Shown piece by piece: positions 1 through 42,232 of a stretch of DNA of 42,232 nucleotides. The position numbers and the translations under genes were made by a program. The notes beneath the pieces are model-generated. The model was not told the origin of the DNA and did not search any database. It saw only the letters and a program-made list of their open reading frames with translations. Every line of letters starts with the position of its first letter. Positions within the stretch are counted from its first letter, which is position 1. Source of the DNA: Litoreibacter sp. (GTDB lineage Bacteria; Pseudomonadota; Alphaproteobacteria; Rhodobacterales; Rhodobacteraceae); contig JAPORH010000055.1 of the NCBI GenBank assembly GCA_026710325.1, forward strand, positions 1 through 42,232, given 5' to 3'.

Positions 1-2
1 CG

Positions 3-56
3 GGCGCTTTCAAGCCCAAAATCGAAGGCTATTTCGCCGTGAGTCGTGTACCGTGA
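3..56 (+). other. Coding-looking segment upstream of the histidine kinase, same frame, ending in TGA
   Basis: The first bases of the window read in the frame of the kinase as an open stretch ending FAVSRVP and a TGA at 54-56. The reading frame after the TGA (57-173) still looks like protein: a helical Ala/Glu-rich linker and then the start of a PAS domain (LETVFNAATSGIVAVD). No ATG, GTG or TTG lies in frame between 57 and 173. Either this is the end of a separate upstream gene, or it is the N-terminal part of the kinase interrupted by a stop. The window edge prevents a decision. Confidence 0.35.
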
Positions 57-173
57 GCACTTGCAGAAGCACAAGCGGCGGAATTCAACAGGCTCGCCGC
101 ACAGCGCGGGGCGGAGCTTGAAACCGTCTTCAACGCGGCCACGAGCGGCATTGTCGCCGTTGATACTGCCGGT

Positions 174-1634
174 ATGGTTGTGCGCGCGAACAATGCCGCG
201 AGGCATATGCTGGGCGGTCTATCCGATCCAACGCCATTCCCTTGGCCCGAACACGTAGGCTTCGTTGACGCCGAGACGATGCATCCGCTCGATGCAAGCG
301 CCGATCCGCTACAGCGCGCTCTTTCGGGCAACCGTCTCCACAAAGAAACGCATCTTCTGCGGCGCGTAAATGATAGCGATCCGAAACGCTATGTCCGCGT
401 CGACAGCGCGCGGCTTGAGGCGGAAAACAGCGAACCGCTCGTTGTTTTGGTGATCGATGATGTCTCCAATGAGGAGCGGAACAGACAAGTGGTCGAACGT
501 AAAAGCCGTCTGGACGCTTTGGGGCAGCTAACGGGCGGCATCGCGCATGATTTCAACAATTTGCTTACATCGCTGCTCTACTCCGTTGTGCTCGCAGGTC
601 GCACCGATGATGCCGTCGAGCGCAACGAAAACCTCAAAGAGGCTGAAAACTCCATCAACCGTGCCCGCTCTCTGACCGCGCGTCTTTTGACCTTCGCGCG
701 CAAGCAGCCCGGCCTCGCAGATGGGCGCTCTGTCCAAAAGATCTTCGGTGATTTCGAGCGTTTGATCCGCCCCATGATGGAGGCCTCGATCGACATCCAG
801 ATGGAAGCGGACGACAGCGACCTCGTCGTCTATGCCGACCAGACACAGCTCGAAAGCGCCCTGCTCAACCTCGTTCTGAACAGCCGCGATGCGATACTGC
901 GCGCGGGCAAGGGCAACCGCATCCAGATACGCGCCCGCCCAATGCCAAGCTCCCGCGAAGGAGGTGCGCCAGCAGCCGATGACGAGAAGCACTTCCGCTT
1001 TGTCGAAATCTCCGTCACCGACAACGGCCCCGGCATGGACGAGGAGACACTCGCCCGTGCAACCGACCCCTTCTTCACAACGAAAGACACCAATTCCGGA
1101 ACCGGGCTCGGGCTTGCGATGGTGTACGGCTTTGCCCGCCAGTCTGAAGGGGACCTGCGCATTTATTCAGAGGAAGGCGTCGGCACGACGATCCAGCTTA
1201 CTCTACCACGTGGCGCTGAAGAGGGGCAGCGAGAGGAACCGGTCGTCGATGATGAAATCGTGCCAGGCCAAGGACAGACCATTCTCATCGTCGAGGATGA
1301 ATTCCACATTCTTTCCGTTACATCCAAACTGCTGCGCGAAATTGGCTACGACGTCATCACGGCGGCCTCCGGGCAGGAGGCGTTCGAACTGACGGAAGCA
1401 GGGACATCCTTCGACCTGCTGCTCTCGGATGTTGTGATGCCCGGCAAAGTCGGCGGGTTTGAGCTGGCAAAGCGGGTCCGCAAAATTCGCCCCAACGTGC
1501 CCGTGATCTATATGTCCGGATATACCGGTTTTACGGCGTCGGAAATGGGCGAGGTGATTGCGCCGCTCTTGCAAAAACCGTCACCGCCCGCAGACCTATC
1601 CCGCGCGCTCGCGGATGCCTTGAAAGGAGCTTGA
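174..1634 (+). CDS. Hybrid sensor histidine kinase: PAS, HisKA, HATPase and receiver
   Basis: Probable cytoplasmic hybrid sensor kinase; no membrane segment is visible. Counting from ATG 174, a PAS remnant covers residues 1-100, the H-box GGIAHDFNNLL carries phospho-acceptor His125, the N-box contains Asn236, the G boxes are DNGPGM (from 283) and SGTGLGLAMVYG, and a C-terminal receiver (about 368-486) has Asp419 in LLSDVVMPG. The His-to-Asp layout is that of hybrid kinases that dephosphorylate or feed a partner receiver. The PAS domain clearly begins upstream of ATG 174, since LETVFNAATSG is encoded in frame just before it, so the annotated start truncates a domain. The stop at 1632-1634 lies 2 bp before the ATG of the next receiver gene, so the two are probably co-transcribed. 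The signal sensed is unknown. Confidence 0.85.
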   Translation: MVVRANNAARHMLGGLSDPTPFPWPEHVGFVDAETMHPLDASADPLQRALSGNRLHKETHLLRRVNDSDPKRYVRVDSARLEAENSEPLVVLVIDDVSNEERNRQVVERKSRLDALGQLTGGIAHDFNNLLTSLLYSVVLAGRTDDAVERNENLKEAENSINRARSLTARLLTFARKQPGLADGRSVQKIFGDFERLIRPMMEASIDIQMEADDSDLVVYADQTQLESALLNLVLNSRDAILRAGKGNRIQIRARPMPSSREGGAPAADDEKHFRFVEISVTDNGPGMDEETLARATDPFFTTKDTNSGTGLGLAMVYGFARQSEGDLRIYSEEGVGTTIQLTLPRGAEEGQREEPVVDDEIVPGQGQTILIVEDEFHILSVTSKLLREIGYDVITAASGQEAFELTEAGTSFDLLLSDVVMPGKVGGFELAKRVRKIRPNVPVIYMSGYTGFTASEMGEVIAPLLQKPSPPADLSRALADALKGA

Positions 1635-1636
1635 GC

Positions 1637-2044
1637 ATGGCGAAAATCCTTTTGCTTGAGGATGATGCCGTCCTCGCAGGGCAGCTCAAAACAATGCTCA
1701 CGCGTGGGGGCCACGACACCGCCCTGTTCGAAGACGCGACATCGGCGATCCAGCATATCGAGCAGGAACAAGTCGACATCGTCATCGCGGACCTGTTCAT
1801 CACCAAGAACGGAAAATTTGTTCCGGACGGCGGCATCATGTTGAACTCCAACATCAGGCAGTTGCGCGGGGCGTCCATTCCGGTCATTGCGATATCTGGT
1901 TCGTTCAGCGAAATGCACGGCACTCATGCGACGACAACGGCAAAGACCGTTGGCGCGACGGCGATCCTTGCAAAACCCTTCCATCCTGACGCGTTGCTCC
2001 AAATGGTTTCGACACAACTGGAAACGCATCAAGCGGCAAGCTAA
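1637..2044 (+). CDS. Stand-alone response regulator receiver
   Basis: A single CheY-like receiver of 135 residues without an output domain. The N-terminal acidic pocket is LEDD (residues 7-10), the phospho-acceptor is Asp52 in IADLF, and the conserved Lys113 lies in LAKPF. ATG 1637 is chosen because AAGGAG (1624-1629) sits 7 bases upstream; a TTG at 1631 is less well placed. It follows the hybrid kinase directly and is its likely phosphorylation partner. Between Asp52 and the next helix it has an unusual segment ending in DGGIMLNSNIRQ. The same spacing and pattern recur in the receiver at 5512-5931, so the two belong to one subfamily. Downstream targets are not evident; it may act by protein contact or as a phosphate sink. 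Confidence 0.85.
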   Translation: MAKILLLEDDAVLAGQLKTMLTRGGHDTALFEDATSAIQHIEQEQVDIVIADLFITKNGKFVPDGGIMLNSNIRQLRGASIPVIAISGSFSEMHGTHATTTAKTVGATAILAKPFHPDALLQMVSTQLETHQAAS

Positions 2045-2072
2045 GGCTGTTTGAAGACCTCACTAAATCCGC

Positions 2073-2984
2073 TCATCTGATAACAAGCTGGTCTGTCAAA
2101 ATCTGTTTGAACCTCGCGGACAGTTTGGTCTCTGCGTGACCGGCTCGGCTGATCAATCCGATCTGGCGGGACACGACAGGGCCTTCGAGCGGACGCCAAG
2201 CAATATCGCGCATATCACCATGCGGCATGGAAAGCTTGGGCAAAGGGGCAACCCCAAGTCCTGCCGCCACGAGCTCGATCGCGGTCGCGGTCCGCCCAAC
2301 CTCCATGCTCCAGCGCAATGAGCCACCCCCTGAAGCCAGCCCTTCGTCGATCAATAGACGGTTTCCGGTTCCGCGGGCAGGAAGGATGAGCTGCTCCGAC
2401 CGAATGGCCGACCACGGAATGCGCGGCGACGCCGCTAGTTCATGACCCTTTGGCATCGCTAACCCGATCAGATCGTCCAGCAAAGGCGCAAACTCGGTTG
2501 TTGGTTCCAGCATCGGGATCGACCCAATACCCAGGTCGGCCTCGCCCGTAGCCACCGCCTCTGCAACCTCATTCGCAGCCGCATCAATGATCCGAACGCG
2601 CGCGGCGCTTTGGTCCTCTCGCAAGCGCGCAACTGCGGGCGCCACGACAACAGCAATGACCGTCGGCAAAGCGGCAATCGTCAGAGTTTGCGCGCGTTGA
2701 TGTTCAAATGCCGCGGTTTCGTCTCGCATGGCATGCATGGTTTCCCGCATGTCCTGCAGGACTTCCTCTGCACGCAGACTGAACCGCTTGGCCGCCAAGG
2801 TGGGGCGCACCGCGCGGGTCGATCGGACGAAAAGCTGCGTGCCGAGGGACTGCTCTATCTTTTGAATGCGTCGCGTCACCGAGGCCTGAGACATGGCCAG
2901 CTGTTCGGCCGCACGATGGAAGGAACGTGTTTCAAAAAGGGCAAGAAACACTTCAAGGTCAAGAAAGTCGAAATTAATGCGCAT
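2073..2984 (-). CDS. LysR-family transcriptional regulator, probable tcu regulator
   Basis: A 303-residue LysR-type regulator. The N-terminal winged helix-turn-helix covers residues 1-65 (FLALFETRSFHRAAEQL and SQASVTRRIQKIEQ), and the rest is the two-lobed substrate-binding domain. It is transcribed away from tcuA with a 77-bp gap between start codons, the classic arrangement in which a LysR protein controls both itself and the divergent operon. In Salmonella the LysR protein TcuR controls tcuABC, and this gene occupies the same position; that role is inferred by context. The inducer would be tricarballylate, citrate or a related tricarboxylate. It ends 28 bp from the receiver gene, convergent. 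Confidence 0.85.
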   Translation of the reverse strand: MRINFDFLDLEVFLALFETRSFHRAAEQLAMSQASVTRRIQKIEQSLGTQLFVRSTRAVRPTLAAKRFSLRAEEVLQDMRETMHAMRDETAAFEHQRAQTLTIAALPTVIAVVVAPAVARLREDQSAARVRIIDAAANEVAEAVATGEADLGIGSIPMLEPTTEFAPLLDDLIGLAMPKGHELAASPRIPWSAIRSEQLILPARGTGNRLLIDEGLASGGGSLRWSMEVGRTATAIELVAAGLGVAPLPKLSMPHGDMRDIAWRPLEGPVVSRQIGLISRAGHAETKLSARFKQILTDQLVIR

Positions 2985-3012
2985 AGTGCATCAATCTTTT
3001 CTAATAGTGCAT
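2984..3012. promoter_or_regulatory. Direct repeat TAGTGCAT in the LysR/tcuA divergent promoter
   Basis: TAGTGCAT occurs at 2984-2991 and again at 3005-3012, a spacing of 21 bp or two helical turns, in the short gap between the LysR start and tcuA. Repeated half-sites on one DNA face are typical of LysR operators. The first copy overlaps ATGCGCAT, which contains the regulator's own start codon. A function as the regulator's binding site is inferred. Confidence 0.4.
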
Positions 3013-3061
3013 TTGTCAAATTAAGCCTGCATTGCTACTGCCATTGAGAAGGAGGCCGCTC

Positions 3062-4447
3062 ATGTCGGACAACCCAGATATCGTGGTGATTGGCGGCGGC
3101 AATGCCGCTCTTTGCGCTGCGATTACGGCGGCTGAGCGCGGCGCGCGCGTTTTGATCCTAGAAGGCGCGCCGAAAGCCTATCGCGGCGGAAATTCCCGCC
3201 ACACACGCAACTTCCGCTGCATGCATCAAGGGCCCTTGGGTCCTCTGGTGGAAAGCTACAGCGAGGATGAATATTTCGAAGACCTGATCAAGGTCACCGG
3301 CGGCAAAACAGATGAGGGGCTGGCGCGCATGGTGATCCGCAGCTCAGAAGAATGCCTGCCCTGGATGGAGGCACATGGCGTGAGGTTCCAGCCCTCACTT
3401 TCCGGAACACTATCGCTCGCCCGAACCAACGCGTTTTTCCTCGGTGGCGGCAAAGGCCTGGTAAACGCCTATTACCGCACCGCCGAGGCGCTTGGCGTTG
3501 AGGTCAAATATGACGCGCAGGTCACGCATCTTGAGGTCGACGACGGCCAGGTCGTGCGCGTCGAATATCACCAAAATGATCTGGACTTTGCCCTCTCGCC
3601 CAAATCCGTCGTGGTGGCATCCGGCGGGTTTCAAGCCGACACAGATTGGCTCGCCCGCGCCTGGGGCCCCGCTGCAAAAAACTTCCTCATACGCGGCACG
3701 CCCTATAATCGCGGCGTCGTCTTGGCCGATTTGTTGGATCAGGGCGTCGAACAGGTCGGCGACCCGACCCAATGCCATGCGGTTGCCATTGACGGGCGCG
3801 CACCCAAATTCGATGGCGGCATCGTCACCCGGCTTGATTGCGTACCGTTTTCTATCGTCGTCAACAAACATGGTGAGCGGTTTTATGATGAGGGGGAGGA
3901 TGTCTGGCCCAAGCGCTACGCCATCTGGGGCCGCCTGATCGCCAACCAACCTGACCAGATCGGATATGTGGTGATTGACGCCAAATCAATCGAGCTGTTC
4001 ATGCCCTCCGTCTTCCCGCCCATTGAAGCCCCGACGATCGAGGCGCTGGCCGAGAAAATGGGGCTCCCACCGGCAGCTTTGCGCCAGACCGTAGATGGCT
4101 TTAACGCAGCCTGCGGCGACACCTCAGCCTTTCATCCGACGGAGCTTGATGGCGTGGCCACGAAAGGCCTGAACCCGCCAAAAACAAACTGGGCCCGCCC
4201 AATCACCGACCCCCCATTCTATGGCTACTCGCTGAAAACCGGCGTGACCTTCACCTATCTCGGCCTCAAGGTCGATGAGCGCGCGCAATGCTCCATCGGC
4301 AACCGCCCCGTGACCAATTTGTGGGCCGCGGGGGAGACGATGGCGGGCTCCATTTTGGGCCAGGGCTATCTCGCCGGGTTTGGCATGACGATTGGCACCG
4401 TCTTCGGGCGCATCGCAGGACAGGAGGCCGCAGCCCATGCAAATTGA
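3062..4447 (+). CDS. tcuA: FAD-dependent tricarballylate dehydrogenase
   Basis: Flavoprotein of the fumarate-reductase/succinate-dehydrogenase fold, 461 residues. In the characterised Salmonella system TcuA oxidises tricarballylate to cis-aconitate, with TcuB passing the electrons to the membrane. The Rossmann FAD motif VVIGGGNAALCAAITAAERG lies near the N terminus, followed by GGNSRHTRNFR. A glycine-rich FAD-contact motif (AGETMAGSILGQGYLAG) lies near the C terminus. The length is normal for the family. ATG 3062 is preceded by GAAGGAGG with six bases of spacing. It overlaps tcuB by 11 bp. No tcuC transporter gene follows, so uptake must be encoded elsewhere. The exact tricarboxylate substrate in this organism is inferred. 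Confidence 0.88.
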   Translation: MSDNPDIVVIGGGNAALCAAITAAERGARVLILEGAPKAYRGGNSRHTRNFRCMHQGPLGPLVESYSEDEYFEDLIKVTGGKTDEGLARMVIRSSEECLPWMEAHGVRFQPSLSGTLSLARTNAFFLGGGKGLVNAYYRTAEALGVEVKYDAQVTHLEVDDGQVVRVEYHQNDLDFALSPKSVVVASGGFQADTDWLARAWGPAAKNFLIRGTPYNRGVVLADLLDQGVEQVGDPTQCHAVAIDGRAPKFDGGIVTRLDCVPFSIVVNKHGERFYDEGEDVWPKRYAIWGRLIANQPDQIGYVVIDAKSIELFMPSVFPPIEAPTIEALAEKMGLPPAALRQTVDGFNAACGDTSAFHPTELDGVATKGLNPPKTNWARPITDPPFYGYSLKTGVTFTYLGLKVDERAQCSIGNRPVTNLWAAGETMAGSILGQGYLAGFGMTIGTVFGRIAGQEAAAHAN

Positions 4448-5501
4448 CCTGATCGAAGAGGCCCGCCGCCAAGCCCAGATCTGCAACGCCTGCCGCTATT
4501 GCGAAAGCTATTGCTCGGTCTTTCCCGCGCTGCACGCCAACAGATCTTTCGCCGATGGCGACATCGTTCAGCTGGCCAATCTCTGCCACAACTGCCGGGG
4601 CTGCTACTATGCGTGCCAATACACGGCCCCGCATGAGTTCGACCTGAACCTGCCGCGCGCCTTGGCCGAAGTCAGACAAGACAGTTGGAAAGACTTCGCC
4701 TGGCCCAAAGGGTTCGGTGCTTTGTTCGATCGCGCAGGGGTGGCGATCGCAACCGCGCTGGTCTTGGGCTTCGCGCTCATTTTCGCGCTCGCACAGGCTT
4801 TGCGCCCCGAAACCGGGGACGGGTTCTATGCGTATATGTCCCACAGCCTGATGGTCGCAATTTTCGCGCCCGCTTTTTTGGCACCGCTTTTTGCCATGTC
4901 GGTTTCGCTACGGCGCTATTGGCACAGCGTCGGCGGCGGGCGGGTCAAGCTGGCCGATATTTGGGCCGCGTGCCGATCAGCGGGGCGTATGAAAAATCTC
5001 GAAGGCGGCCATGGCGACGGCTGCAACTTTGAGGATGAGGACCGCTTCAGCCAAGCGCGGCGGCACTTCCATCAAGCCACGCTCTACGGGTTCCTGCTGT
5101 GTTTCGCATCCACAACCAGCGGCACTGTGCTGCATTACGGTTTCGGATTGGAGGCACCTTACGGCTTCCTAAGCCTGCCCAAACTGCTCGGCGTGCCGGG
5201 CGGGCTGCTCTTATGCGTAGGTACCGCCGGGTTGGCCTGGCTCAAAACCAAGGCCGACCCTGAGCTAGGCGCTAAATCTGCTTGGGGCGGGGAGATGGCC
5301 TTCATCCTGCTTCTCTTCGCCGTCAGCGCCACAGGGCTGTTGCTCTATGCGGCGACCGGGACGGCGGCTGTAGCAGTGCTGCTACCGCTGCATCTGGGAA
5401 CGGTTCTGGCCTTCTTCCTACTCACGCCCTATTCAAAAATGGCGCATGGCTTCTACCGCATGGCTGCGTTGACCCGGGACAGCGCAAGGCACACCGCCTA
5501 G
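4437..5501 (+). CDS. tcuB: Tricarballylate utilization protein TcuB (CitB family iron-sulfur membrane protein)
   Basis: Membrane-bound electron-transfer partner of TcuA, 354 residues. Two four-cysteine cluster motifs are visible: Cys16, 19, 22, 26 (CNACRYCESYC) and Cys50, 53, 56, 60 (CHNCRGCYYAC), consistent with two 4Fe-4S centres. The remainder holds several hydrophobic segments (about 105-125, 145-165, 210-240, 250-270, 285-310, 315-335), as expected for this CitB/TcuB family. In Salmonella TcuB reoxidises the FADH2 of TcuA and feeds the quinone pool. It starts inside tcuA (11-bp overlap) and is therefore probably translationally coupled. It ends 10 bp from the convergent receiver gene. 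Confidence 0.87.
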   Translation: MQIDLIEEARRQAQICNACRYCESYCSVFPALHANRSFADGDIVQLANLCHNCRGCYYACQYTAPHEFDLNLPRALAEVRQDSWKDFAWPKGFGALFDRAGVAIATALVLGFALIFALAQALRPETGDGFYAYMSHSLMVAIFAPAFLAPLFAMSVSLRRYWHSVGGGRVKLADIWAACRSAGRMKNLEGGHGDGCNFEDEDRFSQARRHFHQATLYGFLLCFASTTSGTVLHYGFGLEAPYGFLSLPKLLGVPGGLLLCVGTAGLAWLKTKADPELGAKSAWGGEMAFILLLFAVSATGLLLYAATGTAAVAVLLPLHLGTVLAFFLLTPYSKMAHGFYRMAALTRDSARHTA

Positions 5502-5511
5502 CGCTCCCCCG

Positions 5512-5931
5512 TCAGTCCTTCGCCTCGGCGCGGGCCAGCAACCGGGTGATCATCTCCTCCAGCTCCTCGAACTTAAACGGCTTCGCAAGCGTCTCGCTTG
5601 CCCCAACGGTTTTCGCTGTTGATCTGGCTTCGATACCCCCAAAATCGCGGTTGAACATCGATGACATTGCGATGATTGGCAACGTGTTCCCGTCCACCTG
5701 CCTGATCCGAGAAATCAATTTGATGCCGCCGTCACGGGTCAGCTCACCATCCACGCGGACCAGAATATCGGACAGGACAAGGTCGACAGGTTGCGCATCA
5801 AAATGCTCAAGCGCACGCAACGCTTTCGTAAACCGCGCGACCTCGTAGCCCGCGTGTTCCAGCGCCCGCGCCAGGATGATCCCGAATTCAAGATCATCCT
5901 CCAATAGCATAATCTTTTTGGGCTCAGGCAT
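5512..5931 (-). CDS. Stand-alone response regulator receiver of the phytochrome operon
   Basis: CheY-like receiver of 139 residues with acidic pocket EDD (11-13), phospho-acceptor Asp55 in VLSDILV and Lys117 in LAKPF. ATG 5931 is preferred because GGGGAGC lies seven bases upstream; it lies 8 bp inside the heme oxygenase gene, which points to translational coupling. Last gene of the leftward bacteriophytochrome, heme oxygenase and receiver operon, so it likely receives phosphate from the phytochrome kinase, either directly or in competition with that protein's own receiver. It shares with the receiver at 1637-2044 the segment DGGI.L...IRQ, 12 residues after the phospho-acceptor, and TAKTVGA before the conserved lysine motif. 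Confidence 0.85.
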   Translation of the reverse strand: MPEPKKIMLLEDDLEFGIILARALEHAGYEVARFTKALRALEHFDAQPVDLVLSDILVRVDGELTRDGGIKLISRIRQVDGNTLPIIAMSSMFNRDFGGIEARSTAKTVGASETLAKPFKFEELEEMITRLLARAEAKD

Positions 5932-6439
5932 GCGCAAAGCTCCCCTCGAATACAGCCAACGCACCTGCCTTTGCCAAAGGCAAATTCAGCTGCGCGGCAT
6001 CAAGCCCAGCAAAGAAATCGGCCAAACGGCCCGAGGTTGCAAAGGACCGCATCTCTCGCAAATAGGCCCGGGGCCAACCTTCCTGCAGGGACGCCGATTT
6101 CAGCAAGATCGAGGCCCCAATGGCGGAGCCGTTCAGAACATATTGCGCCCCCCAGGCCCAGCTTTCGCTCACATCATCGCCGGGCCGCGGCGCGTCGCAG
6201 GCGCAGCCAAGATCGGCGCATAACGCCGAGATGCGACGCTCCTCAGCAGGCTCGTCGTGGAGCCGGGCCAGCCGTCGCTCAGCCGGGCGACCAAAATCGC
6301 GATGCAGGTCCAACATGGCCGTGAGCCATCTGCGATAGGCGTGCAAGTCCGCAAACCCGGCGGGGCCCACCCAAACCCGTTCCGCCCGGTCATGCGCCGC
6401 CTGGGTCTCCCGCTTAAGGTACTGCCGGTTGCTAATCAC
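5924..6439 (-). CDS. bphO: Heme oxygenase, biliverdin-producing
   Basis: Small heme oxygenase of 171 residues that would cleave heme to biliverdin, the chromophore of bacteriophytochromes, releasing CO and iron. The proximal heme ligand is probably His16 in LKRETQAAHDRAE, the usual N-terminal LR..T...H pattern. The distal helix with its Gly-rich kink corresponds to YVLNGSAIGASIL. Its ATG overlaps the phytochrome stop by 4 bp (6436-6439), so chromophore synthesis and apoprotein are coupled. Assignment as BphO rather than a heme-uptake HmuO/HemO rests on this operon context. Confidence 0.87.
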   Translation of the reverse strand: MISNRQYLKRETQAAHDRAERVWVGPAGFADLHAYRRWLTAMLDLHRDFGRPAERRLARLHDEPAEERRISALCADLGCACDAPRPGDDVSESWAWGAQYVLNGSAIGASILLKSASLQEGWPRAYLREMRSFATSGRLADFFAGLDAAQLNLPLAKAGALAVFEGSFAHA

Positions 6440-9000
6440 GCCCGATGCTCCAATTGCGCGGCAATCGCGGCAAGCAAATCGTGTGTGCTCAATGGTTTGG
6501 TAAAGCGCGGCACCCGCGACAGCCGCTTATCCAAATCGAACGTGTCACTGTAACCGGTGACAAAAAAGAACGGGATGTCATCGCGCAAAAGCCGCAAGGC
6601 CACCGGCTCGCTCGTCTTTCCGGGCCCCAGGTTAACGTCCAGGATTGCAAAGACGACCGGCTCGCTGGCCAAAATATCCAGCGCATCATCGGCGTTGCTG
6701 CACATTTCAACATCTTTCAAACCCGCAGCCACAAGCTGGTCACGGGTGTCTTTGGCAATCGTGAAGTTGTCCTCGACAATCAAAACAAGGCCGCTCACGG
6801 TCGAAAGATCGATTGTCTTGGGTTGATCAGCAGGGCGCGTTTTGACTGTTGTGACGCTGGCAGTCGGTTTGGCAAGTCCGCTCTTTTCAAGGATCTCATT
6901 TGGCAAGAACAGGTCCGCCTCCACCCCGGTTCGGACAAAACGCAGCTCCGCCGTTCCGCCCATCTCATAGGGGATTGCTTGTTCAATGAGCGTTGAGCCG
7001 AACCCCCTCGTATTGAGGGGAACAACCAAGGGTCCGTCCATCTCTCGCCATGCAAGCGTCACGCCGCCATCAACAACCTCGAGCGTAATATCTACTCTAC
7101 CATCATCGACCGAAAGCGCGCCATATTTCACCGCATTTGTCGCCAATTCATGGATCACAAGGGAAAAAATGGGCGCGATATCTGCTCGTAGGAATGGTTC
7201 GGTTCCACCTAGTGTTATGCGACCGGCATCATTATATGGGGCGATTTCTATGTGGATCAGCTCGCGGATCGCGATTGCCGTCCGCATGTCTCCTGATGCC
7301 AGGTCATGGGCTGCAGCCAGTGCTTGAATACGCTTTTCAATGGCCTCCGAGTAGCTTTCCAATGAGCTGTTATGCCGCCGTGCCTGCCGCGAAACAGACC
7401 GAACAAGCGACAGGATATTGCGCACTCGGTGGTTCAGCTCATTGATCATCAATTGCTGCTGCTTTTGCATTCGGTTGCGCAGCTCTTGGCGCTCCGCGCT
7501 GTTGATCAGGGTCCAAATGCGCTTGGCGATGCTCACATCCGCATCTGTCCATTGCTTGGCATTTCCCTTAACCTCCTGAAGATAAATCGAGAAGGAGCTG
7601 CGCGGAAGCAATCGCGCCGACCCGCTTTCAAGCTCGATCTTTTTATCCGGGTTGCCCGCCCAAGAGACCGAAGTCGCAGTCTCGCGCCGAAACAGAAACA
7701 GCGTGCGACCCGGCCCATCGGCCACGGCCAAAACACCGGCAATACCATTGCTGGCCTCGACCAACTCCGGATAGTCGGCACCAATGCTCACAATCGGCAA
7801 AGGTTGTTCTTCGCTCTCATGCACCAGTTTTGCCAGATGATCCAAAACCATTTGATCCGGGATTTGACCGTATCTTTTGACGAGGGAGCCCGTCATCACC
7901 GCCAAGCCATCACTTTGGGTCGCTTGCAAAATAGCTGGACCAGCCGTTTCAAGCTCTTGAGCGCTGTCAGCGCCCTCAATCGCGCCGAGCGTGTCGTCTT
8001 TCAACGCGTCGATCTTTCGCGCGAGGTCCAGCTGCGACTGCTTGCGCAAAACGGTCAGTTTTGAGCAGAACATCTCAAGAAAGGCAATCAACACTTCGCG
8101 GGTTTTTGGCGCAGGAACACGCGGCGCGCGATGGTGGAATGAAATAATGCCCCAAAGCGCTCCATCAACCATGACGGACAGCGTCATGGTCGACTGGGTT
8201 CCCATATTCCGCAGGTATTGCATATGCACTTTTGAAACGCCGCGACATTCGACGAATGTCATATCCAACGGGTCGAGCTTAGGTTCCGCTGCCATCAGCG
8301 GGACTGGCTCTGCATCGACATCGCTGATGAAGCGCAAGGGAATTTTCGCCATAATGTCGCGCGCTTGAGACGGGATATCCCAATGCGGAAAGCGGAGCCC
8401 CAAGTAGGGCTCGAGCGTTCTTTGCCGCGCCTCGGCAATGACCTCACCGTTGAAATCAGCATCAAAGCGATAGACCATCACCCGGTCATACCCCGTCAGA
8501 TGACGCAGCAATTCCGTGGTGTTTTCCAACAGGCCAGCCTCATCTTCGCTCTCCTGAAGTTCGCGAATGAGAAAGGTCAGCGCATTCAGCGCGTCGCCGC
8601 CGCCCAGCTCGGCCTCTTGCGGCGTTTCAAATTGAACAATGTTGTATTGCTTCGATACGATCGCACTGAGCTCAAAAGCAGCCTCTTCAAAGAAATGCTG
8701 CCCAAGCGGCGTGCTTACCTGCGCAGAGCTTGTCTTGGCGGTTGCGTTGCCAAGTGCATGGGCAATGTTCCCGCCAAAAACCACGTGAAACTCCTTGCCA
8801 AGCAAGTCGAGCGTCTCTTTTCCAATGATCGGTTTGCAATTGGCACTCGCGTAGTCAATCAACCCTGTCTTGGCATTTGCTACGACAATACAGGCAAAGG
8901 GTTGTACGGTGCCGGGAATGTGCACGGGTTCTGCCGCGCAGTCATCAAGAGCGGCTACGATAGTATCAGCCCCGTAGCGCGAGGACAGCCCGTCTTCCAT
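6436..9000 (-). CDS. bphP: Bacteriophytochrome with HWE histidine kinase and C-terminal receiver
   Basis: Red/far-red photoreceptor kinase of 854 residues. The PAS domain starts with Cys21 (DDCAAEPVHIPG), the thioether site for biliverdin. The GAF domain has a D-I-P motif with Asp208 in FPHWDIPSQAR, where most relatives read PASDIP, and His259 and His290, which normally contact the chromophore. The PHY domain carries PRSSF (466-470) on its tongue. The kinase is of HWE type: His524 in ELNHRVRN, N-box HELATNAVKYGA and Trp651-Arg-Glu. A C-terminal receiver has Asp788 in AILDVNLG. The start at 9000 is supported by AGGAG nine bases upstream. It heads an operon with bphO and a receiver. Phosphate could pass to either receiver; the output process is unknown. 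Confidence 0.92.
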   Translation of the reverse strand: MEDGLSSRYGADTIVAALDDCAAEPVHIPGTVQPFACIVVANAKTGLIDYASANCKPIIGKETLDLLGKEFHVVFGGNIAHALGNATAKTSSAQVSTPLGQHFFEEAAFELSAIVSKQYNIVQFETPQEAELGGGDALNALTFLIRELQESEDEAGLLENTTELLRHLTGYDRVMVYRFDADFNGEVIAEARQRTLEPYLGLRFPHWDIPSQARDIMAKIPLRFISDVDAEPVPLMAAEPKLDPLDMTFVECRGVSKVHMQYLRNMGTQSTMTLSVMVDGALWGIISFHHRAPRVPAPKTREVLIAFLEMFCSKLTVLRKQSQLDLARKIDALKDDTLGAIEGADSAQELETAGPAILQATQSDGLAVMTGSLVKRYGQIPDQMVLDHLAKLVHESEEQPLPIVSIGADYPELVEASNGIAGVLAVADGPGRTLFLFRRETATSVSWAGNPDKKIELESGSARLLPRSSFSIYLQEVKGNAKQWTDADVSIAKRIWTLINSAERQELRNRMQKQQQLMINELNHRVRNILSLVRSVSRQARRHNSSLESYSEAIEKRIQALAAAHDLASGDMRTAIAIRELIHIEIAPYNDAGRITLGGTEPFLRADIAPIFSLVIHELATNAVKYGALSVDDGRVDITLEVVDGGVTLAWREMDGPLVVPLNTRGFGSTLIEQAIPYEMGGTAELRFVRTGVEADLFLPNEILEKSGLAKPTASVTTVKTRPADQPKTIDLSTVSGLVLIVEDNFTIAKDTRDQLVAAGLKDVEMCSNADDALDILASEPVVFAILDVNLGPGKTSEPVALRLLRDDIPFFFVTGYSDTFDLDKRLSRVPRFTKPLSTHDLLAAIAAQLEHRA

Positions 9001-9086
9001 TCGTCAAATCTCCTGACGTCAAATACAGCCAAAACTTAATAAAAGTTACTTACAGCTTAATTAATTTTAGTTTAGCGCAGCGTACC

Positions 9087-9230
9087 CTAGGTTCCAGCGA
9101 CTTCGTACATCTGCTCGAATTTGTTTTCAGCTTCCGCGAATGGATGCGCTTTAACTATGCACGATCGCGCGATCCGAGTGATAGATTGGCGGTCAAAGGT
9201 AAAATCTGCGCTCCTGACACCTCGTGTCAC
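9087..9230 (-). CDS. Possible small protein upstream of bphP, 47 residues
   Basis: A minus-strand reading frame from GTG 9230 (preceded by AAGGGGG) to TAG 9087 would encode 47 residues containing RQSITRIARSCIVKAHPF and ending FEQMYEVAGT. The composition looks like an amphipathic helical protein rather than a random frame, but no family is recognised. The start is uncertain: no ATG is available, and the start would overlap a perfect palindrome. It would lie between bphP and uvrB, reading toward bphP. It may be a real small protein, a gene remnant or chance. Confidence 0.3.
   Translation of the reverse strand: MTRGVRSADFTFDRQSITRIARSCIVKAHPFAEAENKFEQMYEVAGT
9215..9229. promoter_or_regulatory. 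Perfect palindrome TGACAC-CTC-GTGTCA
   Basis: Inverted repeat with six-base arms and a three-base centre in the gap between the divergent bphP and uvrB genes, 60 bp upstream of the uvrB start. Its size suits a dimeric repressor or activator site. It does not match the alphaproteobacterial LexA direct repeat (GTTC N7 GTTC), which I did not find in this gap. The binding protein is unknown. Confidence 0.35.
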
Positions 9231-9289
9231 AAGCCCCCTTGAACCCGCCGCCGACGATGTCACATTAACCTCTCTAGGAGGGTCGCCCG

Positions 9290-11494
9290 ATGCATAACAA
9301 CTCCCCCGAAGCCATGCCCGAGCAACAGCCAATCCTGAGCAACCCCGCTCCGGACGTCAAAACGCGTGACAAGCTCGAAGGCGGCAAGCTTTTCAAGCTG
9401 GAGACCGAATTTGAACCCGCGGGCGACCAACCCACAGCCATTGCGGAGCTGAAAGCAGGCGTGCTGGACGGTGAACGCGATCAGGTGCTGCTGGGTGCCA
9501 CCGGCACCGGCAAAACCTTCACCATGGCCAAGCTGATCGAGGAAACGCAGCGCCCTGCCATTATCCTTGCCCCCAACAAGACGCTGGCCGCCCAGCTTTA
9601 CGGAGAATTCAAAGGCTTCTTCCCCGACAACGCGGTGGAGTACTTCGTCTCCTACTACGACTACTACCAGCCCGAGGCCTATGTCGCGCGGTCGGACACC
9701 TATATCGAGAAAGAGAGCCAGATCAACGAGCAGATCGACCGGATGCGCCACTCCGCCACCCGGGCTCTGCTCGAACGCGACGACGTCATCATAGTGGCCT
9801 CGGTCTCCTGCATCTACGGCATCGGCAGCGTCGAGACCTACGGCGCGATGACGCAAGACCTGCATAGCGGGTCTGAATACGATCAGCGCAAGGTCATGGC
9901 CGATCTCGTCGCCCAGCAATACCGCCGCAACGACCAGGCCTTCCAGCGCGGCACCTTCCGGGTGCGCGGCGATAGCCTCGAGGTTTGGCCCGCCCACCTC
10001 GACGACCGCGCCTGGCGCATGTCCTTCTTCGGCGAGGAGCTGGAAACCATCGTCGAGTTCGACCCGCTCACCGGCACAAAAACTGACGAGTTCGAGCGTG
10101 TCCGCATCTACGCCAACTCCCACTACGTCACGCCGCGCCCGACGATGCAGCAGGCCATCAAAGGCATCAAAGCGGAGCTCACCATCCGCCTCCAGCAGCT
10201 CGTCGACGACGGCAAGCTGCTGGAGGCCCAACGCCTCGAACAACGCACCAATTTCGACCTCGAAATGCTGGAGGCCACCGGCGTCTGCAACGGGATCGAA
10301 AACTATTCCCGTTACCTCACCGGCCGCGCCCCCGGCGAGCCGCCCCCAACCCTTTTCGAATTCATCCCCGACAACGCCATCGTCTTCGCCGACGAGAGCC
10401 ACGTCTCCGTCCCGCAAATCGGCGGCATGTACCGGGGCGACTACCGGCGCAAATTCACGCTGGCCGAGCACGGCTTCCGCCTGCCCTCCTGCATGGACAA
10501 CCGCCCGCTGAAGTTCGAGGAATGGGACGCCATGCGCCCGCAATCCGTCTTCGTCTCCGCCACGCCAGCGGCGTGGGAGATCGAACAAACCGGCGGCGTC
10601 TTTGTCGAACAAATCATCCGCCCCACCGGCCTCCTCGACCCCGTCATCGAAATCCGGCCTGTTGAGACCCAGGTCGACGACGTCATGGACGAAATCCGCC
10701 GCGTGTCCAAGCAAGGCTACCGCACCCTTGTCACCACGCTTACCAAGCGCATGGCCGAGGACCTGACCGAATACCTGCACGAGCAGGGCATCAAAGTCCG
10801 CTACATGCACTCCGACATCGACACGATCGAGCGGATCGAAATCCTGCGCGACCTGCGCCTCGGCGCTTTCGACGTGCTCATCGGCATCAACCTGCTGCGC
10901 GAAGGGCTCGACATCCCCGAATGCGGCCTCGTCGCCATTCTCGACGCGGATAAGGAGGGCTTCCTGCGCTCCGAGACCTCGCTCATCCAAACCGTCGGCC
11001 GCGCCGCCCGCAACGCCGACGGCCGCGTCATCATGTATGCCGACAAGGTCACCGGCTCCATGCAGCGAGCCATGGACGAGACGGAGCGCCGCCGCGCCAA
11101 GCAAATCGCCTACAACGAGGAGCACGGGATCACGCCGGAGACGGTCAAGAAAAACGTCGAGGACGTCCTCGCCGGTCTCTACAAAGGCGACGTCGACATG
11201 AACCGCGTCACCGCCACCATTGACCAGCCCGCAGGCGCCAACCTGCAAGCCGTCCTCGATGGGTTACGCTCCGACATGCGCAAAGCCGCCGAAAACCTCG
11301 AATTCGAAGAAGCCGCAAGACTGCGTGACGAGGTCAAACGCTTGGAAACCGTCGATCTAGTTGTCTCCGACGATCCTTTGGCGAGGCAGCAGGCGGTCGA
11401 CAAGGCCGTGTCAGAGGCCAACAAAATGACCGGCCGGAGCACCGCTGGACGGCCGGGGCAAAGGGGTGGTGTGAAGCGGCGGGGACGGAAGTAG
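9290..11494 (+). CDS. uvrB: Excinuclease ABC subunit B
   Basis: Damage-verification helicase of nucleotide excision repair, which is handed the lesion by UvrA and recruits UvrC. 734 residues, with an N-terminal tail of about 35 residues longer than in E. coli. Walker A is GATGTGKT (69-76). The beta-hairpin that clamps DNA includes [11 protein letters not shown] (122-132). The Walker B-like motif is DESH (368-371). Helicase motifs V and VI are [10 protein letters not shown] and QTVGRAARN, and the C-terminal UVR coiled coil is [20 protein letters not shown] 9290 follows TAGGAGGG at good spacing. Monocistronic; it ends flush against the convergent hicB gene. No SOS box was seen upstream. Confidence 0.97.
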
Positions 11495-11911
11495 CTAGTG
11501 AGCTACCTTTTTAGAAATAGCCGGTTTACTTGAAGGAGTGTATCTCGAAGGTAGGCGACCAACATCATCTTTCAAAACAGCGATCAACTCGGTTAGTTGT
11601 CTTTCCAGCGAAGCGATCTTTTCGTCTGCGCTTTCACGGTAATCGGCCAGCAAGGCGATCGCATCCAGAAGCTTTTCTTCTTTTGCTCGTGCGCTTTCAG
11701 CCGCAGCTCCCGGTTCAGGAATTTCCTTTTCTCTAGAACTTTGCAATTCCAGCCATTCATTCAAAGCCAACTCGGTATTGCGCAAAGCCTCATCACGTGT
11801 ATCGCCGTCTGAAATGCATCCCGGTAAATCTGGAACAAAGCCTAAATAACCGCCGCCGTCGTCGTCGTCCAAGGCCATAATAGCAATCAGATATTCTGTT
11901 GATCTGTTCAT
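11495..11911 (-). CDS. hicB: HicB-family antitoxin
   Basis: 138 residues. The N-terminal half is a HicB partial RNase H-like fold: YLIAIMALDDDDGGGYLGFVPDLPGC, then GDTRDEALRNTELALNEWL. The C-terminal half is a helical, charged extension (EEKLLDAIALLADYRESADEKIASLERQLTEL by position about 75-115), longer than in minimal HicB proteins and lacking a clear DNA-binding motif. In the family HicB masks the RNase toxin HicA and usually represses the operon. Its ATG follows the HicA stop directly (TAAATG), so the toxin gene is first. It is convergent and flush with uvrB. Confidence 0.82.
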   Translation of the reverse strand: MNRSTEYLIAIMALDDDDGGGYLGFVPDLPGCISDGDTRDEALRNTELALNEWLELQSSREKEIPEPGAAAESARAKEEKLLDAIALLADYRESADEKIASLERQLTELIAVLKDDVGRLPSRYTPSSKPAISKKVAH

Positions 11912-12163
11912 TTACAAGTCCACTTCCATGTGAGCTTTGGCATACGAGACAAGACTCTTGATGTATATCGGCTTTATCGGCCTATGTGCTGGCACCGTGA
12001 GTATGTCTCGAAGCTTTTCGCTACATACCTTGTAATGGCTCCCGTTCTTAGGTGGATAGATTTCCAGACCCACTTGCGAACAAAGTCTTTCTACATCTCT
12101 GATTTTCCAACCCTTTTTGGGGTTGGCTTCCATTTGTTCCAAAAGCGACTTCTTCGGAGCCAT
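11912..12163 (-). CDS. hicA: HicA-family mRNA interferase toxin
   Basis: 83 residues from ATG 12163. The HicA double-stranded-RNA-binding fold is recognisable: WKIRDVERLCSQVGLEI, then GSHYKV with the catalytic His, and TVPAHRPIKPIYIKSLV. HicA toxins bind and cleave mRNA and are neutralised by HicB, encoded next. The reading frame is open further upstream to 12241, but that extension carries no HicA similarity, so the internal ATG is preferred; no strong ribosome site precedes it. The 423-bp region upstream should hold the promoter. The pair may act in stabilising this locus or as a stress module. Confidence 0.82.
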   Translation of the reverse strand: MAPKKSLLEQMEANPKKGWKIRDVERLCSQVGLEIYPPKNGSHYKVCSEKLRDILTVPAHRPIKPIYIKSLVSYAKAHMEVDL

Positions 12164-12339
12164 TACCAAACGTATCGATACAAAGCCATAAATGACAAGA
12201 CGCAAATGCTTTGTCACAACGGTGTGAGTCTGAACAGCCACAGCAAGGATCTCACGTACGCCTTAGGAAACCAATAACGTGCTCAAAGCCATTTTTGCTG
12301 GCCAATCGTGCAAGTGCTACAAGCCAAAACAAGATTTGG

Positions 12340-12378
12340 CAAAAACCAAAAACGGGATGCGGCCAAAGCCGCATCCCG
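12340..12378 (-). terminator. Rho-independent terminator read leftward
   Basis: A perfect 11-bp stem (12353-12363 paired with 12368-12378, arm CGGGATGCGGC) with a four-base loop. On the minus strand it is followed by TTTTTGGTTTTTG, a clear U-rich tail. It points at transcripts arriving from the right, where no annotated minus-strand gene exists before 13510. It therefore most likely ends a non-coding RNA. It lies upstream of hicA, 177 bp before the hicA start. Confidence 0.75.
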
Positions 12379-12540
12379 CTCACTCTTTACTCACTTACTA
12401 AAACGAAACGCGCAGCGGGTTTGCTTTGAGCGCCCAGAGGGATCAAGGGCCCGAAGCCTGGCGGGGGTGCCGGCCCGCTGCTTGTTTCAATGACCTCAGC
12501 TTTGCCCCGCGCAGCGCAAACTCGCAATTAAAGTTAAACT
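12353..12540 (-). ncRNA. Candidate small RNA ending at the leftward terminator
   Basis: The 423-bp gap 12164-12586 has no convincing gene but holds strong secondary structure. Around 12404-12419 and 12473-12488, arms GAAAC..GCAGCGGG and CCCGCTGC..GTTTC form a 13-pair stem with one 2-base mismatch around a GC-rich middle. The minus strand ends in an excellent intrinsic terminator. An A/T-rich stretch at about 12525-12560 could supply a promoter. The predicted RNA is roughly 150-190 bases. I compared it by eye with tmRNA, SRP RNA and RNase P signatures and found none; 6S RNA cannot be excluded. The 5' end is a guess. Confidence 0.38.
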
Positions 12541-12586
12541 TAGAAAAAGTGAGTGAATAAAATCGCGCGCGGCCTAACTTAGCCTC

Positions 12587-13012
12587 ATGCGCCTCGCCAT
12601 CCTTCTCCTCCTGCTCCCGCTTCAAGCCCATGCTTGGACCTTCACACCCGGTCTGATCTGCCGCCTGTCTCATGACACAAACCAAGCGCGGATCGAGCTG
12701 ACATATGACCCGTCAAAACCGCTCTACTCGGTCACGGTCTCCACGCCCAAGCCCCTCCCGCACGAAAACATCTTCTCGATGCGCTTCATTGGCCCCGCAG
12801 GCCGCATGATCTCCACCCCGCGCCACACCTTCAACGCAGACGGCACCGCCGTCACAGCCGAAGATAGCGGCTTCGGCAACGTGCTGGACGGGCTGCAACA
12901 CAACCAAATCGCCGAGGCCATTTTAGGCAGCACCGTGATCCGCTTTGACCTCACCGACGCCGCCGAGCCCACAGCGCAATTCCGCGCCTGCGAGGTCGCC
13001 GCAGGGGCCTGA
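12587..13012 (+). CDS. Exported protein of unknown function
   Basis: 141 residues with a typical signal peptide (MRLAILLLLLPLQAHA, cut before Trp17), so the mature protein is periplasmic or secreted. The mature part is beta-rich with two cysteines (GLICRL near the N terminus and RACEV near the C terminus) that could form a disulfide. No family is recognised with confidence. It is followed 66 bp later by a membrane protein gene in the same direction. Function unknown. Confidence 0.75.
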   Translation: MRLAILLLLLPLQAHAWTFTPGLICRLSHDTNQARIELTYDPSKPLYSVTVSTPKPLPHENIFSMRFIGPAGRMISTPRHTFNADGTAVTAEDSGFGNVLDGLQHNQIAEAILGSTVIRFDLTDAAEPTAQFRACEVAAGA

Positions 13013-13078
13013 GCCTAGGCCCATGCCCGAAATTGTGATATGCTCCAGACATTATTCTATGTCTTTAAGAGTATTTTC

Positions 13079-13417
13079 ATGACCCAATTTGCCTTTGGCT
13101 ACGGCTTTGCCCTGTTTACCGCCCTCTTCGTCATCGCCGGTGACGTTGCCTTGAAATACGCGGCGGACGGGCAGATGCCCCTGACCTCCCGCCACGTCCT
13201 CTTTGGCGCCGCGATTTACGCCGCCTCCGCGCTTTTTTGGTATTTCGCGATGCGCCACATTACTCTCGCACAAGCAGGCGTGGCCTATTCCATGCTGACG
13301 CTCATCGCGCTGGCCGTGATCGGCACGCTCTATTTCGGTGAAACGCTGGCCGCGCGCGAATATGCAGGGCTCGCCTGCGCCTGCGCCGCCATGGTTTTGA
13401 TGAGCCGCATCGCCTAA
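13079..13417 (+). CDS. Small four-helix membrane protein of the SMR/EamA type
   Basis: About 112 residues from ATG 13079 (an in-frame ATG at 13040 would add 13 residues). Four hydrophobic segments fill the protein: FGYGFALFTALFVIAGDVAL, VLFGAAIYAASALFWYFAM, GVAYSMLTLIALAVIGTLYF and EYAGLACACAAMVLM. The length and helix pattern match small multidrug resistance proteins, as does AYSMLTLIALAVIGTLYFGE. By eye alignment the membrane Glu of EmrE (Glu14) is replaced by a non-acidic residue, with an Asp four residues later (GDVALKYA). So it may not be a proton-coupled multidrug exporter. The substrate is unknown. Confidence 0.72.
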   Translation: MTQFAFGYGFALFTALFVIAGDVALKYAADGQMPLTSRHVLFGAAIYAASALFWYFAMRHITLAQAGVAYSMLTLIALAVIGTLYFGETLAAREYAGLACACAAMVLMSRIA

Positions 13418-13491
13418 AAGCGCTGCCGAAACATGGTTAAGACCGCACTAACAGATTTTTAGAACTGTTTCATATCAATGGCTTGCCAGAT

Positions 13492-13507
13492 CCCCCGCAT
13501 GCGGGGG
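13492..13507. repeat. 16-bp perfect palindrome CCCCCGCATGCGGGGG
   Basis: Self-complementary element directly after the universal stress protein gene (minus strand) and 75 bp after the SMR-like gene (plus strand). It could form a short stable hairpin at the 3' ends of both transcripts. There is no T-run on either side, so it is not a textbook terminator; it may block exonucleases. Confidence 0.4.
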
Positions 13508-13509
13508 AA

Positions 13510-13917
13510 TTACCTGATCACATGAACCGCGCATTGAGCATAGCGCACCACCCGCGCAGCCGTGCCCCCGAGAAAATAGTCCTGCACCCCCGGTTTATGG
13601 GAGGACACGATGATGCAATCGACCCCATTATCCTCCGCGTAGCCCAGGATCGTGCGCGCCGAATGGCCATGCACAACGACCGGCTTACCGCCCTCAATCA
13701 TGGCCGCCACTTCCGTGATCCGAGCCGTGACCTGCTGCCGGCTCTGCTCGATATAGTCGATCGCAACATAGCTGGTCGCGTAGTTCGGCAGCTCCTCAAT
13801 CACATGCAACAGCGTGACTTGCGCCCCCTCATCACGGAGTTGCCGCGCCACATCCAGCGCCGCCTCCGGCACGGTATCAGGGTCATATACAATCGGGATC
13901 AGGATATTCTTGTACAT
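13510..13917 (-). CDS. Universal stress protein, UspA family
   Basis: 135 residues, a single Usp domain. The N-terminal strand MYKNILIPIVYDPD and the C-terminal nucleotide-binding segment GGTAARVVRYAQCAVHVI are characteristic, with the preceding VSSHKPGVQDYFLG loop. The G-2X-G-9X-G(S/T) ATP motif is present only in modified form. Such proteins form dimers and help survival under starvation or respiratory stress; specific partners cannot be deduced. ATG 13917 has GAAAGGAG upstream. Monocistronic on the minus strand. Confidence 0.9.
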   Translation of the reverse strand: MYKNILIPIVYDPDTVPEAALDVARQLRDEGAQVTLLHVIEELPNYATSYVAIDYIEQSRQQVTARITEVAAMIEGGKPVVVHGHSARTILGYAEDNGVDCIIVSSHKPGVQDYFLGGTAARVVRYAQCAVHVIR

Positions 13918-14058
13918 CTCAGTCTCCTTTCATCTGGAGACTAGCAAAGGCGCGCGCACGCAACCTTGATCCAAATCAGAACTAATCGTCACGCATTTAA
14001 CTCAAAGGAAACCCGAATCTTAGACAAGCATCACAGCCAACACAGATGGAGACTGCGC

Positions 14059-14367
14059 ATGCCCCCTTTTGACCCGCTCGCCTTGCGACATGGCGACTTC
14101 GTGCTGGAAGCCTGGTCCAGTATCGGGGACGCGCGGATCAGCGCTCAAACCGGCGTGTCCAGTCAAGCAGCCGCGCAAAAGCTCGCACAGATGCGCCAAC
14201 TCAAAAGCGAACTGAAAGTGTTGCGGCGATCAGAGATACGCAGGCAAGATTTCCCGATCTCGGAGATCAACGGATGGTTCGAGCCATTGGAAAGCAGCTT
14301 GAGCAAAGCCGAGCTGTTCTTCGCCGGGAGACTGGCGGAGCTAAAAATGGAAGAGATCGTCCATTAA
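14059..14367 (+). CDS. Hypothetical protein, 102 residues
   Basis: Starts at ATG 14059 with GGAGA seven bases upstream. Predicted soluble, helical and charged, with a Gln/Lys-rich middle (AAAQKLAQMRQLKSELKVL) suggesting a coiled coil and a C-terminal helix of KAELFFAGRLAELKMEEI type. No family is recognised. Its TAA overlaps the stop of the convergent DUF4864 gene by 4 bp. Confidence 0.6.
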   Translation: MPPFDPLALRHGDFVLEAWSSIGDARISAQTGVSSQAAAQKLAQMRQLKSELKVLRRSEIRRQDFPISEINGWFEPLESSLSKAELFFAGRLAELKMEEIVH

Positions 14368-14774
14368 GCCGCGACGTCGGGTTGCTGGACAGGTTGTACG
14401 CCATCAATTTGCCACCCTTGCTCCGTTTCGATCATGAAATACTCAAGAACAACCGGCACGCCATTCGCGTCCCTGAACAAAACCAACTGCGAGACACGAC
14501 CGCCTTGGTCTTTGAACTCGAGGAATTGAACCTCGGACGGGCGCCAGACCATAGGATAGCCGTTTCGTACCATCTGCCCAAAACGCGTCGGATTTCCAAA
14601 TAGTCGCTTGATATTGGGGGAGGCATAGGTGAACGCCTTGGCAAAATCGTCGACCTGAAACGCATCGAGTTGGCTTTGGATCGTGCCGATCACAGCGTCT
14701 GCGCGGGTATCTTGCGCATGTACCGACCAAGACGTCGCGACCAAAAGTAACATGCTTGCAATAAAGTGTTTCAT
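14364..14774 (-). CDS. DUF4864 exported protein
   Basis: 136 residues with an N-terminal signal peptide (MKHFIASMLLLVATSWSVHA). The mature part fits the DUF4864 family: a helix IQSQLDAFQVDDFAKAFTYAS, then NIKRLFGNPTRFGQMVRNGYPMV and a C-terminal sheet ending in GWQIDGV. This is an NTF2-like/SnoaL-like layout common in Rhodobacterales. The function is unknown; a ligand-binding periplasmic role is a guess. Confidence 0.85.
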   Translation of the reverse strand: MKHFIASMLLLVATSWSVHAQDTRADAVIGTIQSQLDAFQVDDFAKAFTYASPNIKRLFGNPTRFGQMVRNGYPMVWRPSEVQFLEFKDQGGRVSQLVLFRDANGVPVVLEYFMIETEQGWQIDGVQPVQQPDVAA

Positions 14775-14837
14775 ACGACGCCTCTCCCTGCTGCGATAAA
14801 AGCTAAGGCAGATGCTCGCGCGGTCAAATGAGGAGAC

Positions 14838-15218
14838 CTACTCTACCTCCAGCACCCGCTTTGCTACGCGAAAACACTCCAGCGCTTGCGGCACACCGCA
14901 ATAGATCCCGATGACATGAATAATTGCGCGAACTTCTTCGTGGCTAACGCCATTGTTGATCGCACCTTTGAGGTGAAGTTCCCATTCCGCCATTTTGCCC
15001 AAAGCGCCGATCATCGACAGATTTAGCATCGAGCGCGTCTTGGCATCGAGCGCGTCGTCGCCCCAACCGAACCCCCAGCACCAGGCGGTCATTGCCTCCT
15101 GAAACGGTCGGGTAAACTCACCAGCGGCGGCGAGGTTGTTTTCCACATATTCCGCGCCAAGTGTGGATTTACGCTGCTCCAATCCTTTCAGAAACAGGTC
15201 CTCGTCGAATGAGCTCAT
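14838..15218 (-). CDS. Carboxymuconolactone decarboxylase family protein
   Basis: 126 residues, an all-helical CMD domain. The catalytic-region pattern is MAEWELHLKGAINNGVSHEEVRAIIHVIGIYCGVPQAL by position 76-112 (His82 and Glu94/Glu95 visible). The relative PcaC decarboxylates gamma-carboxymuconolactone, but the family also includes other decarboxylases and AhpD-type peroxidases. The CxxC of AhpD is absent, favouring a PcaC-like chemistry. It is the last gene of the leftward seven-gene operon, 3 bp after the aldehyde dehydrogenase, so it probably handles a late carboxylated intermediate of that pathway rather than protocatechuate, for which no genes are seen. Confidence 0.85.
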   Translation of the reverse strand: MSSFDEDLFLKGLEQRKSTLGAEYVENNLAAAGEFTRPFQEAMTAWCWGFGWGDDALDAKTRSMLNLSMIGALGKMAEWELHLKGAINNGVSHEEVRAIIHVIGIYCGVPQALECFRVAKRVLEVE

Positions 15219-15221
15219 AAT

Positions 15222-16667
15222 CTATCCTTTCAAACGGATCGCAACATTTTTCGTTTGCACGTAGTTCCAAAGCGCCTCGCGCCCTTTTTCCCGACCGTAG
15301 CCGGATTTGCCGTAGCCGCCAAAGGGCGTCTCCACCCCACCTGCATACCATTCATTGACGAAGACCTGACCGGCCCGGAGCTGGCGCGCGGCCGAGGTTG
15401 CGCGGTCAATGTCACGCGTGAATACACCAGAAACCAAACCATAGGGCGTGCCGTTGGCGATCTCGATGGCCTCCGCGTCATCACGGAACTTCAAGACCGA
15501 CAGGACAGGCCCGAACACTTCGTCCTGCGCGATGGTCATATCTGGCGTCACGCCCGAGATGACGGTCGGCTCCAGAAACGCGCCTGGGATATTGAGCTTG
15601 CGCCCACCGGTCACGACCCGCGCGCCTTGTCCCTCCGCCGCGCTAACCATGTCTGCAGCACGGTCACGTTGACCCTCGGAGACCATCGCGCCCATCGTGG
15701 GCCCAAACTCCGGCTGCTCAGTACCGGGCAAAACCGTGAGCGACTTTGCGACCGAAACCATACGCTCAACTAACTGGTCATGGATACTGTCATGCGCAAT
15801 CACGCGGCTCATAGCGGAACAGACCTGGCCCGCGTTAAAATAAATGCCCCAACGGATGTCATTCTCAAACGCATCGAGATCGGCGTCGCTGTGCACGATA
15901 GCTGCTGATTTCCCGCCAAGCTCAAGGACACAGGGCACCACGTTTTGCGCCGCTGCGGTAGCAATTGCGATGCCCGTTGGCACAGAGCCTGTGAAAACGA
16001 TCTGGTTGACCTGCGGGTGCCCAGACAGAGCTGAACCAGCCTCATGCCCCAACCCACACAGGATGTTCACCGCACCCTTGGGCAGACCCACGGCTTCTGC
16101 GGCATGGGCAAACCATTCATTAGACAGTGGCGTCAGCTCTGGCGTTTTGATCACGCAAGCATTGCCGGTCGCCAAAGCAGCTGAAAGCGAGCGTGCAGTC
16201 ATCTCAACCGGGTAGTTCCACGGTATGATCTGGGCTGAAACCCCGAATGGCTCATAGGTCGTGAAGTCGAAATAGTCCTTGCCCAGCGGGATCGAGCGGC
16301 CTTCTACCGTCTCCGCCTGATTGCCGTAATACTCAAAATAGCGCGCCGCGCCTTCGACCTCGATCAGCGCTTCCCAAAGCGGTTTGCCCTGCTCAAGCGT
16401 TAGAACTTCGGCGACCTCATCCTTGTGCTCCAACAAATATCGGCCCATAGCCTGCACCATGCGGCCACGCTCCACCGGGCGCAAATCTGACAGGGCACCC
16501 GACATATGCACGCGGCGGGCGGCTTGCACTGCGCGGTCGACATCGGCGGCGTCGGCTAAGGCATGCTCGGCCAGTTTTTCACCTGTCCCCGGGTTGATCA
16601 CATCGATGCGCCCTGCCCCGCCATCGACCCAAGCGCCGTCGATATAGTTTTGCCAGTAATCTTTCAT
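15222..16667 (-). CDS. NAD(P)-dependent aldehyde dehydrogenase
   Basis: 481 residues, the usual length for the superfamily. Catalytic Glu249 lies in LELGGKSA, catalytic Cys283 in NAGQVCSA, the oxyanion Asn in IIPWNYP (Asn151), and the cofactor Gly motif is FTGSVPTG. It is closest in style to betaine-aldehyde/aminoaldehyde or semialdehyde dehydrogenases. Its ATG overlaps the stop of the sulfotransferase-like gene by 4 bp. In the cluster it would oxidise an aldehyde formed after demethylation, transamination or cleavage of the substrate; the exact aldehyde is unknown. Confidence 0.92.
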   Translation of the reverse strand: MKDYWQNYIDGAWVDGGAGRIDVINPGTGEKLAEHALADAADVDRAVQAARRVHMSGALSDLRPVERGRMVQAMGRYLLEHKDEVAEVLTLEQGKPLWEALIEVEGAARYFEYYGNQAETVEGRSIPLGKDYFDFTTYEPFGVSAQIIPWNYPVEMTARSLSAALATGNACVIKTPELTPLSNEWFAHAAEAVGLPKGAVNILCGLGHEAGSALSGHPQVNQIVFTGSVPTGIAIATAAAQNVVPCVLELGGKSAAIVHSDADLDAFENDIRWGIYFNAGQVCSAMSRVIAHDSIHDQLVERMVSVAKSLTVLPGTEQPEFGPTMGAMVSEGQRDRAADMVSAAEGQGARVVTGGRKLNIPGAFLEPTVISGVTPDMTIAQDEVFGPVLSVLKFRDDAEAIEIANGTPYGLVSGVFTRDIDRATSAARQLRAGQVFVNEWYAGGVETPFGGYGKSGYGREKGREALWNYVQTKNVAIRLKG

Positions 16668-17407
16668 GTCAGCGTAATCCGATGCTGGTAGAGATGGTCG
16701 TAGTGGGGTTTCATCCGTCGGTGCACGCGTCGCACGCGCTCGGGCGCGTCTTCAATCTCGACATAGCGGCGTTTCTGCGGCGTGAGCCCGGTGGATTTTG
16801 CCAGGTTGGCGTGAAAGCTGCCGCCGTCCCACCAGCTATGCGCCGACGGATCACCCCCGGCCTCCCAGCTCAAAGCATCGTCAATGAAGGGAATGCCAAC
16901 GCTCTCGCAAAAGGCTTCGGTCATGGCGGACGGATTTTCCAGCAGATCGTCGCTGTCGATCACTGGCGGTGGGGTGCCATGCAGCGCAGTCAGTAAATCA
17001 AACAACGCCCGCTGTTCGGGGAACCCTATCTCCAGCTCATCGAAATCGGGCCATTTGTTATAGACGGACGTGATCGTCTTGGCCGGGTCGCGGATCAGGA
17101 AGGCATGGGCAAAATGGCCCAGAAACTCCGGCGTCCACATATGGTTGATGTAATGCGGGAAATCCTTGAAAAAAACCGGGCCTTTCTCAGCCCGCGCTTT
17201 GATATCCTCCCACACGCTTTCGATCGTCAGGCCGGGCGTGGTCTTCTCGCCCTCGGCAAAGCGTGGCCAGAATGGGTCCTCCCCCTGATACCAAGCCTCG
17301 CCAAACGGCTCATGCAGGCAATCTAGGTCGCCGCGCTGGCGCATCATCCACTCAAACGCGGTGGAGGTGGAACGCGGGATAGCCCAAAGGGCTATGATCT
17401 TGTTCAT
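16664..17407 (-). CDS. Sulfotransferase-like P-loop protein
   Basis: 247 residues. The N-terminal strand and loop WAIPRSTSTAFEWMM is the 5'-phosphosulfate-binding P-loop of PAPS sulfotransferases, and FLIRDPAKTITSVYNKW corresponds to the 3'-phosphate-binding motif. The start at 17407 is chosen over an upstream frame extension because GGAGAG lies nine bases ahead and it overlaps the previous gene's stop by 4 bp. A sulfotransferase is unexpected in a catabolic operon: it might sulfate an intermediate, or the fold might serve another reaction. Bacterial members of this group are mostly uncharacterised. Confidence 0.75.
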   Translation of the reverse strand: MNKIIALWAIPRSTSTAFEWMMRQRGDLDCLHEPFGEAWYQGEDPFWPRFAEGEKTTPGLTIESVWEDIKARAEKGPVFFKDFPHYINHMWTPEFLGHFAHAFLIRDPAKTITSVYNKWPDFDELEIGFPEQRALFDLLTALHGTPPPVIDSDDLLENPSAMTEAFCESVGIPFIDDALSWEAGGDPSAHSWWDGGSFHANLAKSTGLTPQKRRYVEIEDAPERVRRVHRRMKPHYDHLYQHRITLT

Positions 17408-18222
17408 CTCAAGCTCTCCAACAAACGACTTTGAGGCGTCCCAGGCGCGAGACCGAGGTCTTTCATAATCCGCCAATACAGCGCGGTGTCATGGCCGATC
17501 ACAGGCTTGCCGAGTTTGGCTTCCATGTCCCGTGCCAAGTGCAAAGGCCTGAGCGGCAGGCCATCAGGACCCACCCTGAAATTGCACATGCCGTTGATCA
17601 GATAGGCATCAGCGTCAGGGGCTTGCTCAGCGACATAGGTGAAGCTTGTTTCGAAAAGGTCGCCGTCGAAAATCCAGCGTTTGACATTCACTGCGTCTTG
17701 ATCCGGGAACCAGCCTTGATCGACGAAATTACCGGCCCAAAGCACATCGAATCCGGCCTCTTCCAGAAAACCAACAGTCCCCTGCCACCACTCCGGCCAA
17801 TGATAGGCACCGTTCAACGCGACTTTCTCAACGTCCATCTCCCGCAAAGCCTCGACCATCGCGTAGCCCGCCATGTGGAACCGCGTCCCGTATTTCTCCG
17901 ATAAATCCGCACAATGCTGCCGAATGCCTTCGACGCCCAGGCCGCTCGCATGCACCCAGTTCGACCCAACCTGCCCGCAAACATCGACCCCGTTGCGCGA
18001 CATGCAATGCACGAAATCCTCGAGCATGCCGAAGTTCTTTTTCCTCTGATCGAGCCCGTGGACGTAATCAGGCACATGCAGCATCCAGCCATGCACCCCA
18101 ACCGTTGGCGGGCACATGCGCAAGAAATCCGACGGGGCCGCGTCAAAGTCAAACGGCGGGCAAGTAAAGCCCACCTGATGCGGGAAGAGCTTTTGCTCTG
18201 GCGTCCAGCTTTTTGGCATCAT
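17404..18222 (-). CDS. Asp/Glu racemase-superfamily protein (maleate isomerase/arylmalonate decarboxylase-like)
   Basis: 272 residues. Two cysteine regions mark the superfamily: VDVCGQVGSNW with Cys82 in the N-terminal lobe and LINGMCNFR with Cys213 in the C-terminal lobe, followed by LEAKLGKPVIGHDTALYWR-like text (about 232-251) that matches the end of maleate isomerases and arylmalonate decarboxylases. The first cysteine sits in a changed context compared with the usual GCTSGS, so the two-cysteine mechanism is not certain. Members racemise, isomerise or decarboxylate carboxylic acids without cofactor. It is coupled to both neighbours by 4-bp overlaps. The substrate is unknown; PcaC- and DddQ-like neighbours suggest a small dicarboxylate. 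Confidence 0.72.
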   Translation of the reverse strand: MMPKSWTPEQKLFPHQVGFTCPPFDFDAAPSDFLRMCPPTVGVHGWMLHVPDYVHGLDQRKKNFGMLEDFVHCMSRNGVDVCGQVGSNWVHASGLGVEGIRQHCADLSEKYGTRFHMAGYAMVEALREMDVEKVALNGAYHWPEWWQGTVGFLEEAGFDVLWAGNFVDQGWFPDQDAVNVKRWIFDGDLFETSFTYVAEQAPDADAYLINGMCNFRVGPDGLPLRPLHLARDMEAKLGKPVIGHDTALYWRIMKDLGLAPGTPQSRLLESLR

Positions 18223-18641
18223 GGTTGGGCGCCCTGGTCAAGCTCGGCAGACGCCGGGAATTGCGGCAGGTCGTCCGAGATGTGCAGCCAGCTCAGACGC
18301 TCACCGGTATGGCAATGAAGCTGGGGCGCATAGGCTTCCGGGTCGTCCAAGCACGCAGCATATAGATGTATCTCCCCCGGCCATCTTGTGCTTTCAAAGC
18401 TGATCTGGCTGCCACAACGCCCGCAAAAACCTCGCGTCGCAATCTCCGACGATTTGTAGAAGCTGCGCTCCCCCGTCCAAGTCACATGCTCCGGGTCGAA
18501 ACCCATCCAGGCGACTATCGGCGCCGAGGCAGACCGTCTGCAGCTTTCGCAATGGCAAAGCGCCGTCCATTTCGGCGGGGCAGCGAGCCTAAACCGAATA
18601 GCGCCACACAGGCACCTGCCCTCCTGCCAGTTATCAGCCAT
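18219..18641 (-). CDS. GFA family protein (glutathione-dependent formaldehyde-activating type)
   Basis: 140 residues from ATG 18641. Zinc-ligand cysteines are all present: Cys10 and Cys12 (GRCLCG), Cys29, 31 and 34 (CHCESC) and Cys73 and 76 (GFCGRCG). This matches the Gfa/CENP-V fold, whose founding member was linked to S-hydroxymethyl-glutathione formation from formaldehyde; many members have other or unknown roles. It lies directly after the Rieske oxygenase (8-bp overlap), which would release formaldehyde on N-demethylation, so a formaldehyde-handling role fits the context. The upstream ATG at 18653 is possible but less likely. Confidence 0.85.
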   Translation of the reverse strand: MADNWQEGRCLCGAIRFRLAAPPKWTALCHCESCRRSASAPIVAWMGFDPEHVTWTGERSFYKSSEIATRGFCGRCGSQISFESTRWPGEIHLYAACLDDPEAYAPQLHCHTGERLSWLHISDDLPQFPASAELDQGAQP

Positions 18642-19704
18642 CCACGGCCTCACGCATCCAGCGTTGCAAATGCATGACCGGATGCTCGGAATTCACGCCG
18701 CCCTTTGGGTCCACCACCAAAGGCCCCGGCACATAGCCGCGTGATTTCAAGCCGCGATGCACGGATTCAACCAGGTGGATATCCTCTTCCACCGTCGTCG
18801 CCCGGTCCTGCTGCGCGAGCTTGCGCACCTTCTCATCGTCAATTCCACCAACGGAATACCAGCCCCGCCACACGACAACATGATCCGCGTCTATCGCGCG
18901 CCAGTGATAGGTGTTCAGCACATTGCCCGGATAGACCTGGAAGGAAAACATCGGCCAGAGGAACCAGCTCGAATACTCATCAAAATGCTGAAAGCCCGAA
19001 TGGATGTCATAGGTCATGCTGTCCAGGCTTTGGCATTCCGTGGTGTGGCGCAGGCACTTGCCTTGCGGTTGGATGTCATAGGTTTCCGGCTTGACCACGC
19101 CATTGGCAAAAGTCGGGTGGTTCAGCGAGCAATGGTAGCATTCGGAGTAATTCTCGACCGACACCTTCCAGTTGCAATTCTCAGGGATCTCCACCCACTC
19201 CAAAGGAACCAGCTCGGCCCAGTTGGGAACCCACTCCTCCAGTTCCGCCCGCGCGCCGGGAAACCACTCTTCCATCGGCGCGGCTTCCGGGTCGAGGTTT
19301 ACGAACAGAAAACCCAGAAACTCCTCGGCCTTCACCTCGGTCAGGCAAACGCTTGATTTGTCGAACCCCTCGACCGCCTTGATATTCGGCCCGGCGCGCA
19401 GCTCCCCCGTGAGTTCATACGTCCAGGCGTGGTAGGGGCAGACCACAACGCGCGTCGTGCCGGAGCCTTCGACCAGCTGATGCGCGCGGTGCTGACAAAC
19501 GTTGTAGAAGACCCGAATTTTCTCGTCCCGCCCACGAATAGCGAACAGGCTCTCGCCCGCGATCTCAAACGTCTTGTAGGACCCCACGCCCTCAAGCTCG
19601 GAGACATGGCACCCAAATTGCCACGTTTTGGCGAGGACCCCGTCGGATTCCAGATGGAAAACCTGTGGGTCGGTGTAATACCGCGCGTCTAAAGATCGGA
19701 TCAT
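18634..19704 (-). CDS. Rieske oxygenase alpha subunit, quaternary-ammonium demethylase type
   Basis: 356 residues. The Rieske 2Fe-2S ligands are Cys70, His72, Cys89 and His92 (VCQHRAH and VCPYHAW). The mononuclear iron ligands are His191 and His196 in ECYHCSLNH, with the third carboxylate probably Asp308 in EEDIHLVE. The bridging residue that couples the centres, Asp in classical dioxygenases, is Glu188 here, as in the carnitine oxygenase CntA and glycine-betaine monooxygenase GbcA group. This favours N-demethylation or hydroxylation of a quaternary amine, giving formaldehyde. No reductase gene is present in the cluster. It overlaps the RpiR stop by 4 bp and the GFA gene by 8 bp. Confidence 0.9.
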   Translation of the reverse strand: MIRSLDARYYTDPQVFHLESDGVLAKTWQFGCHVSELEGVGSYKTFEIAGESLFAIRGRDEKIRVFYNVCQHRAHQLVEGSGTTRVVVCPYHAWTYELTGELRAGPNIKAVEGFDKSSVCLTEVKAEEFLGFLFVNLDPEAAPMEEWFPGARAELEEWVPNWAELVPLEWVEIPENCNWKVSVENYSECYHCSLNHPTFANGVVKPETYDIQPQGKCLRHTTECQSLDSMTYDIHSGFQHFDEYSSWFLWPMFSFQVYPGNVLNTYHWRAIDADHVVVWRGWYSVGGIDDEKVRKLAQQDRATTVEEDIHLVESVHRGLKSRGYVPGPLVVDPKGGVNSEHPVMHLQRWMREAVDG

Positions 19705-20588
19705 GCATCCTCCGCGTGATAGAGGCCAAGCTGGTGGCGGCGTTTGTGGAAGGTTTCGACCCGCTCCACGATCTCATCACTCGCAACGGCGATGACAAAG
19801 GACAAGAGCGTCTCCAACAAAGCGATGATGCTGACGGAGGACGGGAAGAATTGCGGCGTCTCGACAGAGACGACAAAGCTGTGATCGGCCTCGAGGATAA
19901 TCGGGCTGGCCGGACTGTCAGAGATCGACACGATCGTCATGCCCTGCTCTTTCGCGATGCGCACTGCCTCAACAACCTCTGACCGGAACGGTTTGCAAGT
20001 CACCGCGATCAGCACATCTTGGGCGTCGGCCCAAGCCAGATCATCCACCGGTGTGGAGCCGGGGCGCGGGATCGCGTGAAACTCCGTCATGCCGGTGGAG
20101 GCCAGGTAAGTAAAATTGCGTGCGACCGAATGATTGACGCCCACACCAAGGGTAAAAACCCGCCGCGCGGACCAAATCGCCTCAGCCGCCGTATTGAGCT
20201 CTTGAGCGGAAATCCCGGCGAACGTGTCCTCAATATTTTGCAAAACGTCATGGACCATGTCGGCGTAGAGCCCGCCAAGATCACCCGTCTTGCGGATGTC
20301 TTGCAACCAGCGGGCTCGGTCAGGAAAATCTGCGGCACCGCGCCGGATCGCCTCCCGAAACGGAGCACGGAAATCCTCATAGCCCTCAAAACCCACCTGC
20401 CGCGCCATGCGGACCACGGTGTTTGGCTTCACATTGGCGGCCTCAGCAATCTCCCGCACAGTCGAAACGCCCACATCACGCGGGTTCTCCAACACGTAAG
20501 TCGCCGCCTTGCGCGCCTCGGGTGTCAGCTCTGACAGCTCCCCCGCCAAACGCTCGAGAATCGAATTTGATACATTTGTCCCATTCAT
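19701..20588 (-). CDS. MurR/RpiR-family transcriptional regulator
   Basis: 295 residues. The N-terminal helix-turn-helix of RpiR type covers about 15-95 (VSTVREIAEAANVKPNTVVRM). The C-terminal SIS domain has VFTLGVGVNHSVARNF and ISDSPASP. SIS domains usually bind phosphosugars, yet no sugar kinase or sugar transporter is present. The gene leads the leftward operon and faces the rightward one across 69 bp, so it very probably controls both. It may recognise the osmolyte or an intermediate. Repressor or activator status cannot be read from the sequence. Confidence 0.9.
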   Translation of the reverse strand: MNGTNVSNSILERLAGELSELTPEARKAATYVLENPRDVGVSTVREIAEAANVKPNTVVRMARQVGFEGYEDFRAPFREAIRRGAADFPDRARWLQDIRKTGDLGGLYADMVHDVLQNIEDTFAGISAQELNTAAEAIWSARRVFTLGVGVNHSVARNFTYLASTGMTEFHAIPRPGSTPVDDLAWADAQDVLIAVTCKPFRSEVVEAVRIAKEQGMTIVSISDSPASPIILEADHSFVVSVETPQFFPSSVSIIALLETLLSFVIAVASDEIVERVETFHKRRHQLGLYHAEDA

Positions 20589-20657
20589 GATTGACGATGG
20601 TACTTATGTTCGATTAGCCTGTCGAGCGAAAAACGTAGAGTCGCGAAAGGAAGAACC
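20589..20657. promoter_or_regulatory. Shared divergent promoter region of the two catabolic operons
   Basis: The 69-bp gap between the RpiR start and the demethylase start must contain both promoters and probably the regulator's operator. It is A/T-rich compared with the flanking genes. AAGGAAG (about 20647-20653) is the ribosome site of the rightward operon. The imperfect palindrome ATCGAATTTGAT lies just inside the RpiR start. No convincing operator repeat can be named. Confidence 0.5.
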
Positions 20658-23108
20658 GTGGCACAGGAATTTCCAACTCAGGCCCGCGTGGTGATCGTGG
20701 GCGGTGGCGTCATGGGCGTGGGACTTGCGTACCATTTGGGACATGAAGGCTGGGGCAACGATACCGTTTTGCTTGAAAAGGCGGAGCTGACCTCCGGCTC
20801 AACCTGGCACGCCGCTGGCCAGATCACACATTCCACCAGTTCCTTCGGCCTCGGCAAATGCGTCGACTACAATATCGACCTCTATTCCGGTGCTTTGGAG
20901 AAGGAGACGGGCCAGCCTGTGACATGGCATGGCTGCGGCTCCTTCCGGCTGGCCTATACAGAAGACGAAATGGACTGGCTGCGCCACACCTTGTCTGTCG
21001 GCCGCTCACTTGGATTTAACATCGAGCTGGTCGGCACGGAGGAGATCGCCAAGCTGCACCCGTTCTACAATCTCGACGGTGTTATCGGCGCGCTGCACAC
21101 ACCCGATGACGGCCATGTCGATCCAACGAACGTAACCATGTCGATGGCCGCAGGTGCCCGCCAGAAAGGCGTGCGGATCATCCGGCACTGCCAGGCGACC
21201 AACATTACACAAGACGCGAATGGCGAGTGGCTCGTCGAAACCCCCCAAGGCACAATCCGCTGCGAACATGTCGTCAACGCGGGCGGCACCTATGCGCGGC
21301 AAATGGGCGAATGGTCGGGGCTACAGCTGCCCATGACTTCGATGACGCACCATTATTTCGTGACTGAGAACGTGCCCGAGTTTGAAAACCTCGACACCGA
21401 ACTGCCTGTGATCCGCGACGACAAAAAGGTCTCAGGCTACATCCGGATGGAGCAGAAAAAGGGCCTGATCGGGATATACGAGAAAGAGAACCCGAACTCT
21501 GTCTGGCACGACCATTGCCCGTGGGACTACGAAAACTGGCTCTTTGATGCCGATTACGACCGGGTGATGCCGTATCTGGAAGAAAGCCTTAACCGCATGC
21601 CGATCTTTGCTGAGCTTGGCATCACGCGGGAGGTGCATGGCGCGATCTCCCACCCGCCGGACGGCAACCCGCTGATTGGCCCCGCGCCGGGTGTGCGCAA
21701 TTACTGGTGCTGCTGCGGTACGCAGATCGGCATTGGCTGGGGGCCGGGTCTTACCCGCGAGCTTGCCCGATGGATGGTGCATGGCGCGGCGGATATCTCG
21801 ATGCGCGAATACGACCCGCGCCGCTTCGGCAGCTACGCCACGAAAGACTGGCAGGTGGTGAAGGCTGAGGAAGACTACTGCCTGCGCCACGAAATCCCCT
21901 TCCCGCATTTCAACCGCCTGGCCGGGCGGCCAATCAAGCCATCCCCCTTACATGAGCTCTTGAAAGAAAAAGGCGCCGTGCATGAAGAGAATTACGGTTT
22001 CGAGCGCCCGCGCTTCTTCGCCAAAGGCATCGCGCAGGAGGATCACTACTCCTTCAACCGCACGCCCGTTGACGACATGGTCGCAGCTGAGGTCAAAGCC
22101 GTGCGGGAAGCTGCCGGGATCATGGACGTCACCGCCTTCACGAAGGTTCTGGTTGAAGGCCCTGACGCCTACGCGCTGTTGGACCGCCTGACGGCTAACC
22201 GGATGCCTCAGAAAGTCGGATCCATCACGCTGACACACATGCTCAACCGCCGCGGCCGGATCGAGCTGGAAACGACGATTGTGCGCATGGCGGAGGATCG
22301 CTTTTACCTCGTCTGCGCTGCATTCTTCGAGCAACGCCTTCTCGACCATCTCGCACAACAGATGGACGACGAAAACGCAACCGTCACCGCGCTGTCCGAC
22401 CAATGGTCCGCCCTATCCCTCAACGGCCCTCGTTCTCGCGATATCCTCGCCGGGTGCACGTCAGCCCCGCTCGACAACAAAAGCTTCCGCTGGCTCTCCG
22501 CCCAAGAGATCGAGGTCGCGGGCCACAGCATCTGGGCCTTCCGCATGTCCTATGCGGGCGAGCTTGGCTGGGAATTCCACATGCCAAACGCCGCCTGTCT
22601 CGACGTCTACAACGCCTTGACCGACGCCGGCGCACCACTCGGCATGGTCGATTATGGCTCCTTCGCGATGAACGTGATGCGGATGGAGAAAGGCTTCAAA
22701 GGCGCGGGCGAGCTGACTAATGAGGTCACCTTGGCCGAGGCCGATGTCGGCCGGTTCGCACGCACGGACAAGGAGTATCTGGGCCGCGACAAGACCTTAA
22801 ATGAGGACCTACCCTGGGTCTGCGCCTATCTGGAGATTGAACCCGACGGCAAGGCCGACGGCCACGGCGGGGAGGCCGTGATGCATGAGGGTCAGGTTGT
22901 CGGCTCCACCGCCTCGGTCGCCTTCGGCCCGACGGTCGGCAAGATTCTGGCCTTCGCCTATATCAAACCTTTTGCCGCCGAGCCCGGCACGGCGCTAGAG
23001 GTGGTCATCCACGGGGAACCCCGCGCGGCGAAAGTCCTGGGGGAACCGGCCTATGACCCGGCCAGCGAGAAGCCCCGCACCGACGCGATGCAAGAGGCCG
23101 CAGAGTGA
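20658..23108 (+). CDS. Dimethylglycine-dehydrogenase-like flavin demethylase (FAD plus GcvT domains)
   Basis: 816 residues. The N-terminal DAO-type FAD domain has VVIVGGGVMGVGLAYHL and STWHAAG, whose His51 corresponds to the covalent flavin site of dimethylglycine and sarcosine dehydrogenases. A linker (FAO_M) follows, then GcvT and GcvT-C barrels from about residue 420 (MDVTAFTKVLVEGPDA, and AYAGELGWEFHMP-like text near 635), expected to bind tetrahydrofolate and capture formaldehyde as methylene-THF. Expected reaction: oxidative N-demethylation of a tertiary or secondary methylamine acid. The GTG start follows AAGGAAG. First gene of the rightward operon; it probably acts on the product of the Rieske enzyme. 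Dimethylglycine itself is only one possibility. Confidence 0.9.
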   Translation: MAQEFPTQARVVIVGGGVMGVGLAYHLGHEGWGNDTVLLEKAELTSGSTWHAAGQITHSTSSFGLGKCVDYNIDLYSGALEKETGQPVTWHGCGSFRLAYTEDEMDWLRHTLSVGRSLGFNIELVGTEEIAKLHPFYNLDGVIGALHTPDDGHVDPTNVTMSMAAGARQKGVRIIRHCQATNITQDANGEWLVETPQGTIRCEHVVNAGGTYARQMGEWSGLQLPMTSMTHHYFVTENVPEFENLDTELPVIRDDKKVSGYIRMEQKKGLIGIYEKENPNSVWHDHCPWDYENWLFDADYDRVMPYLEESLNRMPIFAELGITREVHGAISHPPDGNPLIGPAPGVRNYWCCCGTQIGIGWGPGLTRELARWMVHGAADISMREYDPRRFGSYATKDWQVVKAEEDYCLRHEIPFPHFNRLAGRPIKPSPLHELLKEKGAVHEENYGFERPRFFAKGIAQEDHYSFNRTPVDDMVAAEVKAVREAAGIMDVTAFTKVLVEGPDAYALLDRLTANRMPQKVGSITLTHMLNRRGRIELETTIVRMAEDRFYLVCAAFFEQRLLDHLAQQMDDENATVTALSDQWSALSLNGPRSRDILAGCTSAPLDNKSFRWLSAQEIEVAGHSIWAFRMSYAGELGWEFHMPNAACLDVYNALTDAGAPLGMVDYGSFAMNVMRMEKGFKGAGELTNEVTLAEADVGRFARTDKEYLGRDKTLNEDLPWVCAYLEIEPDGKADGHGGEAVMHEGQVVGSTASVAFGPTVGKILAFAYIKPFAAEPGTALEVVIHGEPRAAKVLGEPAYDPASEKPRTDAMQEAAE

Positions 23109-24202
23109 CCGATATCCCCAAAACCATGCGTGCGATGGTCTTGAAACGCCATGGCGACATGGATGCGCTGGAGTATGAGACCGACTGGCCTGTGCCTGTT
23201 CCGCAAGGCCGCGAGGTCCTGATCAAGGTCGCCGCAACCGGCATGAACAACACCGATGTAAACACGCGCGCGGGCTGGTACTCCAAATCGGTCACAGACG
23301 CGACCACGGGTGGCGCCTATGATCTCGACGCGAAGGCGGACAACACATGGGGCGGCGCGGGCGTGCAATTCCCGCGCATTCAGGGCGCGGATGTATGCGG
23401 GCATGTGGTAGCGACTGCCGACCCACAAGACGCGCATCTCATTGGAAAACGAGTTATTACCGACAACTGGCTGCGCGATTGGGATGACCCGTTGAACATG
23501 CATCAAACCGGCTATTTTGGGTCCGAGGCCGATGGTGGCTATGCCGAATATTGCAAAATCGACGCGCGCAACGTGCATGCGGTGCAAAGCGACCTGACCG
23601 ACGTTGAGCTGGCCACTTTCTCCTGCTCCTACTCCACCGCGGAAGGCATGCTGGCCCGCGCCAATGTTGCCGAAGGCGACTGCGTCTTGATTACCGGCGC
23701 ATCGGGCGGCGTGGGAGGAGCGCTCATCCAGCTAGCCAACCGGCGCGGCGCGGTAACCATCGCCATGGCGTCCGAGAGCAAGCACGCCGAAGTCGCCAAG
23801 ATGAACCCCGCGCACCTACTCACACGCGGGCCAGAAGACCTGAAAACCGCGCTGAAAGACGCGACCGGTAAAGACAGCGTCGACGTGGTCGCCGACATCG
23901 TTGCAGGTCCCTATTTCGGCACGTTAATCGACGCGCTGGATCGCGGCGGGCGCTACACGACCTCGGGCGCCATTGCTGGGCCAATCGTCGATCTGGACGT
24001 GCGCACGCTTTATTTGATGGACCTGACCTTCACCGGCTCCACCGTGATCCCGCCACAGATCATGACCGATCTCATAGGCTATATCGAAAGGGACGAGGTC
24101 AAACCGATAGTGGCTGGCACCTACGCGCTCCAAGATTTTAAAACGGGTCAACAAGCCTTCATCGACAAGACCCACACCGGAAATATAGTGGTGGTGCCTT
24201 GA
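23105..24202 (+). CDS. Medium-chain dehydrogenase/reductase family oxidoreductase
   Basis: 365 residues with a GTG start inside the demethylase stop (GTGA). The N-terminal GroES-like domain has GMNNTDVNTRAGWY where zinc alcohol dehydrogenases carry catalytic Cys, so it is probably a zinc-independent, quinone-oxidoreductase-like member. The Rossmann motif is VLITGASGGVGGALIQLA. An inserted segment rich in Asp/Asn (about 55-80) is unusual. It would reduce or oxidise an enal/enoyl or alcohol intermediate with NAD(P)H. It does not resemble the acryloyl-CoA reductase AcuI closely by eye, which weighs against a standard acrylate route after the DddQ-like protein. Confidence 0.85.
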   Translation: MTDIPKTMRAMVLKRHGDMDALEYETDWPVPVPQGREVLIKVAATGMNNTDVNTRAGWYSKSVTDATTGGAYDLDAKADNTWGGAGVQFPRIQGADVCGHVVATADPQDAHLIGKRVITDNWLRDWDDPLNMHQTGYFGSEADGGYAEYCKIDARNVHAVQSDLTDVELATFSCSYSTAEGMLARANVAEGDCVLITGASGGVGGALIQLANRRGAVTIAMASESKHAEVAKMNPAHLLTRGPEDLKTALKDATGKDSVDVVADIVAGPYFGTLIDALDRGGRYTTSGAIAGPIVDLDVRTLYLMDLTFTGSTVIPPQIMTDLIGYIERDEVKPIVAGTYALQDFKTGQQAFIDKTHTGNIVVVP

Positions 24203-24783
24203 GCGCGATTGCAGCCCTCCTCGCGGCGGTCCGTGCCCTGCATGAGCGCACGCCGGAGCTTGCCTCCTATGCGCCGTGGCCGTCAGACTTGTCCCCTTTC
24301 GAGGTCCGTCCGCATTTGGTCGAGGCTGCACAAAACCTAGGCGTCCAATCCCTCCGAGGAACACGCGGCACGGCGCGCGTCATTAAGGCCTTGCGCCGCG
24401 CCGCGCCAGAGCTGGAATGGCGCCAGACCTACACGGCGGAGGAGGTTGGCGAGCGTTTCCTACGAACTTACGGCTATGTCGAGCTGTTCGGCCCGACAGG
24501 CCATTTTCGGTCCAAACAACTGCGCGGTTATCTGGGGTTTTGGGGCCCGGATCTCACCTATGATTGGCACGCGCATGAGGCGGAGGAGCTGTATTTCACC
24601 CTCGCAGGCCAAGCCGTCTTCGCCGCGCGTGGCGCGTCAAATGTCTCGCTTAAGCCAGGGCAAGCGCGCAGCCATGCGGCCAACCAACCTCATATGATGA
24701 TCACATTGGATCAGCCCTATTTATGCTACGTGCTCTGGCGCGGCGCGGGGCTGGAGGGTCTGCCCCGGATGGTCGCCTCATGA
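24199..24783 (+). CDS. DddQ-like cupin, DMSP lyase family
   Basis: 194 residues with a TTG start in the previous stop (TTGA). A single C-terminal cupin has the features of DMSP lyase DddQ: ELEWRQTYT before the barrel; Tyr121, His124, His126, Glu130 and Tyr132 in YDWHAHEAEELY; and His165 in NQPHMM, the positions that hold metal and catalytic tyrosine in DddQ. The ending YLCYVLWRGAGLEG is also shared. DddQ cleaves dimethylsulfoniopropionate to DMS and acrylate. However, relatives in this cupin group are known whose main substrate is not DMSP, and here the gene sits among betaine-type demethylases and enolases. Lyase chemistry by proton abstraction is likely; DMSP as the true substrate is uncertain. 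Confidence 0.82.
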   Translation: MSAIAALLAAVRALHERTPELASYAPWPSDLSPFEVRPHLVEAAQNLGVQSLRGTRGTARVIKALRRAAPELEWRQTYTAEEVGERFLRTYGYVELFGPTGHFRSKQLRGYLGFWGPDLTYDWHAHEAEELYFTLAGQAVFAARGASNVSLKPGQARSHAANQPHMMITLDQPYLCYVLWRGAGLEGLPRMVAS

Positions 24784-25886
24784 AGATCATCCGCATCCGC
24801 ATCTACAAGACCGATCTTCCTTATGTGGGCGGCGCTTACGTTTGGGGCGCGGGCAACGCGATTGAGGTCGCAAAGGCCAGTGTCGTAGTGATCGACACAG
24901 ATGCTGGACTGCAAGGATGCGGGGAGTTCACCCCCTGCGGCGAGAATTACATGGTGGCTCACTCGGAGGGCGTGGAAGCTTTGGCCCGGCTCGCGGCCCC
25001 AAAGCTTCTGGGCGAAGACCCACGTCAGGTCGCCCGTATCGAACAGCTGCTCGACCACACAGTGCAAGGGCATGGCTACGCCAAAGCGCCATTTGACGCG
25101 GCCTGCTGGGACCTTCTGGGCCAGGCCTGCGACCAGCCCGTCTGGATGCTCATGGGCGGCAAGCTCACCGACGGTGCGCCCATGTACCGTGTCGCCCCGC
25201 AAAAGGCGACGGAAGAGACGTTGGCAGAGATGCAACGCTACCGCGCCCAGGGCTACCGCCAATTCCAAATCAAAGTCGGCGGCGATTGGAAAACCGACAT
25301 CGACCGCATCCGCGCCGGTGTCGCGCTGTTGGAGCCGGGCGAAAAAGCCATGGCCGACGCCAATCAGGGTTGGAGGGTCGACAACGCCATCCGCGTCGCC
25401 CGCGCCACACGCGATCTGGATTTCATTCTGGAACAACCCTGTCGGACCTATGAGGAATGCCAACAGGTGCGCCGCGTGGCCGAGCAGCCCATGAAGCTTG
25501 ATGAATGCGTGACCGGCATGGCCGCCGCGCAACAGATCGTGGCCGACCGGGGGGCAGAGATTTGTTGTTTGAAAATCTGCAACCTCGGCGGGCTTTCCAA
25601 AGCGCGCCGGGTGCGTGATTTTCTGGTCGAGAATCGCATCCCCGTGGTCAGCGAAGACACATGGGGCGGGGAGATCACAACCGCCGCAGTCGCCCATTTC
25701 GCGGCCTCGACCCCGGCGGAGTATCTGCAAAACTCGACCGATCTGATGAATTACAACACCCGCTCCACGGGTATTGGCGGCGCACTCGCCCACGACGGTA
25801 AGCTTTATTCACCTGATAAGCCCGGCCTCGGCGTGACTCCCGACTTTGAAAGCCTTGGGGCACCTGTGGCGGAGTACGCGGCATGA
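24780..25886 (+). CDS. Enolase-superfamily protein 1 (mandelate racemase/muconate lactonizing type)
   Basis: 368 residues; ATG 24780 overlaps the cupin stop by 4 bp. An N-terminal capping domain is followed by a beta/alpha barrel. Metal ligands are Asp193 (ADANQGW), Glu218 (LEQPC) and Asp241/Glu242 (KLDEC). Active-site lysines are Lys165 (FQIKVGG) and Lys265 (CCLKICNLGG) on opposite faces, the MLE-subgroup dyad used for 1,1-proton transfer and cycloisomerisation; the first Lys of the usual KxK is Gln163. In hydroxyproline-betaine epimerase HpbD a Lys-Lys pair performs C2 epimerisation. It may racemise a betaine or N-methyl amino acid, or dehydrate an acid; the substrate is unknown. Confidence 0.85.
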   Translation: MKIIRIRIYKTDLPYVGGAYVWGAGNAIEVAKASVVVIDTDAGLQGCGEFTPCGENYMVAHSEGVEALARLAAPKLLGEDPRQVARIEQLLDHTVQGHGYAKAPFDAACWDLLGQACDQPVWMLMGGKLTDGAPMYRVAPQKATEETLAEMQRYRAQGYRQFQIKVGGDWKTDIDRIRAGVALLEPGEKAMADANQGWRVDNAIRVARATRDLDFILEQPCRTYEECQQVRRVAEQPMKLDECVTGMAAAQQIVADRGAEICCLKICNLGGLSKARRVRDFLVENRIPVVSEDTWGGEITTAAVAHFAASTPAEYLQNSTDLMNYNTRSTGIGGALAHDGKLYSPDKPGLGVTPDFESLGAPVAEYAA

Positions 25887-26989
25887 AAATCACCCGCCTC
25901 ACTGTCTACCATGTCGACCTGCCGCTAGAGCATCCCTATTGGCTCTCCGGTGGGCGGCTGAAGTTCGAAACCCTCGACGCGACTTTCGTGAAACTGGAGA
26001 CCGATGAGGGCATGATTGGATGGGGCGAGGGCACACCCTGGGGCCACACCTACGTCCCCGCTCATGGCCCCGGCATCCGCGCGGGGATTGAGACGATGGC
26101 ACCTTTCATCCTCGGCCTTGATCCGCGCAAAGTGCTTGACATCGAGCGCGCGATGGACCTGGCCCTGCCCGGTCATCTCTATGCGAAAAGCCCTATCGAC
26201 ATGGCGTGCTGGGACATTGCGGGCCAAGCCGCCGGCCTGCCGATCGCGGATCTGATGGGCGGCGGGTCGCGGACGCCGCGCCCGATTGCCTCCTCCGTCG
26301 GGGCCAAAACCATTGAAGAAACGCGCGACGTGATCGAGCGCTACCGCAAGCGCGGCTACATTGCCCATTCCGTCAAGATCGGCGGAGATGTTGCCCGCGA
26401 CATTGCCCGGGTGCGCGACGTCGAGAGCCTGAAACAACCCGGCGACATCATGCTCTATGACGTCAACCGTGGCTGGACCCGTCAGCAAGCGCTGCGCGTA
26501 ATGAGCGCCTGCGAGGACCTGAACGTGATGTTCGAGCAGCCTTGCGAAACGCTCGACGACATCGCCGCGATCAGTCACAAACACGCCTCCGTCGTCTCGG
26601 TCGATGAAAGCCTCGTCACGCTGCAGGACGCCACCCGCATCGCGCGTGACGGGCTGGCGGAGGTGTTTGGCATCAAACTCAACCGCGTCGGCGGGCTAAC
26701 CAAAGCCGCGCGGATGCGTGACGTGGCGCTGGCCCATGGGATCGACATGTTTGTGATGGCCACCGGCGGCTCGGTGCTCGCGGATACTGAGGCGCTGCAT
26801 CTGGCCGCGACCATCCCTGACGCCAATTGCCACGCCGTCTGGGCCTGCCAGGACATGCTGACGGTCGACATCGCGGCCGGGCGCGGCCCGCGCAACAAAG
26901 ATGGTCACTTGCACCTGCCGGAGGCCCCCGGCCTAGGCGTGCACCCGGAGGAGGAGGCGCTCGGTCAGCCGGTCGCAGTTTACGAATGA
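25883..26989 (+). CDS. Enolase-superfamily protein 2 (mandelate racemase/muconate lactonizing type)
   Basis: 368 residues, start overlapping the previous stop by 4 bp. Metal ligands fall at the same numbers as in its left neighbour: Asp193 (YDVNRGW), Glu218 (FEQPC) and Asp241/Glu242 (VDESL). Lysines are Lys165 (SVKIGG) and Lys265 (FGIKLNRVGG). The sequence differs most in the capping loops (LPLEHPYWLSGG, ETPWGH-like text near 50), which set substrate choice, and it ends without the TWGG motif, having MATGGSV instead. So it is a diverged paralogue, probably with a distinct substrate or stereochemistry. The function within the pathway is inferred only. Confidence 0.85.
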   Translation: MKITRLTVYHVDLPLEHPYWLSGGRLKFETLDATFVKLETDEGMIGWGEGTPWGHTYVPAHGPGIRAGIETMAPFILGLDPRKVLDIERAMDLALPGHLYAKSPIDMACWDIAGQAAGLPIADLMGGGSRTPRPIASSVGAKTIEETRDVIERYRKRGYIAHSVKIGGDVARDIARVRDVESLKQPGDIMLYDVNRGWTRQQALRVMSACEDLNVMFEQPCETLDDIAAISHKHASVVSVDESLVTLQDATRIARDGLAEVFGIKLNRVGGLTKAARMRDVALAHGIDMFVMATGGSVLADTEALHLAATIPDANCHAVWACQDMLTVDIAAGRGPRNKDGHLHLPEAPGLGVHPEEEALGQPVAVYE

Positions 26990-28089
26990 AGATCAATAAG
27001 CTCACCCTGTGGTCCGTCGATCTGACCAGCCACGAGACCTACTACATGGCCGAGGGCAAAACCTGCGCCACGGTCGAAACCCATGTGCTGTGTCTGGAGA
27101 CCGACAACGGCCTGAAAGGCTGGGGGGAGGTCTGCCCTATCCCCCATTACTTGCCCGCTTTCGCCAAAGGCGTGCCAAGCGCCATTACCGAGATGGCCCC
27201 CGAAATCCTGGGTATCACGCCAACCGGCATCGACGCTCCGATGCGCAAGCTGGATGGGTTTTTGCAAGGCCATCTGCACGCCAAATCGATTGTCGATATG
27301 GCGCTTTGGGATCTTTATGGCAAAGCAACGGGCCTGCCGCTCTACCAGCTTTTGGGCGGGCGCACGCGGGCCGACATGCCGCTCTACCACTCCATCACCT
27401 GCATCGCGCCCGATGAGATGGCTCGCATCGCGCGGGAGGCCTATGCGACCGGCATCCGCCAGTTTCAGGTCAAGCTCGGCGCAGATGCCGATCATGCCGC
27501 AGACGCAGAACGCCTGACAAAAGTGCGCGAGGCCGTGGGCCCCGGCCCCATCGTCTATGGCGACTGGAATTGCGGCGCGACAAAGCTGCAGGCCACACGC
27601 ACGGGCCGCGCCGTCGCGTATCTCGACATCATGTTGGAGCAGCCTTGCAAAACGCTGGAAGACTGCGCCGCTGTGCGTGCAGCCACCGGACTGCCAATGA
27701 AAATCGACGAGGGTGCCTATGATCTGGCATCGCTGATGCGAGCAGCAGAGCTGGGCGTGCTGGACGCCGTGGCGCTGAAACTGTCCAAATTCGGCGGCCT
27801 CTCCGCCATGCGCCGCGCACGCGATCTGACGGTGCATTTGGGCGCCGAAATCTGCTCCGAATGCACCTGGGGCTCAGACATTGTCACCGCCGCTTCCTTG
27901 CATTTCGCGGCCTCAACCCCGCAGGGCTCACTGCTCAACACCTGCGATCTTTCTGGCTACGTCGCCCCGCGCGTCGCCCCGGATTGCCCGACCCGCAAAG
28001 ACGGGCGTATCGCCCCGCCCGAAGGCCCCGGCCTTGGCGTAACCCCCGACCTCGACATCCTTGGCGACCCAATTTTGGAGATCAGCTAA
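26986..28089 (+). CDS. Enolase-superfamily protein 3 (mandelate racemase/muconate lactonizing type)
   Basis: 367 residues from ATG 26986, again a 4-bp overlap with the gene before. Metal ligands Asp193 (YGDWNCG), Glu218 (LEQPC) and Asp241/Glu242 (KIDEG); lysines Lys163 (FQVKLGA) and Lys265 (VALKLSKFGG), the spacing I recall for HpbD. After strand seven it has CSECTWGSDIVTAA, as in protein 1. The capping-domain loop has YYMAEGKTCATVETHV. An epimerase or racemase acting on an amino-acid betaine or an acid derived from it is the best guess. Confidence 0.85.
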   Translation: MKINKLTLWSVDLTSHETYYMAEGKTCATVETHVLCLETDNGLKGWGEVCPIPHYLPAFAKGVPSAITEMAPEILGITPTGIDAPMRKLDGFLQGHLHAKSIVDMALWDLYGKATGLPLYQLLGGRTRADMPLYHSITCIAPDEMARIAREAYATGIRQFQVKLGADADHAADAERLTKVREAVGPGPIVYGDWNCGATKLQATRTGRAVAYLDIMLEQPCKTLEDCAAVRAATGLPMKIDEGAYDLASLMRAAELGVLDAVALKLSKFGGLSAMRRARDLTVHLGAEICSECTWGSDIVTAASLHFAASTPQGSLLNTCDLSGYVAPRVAPDCPTRKDGRIAPPEGPGLGVTPDLDILGDPILEIS

Positions 28090-28090
28090 A

Positions 28091-29368
28091 ATGCTCAAAA
28101 TACAATCCCAAGACGACTGGATCGCGCGCGCAGGCGAAGTACTGCCCGCCGCAGGTTTCGGCAATTTCGATCCCGGCATTCTGATCGCACGCGGCGAAGG
28201 CTCCCGCGTCTGGGACGAGGATGGGCGGGAATATGTCGACTACCTGATCGGCTCCGGCCCTATGCTTTTGGGCCATGGCCACCCGGAGGTGATGGAGGCG
28301 GTACTGGAACAGCTTCCAAAGGGCATGACGTTTTTCGCAAATAACTCCAAGGGCGTAGAGCTCGCCGAAGCCATAGTCGAGGCCGTCCCTTGTTGCGAAC
28401 AGGTCCGCTTCGTGGCCTCCGGCGGGGAGGCGGATATGTACGCCATCCGCCTCGCACGGGCCTATACTGGAAAAGACAAAATCCTGAAATTCGAAGGCGG
28501 CTATCACGGTATGAGCGCGGAGGCACAGATGAGCCTCGCCCCCTCCGCCCGGGTCAATTTCCCACAAGCCGTTCCAGACAGTGCGGGCATCCCACAGGCC
28601 GTCGCTGACCAAATGTTGATCGCGCCCTACAACGACCTTGCTGCGGTGGAGGCCCTGCTTAACGAGCATAAAGACGTGGCCGCCATCATCGCCGAGCCTT
28701 TGCAACGGATCATCCCCGCGCAGCCCGGCTTCCTGCAAGGCCTGCGCGATCTGTGCGACAAATACTCGGTCCTGCTGATTTTTGATGAGATCGTCACCGG
28801 CTTCCGCCTCGCCTATGGCGGCGCGCAGGAGAGGTACGGCGTGACGCCGGACATTTGCACCCTCGGCAAGATCATCGGTGGTGGCTTCCCGCTGGCAGCT
28901 TTGGGCGCCAGCACCGAGATCATGGCGCATTTCGACAAGGGCAAAGCTGGTGCGGAAAACTGGCTCATGCAGCTTGGCACTTTGTCGGGTAACCCTGTTG
29001 CCTCCGTCGCCGGGCTCAAAACAATGGAAGTGCTGAGCCGCGACGGCGCTTACGAAAGGCTGCGCGCAACAGGAAAACGCTTGCAAGACATGCAAACCAA
29101 AGCGCTCGACGCGGCCGGGATCGCCCATCAGATTTGCGGCGACGAGACCCTCTTCGACGTCTATTTCACCGATCACGCCTGCACCGATTACCGCAACGCC
29201 CAGCATGACGACCCAGCCCGCAACGCGCTCTATAACAAGGTGCTAAGAGAGAACGGTGTTTTCAAATCACCCGGTAAGCTCTACCCGCACCTGGCGGTGA
29301 CAGATGCGGATCTGGAGCTAACCGAGACAGCTGTGAAGGCCGCGGTCAAAGCAATCTCCGAAGCTTAG
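28091..29368 (+). CDS. Class III PLP-dependent aminotransferase (glutamate-1-semialdehyde aminomutase-like)
   Basis: 425 residues. PLP Lys260 lies in [12 protein letters not shown], the ring-contacting Asp232 in [12 protein letters not shown], and the phosphate loop is [16 protein letters not shown]. It resembles glutamate-1-semialdehyde aminomutase, but the pathway context and the lack of heme genes nearby argue that it is a catabolic omega- or beta-amino acid transaminase. ATG 28091 follows GGAG at ten bases, one base after the enolase stop. Last gene of the rightward operon: it could remove nitrogen after demethylation, giving an aldehyde or keto acid for the aldehyde dehydrogenase. It overlaps lysK by 4 bp, convergent. 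Confidence 0.88.
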
Positions 29369-30942
29369 CCGACCAGCTTGCCTTCCAAAGCCTCGTCAAT
29401 CAGCGCGATGGTTTCCTCGACCCCGTAAAGCGCGATAAACCCGCCAAAGCGCGGCCCTTGGGACGCGCCCAGAAGCACCTCGTAAAGCGCCTTGAACCAG
29501 TCGCGCAGCGGGTCGAACCGCTCGCGGCCGCAGGCGAAGACCTCAGATTGCAAGGCTTCGGCATCCAGCCCGCCGTCCCAAACAACAAGTCGTTCACGCA
29601 AGTCCAGCAAGGCTTCGCGCTCCAATTCGGTCGCCTCACGGTAAGTCTTCGCAGGCTTCACGAAGTCATTGTAATACGCCACGGCAAAGCCTGCCGCCTG
29701 ATCCAAATCGGGATGCGTTTCGGGTGACGCATCAGGTGCGTAACGCTGGATGAAGCCCCAAAGCTGCGACTTTTCCTCAGCATTCGCCACGGAGGCCAAG
29801 TTCAACAGCATAGAGAACGGCACCACCATATTCGATGCAGGCACGTTATGCCCGTGGATATGGAACACGGGGTTGTTTGCCCGCGCCTTGTCGTCCTGAT
29901 CGCCGTAAGCGCGCAGCTGCTGGTGATACTCATCCACTGCCTTCGGGATCACGTCGAAATGCATCCGCTTGGCGGTTTTGGGCTTGAGATACATGAAGTA
30001 GCTCAGCGATTCAGACGAGGCATAGGTCAGCCATTCATCAATCGACACCCCGTTGCCGGTGGTTTTCGAAATCTTGTGCCCGTCGGCGTCCAGAAACAGC
30101 TCATAGGTGAAATGCTCCGGCTTTTTGCCACCGAGGATTTGGCAAATGCGGTCATAGATCGGCGTGTTGGTGGAATGGTCCTTGCCATACATCTCGAAAT
30201 CGACGTCTAGCGCGGCCCAACGGGCGCCGAAATCGGGTTTCCACTGCAGCTTCACATTGCCGCCGGTGACAGGCACGGTCCACTCGCGACCGTCTTCGTC
30301 GTCAAAACTCACCTCGCCTTTTGCCGCGTCGACATGCTTCATCGGCACGTAAAGCACCCGGCCCGTTTCAGGATGGATTGGCAGGAAGATCGAATAGGTT
30401 TCCTGCCGCTCTTCGCGCAGGGATTTCAGCATAACGGCCATGACGTCATCATATTTCTCGGCCGCGCGCAAAAGCACCTCGTCGAACCGGCCAGAGCGAT
30501 AGAACTCGGTCGAGGAGATGAACTCATACTCGAACCCGAACGTGTCGAGGAAGCTGTTCAGCTTGGCGTTGTTATGCGCTCCAAAACTGTCATGTGTGCC
30601 GAACGGGTCGGGCACATCCGTCAAAGGCCGCTGCAAATGCGGCTCCAGCATCTCGGGGTTTGGCACGTTCCCCGGCACCTTGCGCATCCCGTCCAGATCG
30701 TCGGAGAAACAGATTAGCTTGGTTGGGATGTCGGAAATCACCTCGAAGGCGCGGCGGATCATCGTCGTCCGCGCGACTTCCCCAAACGTGCCAATATGAG
30801 GCAGACCCGACGGGCCATAGCCGGTCTCAAACAGAACATATCCCTTTTCCGGCGCCGCCTTTTCATAGCGTTTGAGCAACCGGCGCGCTTCTTCGAAGGG
30901 CCAAGCTTTGGAGCTCATCGCTGCGTCGCGGAAATGTGACAT
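29365..30942 (-). CDS. lysK: Lysyl-tRNA synthetase, class I
   Basis: 525 residues. Charges tRNA-Lys. It is the class I enzyme found in archaea and in some bacteria including many alphaproteobacteria, not the common class II LysS. The HIGH-type signature is [10 protein letters not shown] (49-52 HIGT) and the KMSKS-type signature is KISKT (290-294). The C-terminal helical anticodon-binding domain follows. A downstream ATG (30918) would shorten it by eight residues; neither start has a strong ribosome site. Monocistronic, convergent with the aminotransferase. Confidence 0.95.
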
Positions 30943-30965
30943 CTATCTTGCTTTCGAAATCTACT

Positions 30966-30984
30966 GGCGCACCCCATATGCGCC
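30966..30984. promoter_or_regulatory. Inverted repeat GGCGCA-N7-TGCGCC between lysK and the TerB-like gene
   Basis: A perfect six-base inverted repeat lies 24 bp before the lysK start, in the divergent gap 30943-31064. TGCGCCACCCCG follows at about 31005, partly repeating the left arm and its flank. It could be an operator or a transcript hairpin in the lysK leader. No known motif is matched. Confidence 0.25.
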
Positions 30985-31064
30985 TTGGGTGCTGCTACCT
31001 ATTGTGCGCCACCCCGCTCGTCAATATTCTGCACTGCAACAAACCCTCCCATTAGAGACGCAAA

Positions 31065-31499
31065 ATGTCCCTCGACGCCCCTTCCCTTTCCCCGCAAGAC
31101 AGCCTTGTCGCGATCATGATTTCCGTATCGATTTCGGACGCGAATATTCGCACGGCAGAGCTTGTAACCATCCAGCAGATCGTTAATCACCTGCCCGTTT
31201 TCGCTGAGTATGACCCAGACCGGTTCAACAAAGTCGTGCAAATCGTATTTGAGCTTTTTGAAGAAGAAGATGGTCTCGACGCGCTTTTTGGTCTAACCCG
31301 GGACGCTCTGCCACAAGAACTGCATGAAACGGCATACGCTCTTGCCTGCGACGTTGCCGCCAGCGACAAGCGGGTCAGCCAGGAAGAACTACGTCTGCTT
31401 GAAGAAATACGTTACGAGCTCAACCTTGATCGGTTGCATGCCGCAGCAATCGAGCGGGCCGCGCGGGCACGTTATTCGACCCTTTCCAACTCAGATTGA
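31065..31499 (+). CDS. TerB-like (tellurite resistance TerB fold) protein
   Basis: 144 residues, all helical. The TerB/DjlA pattern is visible: AIMISVSISDANIRTAELVTIQQIV (two helices around an acidic loop), DPDRF, and later ACDVAASDKRVSQEELRLLEEIRYELNL by position 95-122, the repeated D.x.x..E metal-binding helix pair. Such proteins are cytoplasmic and often membrane-associated; a direct role in tellurite resistance is not implied. Divergent from lysK and 87 bp before a histidine kinase. Confidence 0.85.
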   Translation: MSLDAPSLSPQDSLVAIMISVSISDANIRTAELVTIQQIVNHLPVFAEYDPDRFNKVVQIVFELFEEEDGLDALFGLTRDALPQELHETAYALACDVAASDKRVSQEELRLLEEIRYELNLDRLHAAAIERAARARYSTLSNSD

Positions 31500-31586
31500 G
31501 CGAAACAGACGAGCCATATGCCTAGCTTAAGCGAATTGTTAAACCAAAACTGATAGGCCGCCATTGAATTAAAACAGGCGGGCACT

Positions 31587-32654
31587 GTGGAACGGAGCGC
31601 ATATAAATTTTTATCCCATATAGGCCTTCCAGCTTATTGTGTCGCCCCGTCTGACCTAGGCGATCTCGTCTTTGTTGCCTGCAACGATGCGTGGGTAGAA
31701 CTGGCAGGTGCAACCCGCGCTGAATTGATCGGCGAAAAGCCTGCAGATATCGTGCCACAGTTCTTTGACGATGCGAACAAAGCTGTGTGGGAGAAGGCCC
31801 ATCGGAGGACATTCTTAGGCTCGGAGAAATCTGAATTTCGGCTGACACTCCAACGAAACACCCTGCTTCAAGTTCACTTGTCACCCATGTTTGATGAGCA
31901 AGGGGATGTGTCCGCTATGACAGCGATCGCACATCAAATAGAGGAACCGAACATGCGCGCCAACGCAGGCGTGGCGCAGCTTTCGCGCGAGATGGAAAAA
32001 TTTATTTCCATGGCGGCGCATGATCTACGCACACCAATGCGCAATGTGCAAAGTCTTGCTGATCTGCTGCGTGATGATTTCGTCGATATGGGCGATGGCA
32101 AGCTGGAGCTTATAGACCTGCTTGAAGATGTTGCGATTAAAGCCACCGCTCTCATTTCCGATGTATTATCCTATGCGCAAGCCACCTCAGGGGAGAACGC
32201 TAAAGAGACGTTTCGCTTAGACGTGCTTTGCGACGACATTCATCTGGTTGTCGACCCGTCACACACCCATGGCGTGTTCGCACCCCCGACGGGCCTGGAG
32301 GCTGAGAAGGCTGCCATTCAGATTATCGTGCGCAACTTGATCGATAATGCACTCAAACACAGCAAGCGGGAGATAGTCGCAGTCGATATCTCTGTTGAAG
32401 CGGGGGCGAACGGAATGCTCGTTTTCACTGTGGCCGACGATGGGAAAGGTTTCCAAGACCCCGCCCTTGCGTTCCTGGATGGTGGCGATTTCCGGGTCGA
32501 TAGTGGCTACGGCATGCTCGGCATTCGGCGCATGATTAAGGAGCGCGGCGGCACGATAAGCGCAGAAAACCAAGGGAAAGATGGCGGCGGTATCGTTCGC
32601 TTTTCTCTTCCCGGGCGTATCATCGCGACCGAGAAGAAAAGCGCCGTTGCATAA
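31587..32654 (+). CDS. PAS-domain sensor histidine kinase
   Basis: 355 residues with a GTG start; no membrane segments, so soluble. PAS domain from about 12 to 120 (GLPAYCVAPSDLGDLVF, then ELIGEKPADIVP). The H-box is SMAAHDLRTPMRN with His145, the N-box VRNLIDNALKHS, and the G boxes VADDGKGF and SGYGMLGIRRMI. No receiver or partner regulator adjoins it, so its target is unknown; the two orphan receivers at 1637 and 5512 are far away but possible. It ends 10 bp from the convergent dacB remnant. Confidence 0.88.
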   Translation: MERSAYKFLSHIGLPAYCVAPSDLGDLVFVACNDAWVELAGATRAELIGEKPADIVPQFFDDANKAVWEKAHRRTFLGSEKSEFRLTLQRNTLLQVHLSPMFDEQGDVSAMTAIAHQIEEPNMRANAGVAQLSREMEKFISMAAHDLRTPMRNVQSLADLLRDDFVDMGDGKLELIDLLEDVAIKATALISDVLSYAQATSGENAKETFRLDVLCDDIHLVVDPSHTHGVFAPPTGLEAEKAAIQIIVRNLIDNALKHSKREIVAVDISVEAGANGMLVFTVADDGKGFQDPALAFLDGGDFRVDSGYGMLGIRRMIKERGGTISAENQGKDGGGIVRFSLPGRIIATEKKSAVA

Positions 32655-32664
32655 TCCGGTGTAG

Positions 32665-34192
32665 CTATTGCTCCGAAAGCTGCGCTTTCTGCTCCAAATC
32701 TCCGTAGAGCGTAGTCCACCGGGCAATCAGTCTTTGCTGCATCCGGCGGGCGCGGGAATCCCAACCGCGGGCGCCGCGCGGGCGCTCGCGCTCCGCCCGG
32801 CTTAGCTTGCTACGACGGTCCAAATCGGAGCTGTATATCGCGAAAGCAAGGTCGCGCCCTACGGGGGTGGTCACATAGCCAGCCAAGCCACTTACGAAGT
32901 TCAAAGTGCCAGTTTTTGCAAAAATGCGTCGGCCGCTTTTCGTATCAAGATCGCCCTTGGCATCCAAAACCCTGAGCTCTTTGAGGAGCGGTTGCAAAAG
33001 ACGCTGCGCGTCGGACCCGGTCAGGATGCGCACCATGTCAAAAGCTGTCAGTTTTGTTTGGTCACCAAGGCCGGAATGGTCGATAAAACCCGGGCGACGC
33101 ACGTCAAACCTCGCTTTGGACCAATTTGACTTGGCAGCCCCAGATGCCACAAGGCTCCCTGCCCCGCTGGCTGTCAAGCCAAGGGACTCGGCGGTCAGGT
33201 TGGTCGAGAATTTTAACATCCCCCGAACAATATCTTCCAAAACCGGGCTCTTATGCGACGCCAAAAGCCTGGCACCCTCAGGCAGCGCGGCGATGCGTTC
33301 GGCGGGGCGCAACACAATTCCATGACTACGGGCCAAGGTATGCATCACGTCACCCGCATAGGCCCCAGGCGCACGTACAGGCAGCCAACGGCCGCCCTTT
33401 TTCCTTCCGAGCGCACGCTTATTCACCGTCCAATCCTCGAAAGCAGCTGATTGGGAATACGTGAAAACGGGACCTTTCCCGTCGACAATCTTGGCGCGCA
33501 CAACACTGACGGCGGGTCGTACCCGCTCACTGCGCGCCTCGAGCGTGAGGTTGAAATCATTACCCTCGGGCGTCCATTCCAAAAACACCCGATTGAAATT
33601 CAGATTGAGCCCGGAAATGCCTGGGTTGTACCCGACTTGCAGCGGCTGCGCAGCGTCAATCTCCCGCACCCAAGGCAAGGCCCCATCATAAATCAAAAAC
33701 TTCCCGTCGACCGAAACAATGCCCGCCTCCTTCAGGCTCGCTGCTAGGTCGAACAGATCGTCGCTATCCAGAACAGGGTCGCCCCCCCCCCGCCAATATC
33801 AAATCCCCCTTGAGCACCCCATTCTCGATGGGCCCGGTGCCAAGCAGGCGGGTTTCGAACCGAAATTGCGGCCCGAGCATTTCCAAAGCGTAGAGTGCCG
33901 TCACGGCTTTCGTCACGCTCGCCGGAGGGTGCGCGCGCAAGGCGGAAAAGCTTTCCAGAACCTCCCCCGTCACAGCATCCGCCACCACAAAGCTGCTGTG
34001 TCCGCCCAGCCCTGCATCTTCCATGATCCGCGCCGCTGCAATGACCGACCTCTTCTCCGCATCTCCAGGCTTTAGAAGTGGCCGCAGAGAAGCTTCAGGC
34101 GCGTTGGCAAATGCCGCACCTACCAAGCCCAGGGCAAGGCAAGCAGACAAAAACGCACGGCGGCGCAGAGGGCGGGTGGCACGCGAACTCAT
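32665..34192 (-). pseudogene. dacB: D-alanyl-D-alanine carboxypeptidase/endopeptidase (PBP4), frameshifted
   Basis: Class C penicillin-binding protein, periplasmic, trimming peptidoglycan peptides. The N-terminal part starts at ATG 34192 with a twin-Arg-like signal (RRRAFLSACLALGLVGAAFA) and carries Ser92-x-x-Lys95 (ASVTK). The C-terminal part has STN (KFSTNLTAES) and KTG (FAKTGTLNF). The frames are out of register at a run of ten C (33782-33791). With nine, the protein reads continuously through LAGGGDPVLDSDDLFD into the second part. Everything else looks intact, so this is a recent mutation, slippage site or sequencing error rather than an old pseudogene. Full length would be about 508 residues. 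Confidence 0.85.
33782..33791. repeat. Ten-C homopolymer inside dacB
   Basis: A mononucleotide run that on the coding strand is ten G and causes the +1 shift in dacB. Nine would restore the frame by encoding consecutive glycines before Asp-Pro, a motif expected in PBP4. Runs of this length are prone to slippage in cells and to miscalling by sequencers. Confidence 0.9.
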
Positions 34193-34256
34193 GCCCCATA
34201 AATTGCCGAACAGGCCCGCGCTGGCAAGTCCACAAAACCCCTGATACGCAAGAGTG

Positions 34257-35105
34257 ATGGCCCGCAAGCTTCTCTTGGCCGCGGCGATCATGTCGCTCGG
34301 AATGCTGATGATCCCCCTGGGGGACAGCGCTGGCAAACTTTTGACAGGTCTCGGCGCCGACCCGCTCTTTATCACATGGGCGCGGTTCACAGGTGGAATG
34401 ATGCTCATTGCGCCTTTCGTGCTGCGACGCAGGGCGATCCTCTTGCTTAAAGATTGGCGCATCTGGTTCCGCGCATCGCTGCAAGCCCTGACCGTCATTA
34501 CCATCCTGACAGCCCTCGGCACCGAGCCGATCGCCAATGTCTATGGGGCTTTCTTTCTAGGTCCTTTGGTGAGCTATCTGCTGTCGATTACTCTGTTACG
34601 GGAGGAAGGTAATCGCCTCCGCCTGGTCCTATTGCTCATCGGGCTCGCTGGCGTATTTCTCGTTGTCAAACCGGGCTTTGGCATGTCTAGCGGGTTGGCC
34701 TGGGCCCTACTTTCGGGGCTGCTTTATGGCGCCTTCCTGACGGCCTCTCGTTGGGTGCAACCCTTAGGAAAACCGATGGACCTTTTGCTAACGCAGCTGA
34801 TGGTATCTGCCATTCTCATGGCACCACTGGGCGTTTCGGCGGCGCCAGACGCTATGCCCTGGGGCTTGCTGGCCTGGTCCTCGGCCGCCTCGCTCCTGGG
34901 AAATTTGCTTCTCATCTTTGCCTATGCGCGTGCCGGCGCCTCTTTCCTTGCACCTTTCATCTACATCCAGCTGCTGGGAGCAATGCTCTACGGCGTACTC
35001 TTTTTCGAAACCTGGCCAGACGGATTGGCCCTGACCGGGCTTGCGGTCATTTTTATCAGCGGCTTTGCAACGCTCTTTCTCAGGACCAATCGCCGCGTTG
35101 CCTGA
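34257..35105 (+). CDS. EamA/DMT-family membrane transporter
   Basis: 282 residues from ATG 34257 with about ten hydrophobic segments in two halves, the drug/metabolite transporter pattern (for example [19 protein letters not shown] at the start and [21 protein letters not shown]-like text in the second half). Such carriers usually export amino acids or metabolites; the substrate is unknown. It is divergent from dacB (64 bp) and overlaps the convergent nadD by 26 bp. Confidence 0.88.
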
Positions 35106-35676
35106 TCTCCGTCGAAGACGCATCGCTCAGAAGCACGTTGATGAAACACCATGCGGGGGCAATCCTGCGACCAAGACTTTGGCTATAGAGCCCGGGAAGG
35201 CGCGCGTCATTGTAAACCTGCGCCGCTTTGGAGCGCCGTGCAGAAATACGATCACCCGGCCGCGCAATCACGCCGATCGGCACGCTTTCCATGATCTCCC
35301 GCCAATCCTGCCAGTGATGAAACGACGCCAGATTATCCGCCCCCATGAGCCAAACAAATCGCACGCCGGGGTAGCGCGGCAGGAGCGCGCGCAAGGTTTG
35401 CGCCGTGTAACGCGTGCCCAGGCGCGCTTCGAGATCTGTCACCTTGACGGATGGTTGGGCGATCACCTGCCGCGCTCGTCGCATCCGCGCGTCTAACTCC
35501 GCAGGGCCTTTAGCTTTCAAAGGATTGCCAGGAGACACCAGCCACCAGACCTGGTCCAACCCAAACCGTTTCAAAGCGTGTCTTGTGATATGGGCGTGCC
35601 CCTCATGCGCCGGGTCAAAAGAGCCCCCCAAAAGGCCTATCACCTGACCCGGACGCGCAATCGGCCAACCCTGCAC
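35080..35676 (-). CDS. nadD: Nicotinate-nucleotide adenylyltransferase
   Basis: 198 residues with a GTG start (AAGG four bases upstream). Transfers AMP from ATP to nicotinate mononucleotide, the penultimate step of NAD synthesis. The nucleotidyltransferase motif is [14 protein letters not shown] (14-27) with both His present, and the C-terminal ATP motif is SSTEIR. The gene follows the aldo/keto reductase by 5 bp on the same strand and overlaps the convergent transporter by 26 bp, which is unusual for an essential gene. Confidence 0.93.
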
Positions 35677-35681
35677 GTGCC

Positions 35682-36749
35682 TTAATCCGTCTCCGACGAC
35701 TTGGCCCAGAGGTTGATATCTTCCTCCGATGAAATGCGGTCAATCTCAGCGAGTTCCGCGTCGCTGAAGTCAAGGTTAGAGATCACACCTGCGCAATCCT
35801 TGATCTGACTTGGGCGCGAGGCCCCTATAAGCGCAGTCGTGACCCGTTCGCCGCGCAAAACCCAGGCCAGCGCCATCTGCGCCAGGCTTTGCCCGCGCGC
35901 ACTCGCGATCTCACTGAGTGCACGTACCGACGCCAGGGAGCGCTCGTTGATCATCCCATCAAGCAGCGATTTGCCTTGGGTGGCACGGCTACCCTCAGGA
36001 ATGCCGTTCAGGTATTTGTTGGTTAGAATGCCCTGCGCCAATGGAGTGAAGGCGATGGAGCCAACTCCAAGATCATCCAACGTATCGAGCAAACCATCAT
36101 GCTCGACCCAACGGTTCAGAAGGTTGTAGGAGGGCTGATGGATCAGCATCGGCGTTCCGAGATCTTTCAATATCTCCACCGCTTGCCGCGTTCGCTCCGA
36201 ATTATAGGATGAAATCCCGGCATAGAGCGCGCGGCCGGAGCGCACGATATAATCCAGCGCACCCATCGTTTCTTCCAGCGGCGTGTCAGGGTCAAACCTG
36301 TGCGAATAGAAAATATCGACATAGTCCAAACCCATCCGCTCTAGGGATTGGTCGCAAGAGGCCACCATGTATTTCCGGCTCCCCATTTCACCGTAAGGCC
36401 CCGGCCACATCTCATATCCGGCCTTTGAAGAAATGATCAGCTCGTCGCGAAAACCGGCGAAATCGGTTTTCAGAATTTCCCCAAACGCCTCTTCGGCACT
36501 GCCCGGGGGGGGACCGTAATTATTGGCAAGGTCGAAATGCGTGATCCCAAGATCGAACGCCGTGCGGCACATGGCCCGCTTTAGCTCATGCGGCGTGTCC
36601 CCACCAAAATTATGCCACAGCCCCAGGCTGATTGCGGGCAGCTTCACACCTGACTTGCCACAGCGGCGGTAGATCATTTTGTCATATCGGTCCGGGTCTG
36701 GTCGGTAAATCATAGGCTTCGGCTTTGCGGGTCGCGTTGGTTTGGTCAT
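35682..36749 (-). CDS. Aldo/keto reductase, YghZ/MgrA type
   Basis: 355 residues from ATG 36749. A (beta/alpha)8 NADPH-dependent reductase. The catalytic tetrad is visible: Asp and Tyr in [12 protein letters not shown], Lys in IISSKAGYE and His in [22 protein letters not shown] near the N terminus is typical of the E. coli YghZ (L-glyceraldehyde-3-phosphate reductase, methylglyoxal detoxification) group. The frame is open upstream to 36890, but only the part from MTKPTRP looks native; a second ATG at 36713 is also possible. It is followed closely by nadD. Confidence 0.88.
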
Positions 36750-36888
36750 GGCTCTGTTGTGAAGCGCATGACAGGAAAGGTCAAACAGCGCAGCCCAAAG
36801 CCTGCTTTGATATTGCCGCCTGGGAGTGATCGGGGCAGAGTTCCGCCAACCGCGCCCAAGCGGCCCATTTAGCAGAACGGAGACCTGC

Positions 36889-37479
36889 ATGAGCGAAAAG
36901 CAATATCACGTCGGCGAGCTCGGCGACGCCCAACCGGATGTGACGCAATTCGAACCGAAGCCTTTCAAGAAAGGCAAACCGCCAGAACCCTTGAGTTTTG
37001 AGGTGGTCATGACCGCTGAGGCGACCGAGAAGCAACGCAAAACCGGCACGGTGCAGGTCAATATCCCTGGCTTTTCGCCCGTAAAATTCTTCTGCGACGA
37101 AGATATCCCAATTGGCGATGACACCGCCCCGCCCCCGCTGGCGTATATGTGCGCAGGGATCGGCTTTTGCCTCATGACCCACCTGACCGACATTTACACG
37201 GCGCGCAAAATCAACATCAAATCAATGAAGCTGGAACAACGTGTCGGTTTTAATACCAACCTGTCGAACATGCGCCAGCTGGGCCATATGACCGAAGGCA
37301 AGACGGAGCATATCGAAACCCACGTGTTGATCGAAAGCGATGAGCCAGAAGAGCGTATCCGCGACCTGATGGAAGAGGCGGAAAACGCCTGCATGGCGCA
37401 TTTCGCGCTGCGCAACCCGATCCCATGGCGCTCCCGCCTTTTGCACAATGGCAAGGAACTCCTCGACCACAGCGGCTAA
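36889..37479 (+). CDS. OsmC-like protein
   Basis: 196 residues from ATG 36889 with GGAG eight bases upstream. The OsmC/Ohr fold is indicated by two conserved cysteine positions, GIGFCLMTHLTD in the central helix and AENACMAHFALRNP near the C terminus, separated by the usual spacing. Family members reduce organic hydroperoxides with thiols, but an extended N terminus (about 45 residues) and the absence of the standard Ohr motif leave the substrate open. It lies upstream of ettA by 96 bp. Confidence 0.82.
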   Translation: MSEKQYHVGELGDAQPDVTQFEPKPFKKGKPPEPLSFEVVMTAEATEKQRKTGTVQVNIPGFSPVKFFCDEDIPIGDDTAPPPLAYMCAGIGFCLMTHLTDIYTARKINIKSMKLEQRVGFNTNLSNMRQLGHMTEGKTEHIETHVLIESDEPEERIRDLMEEAENACMAHFALRNPIPWRSRLLHNGKELLDHSG

Positions 37480-37575
37480 ACATAGAAAACAAACGGCGGC
37501 GCGACTGACCCACGTTGCGCCGCGCCCTCAGGCTGGATAAACCAGCCCAAACGACGTTACAGGAGGAAACCCCCG

Positions 37576-39231
37576 ATGGCCGCCAATCAATTCGTGTACT
37601 TCATGGACGGGGTGTCCAAGCAATATCCCGGCGGTAAGAAGGTGTTCGAAAACATCCGCCTGAACTTTCTACCCGGCGTCAAAATCGGCGTCGTCGGGGT
37701 AAACGGCACCGGTAAATCCTCTCTGATGCGGATCATGGCCGGTCAGGACAAGGATTTCACCGGGGAGGCCTGGGCGGCTGAGGGCGCCAAAGTCGGCTAC
37801 CTGCCGCAGGAACCCACGCTCGAAGAAGAGATGACGGTGCGCGACAACGTCATGCTCGGCGTGAAGGAAAAGAAAGACATCCTCGATCGTTACAACGAGC
37901 TCGCCATGAACTACTCCGACGAGACAGCGGATGAGATGGCCAAGCTGCAGGACGAGATCGACAGCCAGAACCTTTGGGATCTCGATGCCCAAATAGACGT
38001 CGCGATGGAGGCGCTGCGCTGCCCGCCCGATGACGCCATGCCGGAGAACCTTTCAGGTGGTGAACGTCGCCGCGTGGCGCTGTGCAAGCTGCTGCTTGAG
38101 GCGCCCGACATGCTGCTCCTCGACGAGCCGACCAACCACCTCGACGCCGAAACCATCGCCTGGCTGCAAAAGCACCTGATCGACTACAAGGGCACCTGCC
38201 TGATCGTCACCCACGACCGGTATTTCCTCGACGACATCACCGGCTGGATCCTCGAACTCGACCGCGGGCGCGGCATTCCTTACGAGGGCAATTATTCCAG
38301 CTGGCTGGAGCAAAAAGCAAAGCGGCTGGAGCGCGAGGCCAAGGAAGACAAGGCCAAGCAAAAGACGCTCGAGCGCGAGCTCGAATGGATGCGCTCCGGT
38401 GCCAAGGCCCGTCAGGCCAAAGGCAAAGCCCGGATCAACGCCTATAGCGAGATGGCGTCGCAATCCGAGAAAGAGAAAGTCGGTCGCGCCCAGATCATCA
38501 TCCCCAATGGTCCGAGATTGGGGTCCAAGGTGATTGAAGTCGAAGGGCTGACCAAAGCCTATGGCGACAAGCTTCTGGTTGAAGACCTTAGCTTCTCCCT
38601 CCCCCCCGGCGGCATTGTCGGCGTGATCGGCCCCAACGGCGCGGGTAAATCCACGCTTTTCCGTATGCTCACGGGTCAGGAACAACCCGATGGCGGTACA
38701 GTGTCCTACGGTGACACGGTGCAGCTGTCCTATGTTGACCAGTCTCGCGACGCGCTGAAAGGCGACGCGACCGTCTGGGAGGAGATCTCCGACGGAGGCG
38801 AAATCATCCAGCTCGGCGACGCCCAGATGAACTCCCGCGCCTATTGCTCGTCCTTCAACTTCAAGGGCGGCGATCAGCAGAAGAAGGTCGGCAGCCTGTC
38901 GGGCGGCGAACGCAACCGCGTCCATATGGCCAAACTGCTGAAATCCGGCGGCAACGTCCTCCTGCTCGATGAACCTACGAACGATCTAGACGTCGAGACG
39001 TTAAGGGCGCTTGAAGACGCCATCGAAAACTTCGCCGGCTGCGCCGTCGTCATCAGCCACGACCGCTTCTTCCTCGACCGCCTCTGCACTCATATTCTGG
39101 CCTTCGAGGGCGACGCCCATGTCGAATGGTTCGAGGGCAATTTTGAGGCTTATGAAGAAGACAAGGTGCGCCGCTTAGGCCCAGATGCATTGGAGCCGAC
39201 GCGGGTGAAGCATAAGAAGTTCACGCGGTAA
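37576..39231 (+). CDS. ettA: Energy-dependent translational throttle protein, ABC-F ATPase
   Basis: 551 residues with two ABC domains and no membrane part. Walker A motifs are GVNGTGKS (41-48) and GPNGAGKS. Signatures LSGGERRR and LSGGERNR, Walker B regions LLLDEPTNHLD and LLLDEPTNDLD. The lysine-rich linker (about 245-300) and the arm are those of EttA, which binds the ribosomal E site and gates early elongation by the ATP/ADP ratio. It ends with KHKKFTR, typical of alphaproteobacterial EttA. ATG 37576 is preceded by CAGGAGG. Monocistronic. Confidence 0.95.
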   Translation: MAANQFVYFMDGVSKQYPGGKKVFENIRLNFLPGVKIGVVGVNGTGKSSLMRIMAGQDKDFTGEAWAAEGAKVGYLPQEPTLEEEMTVRDNVMLGVKEKKDILDRYNELAMNYSDETADEMAKLQDEIDSQNLWDLDAQIDVAMEALRCPPDDAMPENLSGGERRRVALCKLLLEAPDMLLLDEPTNHLDAETIAWLQKHLIDYKGTCLIVTHDRYFLDDITGWILELDRGRGIPYEGNYSSWLEQKAKRLEREAKEDKAKQKTLERELEWMRSGAKARQAKGKARINAYSEMASQSEKEKVGRAQIIIPNGPRLGSKVIEVEGLTKAYGDKLLVEDLSFSLPPGGIVGVIGPNGAGKSTLFRMLTGQEQPDGGTVSYGDTVQLSYVDQSRDALKGDATVWEEISDGGEIIQLGDAQMNSRAYCSSFNFKGGDQQKKVGSLSGGERNRVHMAKLLKSGGNVLLLDEPTNDLDVETLRALEDAIENFAGCAVVISHDRFFLDRLCTHILAFEGDAHVEWFEGNFEAYEEDKVRRLGPDALEPTRVKHKKFTR

Positions 39232-39584
39232 AGTTTTCAACGAAAACTCTACCAGTGCACGGCAGGTGTTTTTCGAAGAAAAGCACCGAAAGCGGCACCC
39301 GGCAGAAGCTGAACGCCCCTAAAGGCTCGGAATCAAGCCGAAGGCGCCGAGCCTGCGTCTGCCCGCCCCGACGGGCTGACGCTTTGGCCATTCCCGCGCA
39401 TCGCATAGCTGGAAGATGTGCGTTGCCACCATAAAAGATCACCGAACCACCGTCGCAGCGTCACCCCACGGGCAGCCGCTGGCTCGGCTTACGAATTCAT
39501 GCTCCAAAAATAACTTTAGTTAAGCCATTGAATTTCACTCGGTGCGTCAACATATAGTACCAAATAGCCGAAAGAGGGCATCAT
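39232..39584. other. Hairpin-rich intergenic region after ettA
   Basis: No gene is seen in these 353 bp. Inverted repeats include GTTTTC/GAAAAC (39233-39247), GGTGTTTTTC/GAAAAGCACC (39265-39287), GGCTCGG/CCGAGCC (39324-39353) and GCCCG/CGGGC (39361-39376). The second may act as an ettA terminator although no long T-run follows. The right part becomes A/T-rich, with a weak promoter-like pair TTGAAT (39528) and TATAGT (39553) upstream of the next gene. Confidence 0.4.
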
Positions 39585-39585
39585 C

Positions 39586-39627
39586 ATGTGGGCAACCTCT
39601 AGACGCAATGTGCGAACTGTGAGGTGA
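39586..39627 (+). CDS. Possible 13-residue leader peptide
   Basis: ATG 39586, with AAAGAGGG (39571-39578) at good distance, opens a short frame MWATSRRNVRTVR that stops at TGA 39625-39627, only three bases before the ATG of the next gene. This could couple translation or act as an attenuator-like leader. It may also be chance. Confidence 0.25.
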   Translation: MWATSRRNVRTVR

Positions 39628-39630
39628 AAA

Positions 39631-40563
39631 ATGAGTTTTGAGTTCGAACCGCATCTAAGCTCACTTCCAGTTGTTAGAAACAATCAACAAGCGGCATACC
39701 TTCCACCTTTATTCCAACAGGTTCAAGTTGGACAGTTTGATGTACAGCTTGGCATTCCATACGGCGCCCTCGAAGCTGAAGCTGCAGAACTGCGTCGGGC
39801 CATGCTGTATTTCGACATGGCCTTCTGCCCAAGCTTACTTGGTAACTTCTTCCCGGGTGAAACCGGAGAGAGACGGTATGCCAAAGAACAGGGATTTCTT
39901 CATGAAATTGCGGTACGCAATATCGCGATGCAGGGGGGCTATGAAAAGTCACTACAGGGCACTCGCTTTGCTTTCGATTTTTTGCGCCTGGAAGTTGGTT
40001 CAAATGTTGTCGCTTCGTCGCACTTTGAGGATTGCAAGACTGCCTCTAGCAACGAAGTAGTAGTGGAAACCGTGCACTGGGATATAGGACAGTCTCTTCC
40101 GACCCCAGCACGATCGACGCCACTTCAGGAGATCCTAGAATTCAATGCGAAATACGGCGGGCAACTTAGCAAACTCAATGAACTCCTTTCTCAAAAGACA
40201 CATGAAGTTCTGGCGTCTGATACCCCGCGTGATTATCTCGATTCGGCCAAGGCTGAAGTTGCTGGAGAGCTTGAGGTGGTTCGAAAGCGTATCGAAACAG
40301 CAGGTATTGATGTCGTCGACGGAGCAAGCAAGGTAATTATGGCGTGCGGGTCGGATTTGGCCAACGCCATTGCAGAGCTTGGAGCCGCAAAGTTTTTTGA
40401 CCTTCAAATACCTACAGAAGCTATCCTACTGAGAAACATCCCCCGCGGGATTAACTTCCTCAAAGCTACCACTCGCGTAGTCAGCGAACAGAGTGAGCTT
40501 AAAGCCAGCCCACTTCTGTATGCCGGTTCGGCGGAGAACAGAATTCCATATTTTCGAGAATGA
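39631..40563 (+). CDS. Hypothetical protein, 310 residues, A/T-richer than its surroundings
   Basis: No family recognised. Soluble, no signal peptide or membrane segment. The first half is mixed (GIPYGALEAEAAELRRAML, FPGETGERRYAKEQG), with an aromatic-rich YFDMAFCPSLLGNFFPG segment. The second half is helical and charged (LSKLNELLSQKTHEVL, AEVAGELEVVRKRIETAG), suggesting coiled-coil interactions. Codons end in A/T much more often than in neighbouring genes, and the context (spacer, orphan antitoxin) is accessory, so recent acquisition is likely. AGGTG serves as ribosome site. No partner gene follows. Confidence 0.7.
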   Translation: MSFEFEPHLSSLPVVRNNQQAAYLPPLFQQVQVGQFDVQLGIPYGALEAEAAELRRAMLYFDMAFCPSLLGNFFPGETGERRYAKEQGFLHEIAVRNIAMQGGYEKSLQGTRFAFDFLRLEVGSNVVASSHFEDCKTASSNEVVVETVHWDIGQSLPTPARSTPLQEILEFNAKYGGQLSKLNELLSQKTHEVLASDTPRDYLDSAKAEVAGELEVVRKRIETAGIDVVDGASKVIMACGSDLANAIAELGAAKFFDLQIPTEAILLRNIPRGINFLKATTRVVSEQSELKASPLLYAGSAENRIPYFRE

Positions 40564-40648
40564 TGTACCAGTTTGACGTTCGCCAACGCTAACGAGCTTG
40601 AGGTTAAGACGGTTTGCAAACTCTGCCCCACATAAAACGCCGGCATCA

Positions 40649-40858
40649 CTACCCACCATCCTCCTCCTCAATCCGCGCCATAAACGCCTCACCGCTTTCA
40701 TCCCGTATCTGCTCGATCCGCCGCTCGATCTCTAGGAACCCGGCGATCTTCATCTGGGCGTAGCTGTTAAGCACGCGGTTGACGCGGGCTTGATAGCCCG
40801 GACCCATGGCGCGGAAGAATTTGACGACGCTCTCGCCCAACCGCAGGGTGACATGCAT
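40649..40858 (-). CDS. BrnA-like antitoxin, short and without its toxin gene
   Basis: 69 residues. The N-terminal ribbon-helix-helix stretch HVTLRLGESVVKFFRAMGPGYQARVNRVLNSY closely resembles the DNA-binding end of BrnA (BrnA antitoxin/DUF4415) proteins. The usual N-terminal toxin-neutralising part of BrnA is missing: an in-frame TAG lies two codons before the ATG. No BrnT toxin gene is found upstream on the same strand, where a terminator occupies the space instead. So it is probably an orphan remnant or a solitary repressor. The C-terminal helix RRIEQIRDESGEAFMARI extends past the motif. Confidence 0.65.
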   Translation of the reverse strand: MHVTLRLGESVVKFFRAMGPGYQARVNRVLNSYAQMKIAGFLEIERRIEQIRDESGEAFMARIEEEDGG

Positions 40859-40859
40859 G

Positions 40860-40907
40860 CGCTAGAAAAAGAAAAAGCCACCCGGGGGAAATAGCCGGGT
40901 GGCTTTT
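40860..40907 (-). terminator. Strong intrinsic terminator, best read leftward
   Basis: A 13-bp stem (40873-40885 with 40895-40907; core GCCACCCGG) with a nine-base loop. On the minus strand it is followed by TTTTTCTTTTTC. On the plus strand TTTT is inside the stem, so weak bidirectional use is possible. It sits immediately upstream of the BrnA-like start and would stop any leftward transcript from 40908-41350. Confidence 0.75.
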
Positions 40908-41356
40908 CTGGGAGGGGGCGCTGTCTCTTCGGCAGCGAGCGCGGTGTGTAGCGAGGGATGCGCTTTACCCCTGAGAAACTCTTGGTTTCGACCGTGCCAA
41001 CCGCTTGAACATTCAGCGAAAAAGCGGCGGTCTTCTAAAGGAATAGATATGCTTTGCGCCATGCTTGCGTAAGTAAGTTTCTCCTTACTCCTTCAATTCG
41101 GTAGAAAATTGCCACCGTTCCTGCTTCAATCCGTGCGGTTTGACGCCTTCTAGAAAACAATCCCGATCAAAAGCTTAGATTGTCGCGCAGCTTTCGACGA
41201 AAACGAAAAAGTAGACCCTTGGCAACGATCGCTTCGAAGGAAGCAAACAGGCCTTAAACGAACTGTTTCAGCCGGAAAACAAAGAATCACTTTCGATTTA
41301 CACACCGCCCAATCCTGCGCTAGCCTCGGAGCATTAACGATGAAAGGGATTTAAAG
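40908..41356. other. Intergenic region with possible leftward transcript
   Basis: 449 bp without a convincing gene. The terminator at its left end implies a minus-strand transcript starting somewhere inside. The only minus-strand frame (start near 41062) runs straight through the terminator hairpin into its T-run, which argues against a protein and for an untranslated RNA. The right part holds the promoter and ribosome site of the next gene. No repeat or known RNA was recognised. Confidence 0.35.
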
Positions 41357-41719
41357 ATGCGGCTCACCTTCCTTGCTTTGGCGCTTGCTCTATCAACAAC
41401 ATCACCAGCTTTAGCCGACTGGAAGACGATCCAGTCAAAAGCAGACCTGCAGAAAATCGTTGTTGGGAAGAGCTGGGTAAATCCAAAAAACAAATCCTGG
41501 TTCAGGTTGCGTCGGAATGGCAAACTCGCAGGTGCTGCGGGCAAGGATGAGCTCGCCGGGGCGTGGGCCTGGAAAAGCCGTTACCTATGCTTCGACCGCA
41601 CACTTGGCGGAAAGAAAGTCCCAAGTGATTGCGTCGTGGTGCAGACCGACGGCAAGCAGATTGCGACGGTCAGGCAGCAGGGCAAAGGCCGACGCTCCGT
41701 CTACATACGCAAACAGTGA
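41357..41719 (+). CDS. Small exported protein of unknown function
   Basis: 120 residues with signal peptide MRLTFLALALALSTTSPALA. The mature part, about 100 residues, is basic and beta-rich, with one Cys pair (RYLCFDR and SDCVVVQ). The layout (a Lys/Trp-rich start, a G-x-W central strand GAWAWKSRYLC, and a final GKGRRSVYIRK) recalls small periplasmic domains of DUF995 style, but this is only a resemblance. Function unknown. Confidence 0.7.
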   Translation: MRLTFLALALALSTTSPALADWKTIQSKADLQKIVVGKSWVNPKNKSWFRLRRNGKLAGAAGKDELAGAWAWKSRYLCFDRTLGGKKVPSDCVVVQTDGKQIATVRQQGKGRRSVYIRKQ

Positions 41720-41825
41720 TCCTTCAAAACTGACTAAAGCTTTAAAGGTTCAAGCAGGGCCCATTAACATTTGGGAAAGGATTATTACCGTAACGTTCAC
41801 GCAGGGGTATCTGCGAGGACGTGTC

Positions 41826-42047
41826 ATGGCATTGGCAGCGATTATAATTGGCGGCTTGGTTGGCTTTGGCAATTTTGTCATCGCCCTGACCTACTTCCAA
41901 CTCGGTTTTTTAACTGCACTAGCCATCTATTCCGGCTCAGGTCTTGTCATAACTGCCTTTATCCTGGGCATGGCGAGCCTTCCGCCAGTCGAACGCTGGT
42001 TTAGACCGCGCGACCAGATCGCTTTGCTCCGGACGCGCGAAACCTGA
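41826..42047 (+). CDS. Small membrane protein, two transmembrane helices
   Basis: 73 residues from ATG 41826, preceded by GAGGA. Two hydrophobic helices (LAAIIIGGLVGFGNFVIALTYF and LTALAIYSGSGLVITAFILGMA by position about 3-25 and 28-52) are followed by a cytoplasmic-type basic tail with PVERWFRPRDQ. No family recognised. It ends flush with the convergent dodecin fragment. Confidence 0.6.
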   Translation: MALAAIIIGGLVGFGNFVIALTYFQLGFLTALAIYSGSGLVITAFILGMASLPPVERWFRPRDQIALLRTRET

Positions 42048-42131
42048 TCAGTCTTCCAGTACGAAGGTGACCTTCAAGATGACGCGGTACTCGTCAATCT
42101 TGCCATCTTTGACCGTGCATTTCATGTCCTG
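42048..42131 (-). pseudogene. C-terminal 27 residues of a dodecin; upstream part missing or unrelated
   Basis: The minus strand ends QDMKCTVKDGKIDEYRV followed by a KVTFVLED terminus, the conserved last two strands of dodecin, a small flavin-binding dodecamer. Dodecins are about 68-70 residues, and the preceding residues should form the AW strand and the helix. Instead the frame continues as STSD-type unrelated text (DSTQDM) with no dodecin features up to the window end. Either the gene is truncated by a rearrangement or the last hundred bases belong to a junction or assembly artefact. Confidence 0.6.
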
Positions 42132-42232
42132 AGTAGAGTCAGGGAGAGGCGCGCCCTGCTGTAGGTGCGGGGAGTTGCTGTTTTCCGGTGGCTTTCGCCC
42201 TTTACCGGTGCCTCAATCCTCACCTTGGCCAC

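Follow-up and report, generated by a model that had tools for sequence, protein, structure and literature searches.

Parts of the locus analysed here are familiar from several described systems. The hpb loci combine a Rieske demethylase, a DMGDH-like demethylase and an MLE-type enolase, and are followed downstream by enzymes for proline or hydroxyproline. The usual targets of class III aminotransferases are non-alpha amino groups, arylmalonate decarboxylase has one conserved Cys in its C-terminal half and no obligatory N-terminal Cys, and in CurM/olefin synthase the sulfonation of a hydroxyl drives decarboxylative elimination. Kumar et al. 2014 reportedly dealt with the hpb hydroxyproline-betaine loci, and Todd et al. 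2011, on DddQ, is said to be a place where more dddQ neighbours may be shown. A close known system is the dddQ neighbourhood of Ruegeria pomeroyi (SPO1593-SPO1596) and of Roseovarius nubinhibens (ISM_14095, with adjacent dddQ1 and dddQ2), in which an MDR gene is the only neighbour named in the excerpted sources; published dddQ genes adjoin an MDR gene like that of our locus (excerpt of PMC3338564). Although DddQ ranks as one of the main DMSP lyases of the sea, it binds DMSP poorly, with a listed Km of 22 mM. According to an excerpt of PMC5395565, dddQ mutants make 97% less DMS in R. pomeroyi and 20% less in R. nubinhibens, so that DddQ does act on DMSP in vivo.

Gene content and conserved residues

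Positions 14838-29368 of the window (the whole 42,232-nt stretch of Litoreibacter sp. DNA that was analysed) are filled by 14 ORFs, seven leftward and seven rightward, diverging from a gap of exactly 69 bp (20589-20657). Within the arms there are 12 junctions: nine with an overlap of 4 bp, one (GFA/Rieske) with an overlap of 20 bp, and two with gaps of +3 and +1 bp. This is the divergent layout, with nearly all genes joined by 4-bp overlaps, that a preliminary description had reported. The families it listed also match the Pfam and NCBIfam calls, including a sulfotransferase-like protein and a DddQ-type cupin that keep the expected motifs and residues (see below). The cupin puts the island in the published dddQ neighbourhood, a link that the preliminary description did not draw. 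The list omits, however, the gene for a zinc-type MDR alcohol dehydrogenase, and for its 'Asp/Glu-racemase-like' protein the nearest fold is that of a structure without assigned function, followed by arylmalonate decarboxylase.

An RpiR-family regulator (19701..20588, minus strand; PF01418, PF01380) borders the divergent gap, which across loci holds a conserved TTGACgATGGTA ... TGTCnA element (alignment of 73 gaps). RpiR probably controls both arms from these 69 bp. A scan of the own genome for the element found one perfect copy, in the gap, and three further sites with 3 mismatches each (chance expectation about three by our own estimate; reversed-pattern control 0). Considered as further RpiR sites in the search for a transporter, these three were not counted because all lie inside long open frames.

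The Rieske oxygenase (18634..19704, minus strand) is carnitine-monooxygenase-like, and its best solved relative is carnitine monooxygenase, CntA (PDB, 5e-61). C70, H72, C89, H92, H191, H196 and D308, presumably its Rieske and iron ligands, are invariant in 16 aligned sequences. The likeness to CntA and GbcA is that of Rieske oxygenases on a quaternary amine, but the island protein scores 144.8 bits with the GbcA model NF058607, far under the cut-off of 670, and neither a Rieske reductase nor a transporter is found among the 14 genes. The DMGDH-like FAD/folate demethylase (20658..23108, plus strand) has dimethylglycine dehydrogenase as its best solved relative (4pab, 5l46; 1.8e-144), with the same domain order (DAO, FAO_M, GCV_T, GCV_T_C) by family profiles but other gene partners, and its folate part is distantly DmdA-like (58.9 bits). 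The leftward arm also encodes a GFA-type formaldehyde/glutathione protein (18219..18653, minus strand; PF04828, 2e-22), an aldehyde dehydrogenase (ALDH; 15222..16667, minus strand; PF00171, 4e-155) and a PcaC-like carboxymuconolactone-decarboxylase-family protein (CMD; 14838..15218, minus strand; PF02627, 1.2e-18). Three loci, L110-L112, have no DMGDH match and carry an OYE-type flavoprotein. It could be a replacement demethylase, but reductases head both its model and its structure matches, ahead of amine dehydrogenases.

The DddQ-family cupin (24199..24783, plus strand; PF16867, 1e-18) matches DddQ in the PDB at 1.6e-52. The catalytic residues of DddQ, given in an excerpt as Tyr120, His123, His125, Glu129, Tyr131 and His163 in R. 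lacuscaerulensis numbering (PMC4437653), are present in the window's cupin as Y121, H124, H126, E130, Y132 and H165; five of the six are invariant in 21 island cupins, and H126 is kept in at least 90%. The DddQ family is known as a producer of dimethyl sulfide (DMS), a climate-active gas, and the island cupin may likewise release DMS from DMSP. In the island of Ruegeria lacuscaerulensis (L098), the best match of the cupin is the crystallised DddQ (272 bits). Among the 50 strongest DddQ-family matches, 23 lie inside islands and 27 outside, by a hand count in which G174 was placed by coordinates only. L110 encodes an M24 protein that resembles DddP, though its 260 bits fall short of the 600-bit cut-off, and we claim no replacement of DddQ. 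The neighbouring ADH (23105..24202, plus strand) is a zinc-type MDR dehydrogenase by family profiles; an acrylate role was ruled out, the AcuI model scoring 24.8 bits against a cut-off of 440. An MDR gene of this kind also accompanies dddQ in R. pomeroyi, as far as the excerpted source goes. Since the own genome carries dmdA and an AcuI-like gene outside the island, that DMSP route can do without the island.

By family profiles, MLE1 (24780..25886), MLE2 (25883..26989) and MLE3 (26986..28089), all on the plus strand, belong to the enolase superfamily, MLE2 being 37% and MLE3 36% identical to MLE1. All three score best with the cis-3-hydroxy-L-proline dehydratase model NF043002 (399, 315 and 328 bits), under its equivalog cut-off of 500, and match structures of one MLE clade (4mgg, 4h2h, 4e8g), which we take to be that of cis-3-hydroxy-L-proline dehydratase/HpbD, 4h2h and 4e8g being presumably HpbD-type. 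In 18/18 aligned MLEs, K165, D193, E218, D241 and K265 are invariant, so that the island proteins, in the same subgroup, keep what we assume to be its two catalytic Lys (K165, K265) and acidic metal ligands (D193, E218, D241). AT3 (28091..29368, plus strand) is a class III aminotransferase of the glutamate-1-semialdehyde aminomutase/beta-aminotransferase type (family profiles, PDB match). In a comparison by gene families, with the MLE structures 4h2h and 4e8g on the hpb side, hpb loci share the Rieske, DMGDH-like and MLE parts with the island, which has two further MLEs and adds the aminotransferase, ALDH, ADH, DddQ cupin, sulfotransferase and AMDase-like protein.

The sulfotransferase gene (SULT; 16664..17407, minus strand, start ATG at 17407; PF19798, 8.6e-19) encodes PRSTST and RDP...S, which we take to be PAPS-binding motifs, and its product has human tyrosylprotein sulfotransferase 2 as top fold match; motifs and fold together predict a PAPS-dependent enzyme. 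Fold (TM about 0.5) and PAPS motifs also resemble the sulfotransferase domains of CurM/olefin synthase (4gbm, 4gox), but the island SULT is a stand-alone protein in a catabolic-looking island, where a decarboxylase-like gene is its strict neighbour. That AMDase-like protein (17404..18222, minus strand) scores below cut-offs (23.7 vs 25.9 bits, PF17645; 21.6 vs 225 bits, NCBIfam), and Foldseek places 4ix1, of unknown function, before arylmalonate decarboxylase (2vlb, 6.2e-12). Cys213 is present in 15/16 sequences, position 82 is C in nine and A in seven, and the window protein has both Cys. A search for AMDase in other contexts gave 3/398 genomes of the phylum, the own genome among them and all three from the same family; it was not found on plasmids. 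Sulfotransferases (34-37%) occur on three Streptomyces plasmids, and the one inspected sits among NRPS-type genes. In two relatives sulfate-activation genes lie next to SULT: CysD-, CysNC- and CysQ-type genes in L114, and in L112 an APS kinase adjoining the AMDase-SULT pair.

Recurrence, modules and probable mobility

Of the 46 genomes with a Rieske orthologue, 40 had the surroundings of the gene read over up to 20 kb; the other six are the own genome and G174, G198, G041, G236 and G102. Part of the loci are the best 80 among the matches listed. When loci were chosen by the Rieske gene alone, with no selection for DMGDH or RpiR and the window not counted, a right-arm gene was kept with the Rieske gene in 54 of the 55 full-span loci among the matches listed, DMGDH in 49/55 and RpiR in 50/55. 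Both arms thus occur together again in dozens of other genomes, and the 14-gene layout is more than chance. A chance run of overlapping ORFs is ruled out by this recurrence, and two unrelated operons by the co-occurrence of the arms and their common conserved gap. The preliminary description had named missing co-occurrence of the two operons as one of two findings that would refute it. Its view that the whole locus serves the catabolism of a methylated compound, probably of betaine type, is supported by the co-occurrence seen here, the CntA-like Rieske protein, the DMGDH-like flavoprotein and BCCT-type genes in or beside three islands.

For module counts, 87 loci and the window were taken (Rieske match at least 40%). 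L084 was dropped because its Rieske DNA is identical to that of L051; only such identical DNA was removed, and close relatives may count twice. Of the remaining 87 loci (window included), seven were excluded for having neither DMGDH nor RpiR, and of the resulting 80 another 27 because the sequence ended too soon on one side, which left 53 full-span islands. In these 53 among the matches listed, AMDase was found with SULT in 15/15 (p=1.6e-13), and linkage was seen for ADH-MLE2 (p=6e-8), MLE3-AT3 (p=5e-5) and cupin-MLE1 (p=0.0016), p-values that are all too small because related genomes were treated as independent. CMD is present in 42/53, ALDH in 20/53, GFA in 13/53, and the cupin and SULT in only 21/53 and 15/53, again among the matches listed. 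The island is modular, with a core of RpiR, Rieske, DMGDH, CMD, MLE3 and aminotransferase to which ADH-MLE2, cupin-MLE1 and AMDase-SULT modules are added. The preliminary description had all enzymes act on 'one substrate'; since many genomes have the core without ADH, cupin, MLE1, MLE2 or AMDase-SULT, a core route with optional feeder routes fits better. The strict pairing of the sulfotransferase and AMDase-like genes was absent from that description.

The island lies between a gene for a 136-aa DUF4864-type protein (14364..14774, minus strand) and a class I lysyl-tRNA synthetase gene (LysRS; 29365..30942, minus strand), both named by eye. In the one same-genus genome searched (G171), LysRS adjoins the left-flank gene at about 60 bp, with no island between them. 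Whole-genus inheritance of the locus is ruled out by this empty site and by surroundings that vary elsewhere, and the island is probably a compact movable block. No clear boundary repeat was seen in the flank comparison and no tRNA in the window. Versions were seen in alphaproteobacteria, gammaproteobacterial genomes and plasmids. No transporter is conserved with the island in the surroundings compared; a BCCT-type gene lies in or adjoins the islands L050, L057 and L072, a ferredoxin-reductase-type flavoprotein is present in that of L099, and an FAD oxidoreductase with ETF alpha/beta adjoins a Mesorhizobium plasmid version.

Proposed route and rival readings

We consider it probable that the island is a mobile catabolic unit for a betaine-type (N-methylated, carboxylated) zwitterion, with a core route and optional feeder modules. 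From gene content we infer that the Rieske oxygenase would begin by taking off one N-methyl group, which leaves as formaldehyde, the DMGDH-like flavoprotein would pass further N-methyl groups to tetrahydrofolate, MLE3 would epimerise or dehydrate by shifting or abstracting a proton adjacent to the carboxylate, and the GSAM-type aminotransferase would take the freed amino group. Where present, ALDH would oxidize an aldehyde and GFA handle formaldehyde. A point against this order is that class III aminotransferases mostly use non-alpha amino groups, so that going on from demethylation to transamination presupposes a substrate that is acyclic. Feeder modules might bring in substituted relatives of the core substrate: ADH and MLE2 by oxidation and epimerisation, the DddQ-type cupin and MLE1 by abstracting the alpha proton of an island intermediate, with beta-elimination, and SULT and AMDase by PAPS-dependent sulfonation of a hydroxyl coupled to decarboxylation. 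More tentatively, and with considerable doubt on our part, this betaine pathway may be new to the literature, the native job of DddQ being beta-elimination, with DMSP cleavage a side reaction, and the SULT-activated hydroxyl being expelled by the AMDase-like partner. No description of the whole gene set was found in the literature on homarine, hydroxyproline betaine, carnitine, DddQ, Rieske with enolase or sulfotransferase, or the genes in combination.

Several observations sit uneasily with a betaine-type substrate: CMD has no clear role, ALDH and GFA occur in only 20/53 and 13/53 islands among the matches listed, the window's island encodes no transporter or Rieske reductase, and, as seen in excerpted sources, DddQ acts on DMSP in vivo, with 27 of the 50 strongest family matches outside islands. 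The MLEs, nearest to proline-type enzymes, would suit a cyclic betaine, and an enlarged hpb-type locus for hydroxyproline or proline betaine, in which the ring amino acid would undergo MLE-catalysed epimerisation or dehydration alongside demethylation by the Rieske and flavin enzymes, is favoured by their best model and clade and by a Rieske, DMGDH-like and MLE set that follows hpb logic. We regard it as unlikely: none of the MLE scores reaches the equivalog cut-off of 500, the family calls of the 14 proteins include no downstream enzyme specific to proline or hydroxyproline, and the MLE3-linked aminotransferase is unsuited to a ring amine. That the cupin is a physiological DMSP lyase, the other genes serving DMSP-derived or sulfonium compounds, seems quite unlikely, even with its intact catalytic residues, the lower DMS of dddQ mutants (excerpt of PMC5395565) and the distantly DmdA-like folate part (58.9 bits), given a cupin in only 21/53 full-span islands among the matches listed, the lack of an acrylate gene in the 14-gene set, the presence of dmdA and an AcuI-like gene at other places in the own genome and a Km of 22 mM in the same excerpt.

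The best Rieske match, carnitine monooxygenase, and a BCCT-type gene in or near three islands would also agree with a second route for a common osmolyte assigned elsewhere, be it carnitine, glycine betaine or choline. On these three, however, R. pomeroyi raised CdhABC, BetABC and glycine betaine methyltransferase (PMC12478193), and its carnitine transporter SPO2995-2998 lies away from SPO1593-1596 (PMC10130141), as far as the excerpts of both sources go, which makes this reading very unlikely. It would be most improbable for the enzymes to make or modify a sulfated zwitterion rather than degrade it, with sulfotransferase, oxygenase and aminotransferase as tailoring enzymes: a PAPS sulfotransferase, PAPS-supply genes adjoining in two relatives and the want of a conserved transporter speak for it, but SULT is present in only 15/53 islands among the matches listed, the core consists of demethylases and aminotransferase, and no synthase, ligase or exporter appears in the family calls of the 14.

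Read as a betaine-type catabolic unit, the island predicts a further route for a methylated solute in alphaproteobacteria, gammaproteobacterial genomes and plasmids, and a catabolic use for a sulfotransferase; sulfonation-driven catabolism, if true, would be a catabolic use of curacin olefin-forming chemistry. If the native substrate of DddQ lies in the island, marine dddQ gene counts are not a simple measure of DMS production. The native role of DddQ becomes testable, and small and large versions of the island occur in culturable roseobacters.

Organization, distribution and putative control of the two arms

The island (14838-29368) consists of 14 real ORFs arranged, as claimed in the preliminary description, in two divergent arms: from left to right, CMD, ALDH, SULT (a predicted PAPS sulfotransferase), AMDase (arylmalonate-decarboxylase-like), GFA, Rieske and RpiR on the minus strand, and DMGDH, ADH (zinc-type MDR, missing from the families first listed), a DddQ-family cupin, MLE1, MLE2, MLE3 and AT3 (an aminotransferase) on the plus strand. 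The junctions are nine 4-bp overlaps, one 20-bp overlap, gaps of +3 and +1, and the 69-bp divergent gap described earlier. Base composition does not contrast strikingly with the rest of the window, the right arm being on the high side (0.59-0.64 versus 0.52-0.61 outside the island).

Within the family, 46 of the 248 genomes have a Rieske orthologue (at least 49% identity), the window's own included; the matches listed in a named collection add Ruegeria, Roseovarius, Leisingera, Nioella, Pararhodobacter, Mesorhizobium erdmanii, a Roseibium MAG, Thioalkalivibrio sp. HK1 and gammaproteobacterial MAGs. Matches at about 40% identity or lower are seldom accompanied by another island gene, an exception being locus L128 (DMGDH and ADH at 48-51%). 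Among 53 full-span islands, window included and with DMGDH or RpiR demanded for entry, the core comprises RpiR (51), DMGDH (50), MLE3 (43), CMD (42) and AT3 (36), accompanied by ADH (38), MLE2 (34), cupin and MLE1 (21 each), ALDH (20), AMDase and SULT (15 each) and GFA (13). Co-occurrence of the two arms, for which a check had been proposed, is borne out when this entry rule is lifted: of 55 loci, 54 have a right-arm gene with Rieske, 49 have DMGDH and 50 RpiR. AMDase and SULT are both present (15) or both absent (38) in the 53 islands, never separate, and AMDase accompanies SULT in 24 of 25 cases in a wider locus set (in which L051 and L084 represent a single island). In the exception, L114, CysNC and CysD-like and CysQ-like ORFs (the latter two named by eye) are in line with SULT. 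Further linked pairs in the 53 islands are ADH-MLE2, MLE3-AT3, cupin-MLE1 and GFA-AMDase. Some genomes have island parts split over two places, with the core at L052 and CMD-ADH-cupin at L158 (G141), or the core at L062 and SULT-AMDase-GFA plus cupin at L161 (G200).

Several loci carry extra genes. To the left of the island Rieske, and divergent from it, L110, L111 and L112, with no DMGDH match, carry the gene of an OYE-type flavoprotein (654-656 aa) together with one or two additional Rieske genes. A second cupin, small at about 94-97 aa, is found in L094 (3524-3808), L060, L063, L071, L077, L095 and L109, between MLE1 and MLE2 in L060, L063, L077 and L094. Rieske in L062, L065 and L095, and DMGDH in L072, are followed by a gene with a DSBA fold (Pfam DSBA in L065).

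The divergent gap between RpiR and DMGDH (20589-20657) measures 58-171 bp in 72 other loci. TTGACnnTGGTA is present in 52 of the 73 gaps and TGTCnA in 61, the two being spaced 29 nt in 45. This conserved element has the look of a shared operator or promoter, a sequence-level argument against independent regulation of the two arms. The own genome yielded no other convincing site.

Empty site and plasmids

The sole other genome of the genus among the 248, G171, has no Rieske match at 1e-60, and only some 60 bp separate its LysRS (class I lysyl-tRNA synthetase) from the left-flank gene, with UvrB following. The island in the window, where unlike in G171 a few further small genes separate the left-flank gene (14364..14774, minus strand) from UvrB, occupies exactly this gap up to LysRS (29365..30942, minus strand). 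Going by this one genome, the island is a single unit that was either acquired or lost whole. Neither of the two genes that flank the island in the window was found at 1e-20 within the available stretches of 120 loci, which include named-collection loci (the best 80 among the matches listed), and any given cluster of neighbouring ORFs, antisense ORFs included, is shared by eight of the loci at most.

Plasmid-borne Rieske orthologues (68-87% identity) occur in Sulfitobacter, where the plasmid is typed as conjugative, Roseovarius, Mesorhizobium and Ruegeria, and island genes were found on three of these four plasmids (three inspected). On the Ruegeria sp. SCSIO 43209 plasmid (L156), a phn C-P lyase cluster is one small gene from the island, and RpiR is absent from the gene table, which is incomplete. 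On that of Sulfitobacter sp. SK012, a sulfatase-like gene accompanied by a MarR regulator (L154, 2382-3800) lies about 1.3 kb past the aminotransferase end.

Catalytic residues and putative chemistry

The Rieske cluster and iron ligands are invariant across 16 orthologues. All 18 aligned MLE1-3 sequences keep the two catalytic lysines and the three metal ligands, so none looks dead, and MLE2 and MLE3, 36-37% identical to MLE1, are therefore old paralogues. The cupin carries the DddQ catalytic residue set. SULT has both PAPS motifs and matches PAPS sulfotransferases in fold at modest TM-scores near 0.5 (human TPST2 first, the CurM domain third). The protein earlier termed Asp/Glu-racemase-like is closest in fold to an uncharacterised Rhodococcus protein, then to arylmalonate decarboxylase and maleate isomerase. 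Of 16 sequences, 15 retain its Cys213, and position 82 is C in nine and A in seven; L072 has C82 and P213. A need for just one Cys would be more like arylmalonate decarboxylase than like the two-Cys isomerases and racemases, but the window protein has both.

Gene content and linkage are observed, and from these we infer every reaction. The island would, with somewhat better than even probability, start with oxidative N-demethylation of a betaine-type zwitterion, followed by alpha-carbon chemistry and then transamination, with optional feeder modules joining the core route. One speculation is that AT3 (GSAM/beta-aminotransferase type), ALDH and the AMDase-like decarboxylase would act one after another on a beta-amino-acid betaine, turning the amine into an aldehyde, then a substituted malonate and then an acid. 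According to the accessible parts of two papers, R. pomeroyi handles carnitine, choline and glycine betaine with other proteins (PMC12478193; PMC10130141), which makes these three less probable as substrates. BCCT-type genes are in or beside L050, L057 (PF02028, 1e-147 in a domain scan) and L072. A FAD oxidoreductase gene and ETF alpha/beta adjoin the aminotransferase gene of the Mesorhizobium plasmid island, and the M. erdmanii counterpart of the former (L099) has ferredoxin-reductase-type domains; the electrons of DMGDH and Rieske could plausibly pass this way. An APS-kinase/CysN piece immediately precedes AMDase-SULT in L112, and a choline-sulfatase-like gene (226 bits, cut-off 433) precedes AMDase in L072.

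DddQ-family cupins (1e-15) occur in 62 of the 248 genomes. Of the 50 strongest matches (E up to 1.1e-30), 23 are inside islands; counted by genome, such a cupin is present in 24 of 46 with a Rieske orthologue versus 18 of 202 without (p=3e-10, genomes taken as independent despite kinship). The other 27 matches show that DddQ also occurs outside the island, which counts against an island-only role. Six of these adjoin at least one island-type gene (ADH, CMD, SULT-AMDase, MLE2-like) and 21 none, some contigs being short. As far as the accessible parts of the sources go, dddQ in both R. pomeroyi and R. nubinhibens accompanies an MDR gene, which from R. nubinhibens did not rescue an E. coli YhdH mutant sensitive to acrylate (PMC3338564); DddQ is listed with a Km for DMSP of 22 mM, dddQ mutants lose 97% (R. 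pomeroyi) or 20% (R. nubinhibens) of DMS, and DMSP induces dddQ (PMC5395565). Another source describes the induction of dddP and dddQ as modest, at 1-4 fold (PMC4437653). The own genome has, on another contig, dmdA (652 bits) with an adjoining AcuI-like gene (429 bits, cut-off 440). An M24 protein of DddP-like kind (260 bits, cut-off 600) is nearby in L110 (16082-17317), and two ORFs clustering with it in L112 (16062-17173), with no cupin match at either locus.

A literature search, with most subscription papers outside its reach, found no description of this gene set. The island can be classed with betaine-type catabolic islands, set apart by an unusual sulfotransferase-decarboxylase module and a DddQ gene. 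DddQ is reportedly described by Todd et al. (2011), and hydroxyproline-betaine (hpb) loci by Kumar et al. (2014).

Other genes in the window

By eye from translations, 5512-9000 is a light-sensing trio of a response regulator (5512-5964), a heme-oxygenase-like gene (5924-6439) and, overlapping the latter, a bacteriophytochrome-like histidine kinase (6436-9000). Also by eye, 2073-5501 holds a TcuA/TcuB-like pair (flavoprotein and iron-sulfur membrane protein) beside a LysR-type regulator, as for tricarballylate or citrate-type use, and two adjoining minus-strand ORFs of 343 and 257 aa (32665-34537) resemble pieces of a single D-Ala-D-Ala carboxypeptidase gene, which a frameshift or an error in sequencing may have broken up.
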